From: a virus
Virus record (IMG/VR): IMGVR_UViG_3300040801_004087
Span: 1 to 39,100 of that record
DNA length: 39,100 bases
Direction: 5' to 3' (one strand)
Part shown: in pieces, positions 1-39,100 of the stretch
Layout: every line of letters begins with the position of its first letter
How positions within the stretch are numbered: the first letter of the stretch is position 1
Notes under the pieces: model-generated
What the model was told of the DNA's origin: nothing
The model's input: only the letters and a program-made list of their open reading frames with translations
Database searches by the model: none
Position numbers and translations under genes: made by a program

Positions 1-117
1 GCCGCTACGACATATTTGTCGGCGTCTATCCAAACGACCCCGCTACCCGCAGCGCTGCCGCCGCCGTCCACGACCGGCGCATCCGTATCGTCACGGGAGA
101 GCGGAGCGGCCCGACCA
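1..117 (+). pseudogene. NfrB-like glycosyltransferase, upstream fragment (split by prophage)
   Basis: Reading from base 3, the host sequence encodes YDIFVGVYPNDPATR followed later by ERSGPT, which resembles the glycosyltransferase region of NfrB (phage N4 adsorption protein B, a membrane glycosyltransferase of an exopolysaccharide system). The frame runs into prophage DNA at base 118. The continuation is found at 38984-39100, and the joined reading gives GPTTKAACLN without a frame break. The true gene start lies outside the window. The assignment to the NfrB-type family rests on recalled motifs (YDIFVG.YPND, GPT.KA.CLN, LHDAEDV) and was not searched. Confidence 0.8.
113..117. repeat. Target-site duplication, left copy (GACCA)
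   Basis: GACCA directly precedes the TG end of the prophage and recurs directly after its CA end at 38984-38988. A 5-bp duplication is the normal product of MuA-type transposition. Removing one copy and the prophage restores the host reading frame. Confidence 0.92.
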
Positions 118-137
118 TGTGGTGCGTCATTAATTGG
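118..137. repeat. Left terminal transposase-binding site (L1)
   Basis: The outermost 20 bp read, on the minus strand, CAATTAATGACGCACCACA. This matches the right terminus (TTTTTGACGCGCTACA at 38968-38983) and shares TTAATG(A/T)CG with sites at 312-324, 372-384 and 38952-38964. MuA-type transposases bind several such sites at each end. The site assignment is inferred from repetition at the ends. Confidence 0.75.
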
Positions 138-140
138 GTT

Positions 141-170
141 GGGCGGGATATGGCGGGATTTGGCGGGACG
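141..170. repeat. Three 10-bp tandem repeats, (T)GGCGGGAT type
   Basis: Three consecutive 10-mers read GGGCGGGATA, TGGCGGGATT and TGGCGGGACG. The period is about one helical turn, immediately inside the left terminal site. This would place identical contacts on one face of the helix, as expected for binding of an architectural or phage protein. The function is unknown. Confidence 0.6.
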
Positions 171-311
171 ATCCGGGATGAAATTGAGGATTTGCGGGGC
201 TTTGCGGCGGTCGCGGCCTGCGGGGCGGCCACCCTCGGAGTTTTTGTCGCGCGGCGCTGTTGAAGGCCTGCTGAAACCCGCAGGAAACCGCCATTCCGGG
301 ATCGCGAATGC

Positions 312-384
312 CGAGTTAATGTCGTGCGCATTATTCCCGGCCTAAACAACTGAGAATAGGCGATAAGTATGCGACATTAACTCG
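312..384. repeat. Inverted pair of inner left-end transposase-binding sites (L2/L3)
   Basis: CGAGTTAATGTCG at 312-324 is repeated exactly, in inverted orientation, at 372-384 (cgacattaactcg). The core TTAATGTCG also occurs at the right end (38955-38963). Two inverted sites plus the terminal one give a three-site left end like that of Mu. The non-coding stretch 118-403 appears to hold only these end sequences; no gene was recognised in it. Confidence 0.72.
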
Positions 385-403
385 ATTCTGGCCCTTCGCC
401 CCG

Positions 404-1193
404 TTATGCCGAAATAACCAGTTCGGTTCGCTTGACCGCTTTGGCGCCGCCGCCGACCGTGTAGGTTACGGGGACGATCTCCTGTTCGAATCTGTCGAAG
501 ATCGCGCGGGTCTCCGGCGTGGCGTTCAGGCTCATCAGAAAGCGGCCTTTCAGCCCGTCCAGCTGCTCCGCCATCCGTTCGAAGTCGGCGCGTTCGAACA
601 CGCTGTCACCATAGTCGTCCTCGCAGCCATAATAGGGCGGGTCGAGGTAGAAGAGGGTGCCAGGGCGGTCGTAGCGCCGTATGAAATCGGGCCATTGCAG
701 CCGCTCGATGACGACGCCAGCAAGGCGCTCGTGAAGCGCCTCCAGCATCGGGCCGAGCTTCGTGATGTCGAAGCGCCCAGGGCCGTTCGGATCGACGCCG
801 AATGTGCGTCCCGCGACCTTCCCGCCGAAGGCCGTTTTCTGAAGGTAGAGAAAGCGCGCCGCCCGTTCGAGATCGGTCAGGGTGGCCGGGTCGGTCCTGT
901 TGAGCCGCTCGAATCCTGCCCTCGTCGTGAGCTGGAAGCGGAGCATGTCGAGGAAGGCGACGTAGTGGCGCTGGAGGATACGAAAGAAGGTCGTGACGTC
1001 CTCGGACGACCTTCGGCCGGGCGCGCCTGCGGAGGAAGATGCCGCCCATGCCAACGAACGGCTCTGCGTAAAGCCTGTGCGGAATACGGGCGATGCGCGC
1101 GGTGAGATGCCGCGCGAGATTGCGCTTGCCGCCGATATAGCCGGCAACTGGTGAAACCGTGTTGATCGGACTCAGTTCGGGGATGGACTCCAT
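404..1193 (-). pseudogene. Broken Dam-type (D12 class) DNA adenine methyltransferase
   Basis: The N-terminal half starts at 1193 (MESIPEL...) and carries the AdoMet-binding motif FVGMGG. The C-terminal half lies in another frame, from about 1030 to 404, with the catalytic DPPYYG motif. The frames meet near 1030-1040 (ARPKVV against SEDVTTFF). There, both a frame change and a loss of several residues are evident: the segment that normally links motif I to FFRILQRHY, with an E-V-x-N-D element, is missing. This looks like a deletion of roughly 20-30 bp that inactivated the enzyme. An intact but different adenine methylase lies at 2868-3707. A programmed frameshift is unlikely because the linking segment is gone. 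Confidence 0.75.
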
Positions 1194-1534
1194 TCTGCGT
1201 TTGTTTCTATTCTGTTCCCGCCCGGTACCGGGTGGCGGGATGGACCTCTTGGGATCCGGGAGGCCGTGGCGGATGACACCCGCCGGTGAGCGGCGCTCCA
1301 ACGCCGCTTCCCCCGCCTTCAGAGAACGGGGATAAGAAAGTGTCGAAGGCAGACCATGCGCAGAAGACAAGGTGTGGGTTTGCTTCTCCGCGCGAAAGCG
1401 CTTATCTCCCGTCATGGCGCGTACGCGGAAATCTTGGTGAACCGTGGCGCTTCGCGGACTTACCATATGTGGTCTGCGATGTTGTCCTGAGAGGGAAAGC
1501 GAGTCCTCTCCGCGCCGCTGAATTGATGCTCTGT
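1194..1534. other. Intergenic region without a recognisable gene
   Basis: This 341-bp stretch separates the F-like gene from the dam remnant. No ORF in it looks protein-like in either strand. It holds a perfect 12-bp palindrome CCCGGTACCGGG (1221-1232) and a 7-bp stem (1289-1295 with 1302-1308). Neither is followed by a T-tract. Base composition is less GC-rich than in the core phage genes, suggesting remnant cargo DNA. Confidence 0.4.
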
Positions 1535-2875
1535 TCACGACGTGGGCCGTCCCGGCCAGCGATCGATCTTGACGGCAGAGGATGAGATCAAGCGTAGGGC
1601 TCGGCCTACATCTGTTGTGTGAGCACTGATTACGGCGCTCGGTTCGTCGTCCCACCGCCCAAGAACAATTCGGACCCACCGACCCTTCGAATGTGGTGCG
1701 AGCAAAACATGCCGGTTCGGGTGCTTCGGATCAGCACTTTGCAAGATGAGATGAGGCCCCCTGAATACCCGAGGAAAGCGGCGGTAGAAGTCCGCCTGCA
1801 GCGGTACGTCGGTCAGATCCTCATTGTCGTCCAGGCGGCTATAGAACTGCTTTGTCGCCATCCGACCACTCATCGTCACGGTGCGCGGCTGCCCAAGAGT
1901 TTCGGCATCGTCGGTACGCAGAATGCCAATGGGAAATGCAGCGCTATCCGCGTCGTTAAAGTGCGGTCTGTCCCGACGGCCCGTTCCTGCCGCCCCGCGT
2001 ATAATCTGCTGCGTCAGCATGAACTCGAAGTCGTCAGAGTCGACCATCTGCTCGAGCGTCCGCTGCGCGGCCTCGTCATTGCCGAGTGCCAGCGCTCGCT
2101 CGACGCTTTCCCGCGCCTTTCGTCCGACGCCGACCAGTGACGCTGCGCCGGGGTTGTAGTTCCAGCCTGGGCCGATGGTCTCGCGAACGTCTTCGGGGGC
2201 TTCAAGCACGGTCTGGCCGTCTCGGTTCAGGCGGAAGGTGGTGCCGATCGGCGGGTCGGGCGGGTCCGTCGAGACGGTCAGGCCGAAGGCCTCGAGCTGG
2301 CGTTCGGTCAGCTGTTGGACCGTGCAGCGGCAGCCCCAGTCGTTCGGCGGAAAGAGCCAGCGCCAGGCAGGATGGTCGACAGGTAGGACGATGTCGTGCC
2401 AGCGGGCATGCCGGTCGCGCGTCCGCGCGTCCATCACCGCCACATAACGTAGGTATGGTGCGAATTCCTTCCGCGCCTGGATGCGCTGCCACTGGCCTGC
2501 GGCCTGGCTGACGGCGAGGTTGGTGCGGTAGATGGTCTGCAGGCGGCGGCTGTTGACCACAATGGGCTCGCTCGTACCGGTCAGCGCCTCATTCTCGACG
2601 ACGCCCCACCAGCCCGCCTTTTCGAGCGTCGGGCGGATGGTATCCCGCCACTGCTCGAAGGTGCCGCCGTTCCGGATCACGTCGTCGAGGCTCTCCCTGA
2701 CGTCGTTCAGGAGGTCGAGCTGGGCAATCTTGGCGACGGTGAAGGCGCGCGCATGCTCCTCCTGCCACATTTCGCGCCAGTTGACCGTCTGGCGCAGCTC
2801 GCCGCGCCGGTCCCACGCATCGACGATCTCGCCGGGCTCCATGTAGATCGTCGCGCGGATGTCGGGTTCAGGCAT
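1535..2875 (-). CDS. Mu F-like head morphogenesis protein with C-terminal nuclease-like domain
   Basis: This 446-aa protein belongs to the Mu F / SPP1 gp7 minor head protein family, which works with the portal in procapsid assembly. The family region spans about residues 110-190, with AVMDARTRDRHARWH followed by PNDWGCRCTVQQL. The C-terminal 150 residues (FPIGILRTDDAETLG..., later HTTDVGRAL) resemble the phage barnase/EndoU/RelE-like nuclease modules often fused to such proteins; this part is less sure. The ATG at 2875 is preferred over a TTG at 2878, and the gene overlaps the dam stop by 8 nt. The 3' third looks less GC-rich than the 5' part, hinting that the nuclease module was acquired separately. 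The gene lies downstream of the portal but separated from it by three cargo genes. Confidence 0.85.
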   Translation of the reverse strand: MPEPDIRATIYMEPGEIVDAWDRRGELRQTVNWREMWQEEHARAFTVAKIAQLDLLNDVRESLDDVIRNGGTFEQWRDTIRPTLEKAGWWGVVENEALTGTSEPIVVNSRRLQTIYRTNLAVSQAAGQWQRIQARKEFAPYLRYVAVMDARTRDRHARWHDIVLPVDHPAWRWLFPPNDWGCRCTVQQLTERQLEAFGLTVSTDPPDPPIGTTFRLNRDGQTVLEAPEDVRETIGPGWNYNPGAASLVGVGRKARESVERALALGNDEAAQRTLEQMVDSDDFEFMLTQQIIRGAAGTGRRDRPHFNDADSAAFPIGILRTDDAETLGQPRTVTMSGRMATKQFYSRLDDNEDLTDVPLQADFYRRFPRVFRGPHLILQSADPKHPNRHVLLAPHSKGRWVRIVLGRWDDEPSAVISAHTTDVGRALRLISSSAVKIDRWPGRPTS

Positions 2876-3707
2876 CAAGCGCCTCTCGACAGGCGGGGTT
2901 CAACCAGATCGCTTCCGTCCGCGGCGCATTTCGGTGAGCTCTCGATGGCTTCACGTGTCGTGACCAGCCCTCGAGCGATTTGTCATAGAGCTCGCTCGGA
3001 TAGCCGGAAAGGACAATCATCGCGGAACTAGTGCGTGCCCTGTTCAGCAGCTCGCGGTGCTCGTCCTCTGTCATCTCGTGCTGGTAGGCGTGATATCGCT
3101 CGCCACGGCAGGTTTTCTTCGAACGCTGACAGGGCAGATAGGGAGGGTCGAGGTAGATCAATGCTTTCGACGTGTCGAAGGCTGACAGGAGCTCTATTGC
3201 TGGACGCTGTTCGATCGCGACGCCGCGAAGCCGCTCGACAATCGCAGTGATCGCGGCCGGAAGCCGCGCCCATTCGCCCGCCACGTCCGTACTGGAGCTC
3301 GAGCCATCGACGCGGAAGCCAGTCGGCCGATCGATCCGTGCGGCACCGGTCCCGTGGGACATGTGGGATCGGACGATCAGTCGCCGGGCGCGCTCTACCG
3401 GATCGTCAGTCTTCTCAAGTGCGAGTCGGCGTTCTTCCCGAGCGTAGGATGTAAGCCGCAGCTGCGCGATCAGCGCCCCCGCCTGATCGCTCCGGAGCAC
3501 CCTGAATAGATTGACGAGTTCGTTGTCGAGGTCGTTGTAGACCTCGTTGTACGACCGCTCTTTTCGCAAAAGGACGCTCGCCCCACCTCCGAACGGCTCA
3601 ACGTAGATTCGATGCTTCGGGAAAAATCCGCTGATCCATGGGGCCATTCGCCATTTTCCACCGAGCCAACGCAGGATCGGTCTGGTGGGGCCCGTCTCGC
3701 TAACCAT
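2868..3707 (-). CDS. DNA adenine methyltransferase (Dam/D12 class), intact
   Basis: This 279-aa protein is predicted to transfer methyl from AdoMet to adenine N6. The N terminus has RWLGGKWRMAPWI, the AdoMet motif EPFGGGASVLL (about residues 37-47), NDLDNELVNLFRVL (58-71) and the catalytic DPPY (187-190). Length is normal for the class. The ATG at 3707 follows GAGG at 8-nt spacing, and the gene begins one base after the Gp88-like stop. The site specificity cannot be read. In phages such orphan methylases usually protect DNA from host restriction or alter timing, and here the gene may take the role of Mu mom. The gene is clearly less GC-rich than the neighbouring portal and terminase genes, suggesting later acquisition. 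Confidence 0.9.
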   Translation of the reverse strand: MVSETGPTRPILRWLGGKWRMAPWISGFFPKHRIYVEPFGGGASVLLRKERSYNEVYNDLDNELVNLFRVLRSDQAGALIAQLRLTSYAREERRLALEKTDDPVERARRLIVRSHMSHGTGAARIDRPTGFRVDGSSSSTDVAGEWARLPAAITAIVERLRGVAIEQRPAIELLSAFDTSKALIYLDPPYLPCQRSKKTCRGERYHAYQHEMTEDEHRELLNRARTSSAMIVLSGYPSELYDKSLEGWSRHVKPSRAHRNAPRTEAIWLNPACREALDA

Positions 3708-3708
3708 A

Positions 3709-4506
3709 TCAATGCCTCAAGAAGGCGACGGTCTTGTCGCCAATCCAGCAATATCCGCAGGTCGAACAACAGTCGGTTCGTTCCGTCTGGGCCGGGCAGA
3801 CGACGTGATGAGGCTCCGCTTTCTCCTCACTCTCGACGACGATCGCACCGAAGGCTCCGGCATCATGGCCAGAGAATCGAATGCGACAGCGGTCAGGGAA
3901 GTCCAGATTGAGTTCGAGGATGGCTTCGCCGAGCGGCGTCTCGGGATCGTGCGCCGTATAGCCGAACAGCCGAAGCTGAGGATGCAGCGCAAGCGCCTGA
4001 TACCAGGTTTGAGCATAGGCTTCGCTGTAGAAGTCGCCGAGCACATGGATACGGATCACAAAACCGGCAGGGTGCTTCATCGCCAAGGCCGCGATTTCTA
4101 CCGGAATACGGGCTTCCAGCGCCGCGCCGTGGCGATTTCGGCGCGCAAGATGCATATTGTTGCCATAGCATTCGGTCCACTGCGCGCACCGGGCTGGACA
4201 GGTCGCCCGTTCTTCGAGCGTGAGCGTGTAGACCGGCATGTCCCGCCAGGGCCCCTTTGTGATCCGCTTCCCGACCTTGCGACTGTTATGGCCCGAGACG
4301 AAGAGCCTGTGGTTTCCGTCGGCCGGATGAACCGAACGCGGATATAAGGTCCGCCCTTCCAGCATAGCCGGGTGATCCGCCCTGAAGCGGCGTTTTCGCC
4401 CAGGCTTTGACTTCGGGATACGGAAATAGGGCCCAGGCGACGGGATCGATACGCCGAAACGAGGCATCAGGCAGATCCTTCCTGCAGTAGATCGGTTCTG
4501 GGTCAT
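3709..4506 (-). CDS. Gp88-like Cys-rich phage protein, possible metal/Fe-S cluster protein
   Basis: This 265-aa protein resembles the phage Gp88-like family, whose function is not established. A cysteine group CPARCAQWTEC (Cys103, 107, 113) is followed by IRIHVLGDFYSEAY (about 151-164) and FGYTAHDPET. A second cysteine cluster sits near the C terminus (Cys237, 246, 247, 250, 253). Such clusters suggest Fe-S or zinc binding. The first one is reminiscent of, but not identical to, a radical-SAM CxxxCxxC motif. The start at 4506 overlaps the ASCH stop (ATGA). The longer upstream reading to 4740 is only the antisense-free frame running through the ASCH gene and is rejected. Operon position with ASCH and Dam suggests a role in nucleic-acid modification, which is inference. 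Confidence 0.7.
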   Translation of the reverse strand: MTQNRSTAGRICLMPRFGVSIPSPGPYFRIPKSKPGRKRRFRADHPAMLEGRTLYPRSVHPADGNHRLFVSGHNSRKVGKRITKGPWRDMPVYTLTLEERATCPARCAQWTECYGNNMHLARRNRHGAALEARIPVEIAALAMKHPAGFVIRIHVLGDFYSEAYAQTWYQALALHPQLRLFGYTAHDPETPLGEAILELNLDFPDRCRIRFSGHDAGAFGAIVVESEEKAEPHHVVCPAQTERTDCCSTCGYCWIGDKTVAFLRH

Positions 4507-5042
4507 TGCGCGCCCTCGAGGGGCAGTGCTTCGCCTTGCGCTTCCGTCCAATTCCAGAGCCCCTGTCGACCTCGCGCCGGGACCGCCGGAAACCAGCGCT
4601 CGACGTCGAGCATGGGCCATCCGAAATTCGCATGCTCGTTTCGATCGCTGTCGTTCGGGAACTCGACACCGAAGCTGGCACCAATATCGCCGCCGAGTCG
4701 TGGTTCGCCGACAATCGCCGTGCCGACGCCGGCTCCCCAAGGCAGCAACCCAGCGCGGTACGTTCGACGGTCAAGCGTTTCGGGATCGACGTGGAGCGCA
4801 TCTTCGAGAACGGGCCTCGCGCGTTCCGGAATAAGGCACGTTCGTGCCGCTCTCTGGCCGCCAGCGTCGAGCGCGTTCAGAAGCAGTTTGGCCTCCCTCA
4901 CGTCCATCCTGCGCGATGAGGCGTGGATGACGATCTGCTGACCGACAAGGGATGCAGGAGGTTTCCACGACCGGAACTCGAATGGTTTTGCGCCAGCAAC
5001 GACGAGTGAGGCCCAAGGCTGCCAGAGCGTTAGCGCCTTCAC
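4503..5042 (-). CDS. ASCH domain protein
   Basis: This 179-aa protein starts LTLWQPWASLVVAGAKPFEF. It carries the ASCH signature G-x-K-x-x-E-x-R (Gly17, Lys19, Glu22, Arg24) and ends with a PARGRQGLWNW segment typical of phage and bacterial ASCH proteins. The fold is related to PUA and binds RNA or modified bases; the YqfB branch hydrolyses N4-acetylcytidine. The exact substrate here is unknown. It overlaps the portal stop by 4 nt (ATGA) and the Gp88-like start by 4 nt, so the three cargo genes ASCH, Gp88-like and dam are co-transcribed with late head genes. Confidence 0.85.
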   Translation of the reverse strand: MKALTLWQPWASLVVAGAKPFEFRSWKPPASLVGQQIVIHASSRRMDVREAKLLLNALDAGGQRAARTCLIPERARPVLEDALHVDPETLDRRTYRAGLLPWGAGVGTAIVGEPRLGGDIGASFGVEFPNDSDRNEHANFGWPMLDVERWFPAVPARGRQGLWNWTEAQGEALPLEGAQ

Positions 5043-6547
5043 TTTTCGCCCCCCTGCGATTCGGCGATGCGCGCGGCGAAGCCTGCGCGTGCCAAGGTTT
5101 CGGTCGTCTGGTCAGCTGACAGGTTCGGGGCGATCGTGCCGAGGAGGGCGCGGGCGGACTCCACATCTTCTACATCCTCAATCGCTGCGAGGAGCGGTGT
5201 CAGGATGTCGTCCGCAAAGGGCGTCGGCGCGCCGGGTTGGGTCAGGGCGGTGATGGCGTCTGCTCGATCATCCGCCGTCTCAGCGAACTCTGCGGGACTG
5301 GCAGGATCATCGGGCGCCGGAAGCAGGCCACCGGCCTCATTGACGACCTCGCCCTCGATCTCCTCCCACTCGTCGCCATAGGTCTCGCGGACGCTTTCGC
5401 GGCTGCGGCGATAGCCGAGCGCGTTCATCTTCGCGTCGAGGTCGGCGAGCTCGCTAAGGTCTTCGCCCTCTTCCTCCTGCCTGCGCGTGACGCGCGGGAT
5501 CTCGGCGCCGGGGAAGTTGATCTCGGTCAGCCATTTGGCGGGGCCCGCCATGAACCCCTCGGCGATCAGGTCGTCGTCGGCGTCGATGACGTCGTCGCGC
5601 GTGCCGGCATGCTCGGCCGCCGTGCCGGCCCACGCCTGGTTCTCGGTGGTGCCGGTCTGCGAGAGGAGAACCTTCGCGATGGCGAGGTCCATCTTGTCGA
5701 CCATCTTGTCATAGTCGGCACCGGCGCTGCGCGCGGCCTCGAGCAGCTCGACCGCCATTCCGTCCGGAATGACGATCCCGGTGTCGGTCGCGATGGCCTG
5801 AAGCGCTGCCAGGAGATTGGCGATATCGCCGTCGGGCGTGCCGGGCCGGTAGCGGCCAATCGCCGTCGGCGCGCCGTATTTGTCGAGGAAGGTGTTCCAG
5901 AATTTGAGACCGTTCCGTTTGAAGACGGTCGGCCAGTAAAGCCAGTGCGCGAGGCCGAGACCGTAAGGCAGGTCGTCAAGGCTGCCGCCCGCCTTCAGGA
6001 ACCAGAATTTGCGGTCTGGCAGCCGCTCGCCCTGCATGTTCTGCGGCGTCAGGAGGCGGAGCCGATCCTCGGCATCCTTGCGGAAGCGGCGGGCGTTCCG
6101 GACCTTGATGCCGGCGAACTGGATATAGCCGTCGATCTTTGCCCAGATGACCTCGCTGACGGCATAGCCATAATAGACGGCCATCTGCATCTTCGCCGAG
6201 ACGTTGTCCCAGCCCACGCGGCGAAGGTTCTCCTCGACGAGGGCCGCCGCCGCGATATCGATGTCGCGCTCGCCGCCCGCGGTGACGCGCCAGTCGCGGC
6301 TCGTGAGCGCCGTCGTGCGCTGCTGCCAGCAGCTCTTGACCTGGTCGTCGCGGAAGATGGTGTCGTAGACGCCCCAGTCCGCGCTCGATGCTAGCAGCGG
6401 ATCGGTTTCCTGCTGCAGCCCGCTGGTGAACGGGCGGAAGATGTCGCGGCCGTCCATCGTCGAGGCGACCTCGCCGCCGAGGCGGGCGGGCAGGCGGTTT
6501 GCTGCGGACGGGGTGATCGGATTTCCGCTCGCATCGAGTATGGGCAT
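5039..6547 (-). CDS. Portal protein, Mu gp29-like (DUF935)
   Basis: This 502-aa protein forms the dodecameric portal at the capsid vertex through which DNA is packaged. Recognisable DUF935 segments are VYDTIFRDDQVKSCWQQR near residue 60, YYGYAVSEVIWAK near 125-137, and FWNTFLDKYGAPTAIGRY near 218-235, followed by TENQAWAGTAAEH. The length matches the family. The acidic C-terminal tail is variable in the family. It follows the large terminase gene by one base and is followed by the ASCH gene in the minus-strand late operon. Confidence 0.93.
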   Translation of the reverse strand: MPILDASGNPITPSAANRLPARLGGEVASTMDGRDIFRPFTSGLQQETDPLLASSADWGVYDTIFRDDQVKSCWQQRTTALTSRDWRVTAGGERDIDIAAAALVEENLRRVGWDNVSAKMQMAVYYGYAVSEVIWAKIDGYIQFAGIKVRNARRFRKDAEDRLRLLTPQNMQGERLPDRKFWFLKAGGSLDDLPYGLGLAHWLYWPTVFKRNGLKFWNTFLDKYGAPTAIGRYRPGTPDGDIANLLAALQAIATDTGIVIPDGMAVELLEAARSAGADYDKMVDKMDLAIAKVLLSQTGTTENQAWAGTAAEHAGTRDDVIDADDDLIAEGFMAGPAKWLTEINFPGAEIPRVTRRQEEEGEDLSELADLDAKMNALGYRRSRESVRETYGDEWEEIEGEVVNEAGGLLPAPDDPASPAEFAETADDRADAITALTQPGAPTPFADDILTPLLAAIEDVEDVESARALLGTIAPNLSADQTTETLARAGFAARIAESQGGEK

Positions 6548-6548
6548 G

Positions 6549-8159
6549 TCAGAAGCCTCCGAAGCCGCCCAGAGCGGACCCGGCGCGGCGGACGGTGCCG
6601 AAGCCGGTCTGGGTCATGGTGTAGCCGTCGAGGCCCGACGAGGTGCGCTCAGTGCCGCGGTGAAGTTCGATTGGCGCGAGATCCTCGTCAGCGGCCATGC
6701 AGAGCATCATGGCGGCGATCGCGGTGTCGCCGTGGCGCTGCCCCTTCGCGCCGTCCGCCTTTGACTGCGAGCGGTCCGGCACCATCGGGACGCCGCGCAC
6801 GCGCTGCACCATGCGGAAGTCATCGAGGACATCGCGGTCGGCGGGGAGCGCGATCGTCCGCGCCTCGACGCGCTCCTTCAGGCGCGGGAAGCCCTCGAGA
6901 TAGGTGTTCTGCGAGGTCATCACCGCCTCGATCCGGTCCGCGCCGAAGCGGCGTCCCATATCCTCGGCAAGCTGCTGGCCGTTGCCGCGCGCATCCATCT
7001 TGCCCGCCATGAAGAGCGGCAGGCGCTCGACGATCGCGGCGAGGATCCAGAACTGCTCCCGGAAGGGCACGTTGCGGAGCTCGAGCGTCAGGGGCACGTC
7101 GAGAACGAGCGTCTGCGACATCTGACCGATCATGATGGCGGTGAGGTCGGAGGAGCGGGCGAAGTCCTGGCCGAAATAGCTGGGTCGGCGCGGCTGGAGG
7201 CCGTCGAGGACGGGCTCGACATTCTCTTCGAACCAGTCCGTCAGATAGCCGGACTGGCGGGGTTCGGACCATTCCAAGAACTCGGTCGGAAAACGCTCGC
7301 GAATGACGACGTTCGCCTGCGTCATCACAGCCTGCGTCGCGCCGCGATCGAGATAGGCGCCGGAGCCGCGGGCGGGGATGACGTAGAGCTCTTCGTCGGC
7401 GGCGTTGCCGTAGCGGGCGCGGAGGTCGGCCAGCCATTTGGCCTCGGCCTGCGGCGACCAAGACTGGCCGGTGCGGAGGCAGATGCGGCGGAAGAGCCCG
7501 TCATCGAGCGCCTCCTCAATGTCGACGCGAAGAACGGCGCCCTCACGCCTTCCCTCGCGGATGTCCTCGATGAGCCGGTTGAACGGGTTCTCACTGCCGT
7601 TATGGGTCGAAATGATGACGACACGGCCGCCCCACATGAGGAGCGCCAGCGCGGCCTTCAGAAGCTCGTCGAGCTCGTCATGGAAAGCCGCCTCGTCGAT
7701 GATGACTAGGCCCTGCTTGCCGCGGAGCGAGCGCGGCTTCGATGAGAGGGCGACGATCGAGAAGCCGGAGGGAGCATCGATGCGGAAGGCGTTGATGCCC
7801 TTCTCGGACCCGTCGTCGAAGAGAAATTCGTTCGCTTCGGCGACGATGTCGAAGGCCTTCAGGAATTCCGCGCAATAGTCGATGAACTCGCGCGTCATGT
7901 CGAGATTGTACGCGATATAGAAGACGTTCTGGCCGCCCTCGCCGCGGCGGCCCGCGGCGACCGTGACGGCATCCATCGCGAACGCCCAAGTGATGCCGGT
8001 CCGCCGCGACTTCTCGATGACGAGGAGCGGTTCGGCATGCGACTGGCGGATCGCCCGCTTCTGGTAGTCGAGGAGGACGTCAGGCGCTGAAGCGGCGTTG
8101 TCATGCTCGTCTACACCCATGCTTCCGGGCGCGCTCAAGGCGGTATCAGAGGAGCTCAT
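6549..8159 (-). CDS. Large terminase subunit, Mu gp28-like
   Basis: This 536-aa packaging motor has an N-terminal ATPase and a C-terminal nuclease. The Walker A-like motif KSRRTGIT is at about residues 50-57, the Walker B motif LVIIDEAAFHD at 151-161, and the coupling motif VVIISTHNG shortly after. The nuclease domain begins around GQDFARSSDLTAIM. The start at 8159 is preferred because AGGAA lies about 7 nt upstream; an ATG at 8174 would add five residues. The upstream gene overlaps by 14 nt. It acts with the gp27-like small subunit encoded at 9655-10188. Confidence 0.94.
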   Translation of the reverse strand: MSSSDTALSAPGSMGVDEHDNAASAPDVLLDYQKRAIRQSHAEPLLVIEKSRRTGITWAFAMDAVTVAAGRRGEGGQNVFYIAYNLDMTREFIDYCAEFLKAFDIVAEANEFLFDDGSEKGINAFRIDAPSGFSIVALSSKPRSLRGKQGLVIIDEAAFHDELDELLKAALALLMWGGRVVIISTHNGSENPFNRLIEDIREGRREGAVLRVDIEEALDDGLFRRICLRTGQSWSPQAEAKWLADLRARYGNAADEELYVIPARGSGAYLDRGATQAVMTQANVVIRERFPTEFLEWSEPRQSGYLTDWFEENVEPVLDGLQPRRPSYFGQDFARSSDLTAIMIGQMSQTLVLDVPLTLELRNVPFREQFWILAAIVERLPLFMAGKMDARGNGQQLAEDMGRRFGADRIEAVMTSQNTYLEGFPRLKERVEARTIALPADRDVLDDFRMVQRVRGVPMVPDRSQSKADGAKGQRHGDTAIAAMMLCMAADEDLAPIELHRGTERTSSGLDGYTMTQTGFGTVRRAGSALGGFGGF

Positions 8160-8577
8160 GCGCGGGTTCCTCATCGTCGAGTGGGCGGGGCGGTTTGGGC
8201 GCGCCGCAAGGGTCGGTGTCCCACCAGGCCAGGGCGCGGCGTTCGATCATCGACAGCCATTCGTCCGCGATCTCCGCGCCGCGCAGACCGTCGCGCGAGA
8301 CGAGATCAAAATGGACGCCGTCGGGGCGGGCGCCTTCCGGGCGGACATGATCGCTGACGCGGAACAGCCAGCGCTGGCCGTCCAGCGTCAGGTGGAGATA
8401 GCAGCTGGGGGATCGCGGCGTATGGCTCCGGCGCACGATGACCGGCGCGAAGCCGCGGCAGCGGGCTTCGTGCGCGATCTGGCGCGCGAGAACCGGGATG
8501 CGAATGAGCCGCTCCTCCCGCGTCGACGGCTCGGCCGCGTCGAGATCGGCGATGAGTGGGCCGCACGCGTCGATCAT
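8146..8577 (-). CDS. Phage protein of unknown function
   Basis: This 143-aa protein was not recognised. It has a mixed N-terminal half (REERLIRIPVLARQIAHEA) and a beta-type segment CYLHLTLDGQRWLFRVSDH, ending in a proline- and acid-rich tail. It is translationally coupled to both neighbours: ATGA overlap with the helix-turn-helix gene upstream and a 14-nt overlap with the large terminase start downstream. The position in the packaging operon suggests late expression. Confidence 0.7.
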   Translation of the reverse strand: MIDACGPLIADLDAAEPSTREERLIRIPVLARQIAHEARCRGFAPVIVRRSHTPRSPSCYLHLTLDGQRWLFRVSDHVRPEGARPDGVHFDLVSRDGLRGAEIADEWLSMIERRALAWWDTDPCGAPKPPRPLDDEEPAHELL

Positions 8578-8849
8578 CGGTCGTCATTCCAAGGCCGGTG
8601 GCAATGGGGGCAGCAGTCCGCCCGTGGCGGCGCGGCATGAAGGACTTCGAGGCTGCGGGTCTTTCCGGCGCGGCGGCGGATGAAGCCGCGCTCTTCGAGC
8701 CCGGCGAGAAGGCGAGTGGCACTCGACTTCGACGCCAGTCCCGCGGCGTCGATGATGTCCGTGAATGACGGCGAGTGCCCATGCTCGGCCTGGTAGCGCT
8801 CGATGAAGCGAAGGCAGTCGGCCTGTTTCGGGGTGAGGTCGGCCTTCAT
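8574..8849 (-). CDS. LexA N-terminal-like winged-helix DNA-binding protein
   Basis: This 91-aa protein resembles the LexA DNA-binding domain alone. LTPKQADCLRFIERYQAEHG is followed by SPSFTDIIDAAGLASKSSAT and RLLAGLEERGFIRRR, which correspond to the helices and the wing of LexA. No protease domain follows, so it cannot be an autocleaving repressor. A C-terminal CCPHCHRPW group may bind zinc. It sits between gapR-region and terminase genes in the late operon and could regulate phage or host SOS-box genes, which is inference. Confidence 0.75.
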   Translation of the reverse strand: MKADLTPKQADCLRFIERYQAEHGHSPSFTDIIDAAGLASKSSATRLLAGLEERGFIRRRAGKTRSLEVLHAAPPRADCCPHCHRPWNDDR

Positions 8850-9658
8850 CCCGCCCTCCGCTCGTAGCTCTGCGCCTTGGCGATCAGCTGCCGGTCGGTG
8901 AGTTCTCGCCCGGCGAAGCGCCAGCGGTCCTTGCGACCGCCAGCGATCGATGCCCGGAACACGGGGAAGCCGCGCCGCTGGAGGTAGTGCTGCGCCTCGC
9001 CGACGCTCTCGATCGCGGCCTCAGGAGCGTCGACCTTTGGCAGGTTCGGCAGGGAGCGGCTGCGGTCCTCAGGCGACCGGAACGGCTCACGCGGCGGCAG
9101 CGGCTCGGCGAGAAGGCGGCCTGCTGATCGGGGTGTCGAACCCGGCCTTAAGTCAATCCGAGAGCGCCCTTGTACATCTCCAAGATCGCCTCCTGTTCCT
9201 GCCTGTCGTTGCGGTCCATGGCCCGCAGTCTGATGACGGTTCGCATGGTCTTCGGATCGAAGCCCTCGCTCTTCGCCTCGCCGTACACCAGCTTGATGTC
9301 GTCCGTGATCGCTTGCTTCTCCTTCTCCAGGCTCTCGATCCGCTCGATGAACTTTCTGAGCTGTTCCGCTGAGTGTGCCTGTGCCATTTTCGTTCAACTC
9401 CTTTGGTTCTGTCCCTCGGCTGCGCTCGGGATGGTGAATGGGGGTATCTTCTGCGGCGCGGTCGGTGCTTGGCGCTTTTTCAGGTTCTTCGGTCAGGCGG
9501 TAGGCATCGAACTCGACATAGCCGTGCCAGCGGAGGCCCTCGACGACGCGCTTCAGCCGTGCGGGCGAAAGGCCGGTTTCGCCGCGCAGGACCACGAACT
9601 GACATTCGCCACCCTCAAGCGCGGCCAGAACGGCCCGGTGGTCAGCCGTAAGGATCAC
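8846..9658 (-). CDS. Composite ORF: winged-helix-like N terminus and separate C-terminal domain, with gapR nested out of frame
   Basis: One uninterrupted 270-aa frame. Residues 1-60 (MILTADHRAVLAALEGGE..., LSPARLKRVVEGLRWHGYVEF) look like a small winged-helix protein. The last 80 residues (YLQRRGFPVFRASIAGGRKD, WRFAGRELTDRQLIAKA) look like a common small phage protein. The roughly 80 residues between are the wrong-frame reading of gapR (9148-9387) and are Gly/Arg/His-rich without protein character. No in-frame ATG, GTG or TTG was found to start the C-terminal part on its own. Either two genes were fused by a deletion or frame change around gapR, or the distal part is reached by read-through or a rare start. 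The ATG at 9658 overlaps the gp27-like stop (ATGA). Confidence 0.5.
   Translation of the reverse strand: MILTADHRAVLAALEGGECQFVVLRGETGLSPARLKRVVEGLRWHGYVEFDAYRLTEEPEKAPSTDRAAEDTPIHHPERSRGTEPKELNENGTGTLSGTAQKVHRADREPGEGEASDHGRHQAGVRRGEERGLRSEDHANRHQTAGHGPQRQAGTGGDLGDVQGRSRIDLRPGSTPRSAGRLLAEPLPPREPFRSPEDRSRSLPNLPKVDAPEAAIESVGEAQHYLQRRGFPVFRASIAGGRKDRWRFAGRELTDRQLIAKAQSYERRAG
9148..9387 (-). CDS. GapR-like DNA-binding protein (DUF2312)
   Basis: This 79-aa protein matches the GapR family, a nucleoid-associated protein of alphaproteobacteria that binds overtwisted DNA and affects replication and the cell cycle in Caulobacter. The family pattern is clear: AEQLRKFIERIESLEKEK, then DDIKLVYGEAKSEGFDPKTM and a RxxDRxxRQEQEAILEMY end. 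The start has a good ribosome-binding site (AAAGGAG about 9 nt upstream). It lies entirely inside the longer frame 8846-9658 in another frame. A phage copy may modulate supercoiling during replication-transposition or packaging. Confidence 0.92.
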   Translation of the reverse strand: MAQAHSAEQLRKFIERIESLEKEKQAITDDIKLVYGEAKSEGFDPKTMRTVIRLRAMDRNDRQEQEAILEMYKGALGLT

Positions 9659-10188
9659 AGACCCATCACCTGTTCGCGGATCAAGTCGATCGTCGCCTTG
9701 TCGGCACCTGCCTTCTTTGCGGCACCGGTGGCGGCCTGCGCGGCCTCCTCCTTCGTGCGCTGGCGTTCCTCGGCGCGGATCGCACGCTCGGTATCGACGC
9801 CGATCTTCTTGGCACCGGCGACGTCCTTCACGGCCTTGGCGAGGCGGCTGATCTCGAGACCGCCGAGGTTCTCGGCGTCGTCACCGGTTAGGAGCGGCAA
9901 CAGATTCTGGGTGACCAGCTGCTGCATGAGCTGGGTCATGATCTCGCCGGTCTCGTTGTCCTCGAACTCCTTGCCGAAGGTCGCCGCCATCGCGGAAATC
10001 TCGCGCTGGCGTTCGACGATCTCGGAATAATTCTTGGTGTAGCGGCCGACGGCGGAACGGGAGACATCGGCGCCGAGCCCGTTGAGAACGGCGGTGATCT
10101 CGTCGATGGTCGCGCCGCGGCCGATGGCCTCATGACAGGCATCCTGCAGGGGCTTTGCGAGCTGTTCGATCGTCGAGCGATTAGCCAT
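9655..10188 (-). CDS. Small terminase subunit-like, Mu gp27 (DUF3486)
   Basis: This 177-aa protein matches DUF3486 / Mu gp27, located just before the large terminase in Mu-like phages and probably the DNA-recognition subunit. The N-terminal third holds a helix-turn-helix: RGATIDEITAVLNGLG, then VSRSAVGRYTKNY. A helical middle with EFEDNETGEIMTQLMQQL and an Ala/Lys-rich coiled tail follow. It overlaps the gp26-like stop by 8 nt upstream and couples by ATGA to the frame at 9658. Confidence 0.88.
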   Translation of the reverse strand: MANRSTIEQLAKPLQDACHEAIGRGATIDEITAVLNGLGADVSRSAVGRYTKNYSEIVERQREISAMAATFGKEFEDNETGEIMTQLMQQLVTQNLLPLLTGDDAENLGGLEISRLAKAVKDVAGAKKIGVDTERAIRAEERQRTKEEAAQAATGAAKKAGADKATIDLIREQVMGL

Positions 10189-10486
10189 CGCGCATCACCC
10201 GGTGCCGGTGCACGCCCTCGACGGCGAGATCGCCTACGGCGGCGTCGCGGCCATCCTCTTCGATCTCGGCCACCACATAGCCGCCAAGCTGTTCGGTGCG
10301 GATCAGACCCTCCTCAGCCAGGTAAGCGAGGTCGGCGCGGAGTTCGCGGCCAGCGACGGTGTGGCCGAAGCCGTTGAGAAGCGTTTTCAGCTGGGCGTCG
10401 TTGTGGCGGCCGCCGATGTCGGCGAGCAGCTCGAGGACGGCCCTACGGACAATTGGGCGGACGATGGCGCGAGTGTGCTCGCTCAT
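10181..10486 (-). CDS. Mu gp26-like winged-helix phage protein
   Basis: This 101-aa protein sits in the Mu gp26 position between DUF2730 and DUF3486. VRRAVLELLADIGGRHNDAQ and LRADLAYLAEEGLIRTEQL form a winged-helix pattern, with a strand GGYVVAEI and a conserved-looking C-terminal end VEGVHRHR. Family members of this position are annotated only as conserved phage proteins. It may help the terminase region bind DNA, which is inference. It overlaps both neighbours (4 nt and 8 nt). Confidence 0.8.
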   Translation of the reverse strand: MSEHTRAIVRPIVRRAVLELLADIGGRHNDAQLKTLLNGFGHTVAGRELRADLAYLAEEGLIRTEQLGGYVVAEIEEDGRDAAVGDLAVEGVHRHRVMRDG

Positions 10487-10890
10487 GACTTGCGGCCCTC
10501 GCGGTCGATGAAGTCGCGGAGGTAGCTGTCCATGCCGCTGATACGGCGGTCGATCCCCTCAACCGAGCTCTTCAGCGCGGCGGTGTCAGCCTTCAGCGCG
10601 GCGTTGTCGCGTGCCAGCTCGTGGCGGGAAGGCTCGCCCTGCTCAAGGCGCTCTATGACGTCCATGCGAGCGCTGAGGTCGCGATTCCCCGCGCTGATGC
10701 CGTCGACCTTGTCAATCAGCGCGTCGAGTTTCTTCTCGATCTTGCTGTCGGTTTCCTCGATCTCGTCGCGCGGCTTGAAGTGCTTTTGCAGCTGCCAGTA
10801 GACCGCGCCGAGCGCGAGCGGGCCGAGGAATACGAAGACCGCCGTCAGGAGCGGCGACATCGCCTCCAGCCATTGCAGGACGCTGGTCAT
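10483..10890 (-). CDS. Mu gp25-like membrane-anchored coiled-coil protein (DUF2730)
   Basis: This 135-aa protein has one N-terminal membrane segment (about residues 12-32, LLTAVFVFLGPLALGAVYW) followed by a long coiled coil up to the end (TDSKIEKKLDALIDKVDGI and later heptads). This is the DUF2730 architecture found upstream of gp26/gp27 in Mu-like phages. Its job is not known; a role at the membrane near lysis or packaging has been assumed for the family. It is the first gene of the left late operon, about 30 nt downstream of the predicted Mor-dependent start point. Confidence 0.85.
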   Translation of the reverse strand: MTSVLQWLEAMSPLLTAVFVFLGPLALGAVYWQLQKHFKPRDEIEETDSKIEKKLDALIDKVDGISAGNRDLSARMDVIERLEQGEPSRHELARDNAALKADTAALKSSVEGIDRRISGMDSYLRDFIDREGRKS

Positions 10891-10926
10891 GAGCAGTTCC
10901 GGAAGGCATGATTGAACATGCGATCC

Positions 10927-10971
10927 GGTCTAGGCCAGCGGCCCCGTTCGTTCCCCTGTCCCCCGAGGGAC
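10927..10971 (-). promoter_or_regulatory. Predicted Mor-dependent late promoter, left arm
   Basis: On the minus strand GTCC-CTCGGG-GGAC (10971-10958) is followed after 10 + 14 nt by CTAGACC (from 10933). The same dyad with the same spacing to a CTA element occurs before 19762 and 36652. If TAGACC is the -10 element, the dyad is centred near -44, as for Mor at the Mu middle promoter. The predicted transcript starts near 10920, leaving a leader of about 30 nt. Confidence 0.65.
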
Positions 10972-10977
10972 GGGCGC

Positions 10978-11013
10978 GGTCTTTTTCTAGGGGCGGGTCT
11001 TCTTCTAGGGACG
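10978..11013. repeat. Two 18-bp tandem repeats at the 3' end of mor
   Basis: The unit GGTCTTTTTCTAGGGGCG (10978-10995) is followed directly by GGTCTTCTTCTAGGGACG (10996-11013), with two differences. The second copy contains the mor stop codon (TAG, minus strand) and the first repeats that stop in frame. It looks like a local duplication of the gene end. Confidence 0.75.
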
Positions 11014-11484
11014 GGCCCGTGCGAACAGACTGAACTGGCGGTCTGGCTCCGGCACCCGCCTTAAGGCCTGCGGCACGTCACCGGCAAGGTAGCGGTTCAG
11101 AACGGCCCGCTTGATCCGAAGGCGCTGGGCGGCCGCGGCGATGCTGATCTGGCCGCTTTGGAGCTCGGCGAGGATCGGCGCGGCCCGTGCCCATTTGATC
11201 GCCTCCTTGGCGAGGGGAATGTAGAGCGGCGCGCCGCCGAAGACGTCGATGAAGGCGGCCGCGGCGTCCGGCCCGATCAGCTCCACGAGACTGGCCGCGT
11301 TCTTCACGCGCTTGGGTATATCGACCTCGTCCCCGCCATAGGCGTCGCAGATAAGGAGCGTCGCGTAGCCGCCGATCACGGCCTCGATCTCCATCATGTT
11401 GCGGGTCCAGTAGCCGTTCGGCCGCGCATCCTTCGGGATCGGCAGCTGGTCGACGGTGGGACCGGAGGCGGTGCGGACGCGCAT
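11005..11484 (-). CDS. mor: Mor/C-family late transcription activator
   Basis: This 159-aa protein resembles Mu Mor, which dimerises, binds a dyad near -44 and recruits RNA polymerase to late promoters. The family core L-I-G-x-x-A...F-G-G-x-x-x-Y-I-P is present at residues 64-90 (ELIGPDAAAAFIDVFGGAP then LYIP). A second, weaker copy precedes it at 31-57 (IEAVIGGYATLLICDAYGG then DEVDIP). The C terminus has a helix-turn-helix (ILAELQSGQISIAAAAQRLR, 104-123, to about 134). The start at 11484 overlaps the gp16 stop (TGATG). No second C-like gene was found, so this protein probably controls all late promoters. Confidence 0.85.
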   Translation of the reverse strand: MRVRTASGPTVDQLPIPKDARPNGYWTRNMMEIEAVIGGYATLLICDAYGGDEVDIPKRVKNAASLVELIGPDAAAAFIDVFGGAPLYIPLAKEAIKWARAAPILAELQSGQISIAAAAQRLRIKRAVLNRYLAGDVPQALRRVPEPDRQFSLFARARP

Positions 11485-12284
11485 CAGTCGGCGGTCCTCG
11501 TCTTCAGATTGTGCAGCCGCTCGCCGAGCTGGCTGATGAAGAGGTCCCAAGTGCGCGCGGACCAGCGGCTGCGGTCGCGCGGCAGATCCTGACGGAAGGC
11601 GACGCCTGCGACCGGGTCGGTTGCCTCCTGAACCGGGCGTCCCTTCGCCGGCACGACCTTTGGCAGCACGGCGAGAATCTGCCCGGCGATGGCCTCAGCG
11701 ACGGCCTGACGGTCGGCGACGGCCTCGCTGTCCGGATCGTTCTTGCGCGGCCAGACAACGCCGTGCCGGGCGGCGATGGCCTTCAGCGCCTCGATGATCG
11801 CGGGGGCCTCGCGATGCGTAACGAAGCGGAGCGCATCGACGCCGGACTGACGCTTAACGAAGCTGTCGACCGCCGCGGTCTGACCGGCGGGCATGTCCAG
11901 CGCGCCGAGCCAGTAGCAGCTCCACCAGAGGGCGCTGATCTTGCCGTGGAGGGCCGCGTAAGGCGAGCGTTTGTTGGAGGAAGTGCTTCTGGTAGCAGGA
12001 GAGTCTTCGTCGGGGAAAGCGGATGATTTCCGGCGCTGCGCGCCTTCATTGCCACCGCTTCCGGGACCACCTTTCCCGTTCACCTCGTCGAGGACGCGGC
12101 CGAGCTCGTCGAAGGTGAGGGCGCGGCTGGAGCGTTTGCCGGTGAGGCGTTCGATCAGGTCGTAGCGCGCATCGTCGTCGATCCCGCGCGCTCGGCAGGC
12201 GACCATCAGCGCCTGGATGAGGCGCTTGCGCGGGTCCGCCGATCGGGAGGAGTGGCGGGCGGCTCTACGACGGGCGTCAGTCAT
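11484..12284 (-). CDS. Mu gp16-like regulatory protein (DUF1018)
   Basis: This 266-aa protein is of the gp16/DUF1018 family found just before mor in Mu-like phages. Its N terminus reads RKRLIQALMVACRARGIDDD followed by ARYDLIERLTGKRSSRALT. A low-complexity linker (about residues 68-105) leads to KISALWWSCYWLGALD (about 114-129), and the pattern continues with RQSGVDALRFVTHREAPAII. The family is called regulatory only by position; the biochemical role is unknown. It overlaps the DnaA-like gene by 8 nt upstream and mor by TGATG downstream. Confidence 0.87.
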   Translation of the reverse strand: MTDARRRAARHSSRSADPRKRLIQALMVACRARGIDDDARYDLIERLTGKRSSRALTFDELGRVLDEVNGKGGPGSGGNEGAQRRKSSAFPDEDSPATRSTSSNKRSPYAALHGKISALWWSCYWLGALDMPAGQTAAVDSFVKRQSGVDALRFVTHREAPAIIEALKAIAARHGVVWPRKNDPDSEAVADRQAVAEAIAGQILAVLPKVVPAKGRPVQEATDPVAGVAFRQDLPRDRSRWSARTWDLFISQLGERLHNLKTRTAD

Positions 12285-12687
12285 CGAGGAGGGCCGATCG
12301 TTTCCGCAAGCGAAACTTGGCGCGGTACTGCAGTTTGTCAGTCAGGCGGCGAAACTCCGGGTCGGCCGCGCGGCGGTCCTCGATCCGGTTCACGGCGTGC
12401 ATGACCGTTGTGTGGTCACGTCCGCCCAGCGCGCGGCCGATACGCGGCAGCGAGCGCTGCGTGAGCGTTCGGGCAAGCCAGCACACGAGCTGACGTGCGC
12501 GGACGGCGTCACCGCCGCGGCGCTGGGACACGATATCGAGCGGGGCGACGTCGCATTCGACGCTGACGAACCCGATCAGCTTCGCGACCTCCTGACAGTC
12601 GAGGGCGGACTGGCGCGGCAGCTCGACAACGCCGAGACAGCGTTCCAGCGCCTCGACGCGCTCGCTCAGGGCATCGAGATCGCTCAT
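12277..12687 (-). CDS. Stand-alone DnaA domain IV-like DNA-binding protein
   Basis: This 136-aa protein has, at about residues 65-115, the C-terminal DNA-binding domain of the replication initiator DnaA: ARQLVCWLARTLTQRSLPRI, then GRALGGRDHTTVMHAVNRIE. This contains the DnaA signature (GRDHTTVMHA). No AAA+ domain is present. A short coiled N terminus (DALSERVEALERCLG) precedes it. Such proteins could bind DnaA boxes and compete with or recruit host DnaA, or serve as an early regulator. The start at 12687 overlaps the zinc-protein stop by TGATG. The extension to 12762 in the same frame is the shadow of that neighbour. Confidence 0.85.
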   Translation of the reverse strand: MSDLDALSERVEALERCLGVVELPRQSALDCQEVAKLIGFVSVECDVAPLDIVSQRRGGDAVRARQLVCWLARTLTQRSLPRIGRALGGRDHTTVMHAVNRIEDRRAADPEFRRLTDKLQYRAKFRLRKRSALLDD

Positions 12688-12851
12688 CAGCCGCGCGCCT
12701 TCGGCAGAGCGACGGGCAGGTGGCAGCGCCCGCATTCGGCGCTGTGGCGGCGCACGTCCCACATCGTGCCGCCGCAGGTCGGGCAGACCATGCCGGGGAC
12801 GTAGATGAGCGCGAGGCGCTCCTCGTGGCGGATCGCGGCCGCGGGCTTCAT
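12687..12851 (-). CDS. Small zinc-ribbon protein
   Basis: This 54-aa protein carries two CxxC pairs: CPTCGGTMWDVRRHSAECGRC (Cys at the knuckle pairs, about residues 23-43), a typical zinc ribbon. It starts at 12851 with an ATGA overlap and ends overlapping the DnaA-like start. The role is unknown; small zinc ribbons in early phage operons often bind host polymerase or nucleic acid, which is only inference here. Confidence 0.72.
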   Translation of the reverse strand: MKPAAAIRHEERLALIYVPGMVCPTCGGTMWDVRRHSAECGRCHLPVALPKARG

Positions 12852-13132
12852 TTGACGACCTTCAGGAAGCCAGGGCGCTTGGTGAACGAGCGCGCCTCGC
12901 TGGCGGCCTGCAGCAGCTGCTCGGCAAACTGGTCGGCCTGGTCGGGCGTCAGGTGGGCGGTGTGCATGATGCCAAGGCCGTCCTGGCTGTGCATCGTGCC
13001 CGCGAGGATGCCGACAGCGCCATTGGCAAGGCGCGCAGCCGTCACGAAGGTGCCGTCCTGTTCGGGCGGTTCCTCGCTTTTGAAGCGCGAGATCTGTGCG
13101 GGGACTGACTGGCCGTCGAGGATGCCGCTCAT
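12848..13132 (-). CDS. Early phage protein of unknown function
   Basis: This 94-aa protein was not recognised. It has a short polar N terminus, a central strand-like segment (GTFVTAARLANGAVGILAGT) and a helix with DQADQFAEQLLQAASEA. It lies in the tightly overlapping early operon between a helix-turn-helix gene and the zinc ribbon gene, with ATGA overlaps on both sides. Confidence 0.7.
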   Translation of the reverse strand: MSGILDGQSVPAQISRFKSEEPPEQDGTFVTAARLANGAVGILAGTMHSQDGLGIMHTAHLTPDQADQFAEQLLQAASEARSFTKRPGFLKVVK

Positions 13133-13530
13133 GACCGCACCTCATCGGCTTCGATTGCCGCCTCGCGGCGGGCGAGGGTGTAGAGGCGGCCGCGAATACT
13201 GTTCGGCTTTCGACCGACCTTTTTGGCAATCGCTGAATAGTTCTCGCCGCTAGCTTCGAGTTCGAGCAGCTGTTCGTCTTCTTCGGGCGTGAATAGGCGG
13301 ACAGTATGGCCAGCTCGACGCACGAAATCGCTTCTGGCCTGTGGCAGTCGCCCCAACCCCTTCGGGCCGTAGATCCCCAGTCTGGTAAGTTGCCAATTGA
13401 TCGAGCCAGCGCTGATTACGGTGCCGAGAGCAGTAAAGTGATCCGCGATTTGCTGAATAGACCGACCGGATTCGCGCAGCTCGACCATCTCGTCCAGCTG
13501 TTCGTCGGAGAGGATGCGGGTGCCGCCCAT
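13129..13530 (-). CDS. Early protein with two helix-turn-helix motifs
   Basis: This 133-aa protein has an N-terminal resolvase/Myb-like helix-turn-helix (LDEMVELRESGRSIQQIADH, about residues 12-31) and a second one in the C-terminal half (FTPEEDEQLLELEASGENYS then AIAKKVGRKPNSIRGRLYTL), which resembles SANT/Myb-type GcrA-like or phage regulators. It probably binds DNA. The start at 13530 overlaps the upstream stop as TAATG. The longer upstream extension in this frame reads through neighbour genes and is rejected. Confidence 0.75.
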   Translation of the reverse strand: MGGTRILSDEQLDEMVELRESGRSIQQIADHFTALGTVISAGSINWQLTRLGIYGPKGLGRLPQARSDFVRRAGHTVRLFTPEEDEQLLELEASGENYSAIAKKVGRKPNSIRGRLYTLARREAAIEADEVRS

Positions 13531-13685
13531 TAGCCGTCCCCCCGCTGAATTTCGTTCAGCTTGAAGACTATGAGCATAAGCGCCGCGGAGACGAGGTCGC
13601 CTTTCAGGCCCAGCCACTCCCTTGCCGCGATCAGAGTCAATGCAATGACGAGAAGCTCGAACATCGTTCGCAGAAATGCATGCAT
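13530..13685 (-). CDS. Small single-span membrane protein
   Basis: This 51-aa protein (MHAFLRTMFELLVIALTLIA...) has one or two hydrophobic segments (about residues 8-22 and 30-42) and a charged end LNEIQRGDG. It starts at 13685 with TGATG overlap to gam and ends with TAATG overlap to the next gene. Function is unknown. It may be one of the small host-takeover proteins that are common between gam and gp16 in Mu-like phages. Confidence 0.65.
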   Translation of the reverse strand: MHAFLRTMFELLVIALTLIAAREWLGLKGDLVSAALMLIVFKLNEIQRGDG

Positions 13686-14116
13686 CACGCGGCCTCCTTC
13701 TTCGCGGGGGCCGGGCCGGATTTCGCGGGCTCCGGATCGATGTAGAATTCGTCGTCGGACTTGAGGTCGAAGCCGAGAGCCCTCAGCTGCTGCTTCTGCC
13801 GCTCCGCCGCCTCGCCCTCGCCGTCGGCCTGCAGCGTGCGGATGAGCGCGGCCTTGTCGAGCGCGTACTTTACCGAGAGAAAGCCGTTCAGGCCGAGTTC
13901 GCGCAGCGTCTTCACCATGTCGGCCACACGCTTGCCCGCGTGCGTCAGGCGCTCCGGCGTCCGGCGGTGGCCGATGCGGCAACCCGCAAGGTGCGTGGAA
14001 CGGTTGCCGCCGGTTTCCTCGCGGCCATGAACAGCCCACCAGGGCTGCAGGCGCTCGGCGATGGCCTTCAGGCGGTCGCGCAGCGGCCCGGCCTCCGCAT
14101 CGATCTCCGCGTTCAC
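13685..14116 (-). CDS. gam: Gam-like host nuclease inhibitor (start uncertain, probable frame lesion)
   Basis: The product matches Mu Gam, which binds double-stranded DNA ends and blocks RecBCD/AddAB and other exonucleases. Similar segments are NAEIDAEAGPLRDRLKAIAE, DMVKTLRELGLNGFLSVKYA, KAALIRT and LKSDDEFYIDPEP. There is no ATG in frame at the expected place. The only start with a good ribosome-binding site (AAAGGA, ATG at 14144) is in another frame. Removing one C from the CCC after that ATG would give MPEVNALATVNAEI in the gam frame. The listed GTG at 14116 is the first in-frame usual start; a CTG at 14152 is also in frame. The frame lesion could be real, a sequencing error, or bypassed by frameshifting. 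Confidence 0.72.
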   Translation of the reverse strand: MNAEIDAEAGPLRDRLKAIAERLQPWWAVHGREETGGNRSTHLAGCRIGHRRTPERLTHAGKRVADMVKTLRELGLNGFLSVKYALDKAALIRTLQADGEGEAAERQKQQLRALGFDLKSDDEFYIDPEPAKSGPAPAKKEAA

Positions 14117-14181
14117 AGTGGCGAGCGCGTTTACTTCTGGGCATGGGTTCAGGGTCCTTTCAGGTGGGTTGCAAACGGGGT

Positions 14182-14409
14182 TCAGAGGCCGAGCGCGCCG
14201 AGGTCGCGGGCCATCCAGAGGATGAGAAACGCGCCTGCGATGAGGGCGATTCCGATGACGACGTCGGCGATGCGCTGGCGGCGGGCCTGCGCAGCGAGGC
14301 GCTCGGCGGGGGTGAGGTCCGGCAGGCCGAGGCGCGCGCGGAGTGTCGGGCCGTAGACGGGCGCGGCGCGGCGGTTCTGGCGGCTGGGGCGGCGATTGAA
14401 GCGGATCAT
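14182..14409 (-). CDS. Small single-span membrane protein
   Basis: This 75-aa protein has a basic N terminus (about residues 1-47, rich in Arg, with LTPAERLAAQARRQRIADV) followed by one membrane segment (about 49-68, VIGIALIAGAFLILWMARDL). The predicted topology has the basic part in the cytoplasm. The start overlaps the previous stop as ATGA. No family was recognised. Confidence 0.65.
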   Translation of the reverse strand: MIRFNRRPSRQNRRAAPVYGPTLRARLGLPDLTPAERLAAQARRQRIADVVIGIALIAGAFLILWMARDLGALGL

Positions 14410-14537
14410 CGCGCGATCCTTCCGATGCCGATCTCCAGCAGAATGCCAAAGACGATGAGCGTGAAGGCGCGCGTCTCAGCCTCCCACTCGGCCGTGCAGA
14501 TGTGATTCCTGAAGGTGAAGGCGGAGAAGCGCGTCAT
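14406..14537 (-). CDS. Very small hydrophobic protein
   Basis: This 43-aa protein (MTRFSAFTFRNHICTAEW...) ends with a hydrophobic stretch AFTLIVFGILLEIGIG. It is coupled by ATGA overlaps to the genes on both sides, which is the main support that it is translated. Function unknown. Confidence 0.55.
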   Translation of the reverse strand: MTRFSAFTFRNHICTAEWEAETRAFTLIVFGILLEIGIGRIAR

Positions 14538-14908
14538 TCGGCGTCTCCCATCCGGTCCTCGTTCATCGGGCAGGTCGGGCACACACGGTCGTACGTGATG
14601 TGGAACTGGTTGCGCGGCGGACCTGCGCGGCGGCGGTTGCGGAGGCAGCTGGCGCGCGGAATCGGGTCTGGCCAGATCAGGCATTCCACGCGGTCGCCGG
14701 TGTAGGCGGCGAGGATTTGCTTCTCGGCCTCAGCCATTGACCCGGCGTAGTTGTTGTAGAGGACGCGGCTGATGTAACCGGACGACTTGCCGAGCCGGTC
14801 GGCGACCTTTCGCTGGCTGTCCCGGTCGCAGGCGTCGGCGAGGATCTGGATGTAGCGGGGCGGCTTGTCGCCCCACGCGGCGGCGAGCCGCTGACGATCA
14901 ACGGGCAT
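14534..14908 (-). CDS. Helix-turn-helix early protein with C-terminal Cys pairs
   Basis: This 124-aa protein has a helix-turn-helix near residues 18-55 (YIQILADACDRDSQRKVADR then LGKSSGYISRVLYNNYAG) resembling XRE-type or sigma-like DNA binders. Its C-terminal half has four cysteines (CLIWPDPIPRASC and CPTC), possibly a metal site. The start at 14908 is chosen because GAAAGGA stands 9 nt upstream; an ATG at 14941 would add 11 residues and a larger overlap. It is probably an early regulator. Confidence 0.72.
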   Translation of the reverse strand: MPVDRQRLAAAWGDKPPRYIQILADACDRDSQRKVADRLGKSSGYISRVLYNNYAGSMAEAEKQILAAYTGDRVECLIWPDPIPRASCLRNRRRAGPPRNQFHITYDRVCPTCPMNEDRMGDAE

Positions 14909-15473
14909 GTTCGCGTCCTTTCGTGACGTCGAAAGTTTCATTGGTGTTGGGATCGTGGAGGCGCCGGGTGCCGGTCGCGGTACAGCGCGTCACGAAAGGC
15001 GCCTTCGGGCCGCTGCGCCGGACCAGGCGGTAGCGAGCCTGGCGGTTCGACTTCCAGCCATAGGTGCGCGACATCCGCACGAACCCCGCCCGCTGCAGGC
15101 TTATTATGAAATTGTAGGCCGCAGAACGGGAGCTGCGGGCAACGAGCATCAGCTCGGAGACCTGAAACTCGCCGAGCATCCGCATCGACTGCCAGAGGCG
15201 CTGGCGCGGCGGCGTTTCCGTTCGCGTCGACCCGTCGCGCGACAGCCTGGGTGTGTCGGTGGGAGCCGTGCCGGTGACCCGGTAAGTCGCCGGCTTCTGA
15301 TGAGCCTGCTGCGCCTTCTCGAGGAAACCCGCGCGGAGCCACCCTGCGACGTTCGCCCGCGCGCCGCTGAGCGAGATCCGGGCCCTCGCGGTCATCTCCG
15401 CGTAGGTCAGACCGTCCGGCGCGGCGCGGAGCGCCCGCCAGAGCCGGTCGGCCTTGTCGCCCTTCCGCTCCAT
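14898..15473 (-). CDS. Early protein with two winged-helix domains
   Basis: This 191-aa protein seems to be a tandem of two winged-helix domains. The first is RLWRALRAAPDGLTYAEMTA then ISLSGARANVAGWLRAGFLE (residues 10-52). The second is RLWQSMRMLGEFQVSELMLV then SRSAAYNFIISLQRAGFVRM (about 93-133). A basic linker lies between. It directly follows the B gene (TGATG overlap) and likely binds DNA during early replication. No named family was assigned. Confidence 0.7.
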   Translation of the reverse strand: MERKGDKADRLWRALRAAPDGLTYAEMTARARISLSGARANVAGWLRAGFLEKAQQAHQKPATYRVTGTAPTDTPRLSRDGSTRTETPPRQRLWQSMRMLGEFQVSELMLVARSSRSAAYNFIISLQRAGFVRMSRTYGWKSNRQARYRLVRRSGPKAPFVTRCTATGTRRLHDPNTNETFDVTKGREHAR

Positions 15474-16249
15474 CAGGCCGGGACCTTGCGCGTGACCGGG
15501 TCGCCCGTGATCACCCTGCGGTTGCCCCAGAGGGCGCGGTCGATGCGGCCCATCCCCTCGGCCGTCGCGAAGCGCTGCGCCTCCTCTAGGTTGACCCGGA
15601 TGCGGCGCGCGTTCTTCTTCGTCTGGACGCGGAAATGCTCGACGAGGTCGTCGGCGACCTCGACATCCTGGCAGAACACGTCGCGCAGCATTAGCGCGTC
15701 GGCCGCGCTAGCGGGCGCTGCGGGCGTGAAGGTGAGGATGCGGGAGTGGAACTGATCCCAGCGCTTCAGCTTCTGGGGCAGGCTTTCCATCCCCACCAGC
15801 ATGATGCCGCAGGGCGTCTTGTCGTGCAGGTCGCGGGCGACGTCGACCATCTGTTTCTTCACGAGGTAGTCGGCCTCGTCGATGATGATCGGCCGCGGGA
15901 AGACGTTCAGCTGCTCGATCAGCTCGGCCAGTATCGCCGGGCTGGTGCGCGCGGGCTTCGCGATGCCGATCTCGCGGCTGAGCTCGGTCAGGAAGCTCTT
16001 CACCGTCCAGATCGAGCAGAACTCCACGTAGGCCGCGCCCGTTTCGTTCTGGGCGAAGGAGCTGGCGTAGGTCTTGCCGTAGCCAGGCGGCCCGTGAAGG
16101 ACGCCGAAGCGCGGGCTGTTCTCGCCCGCATTCTGCAGTTCCATCACGGATTTCAGCGCCAGCGCCATGTTGGACAGCGGGGCCATCTGGCCGACGCCGG
16201 CCGGCGGGTCCGCCTCCTCTTCCGGATTGAGGCTCGACTGGTTGATCAT
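15473..16249 (-). CDS. B: MuB-like transposition ATPase (AAA+)
   Basis: This 258-aa protein is the target-capture ATPase that delivers target DNA to the transposase and stimulates it. The Walker A motif is GPPGYGKT (residues 53-60), the Walker B motif IIIDEAD (121-127), and a sensor-like segment GIMLVGMESLPQKLKRWDQF follows (SRILTF after it). Mu B is 312 aa; here the N-terminal helix-turn-helix extension of Mu B is missing, and the protein begins close to the ATPase core. The start at 16249 overlaps the transposase stop (ATGA). Confidence 0.93.
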   Translation of the reverse strand: MINQSSLNPEEEADPPAGVGQMAPLSNMALALKSVMELQNAGENSPRFGVLHGPPGYGKTYASSFAQNETGAAYVEFCSIWTVKSFLTELSREIGIAKPARTSPAILAELIEQLNVFPRPIIIDEADYLVKKQMVDVARDLHDKTPCGIMLVGMESLPQKLKRWDQFHSRILTFTPAAPASAADALMLRDVFCQDVEVADDLVEHFRVQTKKNARRIRVNLEEAQRFATAEGMGRIDRALWGNRRVITGDPVTRKVPA

Positions 16250-17796
16250 GCGGATGCTCCTCCTCGTGCCGCTCCGCCGCCGAAGCGGACGGAGAGGACT
16301 TTCTGCGCCCGGTATTCCGGGCACGCGGCGTAGCGGCGGGCTGCCGCCAGCTTCATGTCGTCGACGGGTTCGCCGCTCTCGGCGCGCGCGATTAGGGCGT
16401 CGGCCTCGGCCACCTTCTCGGCCGGCGAACGCTTCGCGGCGGCGCGGCTGGCGCCGGCCGCGCGGCGCAGTTCGGCGAGATCGACCGGCGGGGCGGTGTC
16501 CTCGGTGTCCTGCGCTGGCGAAGGACCGGCAGGGCGCGGCGCGGGCAGCGGTGTGATCTCGCCCGCCCGTTCGGCCTCGCCGCGAAGGGTCATCGCCACC
16601 GCGTCCTCGATCGAGAACCCGCGCGCCGCGTCGCGCAGTTTCTGCGCCTCGGCATTGCGGTACTCGGCCTGCGCGCGGCGGGCCGCCTCGGCGAACTGCT
16701 GCTCCGAAAGGCCCGCGCGCTCGTGATCGATGGCGGTGCAAAGGTAGGTGCCTGCCTCGTCAAAGATGAGCAGCTCGCCGAGGTCGGCCTCGTCGCGGCG
16801 CACGGCGACGTCGCGGCCCATCCATCCGTTCAGGGCGGCGTGCCAGTAACGGCCGCCCTTCCATTCGATGCCGCGCTTGCCGACCGTTCGGGTGCCGACG
16901 AAGTCGGTCAGCGACCGGCGCACGATGTCCTCGTCCGGTGCGCGGCGCGGGCGGACCAGCGAGGTCGCGGCCCGCGCGATCGGTGTCTGCTTCGTGGTGC
17001 CGTGCTTGCGCTGGTGGTAGGTGCCCTCCGTCCATGCGCTCAGGATCGCGGCGAACTCCTCGCCGGACAGCGCGGGCTGGATCTCCGCGCGGCCGGTGCG
17101 TTTCTTGGCGCGGCCGCGCAGCTTCTGCGCGTCGGCGACCGAATGGCCGGTGAAGCCTTCGAGCAGCGGCGCCCGCTCGCGCATGAAGGTGCCGAACAGG
17201 CGCTCGACGTAAGGCTTTTTCTCCGGGCTGCCGGGCGGGCAGATGATCTGTTCAATGCCGAGAAGGTCGAGCGCCGACTTCACCGACCGGTTGACGTAGC
17301 CGGAACCGTTGTCGGTCGCGATGGCCTGCGGAAGGACGCCCCATTTCAGGATCGCCTCCCGGATCAGGCGGCGCACCGACTGGCCGGATTCGGACGGCGC
17401 AACGATGAAGAAGGCGAGGCGCGAGTAGCGGTCGATCAGGCCGAGGACGGCAACGCGGCCGTCCGTCGTCATCACGTCGGCCTTCGTGGTGTCGACTTCC
17501 CAGACCTGGTGCGCGGAATCGACGCCGCCGTCGGCGCGGCCGAGCGACAGGCGAAATTTCGACTTGTAGGCGTCGGGGTCGCGGATCGCGGCGAAGATCG
17601 CCGCCTTTTCCTCGTTCCGGCGCCGGATGTAGCGCTGCAGCTGGCGGAGGGTGGGGAGTGTGTCGAACTGCGTGGCGAGAAGCTCAAGGATCCGCGGCGC
17701 GGCCCAACCCTCCCGCGCGACCATCAGGTCGACGGCGGCAGCGAGGTCGCGGTGCCGGTCGAAGAAGCTGGTGTTCCGCGGACGGCCCCCGGGCAC
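16246..17796 (-). CDS. A: MuA-like DDE transposase
   Basis: This 516-aa protein catalyses strand transfer of the phage ends. A bipartite N-terminal DNA-binding region (residues 5-65, RHRDLAAAVDLMVAREGWAA, then LRQLQRYIRRR) precedes the RNase H-like catalytic core with D102 (WEVDTTKAD), D162 (IATDNGSG) and E198 (KPYVERLFGTF). After the core come a beta-barrel region and an Ala-rich C terminus, which in MuA contacts MuB. MuA is 663 aa and starts with an enhancer-binding domain, which is lacking here; a separate Ner-like gene sits 2 bp upstream. The GTG at 17796 is the likely start; the frame continues to 18129 but overlaps ner. Confidence 0.93.
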   Translation of the reverse strand: MPGGRPRNTSFFDRHRDLAAAVDLMVAREGWAAPRILELLATQFDTLPTLRQLQRYIRRRNEEKAAIFAAIRDPDAYKSKFRLSLGRADGGVDSAHQVWEVDTTKADVMTTDGRVAVLGLIDRYSRLAFFIVAPSESGQSVRRLIREAILKWGVLPQAIATDNGSGYVNRSVKSALDLLGIEQIICPPGSPEKKPYVERLFGTFMRERAPLLEGFTGHSVADAQKLRGRAKKRTGRAEIQPALSGEEFAAILSAWTEGTYHQRKHGTTKQTPIARAATSLVRPRRAPDEDIVRRSLTDFVGTRTVGKRGIEWKGGRYWHAALNGWMGRDVAVRRDEADLGELLIFDEAGTYLCTAIDHERAGLSEQQFAEAARRAQAEYRNAEAQKLRDAARGFSIEDAVAMTLRGEAERAGEITPLPAPRPAGPSPAQDTEDTAPPVDLAELRRAAGASRAAAKRSPAEKVAEADALIARAESGEPVDDMKLAAARRYAACPEYRAQKVLSVRFGGGAARGGASA

Positions 17797-17798
17797 GC

Positions 17799-18068
17799 TC
17801 AGCGCCCCTGGAAACGGCGCTTCGGCCGGTAATTTTCGGGCGGCTGCGGACGCAGGCGGGAGCCGTCGATCGCGTAACGGTCCGGCCAGAGCTCGGCCGG
17901 TGAGACGTCCAGAACTGCCGCGATCGCTTCCTCGCCGCGCTTGTTCGGCCTGTGGATCGCCGACGAGCAAGTATGGCGCGGCAGCCCGAACTTGGCGTCG
18001 ACTTCCAACATGGTAGTGCCGCGAGCGCGAATCGCTGCTACGATGTAATTCGGGTTGCACGATTCCAA
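17799..18068 (-). CDS. ner: Ner-like DNA-binding regulator
   Basis: This 89-aa protein matches the Ner/Nlp family, which turns down early and repressor transcription in transposable phages. The pattern is IVAAIRARGTTMLEVDAKFG, then LPRHTCSSAIHRPNKRGEEA and a conserved end LDVSPAELWPDRY. It is the first gene of the minus-strand early operon, next to the shared control region and diverging from the repressor gene. The start at 18068 has only a modest ribosome-binding site. Confidence 0.88.
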   Translation of the reverse strand: MESCNPNYIVAAIRARGTTMLEVDAKFGLPRHTCSSAIHRPNKRGEEAIAAVLDVSPAELWPDRYAIDGSRLRPQPPENYRPKRRFQGR

Positions 18069-18164
18069 GGATCCCTAGCCTCTCGTTCGGTTTCCAACTT
18101 TCCGGAGTGGCTAATTCAGAATTGTGCAAATCGCAAGAGTTATTCTCCGCCGGAGGTCAAGGTG
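18069..18164. promoter_or_regulatory. Divergent early/repressor control region with operator-like palindromes
   Basis: This 96-bp gap separates ner (minus) from the repressor (plus) and is clearly AT-richer than its surroundings. It holds a perfect palindrome AATTC-A-GAATT (18113-18123) and a near-adjacent TGC-AAATC-GCA (18125-18135). By analogy with Mu and lambda it should contain both the early and the lysogeny promoters and the binding sites of repressor and Ner. No convincing -35/-10 pair could be fixed by eye. The repressor ribosome-binding site GGAGG is at 18152-18156. Confidence 0.65.
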
Positions 18165-18806
18165 ATGGAATTCAGCGATCATTTTACCGATCGGTTGCAG
18201 ATTGCTCTCGCGCAGGCGGGCGGTATTCCGCACGTTGCCCAAGAATTGGGAATCGGTCAGTCGACGCTCTACAATTATCGGAAGGGTGCCCAATCCCCAT
18301 CGGTCGCCTTCATCTACCAGCTCGCCCGCCTCGCGGGGATTGAGCCAGGCTGGATCGTCGGAACGCAGGAGCTGTCGAAAGAGCAGGTGAAGGTCGCCCC
18401 GGTGCCGCTTTACGACATTTCGATCTCGGCGGGCGGCGGCGCAGTGTCCTGGGCGGAAGAGGTCCAGGAGCATCTGAGCTTCAACGAATCCTGGCTGCGC
18501 GAGAATTTCGGCGAACCGGAGAATTTGGTCCTGTTCCGGATCGTCGGCGATTCGCAGGAGCCGCTCATGTCGACCGATGACACGCTCATGACGGACCGAT
18601 CAAAACGGACGCCCGGCGACGGCCTCCACGTCGTGCGCACCGGCGACACGCTGCAGATCAAACGGCTGCACCGGATCAGCGCTTCGAAACTGCAGCTGCT
18701 GTCGGCCAATCCGGCCTATCCGCCCATCGAGATCGACCTGGAGGCGGAAGGCGAGCAGTTCGAGATCGTGGGCAAGGGCGTCTGCCTGCTGCGTATGTTG
18801 ATCTGA
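18165..18806 (+). CDS. CI/LexA-like phage repressor (helix-turn-helix plus S24 peptidase)
   Basis: This 213-aa protein should maintain lysogeny. Residues 9-60 form a helix-turn-helix (GGIPHVAQELGIGQSTLYNY), and residues 80-213 an S24 domain. The cleavage site is likely Ala89-Gly90 in SISAGGG. The catalytic dyad is Ser130 (VGDSQEP) and Lys166 (LQIKRLHR). All key residues are present, so DNA damage via RecA probably induces the phage by self-cleavage, unlike Mu c, which has no such domain. The ATG at 18165 has GGAGG 8 nt upstream. The frame extends upstream to 17952 but that part crosses ner in antisense. Confidence 0.93.
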   Translation: MEFSDHFTDRLQIALAQAGGIPHVAQELGIGQSTLYNYRKGAQSPSVAFIYQLARLAGIEPGWIVGTQELSKEQVKVAPVPLYDISISAGGGAVSWAEEVQEHLSFNESWLRENFGEPENLVLFRIVGDSQEPLMSTDDTLMTDRSKRTPGDGLHVVRTGDTLQIKRLHRISASKLQLLSANPAYPPIEIDLEAEGEQFEIVGKGVCLLRMLI

Positions 18807-18921
18807 TGCGACCGTCGCAAATTTGCCCGCTGAGACGTTTCTTCCGCCGTAAGTGGCGAAGGGCGGGGCTGCGGCCTGAAAAACGCTGTGCGGGGGCGTT
18901 CAGGGCGATTGGCGGCGCTTC

Positions 18922-19287
18922 TTGATCATAGCCGCTGCCCTCTCTTCGTTCATCCTGTGCACCGAACCTGTGGCGGCGCGGGACGGCGACGATCTTCTGT
19001 GCGGCGATCTCAAGCTGCGGATCGAGGGCGTGAACGCGCGGGAGCTGTCGAACGACTGCCGGGGCCGCGCACCCTGTCCGGCGATGGCCGGGCACGAGGC
19101 GCGGCGCATCCTCGGCGATCTCGTGGCGGACGGCTTCAGCTACCGGGTCAGCTACGAGGATCGCTACGGCCGCGCGGTCGCGGAAATCCGCCTTGCCGAT
19201 GGCCGCGATCTCGCCTGCACCTTGATTGCCGAAGGCGCGGCGCTACGCTGGCCGAAATACTGGCCGGAGGGGAAACGGTGTGAGTGA
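18922..19287 (+). CDS. Secreted thermonuclease-like (SNase) protein
   Basis: This 121-aa protein has a hydrophobic signal-like N terminus (IIAAALSSFILCTEPVAA) and an SNase-fold domain. KLRIEGVNARE corresponds to the family pattern V-R-L-x-G-I-D-A-P-E, and DRYGRAVAEI to D-x-Y-G-R. The three residues expected for catalysis (Arg33, Glu41, Arg84) are present. It would act in the periplasm. The start is a TTG with a weak ribosome-binding site. It lies just after the repressor on the same strand, a position where lysogenic-conversion genes are common. A role against incoming phage DNA is possible but inferred. Confidence 0.75.
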   Translation: MIIAAALSSFILCTEPVAARDGDDLLCGDLKLRIEGVNARELSNDCRGRAPCPAMAGHEARRILGDLVADGFSYRVSYEDRYGRAVAEIRLADGRDLACTLIAEGAALRWPKYWPEGKRCE

Positions 19288-19654
19288 CGATACGAGCGGC
19301 GAGCGCCGAGTTGACACGAGCCCCTCCTCGTTCCCCGCGCCGAAAGACAGCGAGTCTGACGGTGCGGACACCGCGCCATTCGGCAGCTTTCTGCGGACGC
19401 TGGGCCTCACGATGATGTGGATCGGCGTCTTCCTGCTGGTCGGTTCACTTTTCTTCCCCACCACAGTCACCATCCCCGGCGGTCTGGAGCGCGACCTTCT
19501 GGGCGCGTACGGCCGCGCTGCCGACCAGGAGGTCGTCAATCTCGGCCGTCTCAGCTCCGCCTGGTTCATCCGCCTGACCGGCTTCGTCCTGTTCCTGGGC
19601 GGCCTGCGCCTGTGGATTCACGGCGACCAGAAGCGGGACCGCGCCGCCGCCTAG
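19280..19654 (+). CDS. Two-span membrane protein
   Basis: This 124-aa protein begins with a polar, Ser/Asp-rich cytoplasmic-type segment (residues 1-35) and has two membrane segments (about residues 39-61, LGLTMMWIGVFLLVGSLFF, and about 95-113, FIRLTGFVLFLGGLRLWI). The GTG at 19280 has GGAGG about 10 nt upstream and overlaps the nuclease gene by 8 nt, so the two are translated together. Function unknown; pairing with the secreted nuclease suggests a joint envelope role. Confidence 0.72.
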   Translation: MSDDTSGERRVDTSPSSFPAPKDSESDGADTAPFGSFLRTLGLTMMWIGVFLLVGSLFFPTTVTIPGGLERDLLGAYGRAADQEVVNLGRLSSAWFIRLTGFVLFLGGLRLWIHGDQKRDRAAA

Positions 19655-19706
19655 TCCGGGCCACTGCCCATCCCGTTCCCACCCCTGTCCGCGGCCCCGT
19701 CTGCAC

Positions 19707-19755
19707 CCCCGTCCTGTGGGGGACGGGGGCTGCCGTCTGAGACCCGTTCTATCAC
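19707..19755 (+). promoter_or_regulatory. Predicted Mor-dependent late promoter, capsid/tail operon
   Basis: An 8-bp perfect inverted repeat CCCCGTCC-N6-GGACGGGG (19707-19728) is followed by CTGCC and, after 14 nt, CTATCAC with the -10-like TATCAC at 19750-19755. The 18-mer TGGGGGACGGGGGCTGCC recurs exactly before the lysis operon. If TATCAC is the -10, the start point falls at about 19762, the A of the protease ATG, which has no ribosome-binding site. This predicts a leaderless late mRNA. Confidence 0.68.
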
Positions 19756-19761
19756 CGGGTC

Positions 19762-20814
19762 ATGGCAACGACCCGCTCCATCGAAATTCTCCGGCTAGGC
19801 CGGCACACGTCGCTCGGCGCCGGCGCGCACCAGTTCGGTGAGGCCGAAGCCGCCGCGCTGATCGCGAATTACGACGCGGCGAAGGATCCCGCGCCGCTCG
19901 TCATCGGCCACCCCAAGCTCACCGACCGCGCGCTCGGCTGGGTCGACGGGATGCGGCTGGAAGGTGACGTGATCGTCGCCGACATTTCCGGCATCCCCGC
20001 CGAATTCGCCGAGAGTGAGGAGGCCCAGGGCTTCCGCCGCGTCTCCGCCAGCTTTTACCCACCCGGCCACGCCGCCAGCCCCAACGGCGCGGGCTACTAC
20101 CTGCGCCACGTCGGCCTGCTCGGCGCACACGCGCCGTCCGTGAAGGGCCTCGCCGCCGTCGAGTTCGGCGATGCGGGCGAAGGCCTAGCCGAAATCACGA
20201 CCCTGTTCTCCGCACCGAAAGGACCCACCGTGACGACTCCCAACGCCGCCAAACCGAAGGCCGACCAGGCCGCCACCGAAACCGCTACGGTCGATTTCGC
20301 CGAACGCGAAAAGCAGCTGTCGCAGCGCGAGGCCGACATCGCCGCCCGCGAGGAGCAGGCCGCTGCCGCCGAAGCGGCGCGCGTTCACCAGGACCACGTC
20401 GATTTTGCCGAGACGCTGGTCGGCGAGGCGAAGCTGTCGCCTGCGGGCAAGGGCCTCGTTGTCGGCGTCCTCGACCACCTCGCCGCGCCGCGCTCTGGCG
20501 AGCCGACCTTCGTCGAGTTCGCCGAGGCGGAGGGCGCGACGCCCGCCAAGCTCGACCCCGCCGATGCCTTCAAGAAGCTCTTCGACCGGGCGAAGCCGAT
20601 GATCGAGTTCGGCGAGGCCGCAAAGGATGACGGCGATGCGCCCAAGGGTCCGGCGATCTCGATCCCGACACCTGCTGGTTACGACGTCGATGCGAACCGC
20701 GCCGCCGTCCACAACCGCGCCCTGCAGATCGAGGCGGCCGAGAAGGTCCCCTACGTCGATGCCGCGATCCGCGCCGAGGCCGAACTCGGCAGCAAGGGTG
20801 CCAGCGCCCCCTGA
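19762..20814 (+). CDS. Mu I-like prohead protease with C-terminal scaffold
   Basis: This 350-aa protein matches Mu gpI: an N-terminal protease (about residues 1-150, with LVIGHPKLTDRALGWVDGM, FRRVSASFYPPG and YYLRHVGLLGAHAPSVKGL) followed by a coiled scaffold part (REKQLSQREADIAAREEQAA). The protease matures the prohead after capsid assembly. The His in VIGHPK and the Ser in RRVSASFY are likely catalytic by analogy with the family. No Shine-Dalgarno sequence precedes the ATG, fitting the predicted leaderless transcript. A nested second start is listed separately. Confidence 0.92.
   Translation: MATTRSIEILRLGRHTSLGAGAHQFGEAEAAALIANYDAAKDPAPLVIGHPKLTDRALGWVDGMRLEGDVIVADISGIPAEFAESEEAQGFRRVSASFYPPGHAASPNGAGYYLRHVGLLGAHAPSVKGLAAVEFGDAGEGLAEITTLFSAPKGPTVTTPNAAKPKADQAATETATVDFAEREKQLSQREADIAAREEQAAAAEAARVHQDHVDFAETLVGEAKLSPAGKGLVVGVLDHLAAPRSGEPTFVEFAEAEGATPAKLDPADAFKKLFDRAKPMIEFGEAAKDDGDAPKGPAISIPTPAGYDVDANRAAVHNRALQIEAAEKVPYVDAAIRAEAELGSKGASAP
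20230..20814 (+). CDS. Nested scaffold protein (Mu Z-like), internal start in the protease gene
   Basis: Inside the protease frame a GTG at 20230 is preceded by AAAGGA (20218-20223) at 6-nt spacing, the same motif used by many genes of this phage. Translation from here gives a 194-aa protein (VTTPNAAKPKADQAATETAT...) consisting of just the coiled scaffold part. Mu gene I contains the analogous nested scaffold gene Z. The protein would fill the prohead interior and be cleaved by the protease. Confidence 0.75.
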   Translation: MTTPNAAKPKADQAATETATVDFAEREKQLSQREADIAAREEQAAAAEAARVHQDHVDFAETLVGEAKLSPAGKGLVVGVLDHLAAPRSGEPTFVEFAEAEGATPAKLDPADAFKKLFDRAKPMIEFGEAAKDDGDAPKGPAISIPTPAGYDVDANRAAVHNRALQIEAAEKVPYVDAAIRAEAELGSKGASAP

Positions 20815-20867
20815 CGCCGCCCACGCTGCGAACCCACAGACACGCAATCATCCCGAAGGACTGACCG

Positions 20868-21197
20868 ATGCAGAAGCGCCCCATTTTCACCGACACCCGC
20901 GAGGCCGCCGAGGCGCTCGTCAAGGACCGGTTCGTCAATCACGACGGCAGCCAGACCGCCGCCGGCGAGAAGAGCTACGGCGTCGTGAACTATGACTGCA
21001 ACGCCGGTGACAGCGCACCGGTCGACGTGATCGGCACCACGATCGTCGAACTCGGCGGCACGGTGTCGATCGGCATGCCCCTGAAGGCGGACGCCAGCGG
21101 CCGCGCCATCAATCATGACGGCAGCGGCAGTCTGAACGCGCGTGCACTCGGGGCCGGCGACAGCGGCGACCGCATCGAAGTGATCCTCATTCCCTGA
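20868..21197 (+). CDS. Capsid decoration-like protein (DUF2190)
   Basis: This 109-aa protein shows the DUF2190 pattern (SAPVDVIGTTIVELGGTVSI then GMPLKADASGRAI), a beta-rich protein found between the protease and major capsid genes of Mu-like and other phages. It probably sits on the outer capsid surface and stabilises the head. GAAGGA precedes the ATG by about 8 nt. Confidence 0.83.
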   Translation: MQKRPIFTDTREAAEALVKDRFVNHDGSQTAAGEKSYGVVNYDCNAGDSAPVDVIGTTIVELGGTVSIGMPLKADASGRAINHDGSGSLNARALGAGDSGDRIEVILIP

Positions 21198-21252
21198 CGG
21201 CGCCGCGCCGTCCCTGTTCCCGCCCGTTTAACCAGCCAGGAAAGCCCGTTTC

Positions 21253-22194
21253 ATGGACATCTCCCCCGCACAGGCCCGCATCGTCGATCCGGTCCTTACG
21301 AACCACGCCACCGGCTTTCGCCAGCCCGGCCTGATCGCCGACGTTCTGTTTCCCTACGTCACCGTTGCCACCCGCGCGGCGAAGCGCATCGTGTTCGGGA
21401 AGCAGGCGATGCAGCTTGCCGAGTCGCTCCGGGCGCCGGGTACCGAGATCAAGCGGGTCGCATTCGGCTACGCCGCCGAACCGGTCTCGCTGATCCAGCA
21501 CGCGCTGGCCGCCGTCGTCCCGATCGAGCATGAACAGGAAGCGCGCGAAGTGCCGGGTCTCGACCTGCAGATGCGCGCCGTTGCCCTGGTCGCGGCGAAG
21601 ATCGAGCTGGCCCGTGAAGCCGAAGCTGCCGCCCTCGCCCGCAACGCCGCAAGTTACGCCGCGAGCAACAAGCTGGCCTACACCAGCGGCACGAGTTGGT
21701 GGAACGCGTCGTCCAAACCGAAGCAGGATTTCGAAGCGGGCAAGGAGGCCGTCCGCGCGCGGACCGGCATGCGGCCGAACACCGCCGTCCTGACCGCGAC
21801 GGCGCGCGCTGCGCTCAGCGTGCACGAGGACGTCCTCTCCTACCGCAAGGCGATCGGGCGCTTCGCCGTCGATGATGACGTCCTGAAGGCGTATCTCGGC
21901 GTGGCGCGGCTGGAGATCGCCGACGCGATCGTCGCGGACGCCGACGGCAGCTTCACCGATGTCTGGGGCGATGACGCGATCCTTGCCTACGTTCCGGAAA
22001 GCGAGACGGCCCAGCAGATGGAAATGCCGTCCTACGGCTACACCTACCGCCTGCGCGGGCATCCGGTGGTCAACCCGACCCGCTGGGATCCGAATACGCG
22101 CAGCTGGGTCAACGATTACGTCTCCGAACAGCGGCCGTACATCGTCGGGCCGGACAGCGGTTTCCTGTTCCAGAATGCGGGCCTGAAGGCCTGA
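21253..22194 (+). CDS. Major capsid protein
   Basis: This 313-aa protein is the likely major head subunit (Mu T equivalent, HK97-type fold family by position and pattern). Typical segments are LTNHATGFRQPGLIADVLFP near the N terminus, KIELAREAEAAALARN in the long helix, RTGMRPNTAVLTATARAAL, and a C-terminal GYTYRLRGHPVVNPTRWDPN. CAGGAAAG lies before the ATG. It follows protease/scaffold and decoration genes as expected. A stem-loop after the gene may trim or stabilise the abundant message. Confidence 0.9.
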   Translation: MDISPAQARIVDPVLTNHATGFRQPGLIADVLFPYVTVATRAAKRIVFGKQAMQLAESLRAPGTEIKRVAFGYAAEPVSLIQHALAAVVPIEHEQEAREVPGLDLQMRAVALVAAKIELAREAEAAALARNAASYAASNKLAYTSGTSWWNASSKPKQDFEAGKEAVRARTGMRPNTAVLTATARAALSVHEDVLSYRKAIGRFAVDDDVLKAYLGVARLEIADAIVADADGSFTDVWGDDAILAYVPESETAQQMEMPSYGYTYRLRGHPVVNPTRWDPNTRSWVNDYVSEQRPYIVGPDSGFLFQNAGLKA

Positions 22195-22203
22195 CCCTGA
22201 ACC

Positions 22204-22237
22204 GCCGCCGGGCACTTCTATCCTTCCACCCGGCGGC
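22204..22237 (+). terminator. Stem-loop after the capsid gene
   Basis: GCCGCCGGG (22204-22212) pairs perfectly with CCCGGCGGC (22229-22237) across a 16-nt loop, 10 bp after the capsid stop. No T-tract follows, so it is more likely a partial terminator or mRNA stabiliser than a full Rho-independent stop. The next gene starts at 22313. Confidence 0.5.
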
Positions 22238-22312
22238 GTCCCTGGGCGGCGTGCACAACCCTGATCCCGTGCGCGCCGCCCGTTTTTGTCCCCGCTTCCG
22301 AAAGGCCGCCCG

Positions 22313-22780
22313 ATGTCCGCCAAAACCCGCCAGACCTACGAAGTCCTGACCCCGCTCGTGCTGGAGGCCGGGAAGCCGGCAGCCGCCGTCGGCACGATCC
22401 TCGAGCTAACCAGCGAGGAGGCCATTCCTCTCCTCGGCGGCTTCGCGCCCGCGATCCGCACCGTGGCGATCCCGCTGGCGGACGAGGACAAGCCCGGCGC
22501 CGACGCGCGTGCCCTCGGCGAGATGACGAAGGCCGAGCTGCACCGCACGGCGAACGACGAGGGCGTCCAGATCAACGGTCTAACGACGAACAAGACCATC
22601 GCCTTCCGCATCGAGGCCGTGCGCGCCGCGCACGACCACCTGGAACGCGACGCGCTGACCGACATGACGGCCGAGGGCCTCCGCGAAGCGATCCTCGGCC
22701 TCGGCGGCGATGCGAAGGACGAAAAGGACGTCAAGGCGCTGGCCGACCTGCTCAAGGCCGCCGCCGGAGGGTCCGAATGA
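22313..22780 (+). CDS. Phage structural-region protein of unknown function
   Basis: This 155-aa protein has an N-terminal beta-type part (TYEVLTPLVLEAGKPAAAVG...) and a helical C-terminal half with a LEM/SAP-like segment (MTKAELHRTANDEGVQING). The ATG at 22313 follows GAAAGG. It lies between the major capsid gene and the tail module, where head-completion proteins are usual. No certain family assignment. Confidence 0.72.
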   Translation: MSAKTRQTYEVLTPLVLEAGKPAAAVGTILELTSEEAIPLLGGFAPAIRTVAIPLADEDKPGADARALGEMTKAELHRTANDEGVQINGLTTNKTIAFRIEAVRAAHDHLERDALTDMTAEGLREAILGLGGDAKDEKDVKALADLLKAAAGGSE

Positions 22781-23010
22781 TGGAGGGCTTCATCGAACGG
22801 ACGGCCGACCGGGACAAGGAAGATCGTTTCCTCGCGCTCGATGCCGCCGCCAAGCGAATCGCGGGCGACATCGAGGCGCTGAAGGCGCAGGCGATGCAGC
22901 TGAAGGGCGAGTGCAACAGCGCCGAAGCCGCCGACATCGAGGACCTGCTGTCGAACCTGAAGGTCGATCTGGCAAGGCGCCTCGGTCTCACCGTTCCGAA
23001 GCCGGAGTGA
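22777..23010 (+). CDS. Small coiled-coil protein
   Basis: This 77-aa acidic, helical protein (RFLALDAAAKRIAGDIEALK then AQAMQLKGECNSAEAADIED) has heptad-like spacing over most of its length. It starts with an ATGA overlap to the preceding stop. Function unknown. Confidence 0.68.
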   Translation: MMEGFIERTADRDKEDRFLALDAAAKRIAGDIEALKAQAMQLKGECNSAEAADIEDLLSNLKVDLARRLGLTVPKPE

Positions 23011-23017
23011 CGAAGCC

Positions 23018-24115
23018 TTGGGCTTTCTCGCAGATGGCTGGCGCTACCGCGTCCTCCTGACTGTTGCCGCAGCGTCGGTCGCGGGCGGCGTGCAGGCGAA
23101 CGTGCAGGCACCGCTGACGGCGGCGGTCGTCCCTGCCGATCTGTTCTCACAGGCTAGCGCATCGGGTGCCGACCTGCGCTTCTCCCTCGATGCCGAAGGC
23201 GACACGCCGCTGGCCTTCGATCTCGAACGCTGGAACGCGGTGTCCGGAGAGGTCCTGGTGCGCCCGCGCATTCCACTCCTCAGCACGTCGACGGAAATCT
23301 ATTTGTGGTGGGGCAAGTCTGATGCCACCGCGCCCGGACCGGGCGCTGCCTACGGACGTCACGCGGCCTGGGCGGGGGTCGCGGCTCGGTACGCCGGCGG
23401 CGACCCTGCGGATCGTACCGGAAACGGCCGCGACCTGACCGCAGCGGGCGGCAGCGTGGCGGTTGCCACCGGCGGTCCGCACGGCGGCGGTGTGTTTCGC
23501 GGAAACGGGACCGGCACCAGCTACTGGGCTGTCAGCGGTTTCTCGCTGCCGCTAGCGCCCGTCAGTTTTTCGGCCTGGCTGAAACCCTCCGCCGACAAGG
23601 GCACCGGTAACGGAATCCTTTCGCTCGACGGGGCTGGGCCGCACGATCTCGATTATGTGCGTCTGACCTGGCAGGACAACCAACCCGGCAACCCGCTGCG
23701 CGCGAATATCCGCACGATCAGTCCGTCCCGTAACGTCATCGCTGACCAGCTCGGCCCTGCGCCGGGCAGCTGGTCGTTTGGCCACGCTAGCTTTAGCACG
23801 GCGGAAACGCTCGCCATTCACAACGGTACGGCGGTCGCGAGCGCGGCCCCCAGCGGCACGGGCGACACCGGCCAGCGCCTTCTCGTTGGCGCAGCCAGCT
23901 TTACCGGCAGCGTGACCCAGACACACCAGAGCGATCTCGCCGACCTGACCGTGCGCACGGGCGCGACCACCCGCGACCGCGCCGCGCTCGACTACGCCGT
24001 TGAAAGCAACCCGGCCGCCTTCTGGTCCGTCGGCACGCCGGAGGATCTGCAGGCGGGTGCAGGGAGCGTCGTACCCCTGATCCAGCAGCAGCGCCTCCTG
24101 AGGCTCGCGGCGTGA
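23018..24115 (+). CDS. Virion protein with DUF2341 and LamG/concanavalin-like domains
   Basis: This 365-aa protein starts with a DUF2341-type domain (ADGWRYRVLLTV, then STEIYLWWGKSDA near residue 90) followed by a LamG-like jelly-roll (SFSAWLKPSADKGTGNGILS near 185-205, to about 320). These domains often bind carbohydrate on surface-exposed phage proteins. The start is a TTG at 23018 with GGAG 8-10 nt upstream. The next gene overlaps by 4 nt. The protein may be a head- or tail-associated adhesion factor. Confidence 0.75.
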   Translation: MGFLADGWRYRVLLTVAAASVAGGVQANVQAPLTAAVVPADLFSQASASGADLRFSLDAEGDTPLAFDLERWNAVSGEVLVRPRIPLLSTSTEIYLWWGKSDATAPGPGAAYGRHAAWAGVAARYAGGDPADRTGNGRDLTAAGGSVAVATGGPHGGGVFRGNGTGTSYWAVSGFSLPLAPVSFSAWLKPSADKGTGNGILSLDGAGPHDLDYVRLTWQDNQPGNPLRANIRTISPSRNVIADQLGPAPGSWSFGHASFSTAETLAIHNGTAVASAAPSGTGDTGQRLLVGAASFTGSVTQTHQSDLADLTVRTGATTRDRAALDYAVESNPAAFWSVGTPEDLQAGAGSVVPLIQQQRLLRLAA

Positions 24116-25155
24116 CGGAGCTCGTCCAGAACCTCGGCGGGCAGCGCGTCCTGATCGGGCCGTTCCTCGACGCCGGCGACGGCACCACCGCGCAGACCGC
24201 CCTGTCGATCGCGGCGGTCGACGTCCGGCTGTGGAAAGCGGGTGCGGCCGCCTTCGCCGCCGCCAGTGCGGCGGCGGTGCACGTCGAGGGCGGCTACTAC
24301 CGGCTCGACCTGTCCGCCGCAGACACGAGCGCGGCCGGGCCGCTGGTGATCGCCGTCTCGCTGTCCGGCAGCCTTCACGTCCGGCACGATCACCTCGTCC
24401 GGCCGAGCTCGATCCGCGCGGAGTTCGCGGACGTCCTGGCGGAGATCGGCGAGATCGACACGAACCTCGCCGCGCTGAACAACCTGTCGGCGTCGGCCGT
24501 GGAGGCCGCCGCGCTCGCTGCACTGAACAGTTACGATCCGCCGACGAAAGCGGAGTTCGACAGCGCCGTTTCCGGCCTCGCGACCTCGGTAGAGATCGCC
24601 GCGCTTGAGAACCTGTCCGCTGCCGAGGTCGGCACGCTCCTGAACCCGGTGGCGACAGCCGCCGGTGTCACGGCGCTGGTGGACGGCCTGAACGACGTCT
24701 CTGCCGCCGACGTGCGCGCCGAAGTGGACGCCGGGCTGTCTGCCTACGATCCGCCGACGAAAGCGGAGTTCGACGGCGCGGTCGCGGCGCTCGCGACGTC
24801 CGCCGAGATTGCCGCGCTCGAGAACCTCTCAGCCGCCGAGGTGGGCACGCTTCTGAACCCGCTGGCGACGGACGCCGCCGTTACCGCCGCGATCGATGCG
24901 CTGACCGACCTGTCGGCAGCCGACGTGCGCGCGGAGATCGACGCGGCGACCGCGCCGCTCGCGACCGGCGCGGCGCTCGGCCTCGTCGCCGGAACCCTCG
25001 GAACCGTCGCGGCGAACGTCGGCGACGTGAAGGCGAAGACGGCGCAGCTGACCTTCACCGAAGCCGGGCTCGCCGACGTGAACCTCAAGGCGATCAACGA
25101 CCAGGCGCTGACCGGCGACGGCTCGCTCGGCAACGAATTCGGGGTGTCCTCGTGA
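24112..25155 (+). CDS. Fibrous phage protein with 71-residue internal repeats
   Basis: This 347-aa protein has a globular N terminus (about residues 1-105; ALSIAAVDVRLWKAG, YYRLDLSAADTSAAGPLVIA) and a repetitive helical part. A 71-residue unit (YDPPTKAEFD, then IAALENLSAAEVGTLLNP, then VSAADVRAEVDA) occurs twice, followed by a partial third. The DNA repeats too: TACGATCCGCCGACGAAAGC at 24532 recurs 213 bp later at 24745. The unit looks like a fibre shaft segment. It starts at GTG 24112 (overlap with the preceding gene). Confidence 0.78.
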   Translation: MTELVQNLGGQRVLIGPFLDAGDGTTAQTALSIAAVDVRLWKAGAAAFAAASAAAVHVEGGYYRLDLSAADTSAAGPLVIAVSLSGSLHVRHDHLVRPSSIRAEFADVLAEIGEIDTNLAALNNLSASAVEAAALAALNSYDPPTKAEFDSAVSGLATSVEIAALENLSAAEVGTLLNPVATAAGVTALVDGLNDVSAADVRAEVDAGLSAYDPPTKAEFDGAVAALATSAEIAALENLSAAEVGTLLNPLATDAAVTAAIDALTDLSAADVRAEIDAATAPLATGAALGLVAGTLGTVAANVGDVKAKTAQLTFTEAGLADVNLKAINDQALTGDGSLGNEFGVSS

Positions 25156-25301
25156 GCGCGCTTTCCGGCACGATCTGGACGCTGGTGTGGGCGCCGGTCT
25201 GGGCGCCGGTCTGGGCGGCCGCCGAGGGCGACCCGCCGCCCGCTACCGCGCTGGCCGACCTTGCCCTGGTGCCCGCCCGCACCGTGACGGACGAGAGGTA
25301 G
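25152..25301 (+). CDS. Very small protein with WAPV repeats
   Basis: A 49-aa ORF (MSALSGTIWTLVWAPVWAPV...) starts at GTG 25152 overlapping the preceding stop as GTGA and ends at TAG 25299-25301, five bases before the next start. It has a Trp-rich hydrophobic N terminus coded by a 12-bp tandem repeat (TGGGCGCCGGTC twice). Coupling to both neighbours supports translation. Function unknown; the hydrophobic part could be membrane-seeking. Confidence 0.6.
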   Translation: MSALSGTIWTLVWAPVWAPVWAAAEGDPPPATALADLALVPARTVTDER

Positions 25302-25305
25302 GCGG

Positions 25306-26058
25306 ATGGCGCTGCGGCCCAAACTGAAGGAAGTCGCGGAGACGGAGGTCTACGCCTTCGACTTCGCGCGCGAGCTGAACAGCGAGACGATCGTGGAGAT
25401 CGTCGAGATCCTGACAGACCTGCAGCCGGGCAGCGCGTCCGGCGATCCGCTGACGGTCGTGGAAAGCGCGGTCGCCGGTACGGCCGTTCGCGTGCGGCTG
25501 TCCGGCGGCGCGGACGGCGGGCGCTACCGGGTCGCCGTCAAGGTTCGCGATTCGGGCGGCGGGGTCTGGCAGACGCCGCAGGAGTTCGTCGGCGTTGCGC
25601 TCGCCTGGTCGCAACCGGACGGCACGGGCCGCTACCTGAGCCTCAAACGCTTCGTGGAGCGTGCGGGCGTCGACCGCACCACCGACCTGACCGACGAACA
25701 CGGCCGCGGCACCCCCGATCCGGAGGTGCTCGGCCGCGCGATCGCGGACGCCGAGGCCGAGATCGATTCCAATCTCGCGGCGCGCTACGACACGCCGCTA
25801 AGCGCTGTCCCCGAGGTGATCGAGACGGTCGCCTTCGACCTCGCCATCGCGCGACTCTACCTCCGCACCGAACCGCCGGCGGGGATCGCGGGCCGCGCGA
25901 AGGAAGCGAAGGACACGCTGCGGCGGCTAGCGTCGGGTGCGATGACGCTGCCCAACGCGGCCGCGCAGACCGCCGCGCCGTCGACCTCGCCGATCCTGAT
26001 CTCCTCACCGGGCCGGATCTACCCGCCCGGCAGCCTCGACGAGTTCAGCCGTGGCTGA
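25306..26058 (+). CDS. Fusion of tail adaptor-like domain and Mu gp36-like (DUF1320) domain
   Basis: In this 250-aa protein, residues 1-105 (KEVAETEVYAFDFARELNSE, then beta strands to WQTPQEFVGVAL) resemble the small phage fibre-tail adaptor domain. Residues 110-220 match DUF1320 / Mu gp36, a head-tail connector, with DPEVLGRAIADAEAEIDSNL then AARYDTPLSAVPEVIETVAF and AKEAKDTLRRLASG. In Mu-like phages these are normally separate genes. The fused form is read without interruption. The C-terminal tail is Pro/Ser-rich. Confidence 0.8.
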   Translation: MALRPKLKEVAETEVYAFDFARELNSETIVEIVEILTDLQPGSASGDPLTVVESAVAGTAVRVRLSGGADGGRYRVAVKVRDSGGGVWQTPQEFVGVALAWSQPDGTGRYLSLKRFVERAGVDRTTDLTDEHGRGTPDPEVLGRAIADAEAEIDSNLAARYDTPLSAVPEVIETVAFDLAIARLYLRTEPPAGIAGRAKEAKDTLRRLASGAMTLPNAAAQTAAPSTSPILISSPGRIYPPGSLDEFSRG

Positions 26059-26581
26059 GCCGATGGAGATCACGCTCGACCTGCGCGACGTCCGCGCCGA
26101 TCTCGGGCGCCTGGCTGCGCGCCTGGAGGATCCCGCGCCGGTGATGGCCGAGATCGCGCAGCATCTGGAACTGTCCACGCAGCGCCGGTTCGAGCTCGAG
26201 GAGGGGCCGGACGGCACCGCCTGGCTGAAGTCGCGCCGCGCAAAGGCGGAGGGCGGCAAGACGCTGCAGAAGACGCGGGCGCTGCTGCGCTCGATCCGCA
26301 GCGCGTCGAGCGCGGAAGAATCGGTCGTGGGGGTCGCGAAATCGGGCGGACCGGGGATCTACGCAGCCATGCACCAGTTCGGCGCGACGATCGTCGCCAA
26401 GACCGCGAAGGGCCTCAGCTTCTCGGTTCGGGGCGAGGGCGGAAAGCCGAAGCGCGTGGTGGTGAAATCCGTGAGGATTCCGGCGCGGCCGTTTCTCGGC
26501 CTGTCGGACGGCGACCGCTCGGCCGTGCGCGGCATCGTCGGCGATTATCTCGCGGGCGCGGTGGGAGGGCAGCGTCCATGA
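26051..26581 (+). CDS. Mu G-like virion morphogenesis / tail completion protein
   Basis: This 176-aa protein shows the phage virion morphogenesis (gpG/gpS) pattern: LDLRDVRADLGRLAARLEDP, then QHLELSTQRRFELEEGPDGT then AWLKSR, and near the end IPARPFLGLSDGDRSAV. The family closes the head-tail joint. The GTG at 26051 overlaps the preceding gene by 8 nt, and its stop overlaps the next ATG. In Mu the G gene follows F directly, but here F is on the opposite arm. Confidence 0.88.
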   Translation: MAEPMEITLDLRDVRADLGRLAARLEDPAPVMAEIAQHLELSTQRRFELEEGPDGTAWLKSRRAKAEGGKTLQKTRALLRSIRSASSAEESVVGVAKSGGPGIYAAMHQFGATIVAKTAKGLSFSVRGEGGKPKRVVVKSVRIPARPFLGLSDGDRSAVRGIVGDYLAGAVGGQRP

Positions 26582-27006
26582 ATTTCGCGCCCATCGTCCA
26601 GCGCCTTCAGGATTTCGGAATGCCGCGCGTGAACCGCGTCGGCGCTTTCGCGCTGATCGCCGCAGAACCCGTCAACCACCTGCCCGCGACCTTCGTGGTG
26701 CCGGGCGAGGAGCGCGTCGAACCGCGCCGGAAGATCGCCGGCAAGTACGACCAGCGGATCAACTGCGACTTCCTCGTCTACCTGATCGTCGGGGCGGAGC
26801 GCGCGAACGCGGACGCGATCGACCGCGATTACGACCGCTACTCCGCGCTCGCGGTCGATGCGCTGACCGGCTGGGTCCACCCGGACGCGGAGGGCCGCGC
26901 GACCGAGTACCAGGGCGCGGAGCTCCTCAGCCTGAAACAGCGCGAGCTGGGGTGGGGCATCGCCTTCCGCACCTTCCGCCGCATCACCCGAACCGAGACC
27001 GACTGA
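26578..27006 (+). CDS. Tail terminator-like protein (Mu gp37 position)
   Basis: This 142-aa protein (IVQRLQDFGMPRVNRVGAFA, VPGEERVEPRRKIAGKYDQR, FLVYLIVGAERANADAIDRD) has the gene position and size of the Mu gp37 / tail terminator family that caps the tail tube before joining. Similarity was judged by pattern only. It is coupled to the G-like gene by ATGA. Confidence 0.7.
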   Translation: MNFAPIVQRLQDFGMPRVNRVGAFALIAAEPVNHLPATFVVPGEERVEPRRKIAGKYDQRINCDFLVYLIVGAERANADAIDRDYDRYSALAVDALTGWVHPDAEGRATEYQGAELLSLKQRELGWGIAFRTFRRITRTETD

Positions 27007-27043
27007 ACCCTGCCTGCAATCCGCCTGAAAGGACGCTGAAACC

Positions 27044-27349
27044 GTGACGAAAGCCAAACCGAAGAGCCCGCCAGCCGAGCCGCAGGCCGAAGCGGCCCCG
27101 CCCACGCGGTCGGAGGCTGCCGACGGCCGGTCGCCGAACGAAGTCGAACCGTCCCCGGTGCCCGGCTGGTTCGACCAGAAGGCGCACCTGCGCCTCGCCG
27201 ACGGGCGGATCATGGAACACGCGACCGGACGGTTCCTGAACGGTGACGGCGACCCTGCGTCGCCCGCCGTCAGGAAGCACGAACCCGTCCGCGAACGGAT
27301 CGCGGGCGACGATGCCGCAGCCGCCCCCGACCCCCCGAAGAAGGACTGA
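27044..27349 (+). CDS. Small Pro/Ala-rich protein of unknown function
   Basis: This 101-aa polar protein has a disordered N-terminal third (KAKPKSPPAEPQAEAAPPTR), a short ordered middle (WFDQKAHLRLADGRIMEHAT) and a basic/acidic tail. GTG 27044 follows GAAAGGA at normal spacing. It sits just before the tail tube gene, where Mu gp38 lies. Function unknown. Confidence 0.68.
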   Translation: MTKAKPKSPPAEPQAEAAPPTRSEAADGRSPNEVEPSPVPGWFDQKAHLRLADGRIMEHATGRFLNGDGDPASPAVRKHEPVRERIAGDDAAAAPDPPKKD

Positions 27350-27352
27350 TCA

Positions 27353-28294
27353 ATGCGCGACCTCAGCTACATTCTCGCCGCTCGCGAGAGCACCTACGCC
27401 ACTGCCCCGGCGATGACTGGCCCCGCCAACACGCAGGAGATCTGGGACTACAACCCGGAACCGGCGATCTACGACGAGCAGCACCGCCGCGCGCAGCGGA
27501 TCGTTCCGGGCGCGCGCAGCTCGGTGATGGTGCACGGCCGCCAGCGCCACCCGTTCAAGTTCGACCTGCGCGGCTCCGGCACCGACACCGTGGCCCCGCG
27601 CTGGACCGCGTTCCTGGGCGCGGCGATGTACGGCGACCCGGTCCCGGACACCGATCATGTCGATTACCCGCTCCTGTCGACGGCGGAAGGGGATAGCCTG
27701 GCGCTGATCGGCCAGAAGGACCGCGTGAAGATGACGCCGACCGGCGTGCGCGGAAACATTCGCTTTGTGTTCGAGGAGGGCCGCGAACCCTACGGCGATG
27801 CGGACTTCATGGGCCTTCTGCCCGCACTGCCCGTCGGGGCGGCCCCGGTCGCGCCGGTCTTCCCGAGCGAACCGGACGCCGAGCCCGTCACGAGCGAGAA
27901 CACGACCATCCAGATCGACGGCTACAGCGTGCTTCTCCGCTCGCTGACGATCGATCTGGGGATGAAGACCGCCTACCGCAGCCTGGTCGGTTCGGAGCGG
28001 ATCACCTTCACCAGCGACAACACCGGCGACCGCCGCCAGGTCGGCGGCCGGATCGTGGCGGAACTGCCCGACCCCTCGGTCAAGTCCTTCTTCGAGAAGG
28101 TCGCCGCGCAGCAGACGATGGGCTTCAGCGTGGTTCACGGGTCCGGCGCGGGCCGGATCATCTCGTTTGCGAGCGGACAGCTGCGGATGAAGCCGATCAG
28201 CTTCTCCGAGGAGCAGGGCGAGATCATGATGACGGCCGATCTCTCCTTCGTGCCGGTCCTCGCGAACAACGACATCACGCTGACGACGAGCTGA
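27353..28294 (+). CDS. Major tail tube protein (siphovirus type)
   Basis: This 313-aa beta-rich protein lies between the connector genes and the G/GT chaperones, the fixed place of the siphovirus tube protein. Recognisable stretches are FKFDLRGSGTDTVAPRWTAF, LLRSLTIDLGMKTAYRSLVG and SERITFTSDNTGDRRQVGGR. No sheath gene follows, so the tail is non-contractile, as in the B3/D3112-type transposable phages and not Mu. Confidence 0.82.
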   Translation: MRDLSYILAARESTYATAPAMTGPANTQEIWDYNPEPAIYDEQHRRAQRIVPGARSSVMVHGRQRHPFKFDLRGSGTDTVAPRWTAFLGAAMYGDPVPDTDHVDYPLLSTAEGDSLALIGQKDRVKMTPTGVRGNIRFVFEEGREPYGDADFMGLLPALPVGAAPVAPVFPSEPDAEPVTSENTTIQIDGYSVLLRSLTIDLGMKTAYRSLVGSERITFTSDNTGDRRQVGGRIVAELPDPSVKSFFEKVAAQQTMGFSVVHGSGAGRIISFASGQLRMKPISFSEEQGEIMMTADLSFVPVLANNDITLTTS

Positions 28295-28305
28295 AGGAGG
28301 CGCGC

Positions 28306-28800
28306 ATGTTCACGCTCAAGACACAGGTCGCCTACTGGTGGCCGGTCATCTGGAACGGCGCGTCGGCCGAGGAGCCGGGCGCGGTCATCGAAAACCGCCT
28401 CGACGTCAAGTTCCGCCGCAAGGACCGCTCTGACCTGAAGGCTTTGTTCGGCGACGAGCTGGAGCGGGCGAAGGGGCAGTCGCCACTCGACCTGCGCTTC
28501 GGCGACCCGGAACGGGACCGGGAGATCGTCGACCAGCTGGTCGACGGCTGGCGCGGACTGTTCGACGAGGACGGCCGGAACGAGCTGCCGTTTGCCGACC
28601 CGTACATCGGCCAGATGATCGAGCTGCCGGGCTTCATGCACGGCCTCGTCCTCGCCTATTTCAAATTCGTCGGCGGCGTCGAGGAGACGCGCCGGGGAAA
28701 CTCGAACGGGTCGCCCGCTGGTGGGCCGGCGACCGATCCGAAGCCCGAAGCGGCAGCGCCGGCGAGCGCGAACGCTGGGACGAGCGCGCCCGCGCGCTAG
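28306..28800 (+). CDS. Tail assembly chaperone G
   Basis: This 164-aa protein is the short product of the tail chaperone pair, binding the tape measure during assembly. Recognisable parts are ENRLDVKFRRKDRSDLKALF and IVDQLVDGWRGLFDEDGRNE then LPFADPYIGQMIELPGF. Its tail after residue 130 is low-complexity (Ser, Gly, Pro, Ala), as expected when the sequence is mainly constrained in the other frame. AGGAGG precedes the ATG. The slippery site GGGAAAC is at 28695-28701. Confidence 0.88.
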   Translation: MFTLKTQVAYWWPVIWNGASAEEPGAVIENRLDVKFRRKDRSDLKALFGDELERAKGQSPLDLRFGDPERDREIVDQLVDGWRGLFDEDGRNELPFADPYIGQMIELPGFMHGLVLAYFKFVGGVEETRRGNSNGSPAGGPATDPKPEAAAPASANAGTSAPAR

Positions 28801-29138
28801 CCGAATGGGAGCTGTCCACCACCCGGATCGAGGCCGAGCTCGGCCCGCGCCCCGCTGCGCCCTCGGCGGGCGTGGAGGCCGTCGAGCTTCAGGCGGACGA
28901 CGAGGGGCAGGTCGCGCTCCTGTTCCTGGCGATGGACACGCAGTGGCGCTGGACGGGCGAGGGTATCCGCACCGGCCTCGACGTGTCGGCGCTGGAGACG
29001 GTCGCGCGGCTGAACGGGATCGAGCTGCGCGCGGACGCGGCGTTTATGGCCGACCTTCGCGCGATGGAGCGCGCGGCGGTGAAGGTGTTCCAGGAGGAGC
29101 GGCTGCGCGTTCTCCGCGACGCGCGGCGCGGTGGGTAG
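28306..29138 (+). CDS. Tail assembly chaperone fusion G-T by programmed -1 frameshift
   Basis: A slip at GGGAAAC moves translation from RRGN to the -1 frame, giving RGKLERVARWWAGDRSEA, then ERERWDERARALAEWELS, and a C-terminal T domain with VALLFLAMDTQWRWTGEG. The second frame is open from 28701 to the stop at 29138. The fusion is 277 aa against 164 aa for G alone. This is the lambda G/GT arrangement. An internal ATG at 28872 exists but has no ribosome-binding site, so the T part is probably made only as a fusion. Confidence 0.85.
28695..28701 (+). promoter_or_regulatory. Programmed -1 ribosomal frameshift site GGGAAAC
   Basis: In the zero frame the bases read G-GGA-AAC, the canonical X-XXY-YYZ heptamer. 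After slipping to GGG-AAA the next codon CTC begins the open -1 frame. The lambda G/GT site is GGGAAAG, so the heptamer is nearly identical. Confidence 0.88.
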
Positions 29139-32055
29139 TGGGGGCGTTGACCCGGTGACCGACCTGAACCTCAAACTGCGGCTGACCGCCGACGGTCTGT
29201 CGATCGTCGGCCAGCAGGTGCGCCAGACGGCGGATGAGGTCGAGGGCCTCGGTACCTCCGGCGCCCAGGCGTCGTCCGGCCTGTCGCAGGCGGGCCGCGA
29301 AGCGAAAGAGACCAGCCAGGCCGCGACCGGGCTCAGCCAGACCTCGGCGCAGGCGGCGCGGCGGCAGAAGGAACTCGACCAGGCCGCGCGGCAGGCGGCA
29401 GGGGCGATGGGGGCGCTCGATGCCAGCTCCGGCGCGGCAAGCCGGGCAATGGTCGACCAGGCCGCGCTTGCAGACTCGCTCGGCCGGTCCATCCAAGGCC
29501 TCGGCCGGCCGATGAACGCCGTGACGCTGAGCGGCCGAAATCAGCAGGCGATGATGCAGAACCTGTCGTTCCAGATTCAGGACGTCACCCAGCAGTTCGC
29601 GCTCGGCGTCAATCCGATGACGATCTTCGCGCAGCAGGGCGGACAGGTTGCCTACGCGCTGCAGGGTGTGAACGGGCGCGTGGGACAGGTCGCGGCCGCC
29701 CTCTCCGGTCCCTACGGCGCGGCAGCCCTTGGCGCGGTGACGATCACGGCGGCGATCGCAACGTCGCTCTGGCAGTCTGCCGAGGCGGCCGAAGCCGCCG
29801 AGGATGCAACCGAGGACCTGACCGAGGCGCAGGTCGAGCTAAAGCGCATCCAGGAGGGCACGCTGCTGTCCCGCCGCGAGCTGATCCTGCTGGCGATCAA
29901 CCAGGCGCGCGCGGACCTCGAAGCGGCGGCCGCCACCCGCGCGCGGGCAAAGGCGCTGATCGAGCAGCTGCGCGCCGAACGGCAGCTGGCGCGCCTCGTC
30001 GGCGGCGAAGCGGGCGCGGCCGTCGGCAACATCATCGGCGGCGACATTCGCGCGGCGGAGGGCCGCATTGATGCCGCCGCCGCGGACGCCGCGCAGATCG
30101 AGCAGGCGCTGCAAAAGGCCTACAACGAGCTGTTCGCCAGCTTCGATCTGCCGTCACTCTCTGAGTTGTTCGCGGGCATCCCTGAAGACGTCGAAGAGAT
30201 CACGGGCGAAACGAATGAGCTGAAGGACGCAACTGCGGGTGTCGAGGCTGCCTGGCAGCGGACGATGCAGCAGATCGAGCGGATCGCGGACAGCGAAATC
30301 GCGGCGGTGACCCGTGAGGTCAACCAGCTCGAAGCCGCCTACGATCCACTTGCCGCAGCAGCTAGAAACTACGCCGACGAGCTTGACCGGATCGCGGCGT
30401 TCGAGGTGTCGAACCGGATCTCCGCCGCGCAGGCCGGGCGGTACCGGGAAGGGGCTGCGCGGGCGAATTCTGCGGCGATCTCCGCTGCGCTTGCACGCGA
30501 CTTCCCGGAGATCTTCGAGGATAATGGCGAGCGCGCCGGACAGGCGTTCGCGCGGGAGGCGCTGGCGCGCGCCGAAGCGATCGGCCAGCTGATCGGCGGC
30601 GAAGCGGGCGCGGCGATCACGACCGCTGTCGGAATCGTCGAGGGTGCCCAGTCGGGGGACTTCACGGCCATCGGCGGCCGCACGGGCGGGCTCGCGACGA
30701 TCCTGTCCGACGTGTTCGGCGAGAATGGCGACTTCAAGAAGGGACTGGGCGACGTTCTCGGCAACCTTCTTCCCGATGACCTCAAGCTCGGCGAGTCGAT
30801 CGCGGGCGCACTCAACAAGATCGGGATCGAGGGTTCCCTGGGCGAGATCGGCGGCCGCGCAGCTGGCGGTGCAGCCGTGGGGACACTTTCGAACGGGCTC
30901 CTCGATCTGATCGGCGTCAAGTCGAGCCAGGCGGGCGCACAGATCGGCGGCGCGATCGGCGGGGCCGTGGGCGGGCCGGTCGGCTCGATCGTCGGCTCGC
31001 TTCTCGGCGGTATCAGCGGCGGGCTCCTCTCCGATTCCACCGACGTCGGGGAGGCGACGATCAACCGGATCGGCGGCCCGATCCGGCTGGAGGAGGACAA
31101 TGCCGAGTTCGGCGCGGCGGCGATGAACGTGGCGAATGCCGTCACCGAAGGCGTCGAACGGATCGCCGAGGCGCTCGGCGGCGGCGTCGGGTCCGGCGCG
31201 GCGTCGGTGAGCGTGCGGAACGGCAGCTACCGGCTCGACCGCACCGGCCAGTCGCTCAGTTCGACGAAGAACGGGGCCATCGATTTCGGCCAGGACGCCG
31301 AGGGCCTGCGCGACGCCGCGATCGCCGACCTGATTGCCGACGGCGCGGTCACCGGCCTCTCCGCCGCCGTCGAACGCGCGCTCCGCTCCTCTCCGGATCT
31401 TGAAGAGGCGCTGGCCGAGGCGCTGAAGGTCAAGGCGCTTGAAGACGAGCTGAACGCGGCTTTCAATCCGTTTGTCGCGGCCACACGCGAGTTTGAGGCG
31501 CAGGCCGCCGAGCGCGTCCGGATCGCGCGCGAATACGGTTTCGACGTCGTCGAGATCGAGCGGCGGAATGCGGAGGACCGGGAGGCGCTGACCCGCGAGC
31601 TGCTGAGCAACCAGGTCGGCGCGCTCCAGTCCTTCCTCGACGATCTGGAATTCGGCAGCCTGTCGGAAGGGTCGGCGAGCGACCGGCTCGGCCGCCTGCG
31701 CGGCGAGATCGACGATCTGCGGGACGGGCTCGATCCCGGCGACGCCGAAGCGAACAACCGCCTCGCGGGCCTACTGCGCGAATTCGTCACCCTGTCGGAG
31801 GACTCGGGCGGCACGGCGGGCAATTTCGCCGCCGACCGTGCCTTCGCCCGCGCGGCCGCGTCCGAGGTCGTCTCGGACGCTGAGCGCCAGCTGGCCGAAA
31901 GCCAGAAACAGACCGCGCAGCTCGACGAGTTGAACGACCAGGTGTCCGAACTGTCGGCGACGATGGACGCGGTGCGCCGTGCGGTCGAAGCGGGTGGTTT
32001 CGGTGGCGGCGGCTTTGGCGGTGGTGAGTTCGCCTACCGGATTCAGGCCCGCTGA
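29131..32055 (+). CDS. Tape measure protein
   Basis: This 974-aa protein sets tail length and helps DNA passage. It is mostly helical with Ala/Gln-rich heptads in the first 110 residues, a hydrophobic segment near 190-215 (ALGAVTITAAIATSLW), and a Gly-rich hydrophobic stretch near 600-632 (IGGAIGGAVGGPVGSIVGSL). By the usual 0.15 nm per residue, the tail would be about 145 nm. The start is GTG 29131 overlapping the T stop; GTG 29155 is an alternative. The stop overlaps the next start as TGATG. Confidence 0.9.
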   Translation: MGSGGVDPVTDLNLKLRLTADGLSIVGQQVRQTADEVEGLGTSGAQASSGLSQAGREAKETSQAATGLSQTSAQAARRQKELDQAARQAAGAMGALDASSGAASRAMVDQAALADSLGRSIQGLGRPMNAVTLSGRNQQAMMQNLSFQIQDVTQQFALGVNPMTIFAQQGGQVAYALQGVNGRVGQVAAALSGPYGAAALGAVTITAAIATSLWQSAEAAEAAEDATEDLTEAQVELKRIQEGTLLSRRELILLAINQARADLEAAAATRARAKALIEQLRAERQLARLVGGEAGAAVGNIIGGDIRAAEGRIDAAAADAAQIEQALQKAYNELFASFDLPSLSELFAGIPEDVEEITGETNELKDATAGVEAAWQRTMQQIERIADSEIAAVTREVNQLEAAYDPLAAAARNYADELDRIAAFEVSNRISAAQAGRYREGAARANSAAISAALARDFPEIFEDNGERAGQAFAREALARAEAIGQLIGGEAGAAITTAVGIVEGAQSGDFTAIGGRTGGLATILSDVFGENGDFKKGLGDVLGNLLPDDLKLGESIAGALNKIGIEGSLGEIGGRAAGGAAVGTLSNGLLDLIGVKSSQAGAQIGGAIGGAVGGPVGSIVGSLLGGISGGLLSDSTDVGEATINRIGGPIRLEEDNAEFGAAAMNVANAVTEGVERIAEALGGGVGSGAASVSVRNGSYRLDRTGQSLSSTKNGAIDFGQDAEGLRDAAIADLIADGAVTGLSAAVERALRSSPDLEEALAEALKVKALEDELNAAFNPFVAATREFEAQAAERVRIAREYGFDVVEIERRNAEDREALTRELLSNQVGALQSFLDDLEFGSLSEGSASDRLGRLRGEIDDLRDGLDPGDAEANNRLAGLLREFVTLSEDSGGTAGNFAADRAFARAAASEVVSDAERQLAESQKQTAQLDELNDQVSELSATMDAVRRAVEAGGFGGGGFGGGEFAYRIQAR

Positions 32056-34922
32056 TGAGCGCGGCCTTCGTCCTCCTCACGGTGAAACCGCGCGACCCGG
32101 CGACGGGCGCGCCGCAGACGCTGCTGCTGGCGGGCGGCGGCGGTGCGGGCGAGGCTTATCCGGCGGGGTTCTGGGGCGGCCTTGCCGACGTGCCGCCGGT
32201 TGGCTCGGCGCTGGCGATCGATGCGGCAACGCTCGGCGGCCAGATTGCCCCGCGCCAGGCGCAGATCGTCTGGCATCCGAACGAGGCGGCGCGCCTCGCC
32301 CTGGCTCGCTCGCTCTACTGGCCGGGCGCCGAAGCGGTCCTCGAACGCATTGAGGACGGCGCGCGCGCCGCTGTCCTGACCGGCCGCGTGACCGCCGAAG
32401 CCTGGCAGGAGGAGCGGCTGACCCTGACGGTCGTCGATGCCGGCGCGGATCTGGGCGGCGTGTTCCTGTCCGGCAGTTTCGCCGGTACGGGCGGGCTCGA
32501 GGGCGACGAGAATGCCGAGGGGCGCCTCAAGCGCCGCAGCTTCGGCCGCTGCGAGAATGTCGAGCTCTTGCCGCTCCTCGCGGCGGACAACATCTTCGAG
32601 GCGGGCGATCCCGGCGAAGCGCTGCAGGCGTTCACCGAGATCCGCGACAAGGGTTTTCCGGCCGACCCGGCCAAGGTGAAAGCCGTCGCCTGGGCGGGGA
32701 CCTCTGCGGCGACGCTTGCCGCGCTGCAGGCGGTCCAACTCGGGGAGGGCGAAACCTTCCTCGCTGCCGCCGCGCCCTCGATCGCCTGTGTGAAGTGGTG
32801 GACGCGCCCCTCCGGCCCGCTGACGGCGACGATCGAGGGCGAGATCGGCGGACCGGGCGGTTCGGACTACGCGGACACGGCCGCCGGCATCGCCGCGCAG
32901 CTGGTCGGCGAAGCGGGCGGGCCTGCCCTTGCAGCGGGGACCGTAGCGGCAGCGGAAACGGCGAGGCCCGGTCTCGCCGGGCTCCACGTCGGTTCGGCGG
33001 CGCGCACGAACGAGATCCTGCAGACGCTGCTGTCCGGCGTGTCGCTCTACTGGCTGGTGAACCCCGCAGGCGAGATCAAGATCGGCGCCTGGGACTTCGG
33101 CGCTCCGGTCGCTGCCCTGACCTCCGAAGGGTTCGCGCGGGCCGCGCCGCTGCCGCCCGTCGCCGCCGTCGAGCTCGGCTACCGCACCAACTACCGGGTC
33201 CACGACGCGGGCGAAGTCGCCGATTCGAGCGCGCAGCGGATCACTGGCCCCTGGGATCCGGCGCGCACCTACCGCTACGGCGATCTCGCGTCAGAGGGCG
33301 GGACCCTGTTCGAATACTTCAATGCCAACCCGGCGAGCGGCGTGACGACGGACACCGTCACGCACTGGCGCGCCGTTCTGCTGACCGAAGCGGGCCTCAG
33401 TTTTCGCGGGACCTGGTCGGGCGCGAATGTCAGCTACCTTGCGGGCGATCTGGTGAACCACGACAATGCAGCGTGGGCGTCGCTGCAGGACCACGTCTCC
33501 GGGCCGTCGCTGGCTCCCGGCACGCCAAACGGCGCCAGCTTCTGGGAGAAGGTGCTGGACGGTGGGGTAACGCCGCTGAGGACGACGGCGACGGTGCCGG
33601 TGTTCAGTCTGACGCGGAACGTTGACGGTACGATCAACGAAACGCTGCCGCTGGACACGATCCTGACCGTTACGCAGGGCCAGACGAACGTAACCTCCGG
33701 CGCGGTATTCCAGATCGTCGAAGAGCGGTTCTGCGACGTGACGCCGGTGGGGCTGTCCGCCTTCCGGCTGAACAGCGTGGCGGCCGGCGTTACCGGTGCC
33801 AGCTTTACGATCAACGTCGCGTCGGCGGGTCTGCAGGATCGGATCACGGTCGCGGTGGTCATCGCCAACGACGGCGCGAAGGGCGCCGACGGGGTAAGCC
33901 CGCTGCAGATCACGACACCGCTCGTCCGAATCCCGTGCGCGGCGGACGGAACGCCGATCGGCAGCGGTCCCTGGACTGGTGCCGTCACCGTGCACGCTGG
34001 AAGCATCGATGTATCGAGCCAGGCAACGGTTCAGATAACGGGAACGACCGGCGTCCTTGGGCAGGACGTCGGCGTCGCCGCCCAGACGGTCGCGATCTAC
34101 AATCCGCAGGCCGACGGCGGGTTCGTGCGGCTGAACGTGACCGTGGGCGACATCACGACCGCCCACACCCTCGACTTCCAGAAACAGAGGCCGGGCGAGG
34201 ACGGCATCGATGGCCCGAACGTCATTGTCGATCCGCCCGCCACCGTGCTTCATCTCGACGAGGAAGGCAACGTGATGGGCGCGCCGCAGCGAGTGCGGCT
34301 GAGGGCCTACCGCGACGGGCTTTCGAAGCCGATCACGGGCGTTTCCAGCGTCATTCACGGCGGCGGTTACGCCACGGCTGCGGCGGACGGCACCGACATC
34401 GTCGTGTCGGCAAGCGGGCCGCCCGGCGGTCCGGTGACGGCGAATGTCGCCTTTGACGGGATCAGCCAGCAGATCGGCTTCAAGGTCGAGGTCGTGTTCG
34501 ACGGCGTGTCGGGCGGCGAGGACAAGGTTTCCGCCTTCATCGATACCTGTGACACGAACTCGATCTTTTCCGAGGTGGCGCGTGTGTCACTCACAACCGG
34601 TCCCACCGGCAAAGTTTTCGTGAACCTCGTTCACGTTTACGCCTCGACGACCGGGAGCGCCTTCTCTCAGAATGCCAAAGTTCAGTACTCCCTGGCCGGG
34701 GCCAACAGCTGGAACGATTTCGACATCGGTCCGGGATCGGACGACTTTGCGACCGGGCTTCTAGCCTACTCGGACGGGACGGCCGGATTCGTCGAAGGTT
34801 CGGGAGCCGCGAACCTTACTGCGGACACCAGATACGACTTCCGCGCTGAACTCGCCGAGGGGTCGGGCAGCGTCGGCGGCTACACGGCGCGCGGGCGGAT
34901 GATGGTGCGGCGCAATGACTAG
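32055..34922 (+). CDS. Large tail tip / central fibre protein with carbohydrate-binding-like modules
   Basis: This 955-aa protein follows the tape measure and is the likely tail hub or host-recognition protein. The N-terminal 390 residues are a beta-rich hub-like part (PRQAQIVWHPNEAARLALAR, VELGYRTNYRVHD). Then two short modules of the W-x(n)-Y-x-x-G-D type occur: WDPARTYRYGDLASEGGTLF (about 397-416) and WSGANVSYLAGDLVNHDNAA then WASL (about 456-479). These resemble CBM5/12 chitin-binding modules. The remaining part is made of beta sandwich-like repeats. The last domain probably contacts the host surface. Confidence 0.78.
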   Translation: MSAAFVLLTVKPRDPATGAPQTLLLAGGGGAGEAYPAGFWGGLADVPPVGSALAIDAATLGGQIAPRQAQIVWHPNEAARLALARSLYWPGAEAVLERIEDGARAAVLTGRVTAEAWQEERLTLTVVDAGADLGGVFLSGSFAGTGGLEGDENAEGRLKRRSFGRCENVELLPLLAADNIFEAGDPGEALQAFTEIRDKGFPADPAKVKAVAWAGTSAATLAALQAVQLGEGETFLAAAAPSIACVKWWTRPSGPLTATIEGEIGGPGGSDYADTAAGIAAQLVGEAGGPALAAGTVAAAETARPGLAGLHVGSAARTNEILQTLLSGVSLYWLVNPAGEIKIGAWDFGAPVAALTSEGFARAAPLPPVAAVELGYRTNYRVHDAGEVADSSAQRITGPWDPARTYRYGDLASEGGTLFEYFNANPASGVTTDTVTHWRAVLLTEAGLSFRGTWSGANVSYLAGDLVNHDNAAWASLQDHVSGPSLAPGTPNGASFWEKVLDGGVTPLRTTATVPVFSLTRNVDGTINETLPLDTILTVTQGQTNVTSGAVFQIVEERFCDVTPVGLSAFRLNSVAAGVTGASFTINVASAGLQDRITVAVVIANDGAKGADGVSPLQITTPLVRIPCAADGTPIGSGPWTGAVTVHAGSIDVSSQATVQITGTTGVLGQDVGVAAQTVAIYNPQADGGFVRLNVTVGDITTAHTLDFQKQRPGEDGIDGPNVIVDPPATVLHLDEEGNVMGAPQRVRLRAYRDGLSKPITGVSSVIHGGGYATAAADGTDIVVSASGPPGGPVTANVAFDGISQQIGFKVEVVFDGVSGGEDKVSAFIDTCDTNSIFSEVARVSLTTGPTGKVFVNLVHVYASTTGSAFSQNAKVQYSLAGANSWNDFDIGPGSDDFATGLLAYSDGTAGFVEGSGAANLTADTRYDFRAELAEGSGSVGGYTARGRMMVRRND

Positions 34923-35466
34923 GCGCGTTACCCTCCGCCGCGACGACACCGGCGAGCTGCAGCACACCGGCCCGAACCTCGCGCGCATCGATTTCTCGGT
35001 CTGGCGCGTCGTGGGGCCAGTGCCGGAGGGCTTCGACCCAGAGCTGTTCCGCTACGACGCGGAGGCGAATGAGGGCCGCGGCGCGATGGTGCCCGACCCG
35101 GCTGCCTACTGCCGCCGCGCCGAACGCCGCCTGGCAAAGCGCGCGGCGGCGGCGATGGCCGAGATCGAGACGCCGGAGCTGCAGCGGGTGCACGCCGCGA
35201 AACTGGCCGAGGCGGACACGCTCCTCGTTAATCTGAGGGCGGACGTGCCGATCCTTCGCGCAGAGGCAGAGGCAACGGGCAAAGATGTGCAGGCGCTGGC
35301 TCTCTCCGTCAGCATCCGGGCCTGCGCGACGACCCGCGCACTCGCCCGCATCGAGGCGAAACGCGCTCGCGCCAAACGCGCGCTCCGCGCCGCTGCCGCG
35401 GCCGAGGGCACCCGCGCCGCGATGGACGCGGTTCTGACCGATCTGGAGAGGGAGGGCTGGGGATGA
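34915..35466 (+). CDS. Tail-region protein with long helical C terminus
   Basis: This 183-aa protein (RRDDTGELQHTGPNLARIDF then SVWRVVGPVPEGFDPELFRY) has a small beta N terminus and a long Ala/Arg-rich helix over residues 70-180. It overlaps the tail tip gene by 8 nt and couples by ATGA to the next gene. It could be a fibre-associated protein or a chaperone for the tip. No family recognised. Confidence 0.65.
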   Translation: MTRRVTLRRDDTGELQHTGPNLARIDFSVWRVVGPVPEGFDPELFRYDAEANEGRGAMVPDPAAYCRRAERRLAKRAAAAMAEIETPELQRVHAAKLAEADTLLVNLRADVPILRAEAEATGKDVQALALSVSIRACATTRALARIEAKRARAKRALRAAAAAEGTRAAMDAVLTDLEREGWG

Positions 35467-35801
35467 GCCTGACCGGCGAAGACGCCGCCTACCTGCAGCA
35501 GGCCTCGCTGCGCGTGCGCGCGGCCGACGGCACCGTGGCGGCCAATTTCGGCGCCGACGCGGTGACGATCCGCGCGCAGTCGCCGCTGCAGGAGCGGTCC
35601 GACGCGGCGGCGGAGGCGCAGCGCCAGCTCGCCTTTCGCGCCGGGCCGCTGGTGCCCGAGACGCACCGCGTGGCGGGCGAACACGACCAGCTGACCGGCC
35701 GCACCGTGACGATCGACGGCGAGACCTGTTTCGTTACCGGCTGCGCGCCGCAGGCGGGCCGGGCCGTGACGCTGCTGTCCGTTCTCAGGCGGCTGAGCTG
35801 A
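35463..35801 (+). CDS. Small tail-region beta protein
   Basis: In this 112-aa protein, the C-terminal part (LTGRTVTIDGETCFVTGCAP then AVTLLSVLRRLS) looks like a small beta-barrel. The N terminus (AAYLQQASLRVRAADGTVAA) is strand-rich. Located between tail-tip proteins. No certain family. Confidence 0.65.
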   Translation: MSLTGEDAAYLQQASLRVRAADGTVAANFGADAVTIRAQSPLQERSDAAAEAQRQLAFRAGPLVPETHRVAGEHDQLTGRTVTIDGETCFVTGCAPQAGRAVTLLSVLRRLS

Positions 35802-35814
35802 GGGGGCGGGGCGG

Positions 35815-36558
35815 ATGAACCTGATCCTCGTCGAGCCGATGGCGATCGCCGCCGTCAGCGCCAGCGCCGGCACGGGCGCCGCGAACCTCGCGACCCTCGA
35901 TCCGAAGGAGCGCTGGTCGGCGGCCAGCTCCACGAACCCCGTCACCATCGACATCGATCTCGGCATGCCGCGCGCCTTTGACACCGTCGGGTTCGTCGAC
36001 ACGATCTACCTTGCCGGGATCGCGCTCGACGGCGGCGCGGCGCACGACGTGCCGCTGCTGGCGAACACGCCGCTCGGCGTCACCGGCGCGCCGCCGACGG
36101 GCCGCGGTCACTTCGTGAAGCGCCTGCCCGCCGTGACCGTCCAGCAGCACCTGCGCGTCACCTTCACGCCGAGCGGGGCCGTGCCGAGCGCGGGGCGGAT
36201 CATCGTCGGCCGCGCCGTCGAGACGACGCACGATCAGGAATATGACGGCGGCCGCAGGCCCGGATCGACCGGTACGGCAGAGCGCCTGCGCGGCGGCGGG
36301 TTCGGGATCCAGCGCGGCGCCAGCTTCGCCACGGTCAGCTGGACCTGGGGCGACCTGTCCGACGCGGAACTGGCGGCGATCTGGGCCGTCACCCAAGGGG
36401 TCGGCGGCGAACTTCCGCTCCTCGTCGCCGAGAATGCCGAGGCGGACAGCTATTTCGCGCGCGGCGTCTGCTACGGCCGCTTCAGCCGCTTCGAACGCTA
36501 CAACCGCCGCGAAGGCGCGAAGAGCCGCTGGGCCTTCGAGCTGGAACAGTGGGTATGA
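35815..36558 (+). CDS. Distal tail / minor tail protein
   Basis: This 247-aa protein has a galactose-binding-like N-terminal sandwich (ATLDPKERWSAASSTNPVTI then DIDLGMPRAFDTVGFVDTIY), then a region with TWGDLSDAELAAIWAVTQGV near residue 175 and the end YGRFSRFERYNRREGAKSRW. The size and pattern fit minor tail proteins located at the distal end in transposable siphoviruses. Precise role is inferred from position, last gene before the lysis operon. Confidence 0.7.
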   Translation: MNLILVEPMAIAAVSASAGTGAANLATLDPKERWSAASSTNPVTIDIDLGMPRAFDTVGFVDTIYLAGIALDGGAAHDVPLLANTPLGVTGAPPTGRGHFVKRLPAVTVQQHLRVTFTPSGAVPSAGRIIVGRAVETTHDQEYDGGRRPGSTGTAERLRGGGFGIQRGASFATVSWTWGDLSDAELAAIWAVTQGVGGELPLLVAENAEADSYFARGVCYGRFSRFERYNRREGAKSRWAFELEQWV

Positions 36559-36598
36559 GCGTGCGGAGCGCAGCGCCCGTTGTTTCGGTGTCGCCCGC

Positions 36599-36643
36599 GT
36601 CCGCTGGGGGACGGGGGCTGCCCGCGCCCGCCCGCGCTAGTCA
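36599..36643 (+). promoter_or_regulatory. Predicted Mor-dependent late promoter, lysis operon
   Basis: GTCC-GCTGGG-GGAC (36599-36612), then GGGGGCTGCC, 14 nt and CTAGTCA (-10-like TAGTCA at 36638-36643). An 18-bp stretch is identical to the promoter before 19762. The predicted start point is about 36650, two bases before the holin-like ATG at 36652, again without a ribosome-binding site. Confidence 0.65.
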
Positions 36644-36651
36644 CCACCGTC

Positions 36652-36963
36652 ATGAACGCAGCGGCAAGCGAAATCGCGGAGACGACGACCGGGCTGGCGG
36701 GCATCTTCGCCAGCGCGGAGAGCCTTGCCGGCATCGCGCTGTTCAGCCTGCTGTTCGTCACGATCTGCGCGATGGTGCTGGTCGTCATGATCGCCCGGCT
36801 CTGGCGCGCGGCGGCGAAGGATCATCTCGAATCCGCTCGGCTGCTGGCGAGCGAGATCGATGAATCGGACCGCGTTCACTCACAGGGCCTCACCGGACTT
36901 CTGGTCGAGATCAACGGACTGCGAGGCCAGATTCAGGGCCTCACGGACGCCCGGCGTGATTGA
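36652..36963 (+). CDS. Membrane protein of the lysis cassette, holin-like
   Basis: This 103-aa protein has one membrane segment (residues 26-50, LFSLLFVTICAMVLVVMIAR) followed by a coiled coil (LASEIDESDRVHSQGLTGLL). It is the first gene after the third late promoter. With an endolysin 600 bp downstream it may be a holin or a holin-associated protein. The 4-TM protein at 37132 is another holin candidate. The ATG at 36652 has no Shine-Dalgarno sequence. Confidence 0.7.
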   Translation: MNAAASEIAETTTGLAGIFASAESLAGIALFSLLFVTICAMVLVVMIARLWRAAAKDHLESARLLASEIDESDRVHSQGLTGLLVEINGLRGQIQGLTDARRD

Positions 36964-37135
36964 GCGGCTCGGCAAATGGCTGGCGTGCCGGTTCGATGCC
37001 GATTTCGACCGGACGATCTACCGCGAGGCGGCGGAGAACCGGCGGAGGCGCCGCGCGAAGGTGCGCGGGGTGATGGGCGCGACCGGGATCCACCGCGACC
37101 CGGCACTCACGAAGATCCTGGAGCGCTGGGGATGA
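36956..37135 (+). CDS. Small basic protein in the lysis cassette
   Basis: This 59-aa basic protein (VIERLGKWLACRFDADFDRT then IYREAAENRRRRR) starts at GTG 36956 overlapping the preceding stop and ends overlapping the next ATG (ATGA). No membrane segment is evident. It was not recognised; tight coupling supports its expression with the lysis genes. Confidence 0.6.
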   Translation: MIERLGKWLACRFDADFDRTIYREAAENRRRRRAKVRGVMGATGIHRDPALTKILERWG

Positions 37136-37539
37136 TCCCGTTTCTGCTGTTCCTGCAGATGGCCTGCGCGGTCGCGGCGATGTTCGCGGCCTACGGCTTT
37201 CGCGACTTCATCCTGGAGGCGTGGCGCACCGAGGGCTTCGCGGGCATCATTCGCTCGCCCTACGCGCGCCTGTCCGGCCTCCTGATGGCGCTGATCGCGC
37301 ACATGGCCGTCGCCGACCTCCGCGTCCTGTTCGCGCTCGACGCCTACCTCGCCGCGATGGCGGTGATGGACGGGTGGAAGCTGCTGATCGTGGTCGGTCT
37401 CGAGGGCATCGCGTTCCTGATCCTGATCCTCCTCGTCGTTCGGCGGCAGGAGGCAGCCGATAGCGCCGACACCACCAACTACGTGTTCCTGACCGCAGCG
37501 CTCGCCGCCTGCGCCCTTATTGCCGGAGTGACCGCATGA
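37132..37539 (+). CDS. Multi-span membrane protein, holin candidate
   Basis: This 135-aa protein has four likely membrane segments: about residues 2-20 (LLFLQMACAVAAMFAAYGF), 46-68 (LSGLLMALIAHMAVADLRVL), 80-102 (LLIVVGLEGIAFLILILLVV) and 115-133 (FLTAALAACALIAGV). It lies immediately before the endolysin gene with ATGA overlaps on both sides. A holin role is the best guess. Confidence 0.75.
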   Translation: MIPFLLFLQMACAVAAMFAAYGFRDFILEAWRTEGFAGIIRSPYARLSGLLMALIAHMAVADLRVLFALDAYLAAMAVMDGWKLLIVVGLEGIAFLILILLVVRRQEAADSADTTNYVFLTAALAACALIAGVTA

Positions 37540-38087
37540 CCGAGAAAATCGACCGGATGATCGACCGCCTGATCCAGCGGGAAGGCGGCTTCGTCGATCA
37601 TCCCGACGACCCCGGACGCGCCACGAAATACGGCATCACCGAGCGCGTGGCGCGAGAGAATGGCTACGAGGGCGAGATGATCGCGCTACCGCGCAGCTTC
37701 GCCGAGCAGGTGTACCGGAAGCGTTACGTCGCGGACCCCGGTTTCATCAACATCCTGCCCGTCCTGCCACGCGTCGCCGACGAGCTGGTCGACTCCGGCG
37801 TCAACGCGGGACCGGGCAAGGCCGCGCGCTGGCTGCAGGAGGCGCTGAACCTCCTGAACCGGAAGGGCCGCGACTTTGCCGACATCCTCGTCGACGGCCA
37901 GATCGGACCCAAGACAATGAGCGCGCTGACCGCACTCACCGTCCGGCGCGGCAAGGCGGCCGAGGAGCTGCTCGTCCGCACGCTCGATGGCCTCCAGTTC
38001 TGCCACTACCGCCGCATCACGCAGGCGGACCCCGACTTCGAGAGCTTTTTCACGGGCTGGATCGCGCACCGCATCCAGAACGCCTGA
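37536..38087 (+). CDS. Endolysin, glycoside hydrolase family 108 type
   Basis: This 183-aa protein has the GH108 (ZliS-type N-acetylmuramidase) pattern: IQREGGFVDHPDDPGRATKY followed by GIT. The predicted catalytic residue is Glu16 in the REGG motif. The C-terminal half (VDGQIGPKTMSALTALTVRR) corresponds to the associated peptidoglycan-binding part. It would cut the cell wall after holin opening. No signal peptide is seen. It starts with ATGA coupling to the holin candidate. Confidence 0.93.
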   Translation: MTEKIDRMIDRLIQREGGFVDHPDDPGRATKYGITERVARENGYEGEMIALPRSFAEQVYRKRYVADPGFINILPVLPRVADELVDSGVNAGPGKAARWLQEALNLLNRKGRDFADILVDGQIGPKTMSALTALTVRRGKAAEELLVRTLDGLQFCHYRRITQADPDFESFFTGWIAHRIQNA

Positions 38088-38145
38088 CCAGGTCAAATCC
38101 GGGCGCGGCCGGTTCCCGCGACAACGACCACGAGGGAGAAAACCG

Positions 38146-38580
38146 ATGAATCGAGTTCAAGACTGGGGCGGCGATGTGCGCGCCCTGTTCGGCGCGCTGC
38201 TGCTCGCCCTGATGCTGCTGGGGACGACCGCCTGTTCGACGACCAGCGGCGCGCTGGCGCAGGCGGGCGAGATCGCCTCGTCGAACGACCCGCTGCTTGC
38301 CGCGACCGACACGGACGAGCAGATTCTCGCCAACGCGGAGCTCATCCTGGCGAACGCCATTGAGCTGGCCGTCGACGCTGTCGAGAGCGACATCCTCGAC
38401 CCTGACAGCGCGCGCGGCGCGCAGGTGCGGCAGGCGCGGCTAACGGCCTACGGCGCGATTGTGAAGGCGCGCGAGGCGCAGCAAGCCGGCGAGACCCGGT
38501 CGGTAAAGCAGCTGGCTCTCGACGCGCTGACCAGCGCCGAGGCCTTCTCGGTCCTCGTGGGCTCCTTCAACCCCGGATGA
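38146..38580 (+). CDS. Probable lipoprotein of the lysis region (o-spanin-like)
   Basis: This 144-aa protein has a basic start and a hydrophobic segment (LFGALLLALMLLGTTACS) with a Cys after TTA at about residue 30, a reasonable though not ideal lipobox. The mature part is Ala/Asp/Glu-rich and helical. Such lipoproteins after an endolysin often serve as the outer-membrane spanin, or are immunity lipoproteins. Ribosome-binding site GAGGGAG precedes the ATG at 38146. Confidence 0.65.
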   Translation: MNRVQDWGGDVRALFGALLLALMLLGTTACSTTSGALAQAGEIASSNDPLLAATDTDEQILANAELILANAIELAVDAVESDILDPDSARGAQVRQARLTAYGAIVKAREAQQAGETRSVKQLALDALTSAEAFSVLVGSFNPG

Positions 38581-38660
38581 CCGGGCCGAGCAGCGCCGGG
38601 CCGGAACCGGCGCTGCAGCCCGCCTGAACCCCGATTGCAACCCACCGGAAAGGACCCGTC

Positions 38661-38846
38661 ATGAAAGCCTCCGCCATCCTCGCCTTCGCACGTTTCGCGC
38701 TGTCGGCCATCGAACAGCTGCTCGAGTTCATCCAGGACACCAAGGATCTGAACGCCGCCGAGGGCGCCGAGCTGAAGCAGGAGCTGGGCAGGATCCAGTC
38801 CCGCCTCGACGAGGCAAACAAGAAAGCCGAATCGGTCGGCATCTAG
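38661..38846 (+). CDS. Small protein at the end of the right arm
   Basis: This 61-aa protein (MKASAILAFARFALSAIEQL...) has a moderately hydrophobic amphipathic N terminus and a coiled C terminus (GAELKQELGRIQSRLDEANK). GAAAGGA precedes the ATG. A terminator-like hairpin follows. It may pair with the lipoprotein as an inner partner, which is a guess. Confidence 0.65.
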   Translation: MKASAILAFARFALSAIEQLLEFIQDTKDLNAAEGAELKQELGRIQSRLDEANKKAESVGI

Positions 38847-38866
38847 CCACCGCCGAAACAGGCCAG

Positions 38867-38895
38867 AACGGGGTTCGCACGAAGCGGACCCCGTT
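38867..38895 (+). terminator. Hairpin terminator of the right arm
   Basis: AACGGGGTTCGC (38867-38878) pairs with GCGGACCCCGTT (38884-38895) with one G-T wobble, giving a 12-bp stem and 5-nt loop. CACTTTCT follows. It lies 21 bp after the last gene stop and before the end sites, so late transcripts probably stop before host DNA. Confidence 0.75.
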
Positions 38896-38951
38896 CACTT
38901 TCTAACCAAATCGGTTCAAAACGCCGCTATTTCCCTCCAAGGCGCCAGCAG

Positions 38952-38983
38952 CAATTAATGTCGCGAGTTTTTGACGCGCTACA
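38952..38983. repeat. Right terminal transposase-binding sites (R1, R2)
   Basis: CAATTAATGTCGCG (38952-38965) matches the inner left sites, and the last 16 bp TTTTTGACGCGCTACA (38968-38983) match the left terminus in inverted orientation. The end has the conserved CA. Two adjacent sites in 32 bp make a compact right end. Confidence 0.8.
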
Positions 38984-39100
38984 GACCACAAAGGCCGCCT
39001 GCCTCAACACGCTGTGGCAGGCGATGCTCCGCGCCGAGCTTGTCGGCGGGTTTCGGTATCGCGGGATCGTCCTTCACGATGCGGAGGACGTCGCCCATCC
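38984..39100 (+). pseudogene. NfrB-like glycosyltransferase, downstream fragment
   Basis: The second GACCA copy (38984-38988) is followed in frame by TKAACLNTLWQAMLRAELVG and then ILHDAEDV-type GIVLHDAEDVAHP, the conserved acidic motif of this glycosyltransferase family. The frame continues past the window end. It is separated from its first part (1-117) by 38.9 kb of prophage, so the gene is inactive in this lysogen. Confidence 0.82.

Follow-up and report, generated by a model that had tools for sequence, protein, structure and literature searches.

Among described systems, those closest to the locus reported here are the com-mom genes of phage Mu, which modify DNA to carbamoylmethyl-adenine, and the orphan Dam or type II methyltransferases (MTases) of phages (PF02086, phrog_56, PADLOC MTase_II). 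Most characterized ASCH proteins bind RNA or hydrolyze modified cytidine (PMC6972931, PMC9599836); the N4-acylcytosine amidohydrolase YqfB uses a Lys21-Thr24-Glu74 catalytic triad (PMC6972931), and ZmASCH is cited as a ribonuclease in PMC13160076. For GP88 and its look-alike DUF5131 (Phage Gp37/Gp68, PF07505), each highly conserved and present on at least hundreds of viral contigs, no function was found in the literature searched.

The DNA analysed here, referred to as the window, is a 39,100-nucleotide stretch of a Mu-like virus of bacteria (IMG/VR record IMGVR_UViG_3300040801_004087, positions 1 to 39,100). Within its head-building genes, between portal and gpF, lies a cassette of three genes encoding an ASCH-domain protein, a GP88 protein and a Dam-family MTase. 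We tentatively propose, with confidence somewhat short of even, that the three proteins together form a late anti-restriction DNA-modification unit.

A three-gene insertion between portal and gpF

The three cassette ORFs are intact, lie on the minus strand together with their neighbors, and nearly overlap. The upstream boundary is the Mu-type portal gene (5039..6547; PF06074; E value, 2.5e-88), on whose stop codon the GTG start of the ASCH gene lies in a GTGA overlap (4503..5042; 179 amino acids; PF04266 E value, 1e-4; phrog_3193 E value, 7e-25). The ATG of the GP88 gene (3709..4506; 265 amino acids; PF17338 E value, 6e-9; phrog_2554 E value, 1e-23; also phrog_1392) is placed on the ASCH stop codon in an ATGA overlap, and 1 bp separates the GP88 stop codon from the ATG of the gene for a Dam-family (MethyltransfD12) N6-adenine DNA MTase (2868..3707; 279 amino acids; PF02086 E value, 4e-19; phrog_56 E value, 2e-62). 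The Dam stop codon overlaps the start region of the downstream boundary, the gene for the Mu gpF-like head protein (1535..2878; PF04233 E value, 8e-22). These Pfam and PHROG matches agree with the identities assigned to the three genes in an earlier, sequence-only reading, which had also described them, correctly, as a lower-G+C cassette splitting the portal from gpF.

The G+C content of the cassette was 61.5%, compared with 66.8% for the portal gene, 66.3% for the terminase gene and 67.7% for the whole phage. Equal-length windows with a G+C content as low made up 0.14% of the total, all within positions 1 to 5042, and the gpF gene (64.4%) and a second Dam gene at the right end (63.4%) were likewise somewhat low. 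Phage B3 and five alphaproteobacterial relatives (L188 to L191 and L194) have no gap between portal and gpF, and the closest relative, L183 (portal 72% identical), carries other cargo at this joint. The cassette is thus a true insertion, and these data support a foreign-looking, acquired accessory (moron) unit amid the head genes.

An intact Dam gene and a broken one

The cassette Dam belongs to the D12 class, scoring 69.7 bits against PF02086 (cut-off, 22) with intact DPPY and GGGASV motifs, and it matched DpnM (PDB 2dpm; E value, 2e-9) and E. coli Dam (E value, 5e-8). PADLOC returned this protein, as a type II MTase (MTase_II), as its sole match in the window. Methylation of adenine to m6A by the cassette Dam would be merely the expected activity of its family. 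GATC sites were also considered as a sign of restriction; they were not depleted (385 seen, 352 expected) and proved uninformative.

The right-end Dam gene (404..1192, minus strand) is broken by a 17-bp deletion and a frameshift near position 1007. L183 holds an intact homologue that is 82% identical, the alignment of which shows the 17-bp gap in the window; the right-end gene is ancestral in this lineage, older, and broken in this phage. The cassette Dam is not a duplicate of it, sharing 32% identity with the right-end Dam of L183 versus 44% with the Dam of another phage, L256.

The contrast between an intact cassette Dam and a broken right-end gene counts in favor of a joint modification cassette. 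It can also be accommodated by a possible, if doubtful, explanation in which the genes are three independent morons: an orphan Dam would regulate or replace the broken right-end Dam, with ASCH and GP88 merely occupying the same type of phage accessory region. Since the right-end Dam has been lost, the cassette Dam by itself would be enough to explain retention. The company kept by related phage Dams fits such independence, as 69 of 73 had no ASCH gene within 1.5 kb and none of the 73 had GP88 within that distance.

The ASCH protein is of the TRIP4/EOLA1 kind

The ASCH protein scored above the Pfam cut-off for PF04266 and carries the GxKxxExR octapeptide as GAKPFEFR (residues 17 to 24; 4971..4994, minus strand), in which K19, E22 and R24 were invariant in 36 relatives. 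PDB profile searches matched ASCH domains of the TRIP4/ASC-1 type (E value, 5e-17) and EOLA1 (E value, 1e-7). It differs from these in having EFR in place of ETR and an additional insertion between barrel strands, and it falls in a supported "EFR" clade (98/97). The fold and the octapeptide Lys and Arg are shared with YqfB; however, Glu22 stands where the catalytic Thr24 is needed (residues from PMC6972931, by alignment). YqfB-like deacylation was ruled out on this basis, and the earlier proposal that the ASCH protein processes modified nucleotides in the manner of YqfB is therefore unlikely.

The RNA and modified-cytidine activities of most characterized ASCH proteins (PMC6972931, PMC9599836), the ZmASCH ribonuclease as cited in PMC13160076, and the position of TRIP4 and EOLA1 as the nearest solved ASCH structures would all suit a scheme in which RNA or nucleotides are the targets of ASCH and GP88, serving translation or host take-over, with a separate role for Dam. 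We consider this unlikely, given that DNA-binding helix-turn-helix domains are fused to GP88, that the neighbors of GP88 are DNA enzymes, and that EFR-clade ASCH genes occur in operons with DNA MTases.

GP88 carries two invariant cysteine clusters

The GP88 protein scored 36.5 bits against PF17338 (cut-off, 24.4). Its two Cys clusters, already noticed in the sequence-only reading, comprise seven cysteines invariant in all 110 homologues: C103-X3-C107-X5-C113 followed by YG (4168..4200, minus strand) and C237-X9-C247-X2-C250-X2-C253 (3748..3798, minus strand). These residues make it plausible that GP88 has an Fe-S site. Longer GP88 proteins contain the helix-turn-helix domains mentioned above, pointing to a role on DNA.

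The AlphaFold model was confident (pLDDT, 91; pTM, 0.86) and matched only viral GP88, DUF7227 and Gp37/Gp68 proteins, and neither sequence nor fold matched a solved structure (PDB; E value, ≤0.001). Weaker structural matches were to QueE (E value, 0.26) and to viral radical-SAM models (E values, about 0.1 to 0.14). The order of elements, b1-Cys loop-a1-b2-GD-a2-b3-T-a3-b4-RxS, resembles that of radical-SAM proteins, and a radical-SAM nature is suggested for GP88. Cluster 1 has the form CX3CX5C (96 of 110 homologues by pattern), not the canonical CX3CX2C; the superfamily does include variant cluster motifs.

These features could fit a new hypermodification of adenine or another base, in which Dam would make m6A, a radical-SAM-like Fe-S GP88 would add further chemistry, and ASCH would present or protect the product. 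The PAPS-reductase-like sulfur enzymes and DUF5131 genes of related cassettes are in keeping with this speculative scheme. We regard it as improbable in view of the noncanonical cluster 1 and the lack of a significant GP88 match among solved structures, and GP88 is also found paired with C5 MTases and often with no MTase.

DUF5131 resembles GP88 in having three N-terminal cysteines, ending in CYA (CYG in GP88), and a (G)D(L/F)F-type motif past the next strand; it gave a viral structural match to GP88 (E value, 9e-4) and also partners ASCH and MTases. However, its cysteine spacing is CX6CX2C rather than CX3CX5C, and it has no counterpart of the C-terminal four-Cys cluster. Profile homology between the two was not significant (hhalign E values, 0.6 and 0.042), and the DUF5131 model gave only weak TIM-barrel-like matches in the PDB.

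Related gene combinations recur in other phages

Among the loci examined, the exact order ASCH-GP88-Dam was found in this window only, and the same functional classes co-occurred in other, unrelated phages. L074, the one other phage in which ASCH directly adjoins GP88, has the order N6/N4 MTase-ASCH-GP88, each gene overlapping the next by ATGA; this single case of adjacency could be by chance. The nearest relative of the ASCH protein (63% identical) lies in L143, in the arrangement DUF5131-ASCH-C5 MTase-N6/N4 MTase with 4-bp overlaps, and L150 has ASCH-DUF5131-C5 MTase-PAPS reductase. ASCH, DUF5131 and the 44%-identical Dam occur together in L256/L337, L335 and L340. The sequence-only reading had named absence of co-occurrence elsewhere as a result that would weigh against it; these loci show the opposite at the level of functional classes.

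Across 94 GP88 clusters (70% identity), a DNA MTase directly adjoined GP88 at 12 of 141 neighbor positions, versus 10 of 517 positions five to ten genes away, an enrichment of approximately fourfold (Fisher P = 5e-4). No DNA MTase was directly next door in 82 of the 94 clusters, and the usual neighbors were replication genes, such as those for DnaA-like proteins, the beta clamp and SNF2; GP88 is thus not an obligate MTase partner. Same-strand ASCH genes lay within 1.5 kb in 12 of 80 loci centred on DUF5131. DUF5131 or GP88 lay within five genes of 10 of 15 EFR-clade ASCH genes versus 5 of 32 others (P = 0.0016, an optimistic value since the EFR rows include the near copies L146/L148 and L149/L150). 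Phage accessory regions gather genes of these kinds anyway, an observation that counts against a joint cassette.

That most GP88 genes have neither MTase nor ASCH nearby favors independent morons. Against them stand the significant positional enrichment and the repeated 4-bp-overlap operons in which DNA MTases of differing ancestry are joined to ASCH and a Cys-cluster protein. The repeated operon coupling of GP88 or DUF5131 with DNA MTases, ASCH and PAPS-reductase-like genes makes DNA modification the first testable guess for their function. If correct, a large class of phage genes would gain a role in escape from restriction, and new base chemistry may await discovery. It would be a long shot that GP88 and DUF5131 constitute a new Fe-S, radical-SAM-like family of DNA base-modifying enzymes, working with unrelated phage DNA MTases and an ASCH reader to make an undescribed modification.

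Proposed role and comparison with known systems

In the joint modification unit that we favor, the cassette would have entered the head-gene operon as a moron, and phage DNA would be modified shortly before packaging and so protected from cleavage by host restriction enzymes. The Dam-family enzyme would methylate adenine, and the TRIP4-type ASCH protein may bind DNA or the base mark as a targeting or reader subunit. GP88, probably an Fe-S- or metal-binding enzyme judging from its invariant residues, DNA-binding fusions and neighbors, may assist or extend the modification. Of the anti-restriction reading first put forward, the foreign-looking cassette, the gene identities, the absence of Mom/Com and the co-occurrence of classes held up; the exact trio was not seen in the other loci examined, and YqfB-type processing is unlikely.

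Searches of the window with Mu Mom and Com (tblastn/phmmer) found nothing significant. We infer from position and timing only that the cassette may replace mom. It resembles Mu com-mom in belonging to a Mu-like phage and in the late anti-restriction adenine modification proposed for it, and the overall effect would be like that of mom, through other proteins. In contrast to com-mom, it is MTase based, has three genes and lies at the portal/gpF joint, not at the right end, a position taken by com-mom in Mu and by the right-end Dam in this lineage. With the orphan Dam/type II MTases of phages it shares the DPPY motif and similarity to DpnM and E. coli Dam; unlike them, its Dam is coupled with ASCH and GP88.

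Organization and insertion site of the cassette

The 39.1-kb virus record carries a Mu-like phage with transposase A/B, a Mu-type terminase, portal, and gpF. Three minus-strand ORFs were located between the portal (5039-6547, minus) and F (1535-2878, minus) genes, encoding an ASCH protein (5042-4503), the PF17338 family protein GP88 (4506-3709), and a Dam-family methyltransferase (3707-2868). The joints of this cassette are GTGA, ATGA, and then a 1-bp gap, and the Dam end runs into F. Its G+C content is 61.5%, a value as low being found in <0.2% of equal windows, and third-position G+C is 0.67 to 0.70, compared with 0.85 to 0.87 for portal and terminase. The lower-GC three-gene group among head genes described in the sequence-only reading was therefore recovered.

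The phage layout is unusual for a Mu-like phage (15473-19654 and 19762-38580). Transposase A/B lie mid-window on the minus strand, with terminase, portal, and F then toward one end, and genes for the protease, capsid, and tail have the opposite orientation, on the plus strand. Within the terminase/portal gene run, a 91-amino-acid protein (8574-8849, minus) consists solely of a LexA-type DNA-binding domain (PF01726; E value, 2e-14).

The cassette is an insertion that splits portal from F, as had been claimed. The two genes directly abut in Pseudomonas phage B3, and their matches are directly adjacent in five alphaproteobacterial loci (L188, L189, L190, L191, and L194). The nearest relative found, viral contig L183 (portal 72% identical), also has cargo at this joint, but of another kind: ∼1.9 kb on the opposite strand, in which lie (9502-10992) a gene for a putative membrane protein and an ORF resembling, by sight rather than profile search, an SRAP/YedK (SOS-response-associated) protein. 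With inserts in two of the two close relatives, this lineage seems to use the joint as a cargo site.

Both phages have an additional Dam gene at the right end. The L183 copy is intact, and beyond it comes a thymidylate synthase gene in what looks like host DNA. The copy in the window (404-1192, minus) has, relative to L183, a 17-bp deletion near position 1007 that divides it between reading frames, and it is either a genuine pseudogene or the product of misassembly. Duplication of the right-end Dam as the origin of the cassette Dam was ruled out because the latter is closer to the Dam of phage contig L256 (44% identity) than to the right-end Dam (32%). The cassette Dam could have made the older right-end gene dispensable.

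Gene neighborhoods and proposed role

Viral contigs were scanned in turn with GP88, ASCH, DUF5131 (Phage Gp37/Gp68), and Dam. A DNA methyltransferase directly adjoined GP88 at 12 of 141 positions, compared with 10 of 517 at a distance of 5 to 10 genes (P = 5e-4; 94 clusters); 12 of the 94 clusters had such a neighbor, and the majority did not. Before clustering, the next-gene matches listed included MT-A70 (4 upstream, 7 downstream), N6/N4 (2 and 4), and C5 (2) methyltransferases, families no longer in the Pfam list five genes from GP88. Other next-gene matches among those listed were DUF6551, DnaA C-terminal, and SNF2/helicase; DUF6551, presumably ParB-like, was the commonest upstream neighbor (13/80 among the matches listed).

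ASCH lay ≤1.5 kb from DUF5131 in 12 of 80 phage loci (L197 to L276, among the matches listed). A maximum-likelihood tree placed the window's ASCH within a clade with EFR in its octapeptide (support, 98/97), nearest L143 and L144. Of 15 loci of this clade, 10 had DUF5131 or GP88 no more than five genes away, versus 5 of 32 for other ASCH (P = 0.0016), some of the clade's rows being near copies.

Several operons were identified: N6/N4 methyltransferase-ASCH-GP88 with an ATGA overlap at each of two joints (L074); DUF5131-ASCH-C5 methyltransferase-N6/N4 methyltransferase with every joint overlapping (L143); ASCH-DUF5131-C5 methyltransferase-PAPS reductase (L150); and ASCH, DUF5131, and Dam within ∼2 kb (L256, the same contig as L337; L335; and L340). 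The window therefore has one of several arrangements in which a DNA methyltransferase is joined to ASCH and to a Cys-cluster protein, and its GP88 occupies the place held by DUF5131 in other loci. Thus, the trio of the sequence-only reading recurs in other phages as related operons but, among the loci examined, not in its exact membership: cassette-type Dam had DUF5131 ≤1.5 kb away in 7 of 73 loci, ASCH in 4, and GP88 in none. That the genes are three independent morons is nearly as likely as the role favored here, in which the cassette most likely modifies DNA before packaging, protecting against restriction. Dam would methylate adenine, as is known of its family, ASCH could bind DNA or the mark, as its TRIP4-type relatives and reported modified-base binding suggest, and GP88 may assist or extend the modification. 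Because the cassette sits among head genes, its timing would be late.

Protein features and comparison with known systems

In an alignment of 110 GP88 homologues, which come from phages and from genomes that are mainly alphaproteobacterial, the two proposed Cys clusters are kept (C103, C107, and C113; C237, C247, C250, and C253), together with K77, E99, R123, R152, H154, G157, D158, Y164, W168, R210, and S212. Several longer GP88 proteins carry an N-terminal helix-turn-helix (of 22 scanned, 6 have GcrA/HTH_38 and 4 have HTH_11 and HTH_29), which makes DNA the likely site of GP88 action. The AlphaFold model of GP88 is confident (pLDDT, 91; pTM, 0.86). Foldseek matched it to no solved structure at an E value of ≤0.001; its matches were viral GP88, DUF7227 proteins, and one Gp37/Gp68 protein (E value, 9e-4). 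The DUF5131 model (PF07505), also confident (pLDDT, 88), had no significant match to any solved structure. No paper on the function of GP88, DUF7227, or DUF5131 was found among openly licensed literature.

Profile alignment of GP88 with DUF5131 was not significant (E value, 0.042), placing CYG and GDFYS of GP88 over CYA and GDLFH of DUF5131. By our own reading, the GP88 order of strand, Cys loop, helix, strand, GD motif, helix, strand, helix, strand resembles a radical-SAM core, LGDF taking the place of GGE; cluster 1 is CX3CX5C.

In ASCH, K19, E22, and R24 of the octapeptide GxKxxExR are invariant (36-sequence alignment), and solved relatives are TRIP4/ASC-1 and EOLA1. YqfB requires Lys21, Thr24, Arg26, and Glu74 (PMC6972931). 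The window's ASCH has Glu in place of this Thr, so the processing of modified nucleotides envisaged earlier is unlikely to follow the YqfB reaction. Binding of ASCH-type barrels to modified-base DNA has been reported (BapA; PMC13160076), and ASCH has been termed a modified-DNA-binding domain (PMC10853773). Dam and ASCH are of known kinds; their pairing with GP88 is a new variation on these.

Follow-up and report, generated by a model that had tools for sequence, protein, structure and literature searches.

The three matching sites in the window, i.e., the whole stretch of 39,100 nucleotides of viral DNA analysed here (IMG/VR record IMGVR_UViG_3300040801_004087), are very probably Mu Pm-like late promoters, which belong to a regulon with one activator, presumably bound by Mor, and which combine a fixed geometry with drifting letters. 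The window is a complete, Mu-like transposable prophage with a single Mor/C gene. Mor would be produced from the early leftward transcript and would bind as a dimer to a 5-N6-5 inverted repeat centred near position -44. The bound protein would substitute for the missing -35 element and recruit the host RNA polymerase to a weak putative -10 element, the TA of which keeps a constant spacing from the dyad (31 nt from the dyad centre to NTA). One protein would thereby switch on the packaging, head-tail and lysis transcripts together, without the Mor-then-C cascade of Mu. The late mRNAs are probably near-leaderless, because transcription is expected to start at, or a few nucleotides from, the first start codon of the transcript. 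Sequence comparison predicts a whole one-step late regulon, including promoters and operator geometry, in dozens of phages, which would represent a natural experiment in which an activator and several dispersed promoters shift their specificity together.

Three candidate late promoters in the window

The preliminary description had reported three sites that share the dyad GTCC-N6-GGAC and a CTA located 24 nt beyond it, and all of them were found as described (Table 1). The complete pattern of dyad, N24 and CTA spans positions 10971-10931 (-), 19711-19751 (+) and 36599-36639 (+) and is thus present three times in the window vs. zero times in each of 100 shuffles. When the criterion was relaxed to seven or more of the eight half-site bases and to any NTA at the 24-nt distance, the same three sites, and no others, were recovered from the window. 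The repeat can be extended to 5-N6-5, with CGTCC/GGACG in sites 2 and 3 and CGTCC/GGACA in site 1, and the 18 identical bases previously noticed in two sites are those of sites 2 and 3, TGGGGGACGGGGGCTGCC. Each site precedes one late operon, namely packaging, head-tail or lysis. The perfect bare dyad is mildly over-represented, with five copies in the window compared to 1.02 +/- 1.00 in 100 shuffles, one of which also reached five. The two remaining copies are located inside the major head gene (21751) and inside ORF 32055-34922 (34729); neither has a TA 24 nt away on either strand. A sigma-54 reading of a GGGAC-N5-CTGC motif, seen by eye, was dropped since site 1 lacks the -12 part.

Table 1. 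Candidate promoters, putative late transcripts and the mor gene of the window
Feature	Position	Strand	Description
Site 1, candidate packaging promoter	10927..10971	-	dyad GTCCCTCGGGGGAC 10971-10958, 24 nt, CTA 10933-10931
Site 2, candidate head-tail promoter	19707..19755	+	dyad CGTCCTGTGGGGGACG, 14-bp core 19711-19724, 24 nt, CTA 19749-19751
Site 3, candidate lysis promoter	36599..36643	+	dyad CGTCCGCTGGGGGACG, 14-bp core 36599-36612, 24 nt, CTA 36637-36639
Leader ORF MFNHAFRNCS*, 10 codons	10887..10919	-	stop overlaps start of next gene (ATGA)
Packaging transcript	1535..10890	-	10483-10890, 10181-10486, terS (Gp27), terL, portal, MuF-like; presumed extent
Head and tail transcript	19762..36558	+	head maturation protease, decoration, major head, tail genes; presumed extent
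Lysis transcript	36652..38087	+	36652-36963, 36976-37539, endolysin 37536-38087; presumed extent
mor	11005..11484	-	Mor/C-family activator, 159 aa; phrog_836 'late transcriptional activator', E 1.7e-19

The putative late transcripts would run from three places and in both directions. The ATG of the leader ORF behind site 1 lies 14 nt past the first base of CTA, and an ORF of 10 codons with a GTGA overlap was seen by eye in the same position in G484, the closest relative. The gene following site 2 encodes the head maturation protease (19762-20814; phrog_976, E 4.6e-65), and its ATG is located 13 nt past the C of CTA. The transcript behind site 3 includes an endolysin gene (phrog_315, E 3e-37; Glyco_hydro_108, E 2e-18), while profile searches with the two ORFs preceding it, 36652-36963 and 36976-37539, gave no family match. 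The product of the small ORF 36652-36963 has, by eye, a membrane-spanning look.

A single Mor/C gene and comparison with Mu

Judged by its sequence, the Mor protein of the window can be assigned to the Mor/C activator family, and a profile search for this family matched mor alone in the window. With the phrog_836 profile, one match was obtained for the window and two for Mu, Mor and C. Across 32 whole records, the same profile gave a single match in 29 of 30 relatives and none in L130, the Mor of which appears to be truncated; a strongly diverged C might escape this count, and some of the records are possibly fragments. The phrog_836 search covered the whole records of the 30 relatives, and the Mor-family search covered a stretch of up to 21.6 kb at most loci. 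The Mor alignment comprises 37 sequences, with G412, G660, G691 and L130 excluded; phrog_836 matches all 37, whereas Pfam Mor (PF08765) and HTH_23 match 11 and 14 of them, respectively, at E 0.01. The match of the window Mor to PF08765 (E 0.0054) lies below the Pfam cut-off. A profile built from the Mor proteins of these phages missed Mor and C in the Mu stretch that was searched.

An AlphaFold2 model of the window Mor (mean pLDDT 87.9) predicts a C-terminal helix-turn-helix, as is typical of the Mor/C family, with helices at residues 115-122 and 126-133; the mean pLDDT is 95 for residues 111-120, 93 for 121-130 and 74 for 131-140. Fold searches with this model gave no match with E < 0.001 or Z >= 5, and no Mor chain was present among the Foldseek and VIA rows, an absence that excludes nothing. 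A sequence search of solved structures with Mor returned a Peptidase C39-like chain (E 0.0004) and weak matches, none of them a Mor.

Two reports describe Mu Pm as a promoter with two 5-bp repeats, a GC-rich 6-bp spacer and no -35 element (PMC4390567, PMC4287176). As proposed in the preliminary description, the layout of an N6-spaced dyad near -44 matches this promoter, while the letters of the half-site differ from it. The likeness comprises the 5-bp inverted repeats, the GC-rich spacer of 6 bp, the presumed position near -44, a recognisable -10 element and the lack of a -35 element and of a TGn; furthermore, the activators are matched by one profile (phrog_836), and the gene order gemA-mor is the same. 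In contrast to Mu, there are three promoters instead of one, which would drive packaging, head-tail and lysis genes directly rather than a second activator, and the ATG almost coincides with the presumed start. The set also resembles the C-dependent late promoters of Mu (Plys, PI, PP and Pmom), which, according to PMC4287176, are dispersed, carry related dyads and are served by one protein of the Mor/C family. However, C is a second protein beside Mor in Mu, whereas the pair of paralogs that a Mor-then-C cascade requires was not found here, and the late genes run both ways. Within the literature surveyed, Mor and C of Mu-like phages beyond Mu appear as gene annotations without mapped promoters. 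A literature search in a library that includes few subscription papers turned up no description of a Mor regulon with one activator, nor of half-sites that drift.

Conserved geometry and drifting half-sites in related phages

Neither Mor nor the transposase, when used alone as a query, retrieved relatives from viral or genome contigs, and the exact pattern of the window had no match in viral contigs. Relatives were obtained via the host family and then via a transposase alignment. Genome searches at the genus level added nothing, and one at the order level added a single genome, G1001. Of 56 sequences, 13 were near-identical copies and were removed, which leaves a sample of 43 non-redundant phages, including the window. 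A scan of their 112 late regions, independent of the half-site letters, detected a dyad centred 31 nt ahead of YTA in 34 regions, compared to about three at other spacings. These 34 have a gap of 6 and a distance of 24; a gap of 4 with a distance of 25, which has the same centre, likewise gives 34. Outside the window, 31 dyads have the 6/24 arrangement (18 head, 8 tail and 5 packaging).

The geometry is most evident at the promoter of the head protease, where at least four of five pairs are present in 30 of 39 phages, window included, vs. 0-4 of 39 at 24 shifted centres; nine head regions fall below four pairs. Counted from the TA, this 5-N6-5 dyad would lie near -44. A -35 hexamer is absent: 29 of the 30 head promoters match it at three or fewer of six positions, which is no better than random positions. 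For 36 of the 39 head promoters called, the ATG follows the first base of NTA at 12-14 nt; among the 30 calls with at least four pairs, three (G641, L122 and L124) relied on an ATG that is not in the reading frame of the mapped protease. In G484, a site follows mor at 13502 (-), as site 1 does, and the lysis site, GTCTGCTGGCGGAC-N24-ATA, occupies the same place as site 3. Several relatives carry an extra site before a tail gene, which the window lacks. This tail site sits within the end of a coding gene, and its conservation may therefore be partly coding. Among the promoters, that for packaging is the most irregular: only 8 of 27 packaging regions combine an own-type dyad with an NTA 24 nt away, and several further regions have the dyad with CA where NTA is expected.

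The half-site itself differs among the phages, with nine 4-mer types; the half-site statistics refer to those 30 head regions, out of 39, in which four or more of the five pairs are present. Thus, the expected conservation of the dyad in relatives holds for its geometry before the same operons but not for the letters GTCC-N6-GGAC. Together with the single Mor/C gene, this geometry supports the earlier suggestion that one mor gene could switch on packaging, morphogenesis and lysis. Within a phage, the half-site is re-used. Without any -10 requirement, a perfect dyad of the phage's own type was found in 11 of 27 packaging regions (0.6 expected), 10 of 21 tail regions (0.25 expected) and three of five lysis regions (0 expected). 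The own half-site (at least 7/8) followed by N24 and NTA gave 53 matches in late regions, about 30 of which are the head sites that defined the half-site, compared to 0-4 at twelve other spacings and to 2.4 matches for the half-site types of other phages.

A terminase search led to distant phages, and those in genome contigs all belong to the Acetobacteraceae by title. From 70 sequences scanned, 40 had a Mor match and 36 of these were distinct; a perfect 5-N6-5 dyad at the same centre is present within 700 nt after mor in nine of the 36, vs. 0-3 at 24 shifts. In six of the nine, NTA lies 43-60 nt past the last codon of mor. Among other Mu-like prophages, the Acetobacteraceae loci of L004-L031 included, several thus carry a dyad with this geometry behind mor; their half-sites mostly differ from that of the window.

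Alternative readings and a possible Mor code

The dyads could instead be promoters or operators of another DNA-binding protein of the phage, the candidates being the repressor, 14898-15473, the conserved HTH protein at 14534-14941 and the DnaA-C-like protein at 12277-12762; several HTH-like proteins are encoded in the early region. Half-site distance shows about the same correlation with the 14898-15473 protein and with that of mor (Mantel r of 0.21 for both; 0.15-0.21 over the Mor comparisons), and the correlation with muA is stronger (0.31). However, the recognition helix of the 14534-14941 protein is nearly identical across phages with GGAC, GGAT and TGAA half-sites (G1001, L128 and L160) and differs between L128 and L154, which share GGAT. 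The DnaA-C-like protein was detected in 11 and the 13129-13617 protein in two of 30 phages (tblastn, E 1e-3), some of the contigs being short. In addition, own-type sites lie mainly in late regions, with 13 unclassified ones beyond them, no own-type site is present near the early genes of the window, and the geometry agrees with the one used by Mor of Mu. Another binding protein is therefore considered unlikely.

RNA hairpins, acting as terminators or leader structures, would account for arms that are longer than the core and differ between phages in a matched way (for instance, TCGGCGTCC/GGACGCCGA and TAACCGTCC/GGACGGTTA). A hairpin requires just pairing, but one half-site recurs at several loci of a phage; moreover, the dyad centre keeps a constant distance to NTA, the presumed start is located downstream of the dyad, and in the window the dyad is not followed by a run of T, which makes this explanation very improbable. 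Still harder to credit is chance or coding constraint, under which a GC-rich palindrome would be repeated accidentally or because the protein is conserved. When one mismatch is allowed, the window has no excess of the bare dyad (26 vs. 29.0 expected), and the tail site coincides in part with coding sequence; yet the shuffles never produced the dyad with N24 and CTA, and the head sites share one centre upstream of the start codon, which contradicts chance or coding constraint for the head promoter.

Under the preferred reading of Mor-dependent promoters, a readable Mor code is conceivable, with a chance slightly below even: the geometry would be frozen while the half-site drifts (at least 8-9 types), Mor and the late promoters would change together, single residues would set single bases (125 for +4; 130-131 for +6 and +7), and orthogonal activator-promoter pairs would start near-leaderless late mRNAs. 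Tables of Mor residues against half-site bases cover 28 of the 30 phages, as two contigs lack mor, and the tree covers 27, with the truncated Mor of L130 excluded. Distances between whole recognition helices of Mor showed no significant correlation with those between half-sites (Mantel r 0.11, p 0.16; partial r -0.05 to 0.10). At the level of single positions, where each link is based on two to three independent changes on the tree and is not significant, S, K or P at residue 125 occurs with G at base +4 (20/20) and A or N with T (8/8), and T or Y at residue 131 occurs with T at base +7 (6/6), while other residues occur without T (22/22).

Putative late promoters of a transposable prophage

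The window, a virus contig of 39,100 bases, contains a complete transposable prophage, which is bordered on both sides by the 5-bp direct repeat GACCA (the target duplication) and which interrupts a host gene that, by our reading of the translation, probably encodes a glycosyltransferase-like protein. Its genes encode a MuA-like transposase with rve and Mu-transpos_C domains, an AAA ATPase in the place of MuB, GemA, Mor, a Gp27-like small terminase, a MuF-like protein, a head protease and an endolysin. Early and packaging genes are read leftward, head-tail and lysis genes rightward. This split is kept in six of six relatives of the same bacterial family; distant relatives whose head genes were located (G012, G124, G138, G146, G294) have colinear genomes. 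Of the 30 phages for which a head site was called, the window among them, 11 have the early gene for a DnaA-like domain by tblastn. Two methyltransferase-like ORFs lie at the distal end of the putative packaging transcript, and in the relatives G660 and G691 the homolog of ORF 404-1147 is instead placed between muA and prot.

The preliminary description had proposed that one mor gene switches on three late promoters bearing a GTCC-N6-GGAC dyad. The three sites were recovered as described, each with CTA 24 nt beyond the dyad, and none occurred in any of 100 shuffles. On its own, the dyad shows weak enrichment (5 versus 1.0 in shuffles), which disappears when one mismatch is allowed (26 versus 29); the signal thus lies in the CTA spacing and the placement before operons. 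The mor stop codon falls within the first of two near-identical 18-base copies upstream of site 1.

Features of the window discussed in the text
Feature	Coordinates	Strand	Remarks
Prophage	~118 to 38983		TGT...ACA ends
TTAATGTCG-like repeats	125, 316, 372, 38955		Close to both prophage ends
Adenine methyltransferase-like ORF	404-1147	-	Our reading
D12-class N6-adenine methyltransferase	2868-3707	-	Pfam
10-codon ORF	10887-10919	-	Overlaps next start codon (ATGA); at inferred packaging transcript start
Site 1, candidate packaging promoter	10971-10931	-	Dyad, N24, CTA
Tandem CGYCCCTAGAARAAGACC copies	10978-11013	-	Immediately upstream of site 1
mor	11008-11484	-
Bac_DnaA_C (DnaA C-terminal) domain, early gene	12277-12762	-	E 5.7e-21
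HTH protein	14534-14941
Site 2, candidate head-tail promoter	19711-19751	+	Dyad, N24, CTA
Site 3, candidate lysis promoter	36599-36639	+	Dyad, N24, CTA

Predicted promoter geometry and half-sites in related phages

Through the interrupted host gene, whose best match (61%) is in G015, a bacterial family was identified; six of 397 genomes of this family carry a close transposase (46-59% identical); a search of the order added G1001. A transposase alignment led to 79 viral-contig loci, 48 of which belong to the same clade (L118-L165) and were used, and the resulting 56 sequences were reduced to 43 non-redundant ones including the window. Among the family relatives, G484, G506 and G641 have dyad and spacing ahead of the head protease and again ahead of a tail gene, and G484 also has them downstream of mor. 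The search of related prophages proposed in the preliminary description revealed a geometry that is kept ahead of the same genes, e.g., the head protease, with half-site letters that vary between phages.

The late regions numbered 112, made up of 40 packaging, 39 head, 26 tail and 7 lysis regions. Without naming a half-site, we counted in them any perfect 4-bp dyad with a gap of 0-11 and a distance of 10-37 to YTA. The background is about three regions per gap/distance combination, except for one diagonal (6/24, 34 regions; 4/25, 34; 8/23, 26; 10/22, 21; 2/26, 18), which as a whole represents one dyad with a centre-to-Y interval of 31 nt. The 34 regions at 6/24 comprise three of the window and 31 from elsewhere in the set, namely 18 head, 8 tail and 5 packaging regions of other phages. 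A half-site common to two late regions of one phage was found in nine phages at 6/24, eight at 4/25, four at 8/23, two at 10/22 and 0 or 1 elsewhere. With NTA or CAT required 8-24 nt ahead of an ATG, at least four of five pairs are formed ahead of the head protease in 30 of 39 phages, compared to 0-4 at 24 shifted centres; three of these 30 calls (G641, L122, L124) relied on an ATG that does not share the reading frame of the mapped protease.

The promoter-proximal half in these 30 phages is GGAC (11), GGAA (4), GGAT (4), TCAC (3), TTAC (3), GGCT (2), TGAC (1), GGTT (1) or TGAA (1), cautiously counted as eight types since TCAC and TTAC are mixed within one phage. Perfect dyads of the type taken from the same phage's head site, with no -10 required, are present in 11/27 packaging, 10/21 tail and 3/5 lysis regions; 0.6, 0.25 and 0 are expected with other phages' types and 0.5, 0.3 and 0.07 with random 4-mers. 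Own-type sites (at least 7/8) at the 24-nt spacing number 53 in late regions, about 30 of which are the head sites that defined the type, and 13 elsewhere; twelve other spacings gave 0-4 in late regions. In a stricter test, the own half-site scored higher than swapped ones in 18/21 tail (p 9e-5) and 18/27 packaging regions (p 0.01), and the difference was not significant in the five lysis regions (p 0.06). Packaging promoters lacking NTA often have CA at the same spot, e.g., ACAATGTG (G506, L139) and ACACTGTG (L130).

In Mu, the promoter Pm is placed directly after mor. A profile of the present Mors, whose matches did not include Mu's Mor and C, was used to scan 70 further sequences and matched 40, 36 of them distinct. 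Within 700 nt after mor, a perfect 5-N6-5 dyad lies at the same centre in nine of these 36 distant phages (0-3 at 24 shifts), indicating that the geometry extends past this clade; six of the nine have NTA 43-60 nt past the last mor codon. Mu Pm is described as having two 5-bp repeats with a GC-rich 6-bp spacer centred at -43.5, and a -10 without a -35 element (PMC4390567, PMC4287176).

Mor as the putative dyad-binding protein

In line with the proposed single mor gene, phrog_836 has one match in the window; in whole records, it matched once in 29 relatives, twice in Mu (both Mor and C) and not at all in the viral contig L130. A profile of seven Mors from the set found one ORF in 41 of 43 phages and none in two short contigs. 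An AlphaFold2 model places the second HTH helix of Mor at 126-133, i.e., residues 130 and 131 on the helix and residue 125 immediately ahead of it. Among 28 phages with both data, S, K or P at residue 125 accompanies G at half-site base +4 (20/20) and A or N accompanies T (8/8), while T or Y at residue 131 accompanies T at base +7 (6/6) and other residues a base other than T (22/22). On a Mor tree built without these columns, the links reduce to two to three independent pairs; these all point the same way, but their number does not suffice for significance. Moreover, whole-helix Mor distance did not predict half-site distance, which correlates better with transposase distance than with Mor distance. 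What points to Mor as the putative binder is therefore mainly the geometry, the position and the gene count, not covariation. Another HTH protein, encoded at 14534-14941, might bind the dyads instead; however, its recognition helix is nearly unchanged across phages with different half-sites, and it is therefore disfavoured.

A Mor dimer on the dyad would substitute for the -35 element and activate a weak -10. If TA is taken as -12/-11, the dyad centre would lie at about -44.5 and the head protease ATG at about +1. For 36 of the 39 calls, the interval between the first base of NTA and the ATG measures 12-14 nt. The packaging transcript of the window would open with the 10-codon ORF; in G484, the closest relative, the corresponding place is likewise occupied by a 10-codon ORF, there with a GTGA overlap. 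We infer that late transcripts start near-leaderless.

Mor/C activators and their dyads are already known from Mu. What appears to be new is a proposed one-step regulon that covers three to four late promoters of a split genome, together with a half-site that drifts while the geometry stays fixed. The accessible parts of the literature searched, including PMC4287176, PMC4390567, PMC2628397, PMC8705779 and PMC5488378, gave no account of either.

Mor itself contains two GG-x4-IP units, GGDEVDIP (residues 50-57) and GGAPLYIP (residues 83-90), which sit in repeated helix-strand parts of the AlphaFold2 model. Together, these features suggest an internal duplication.
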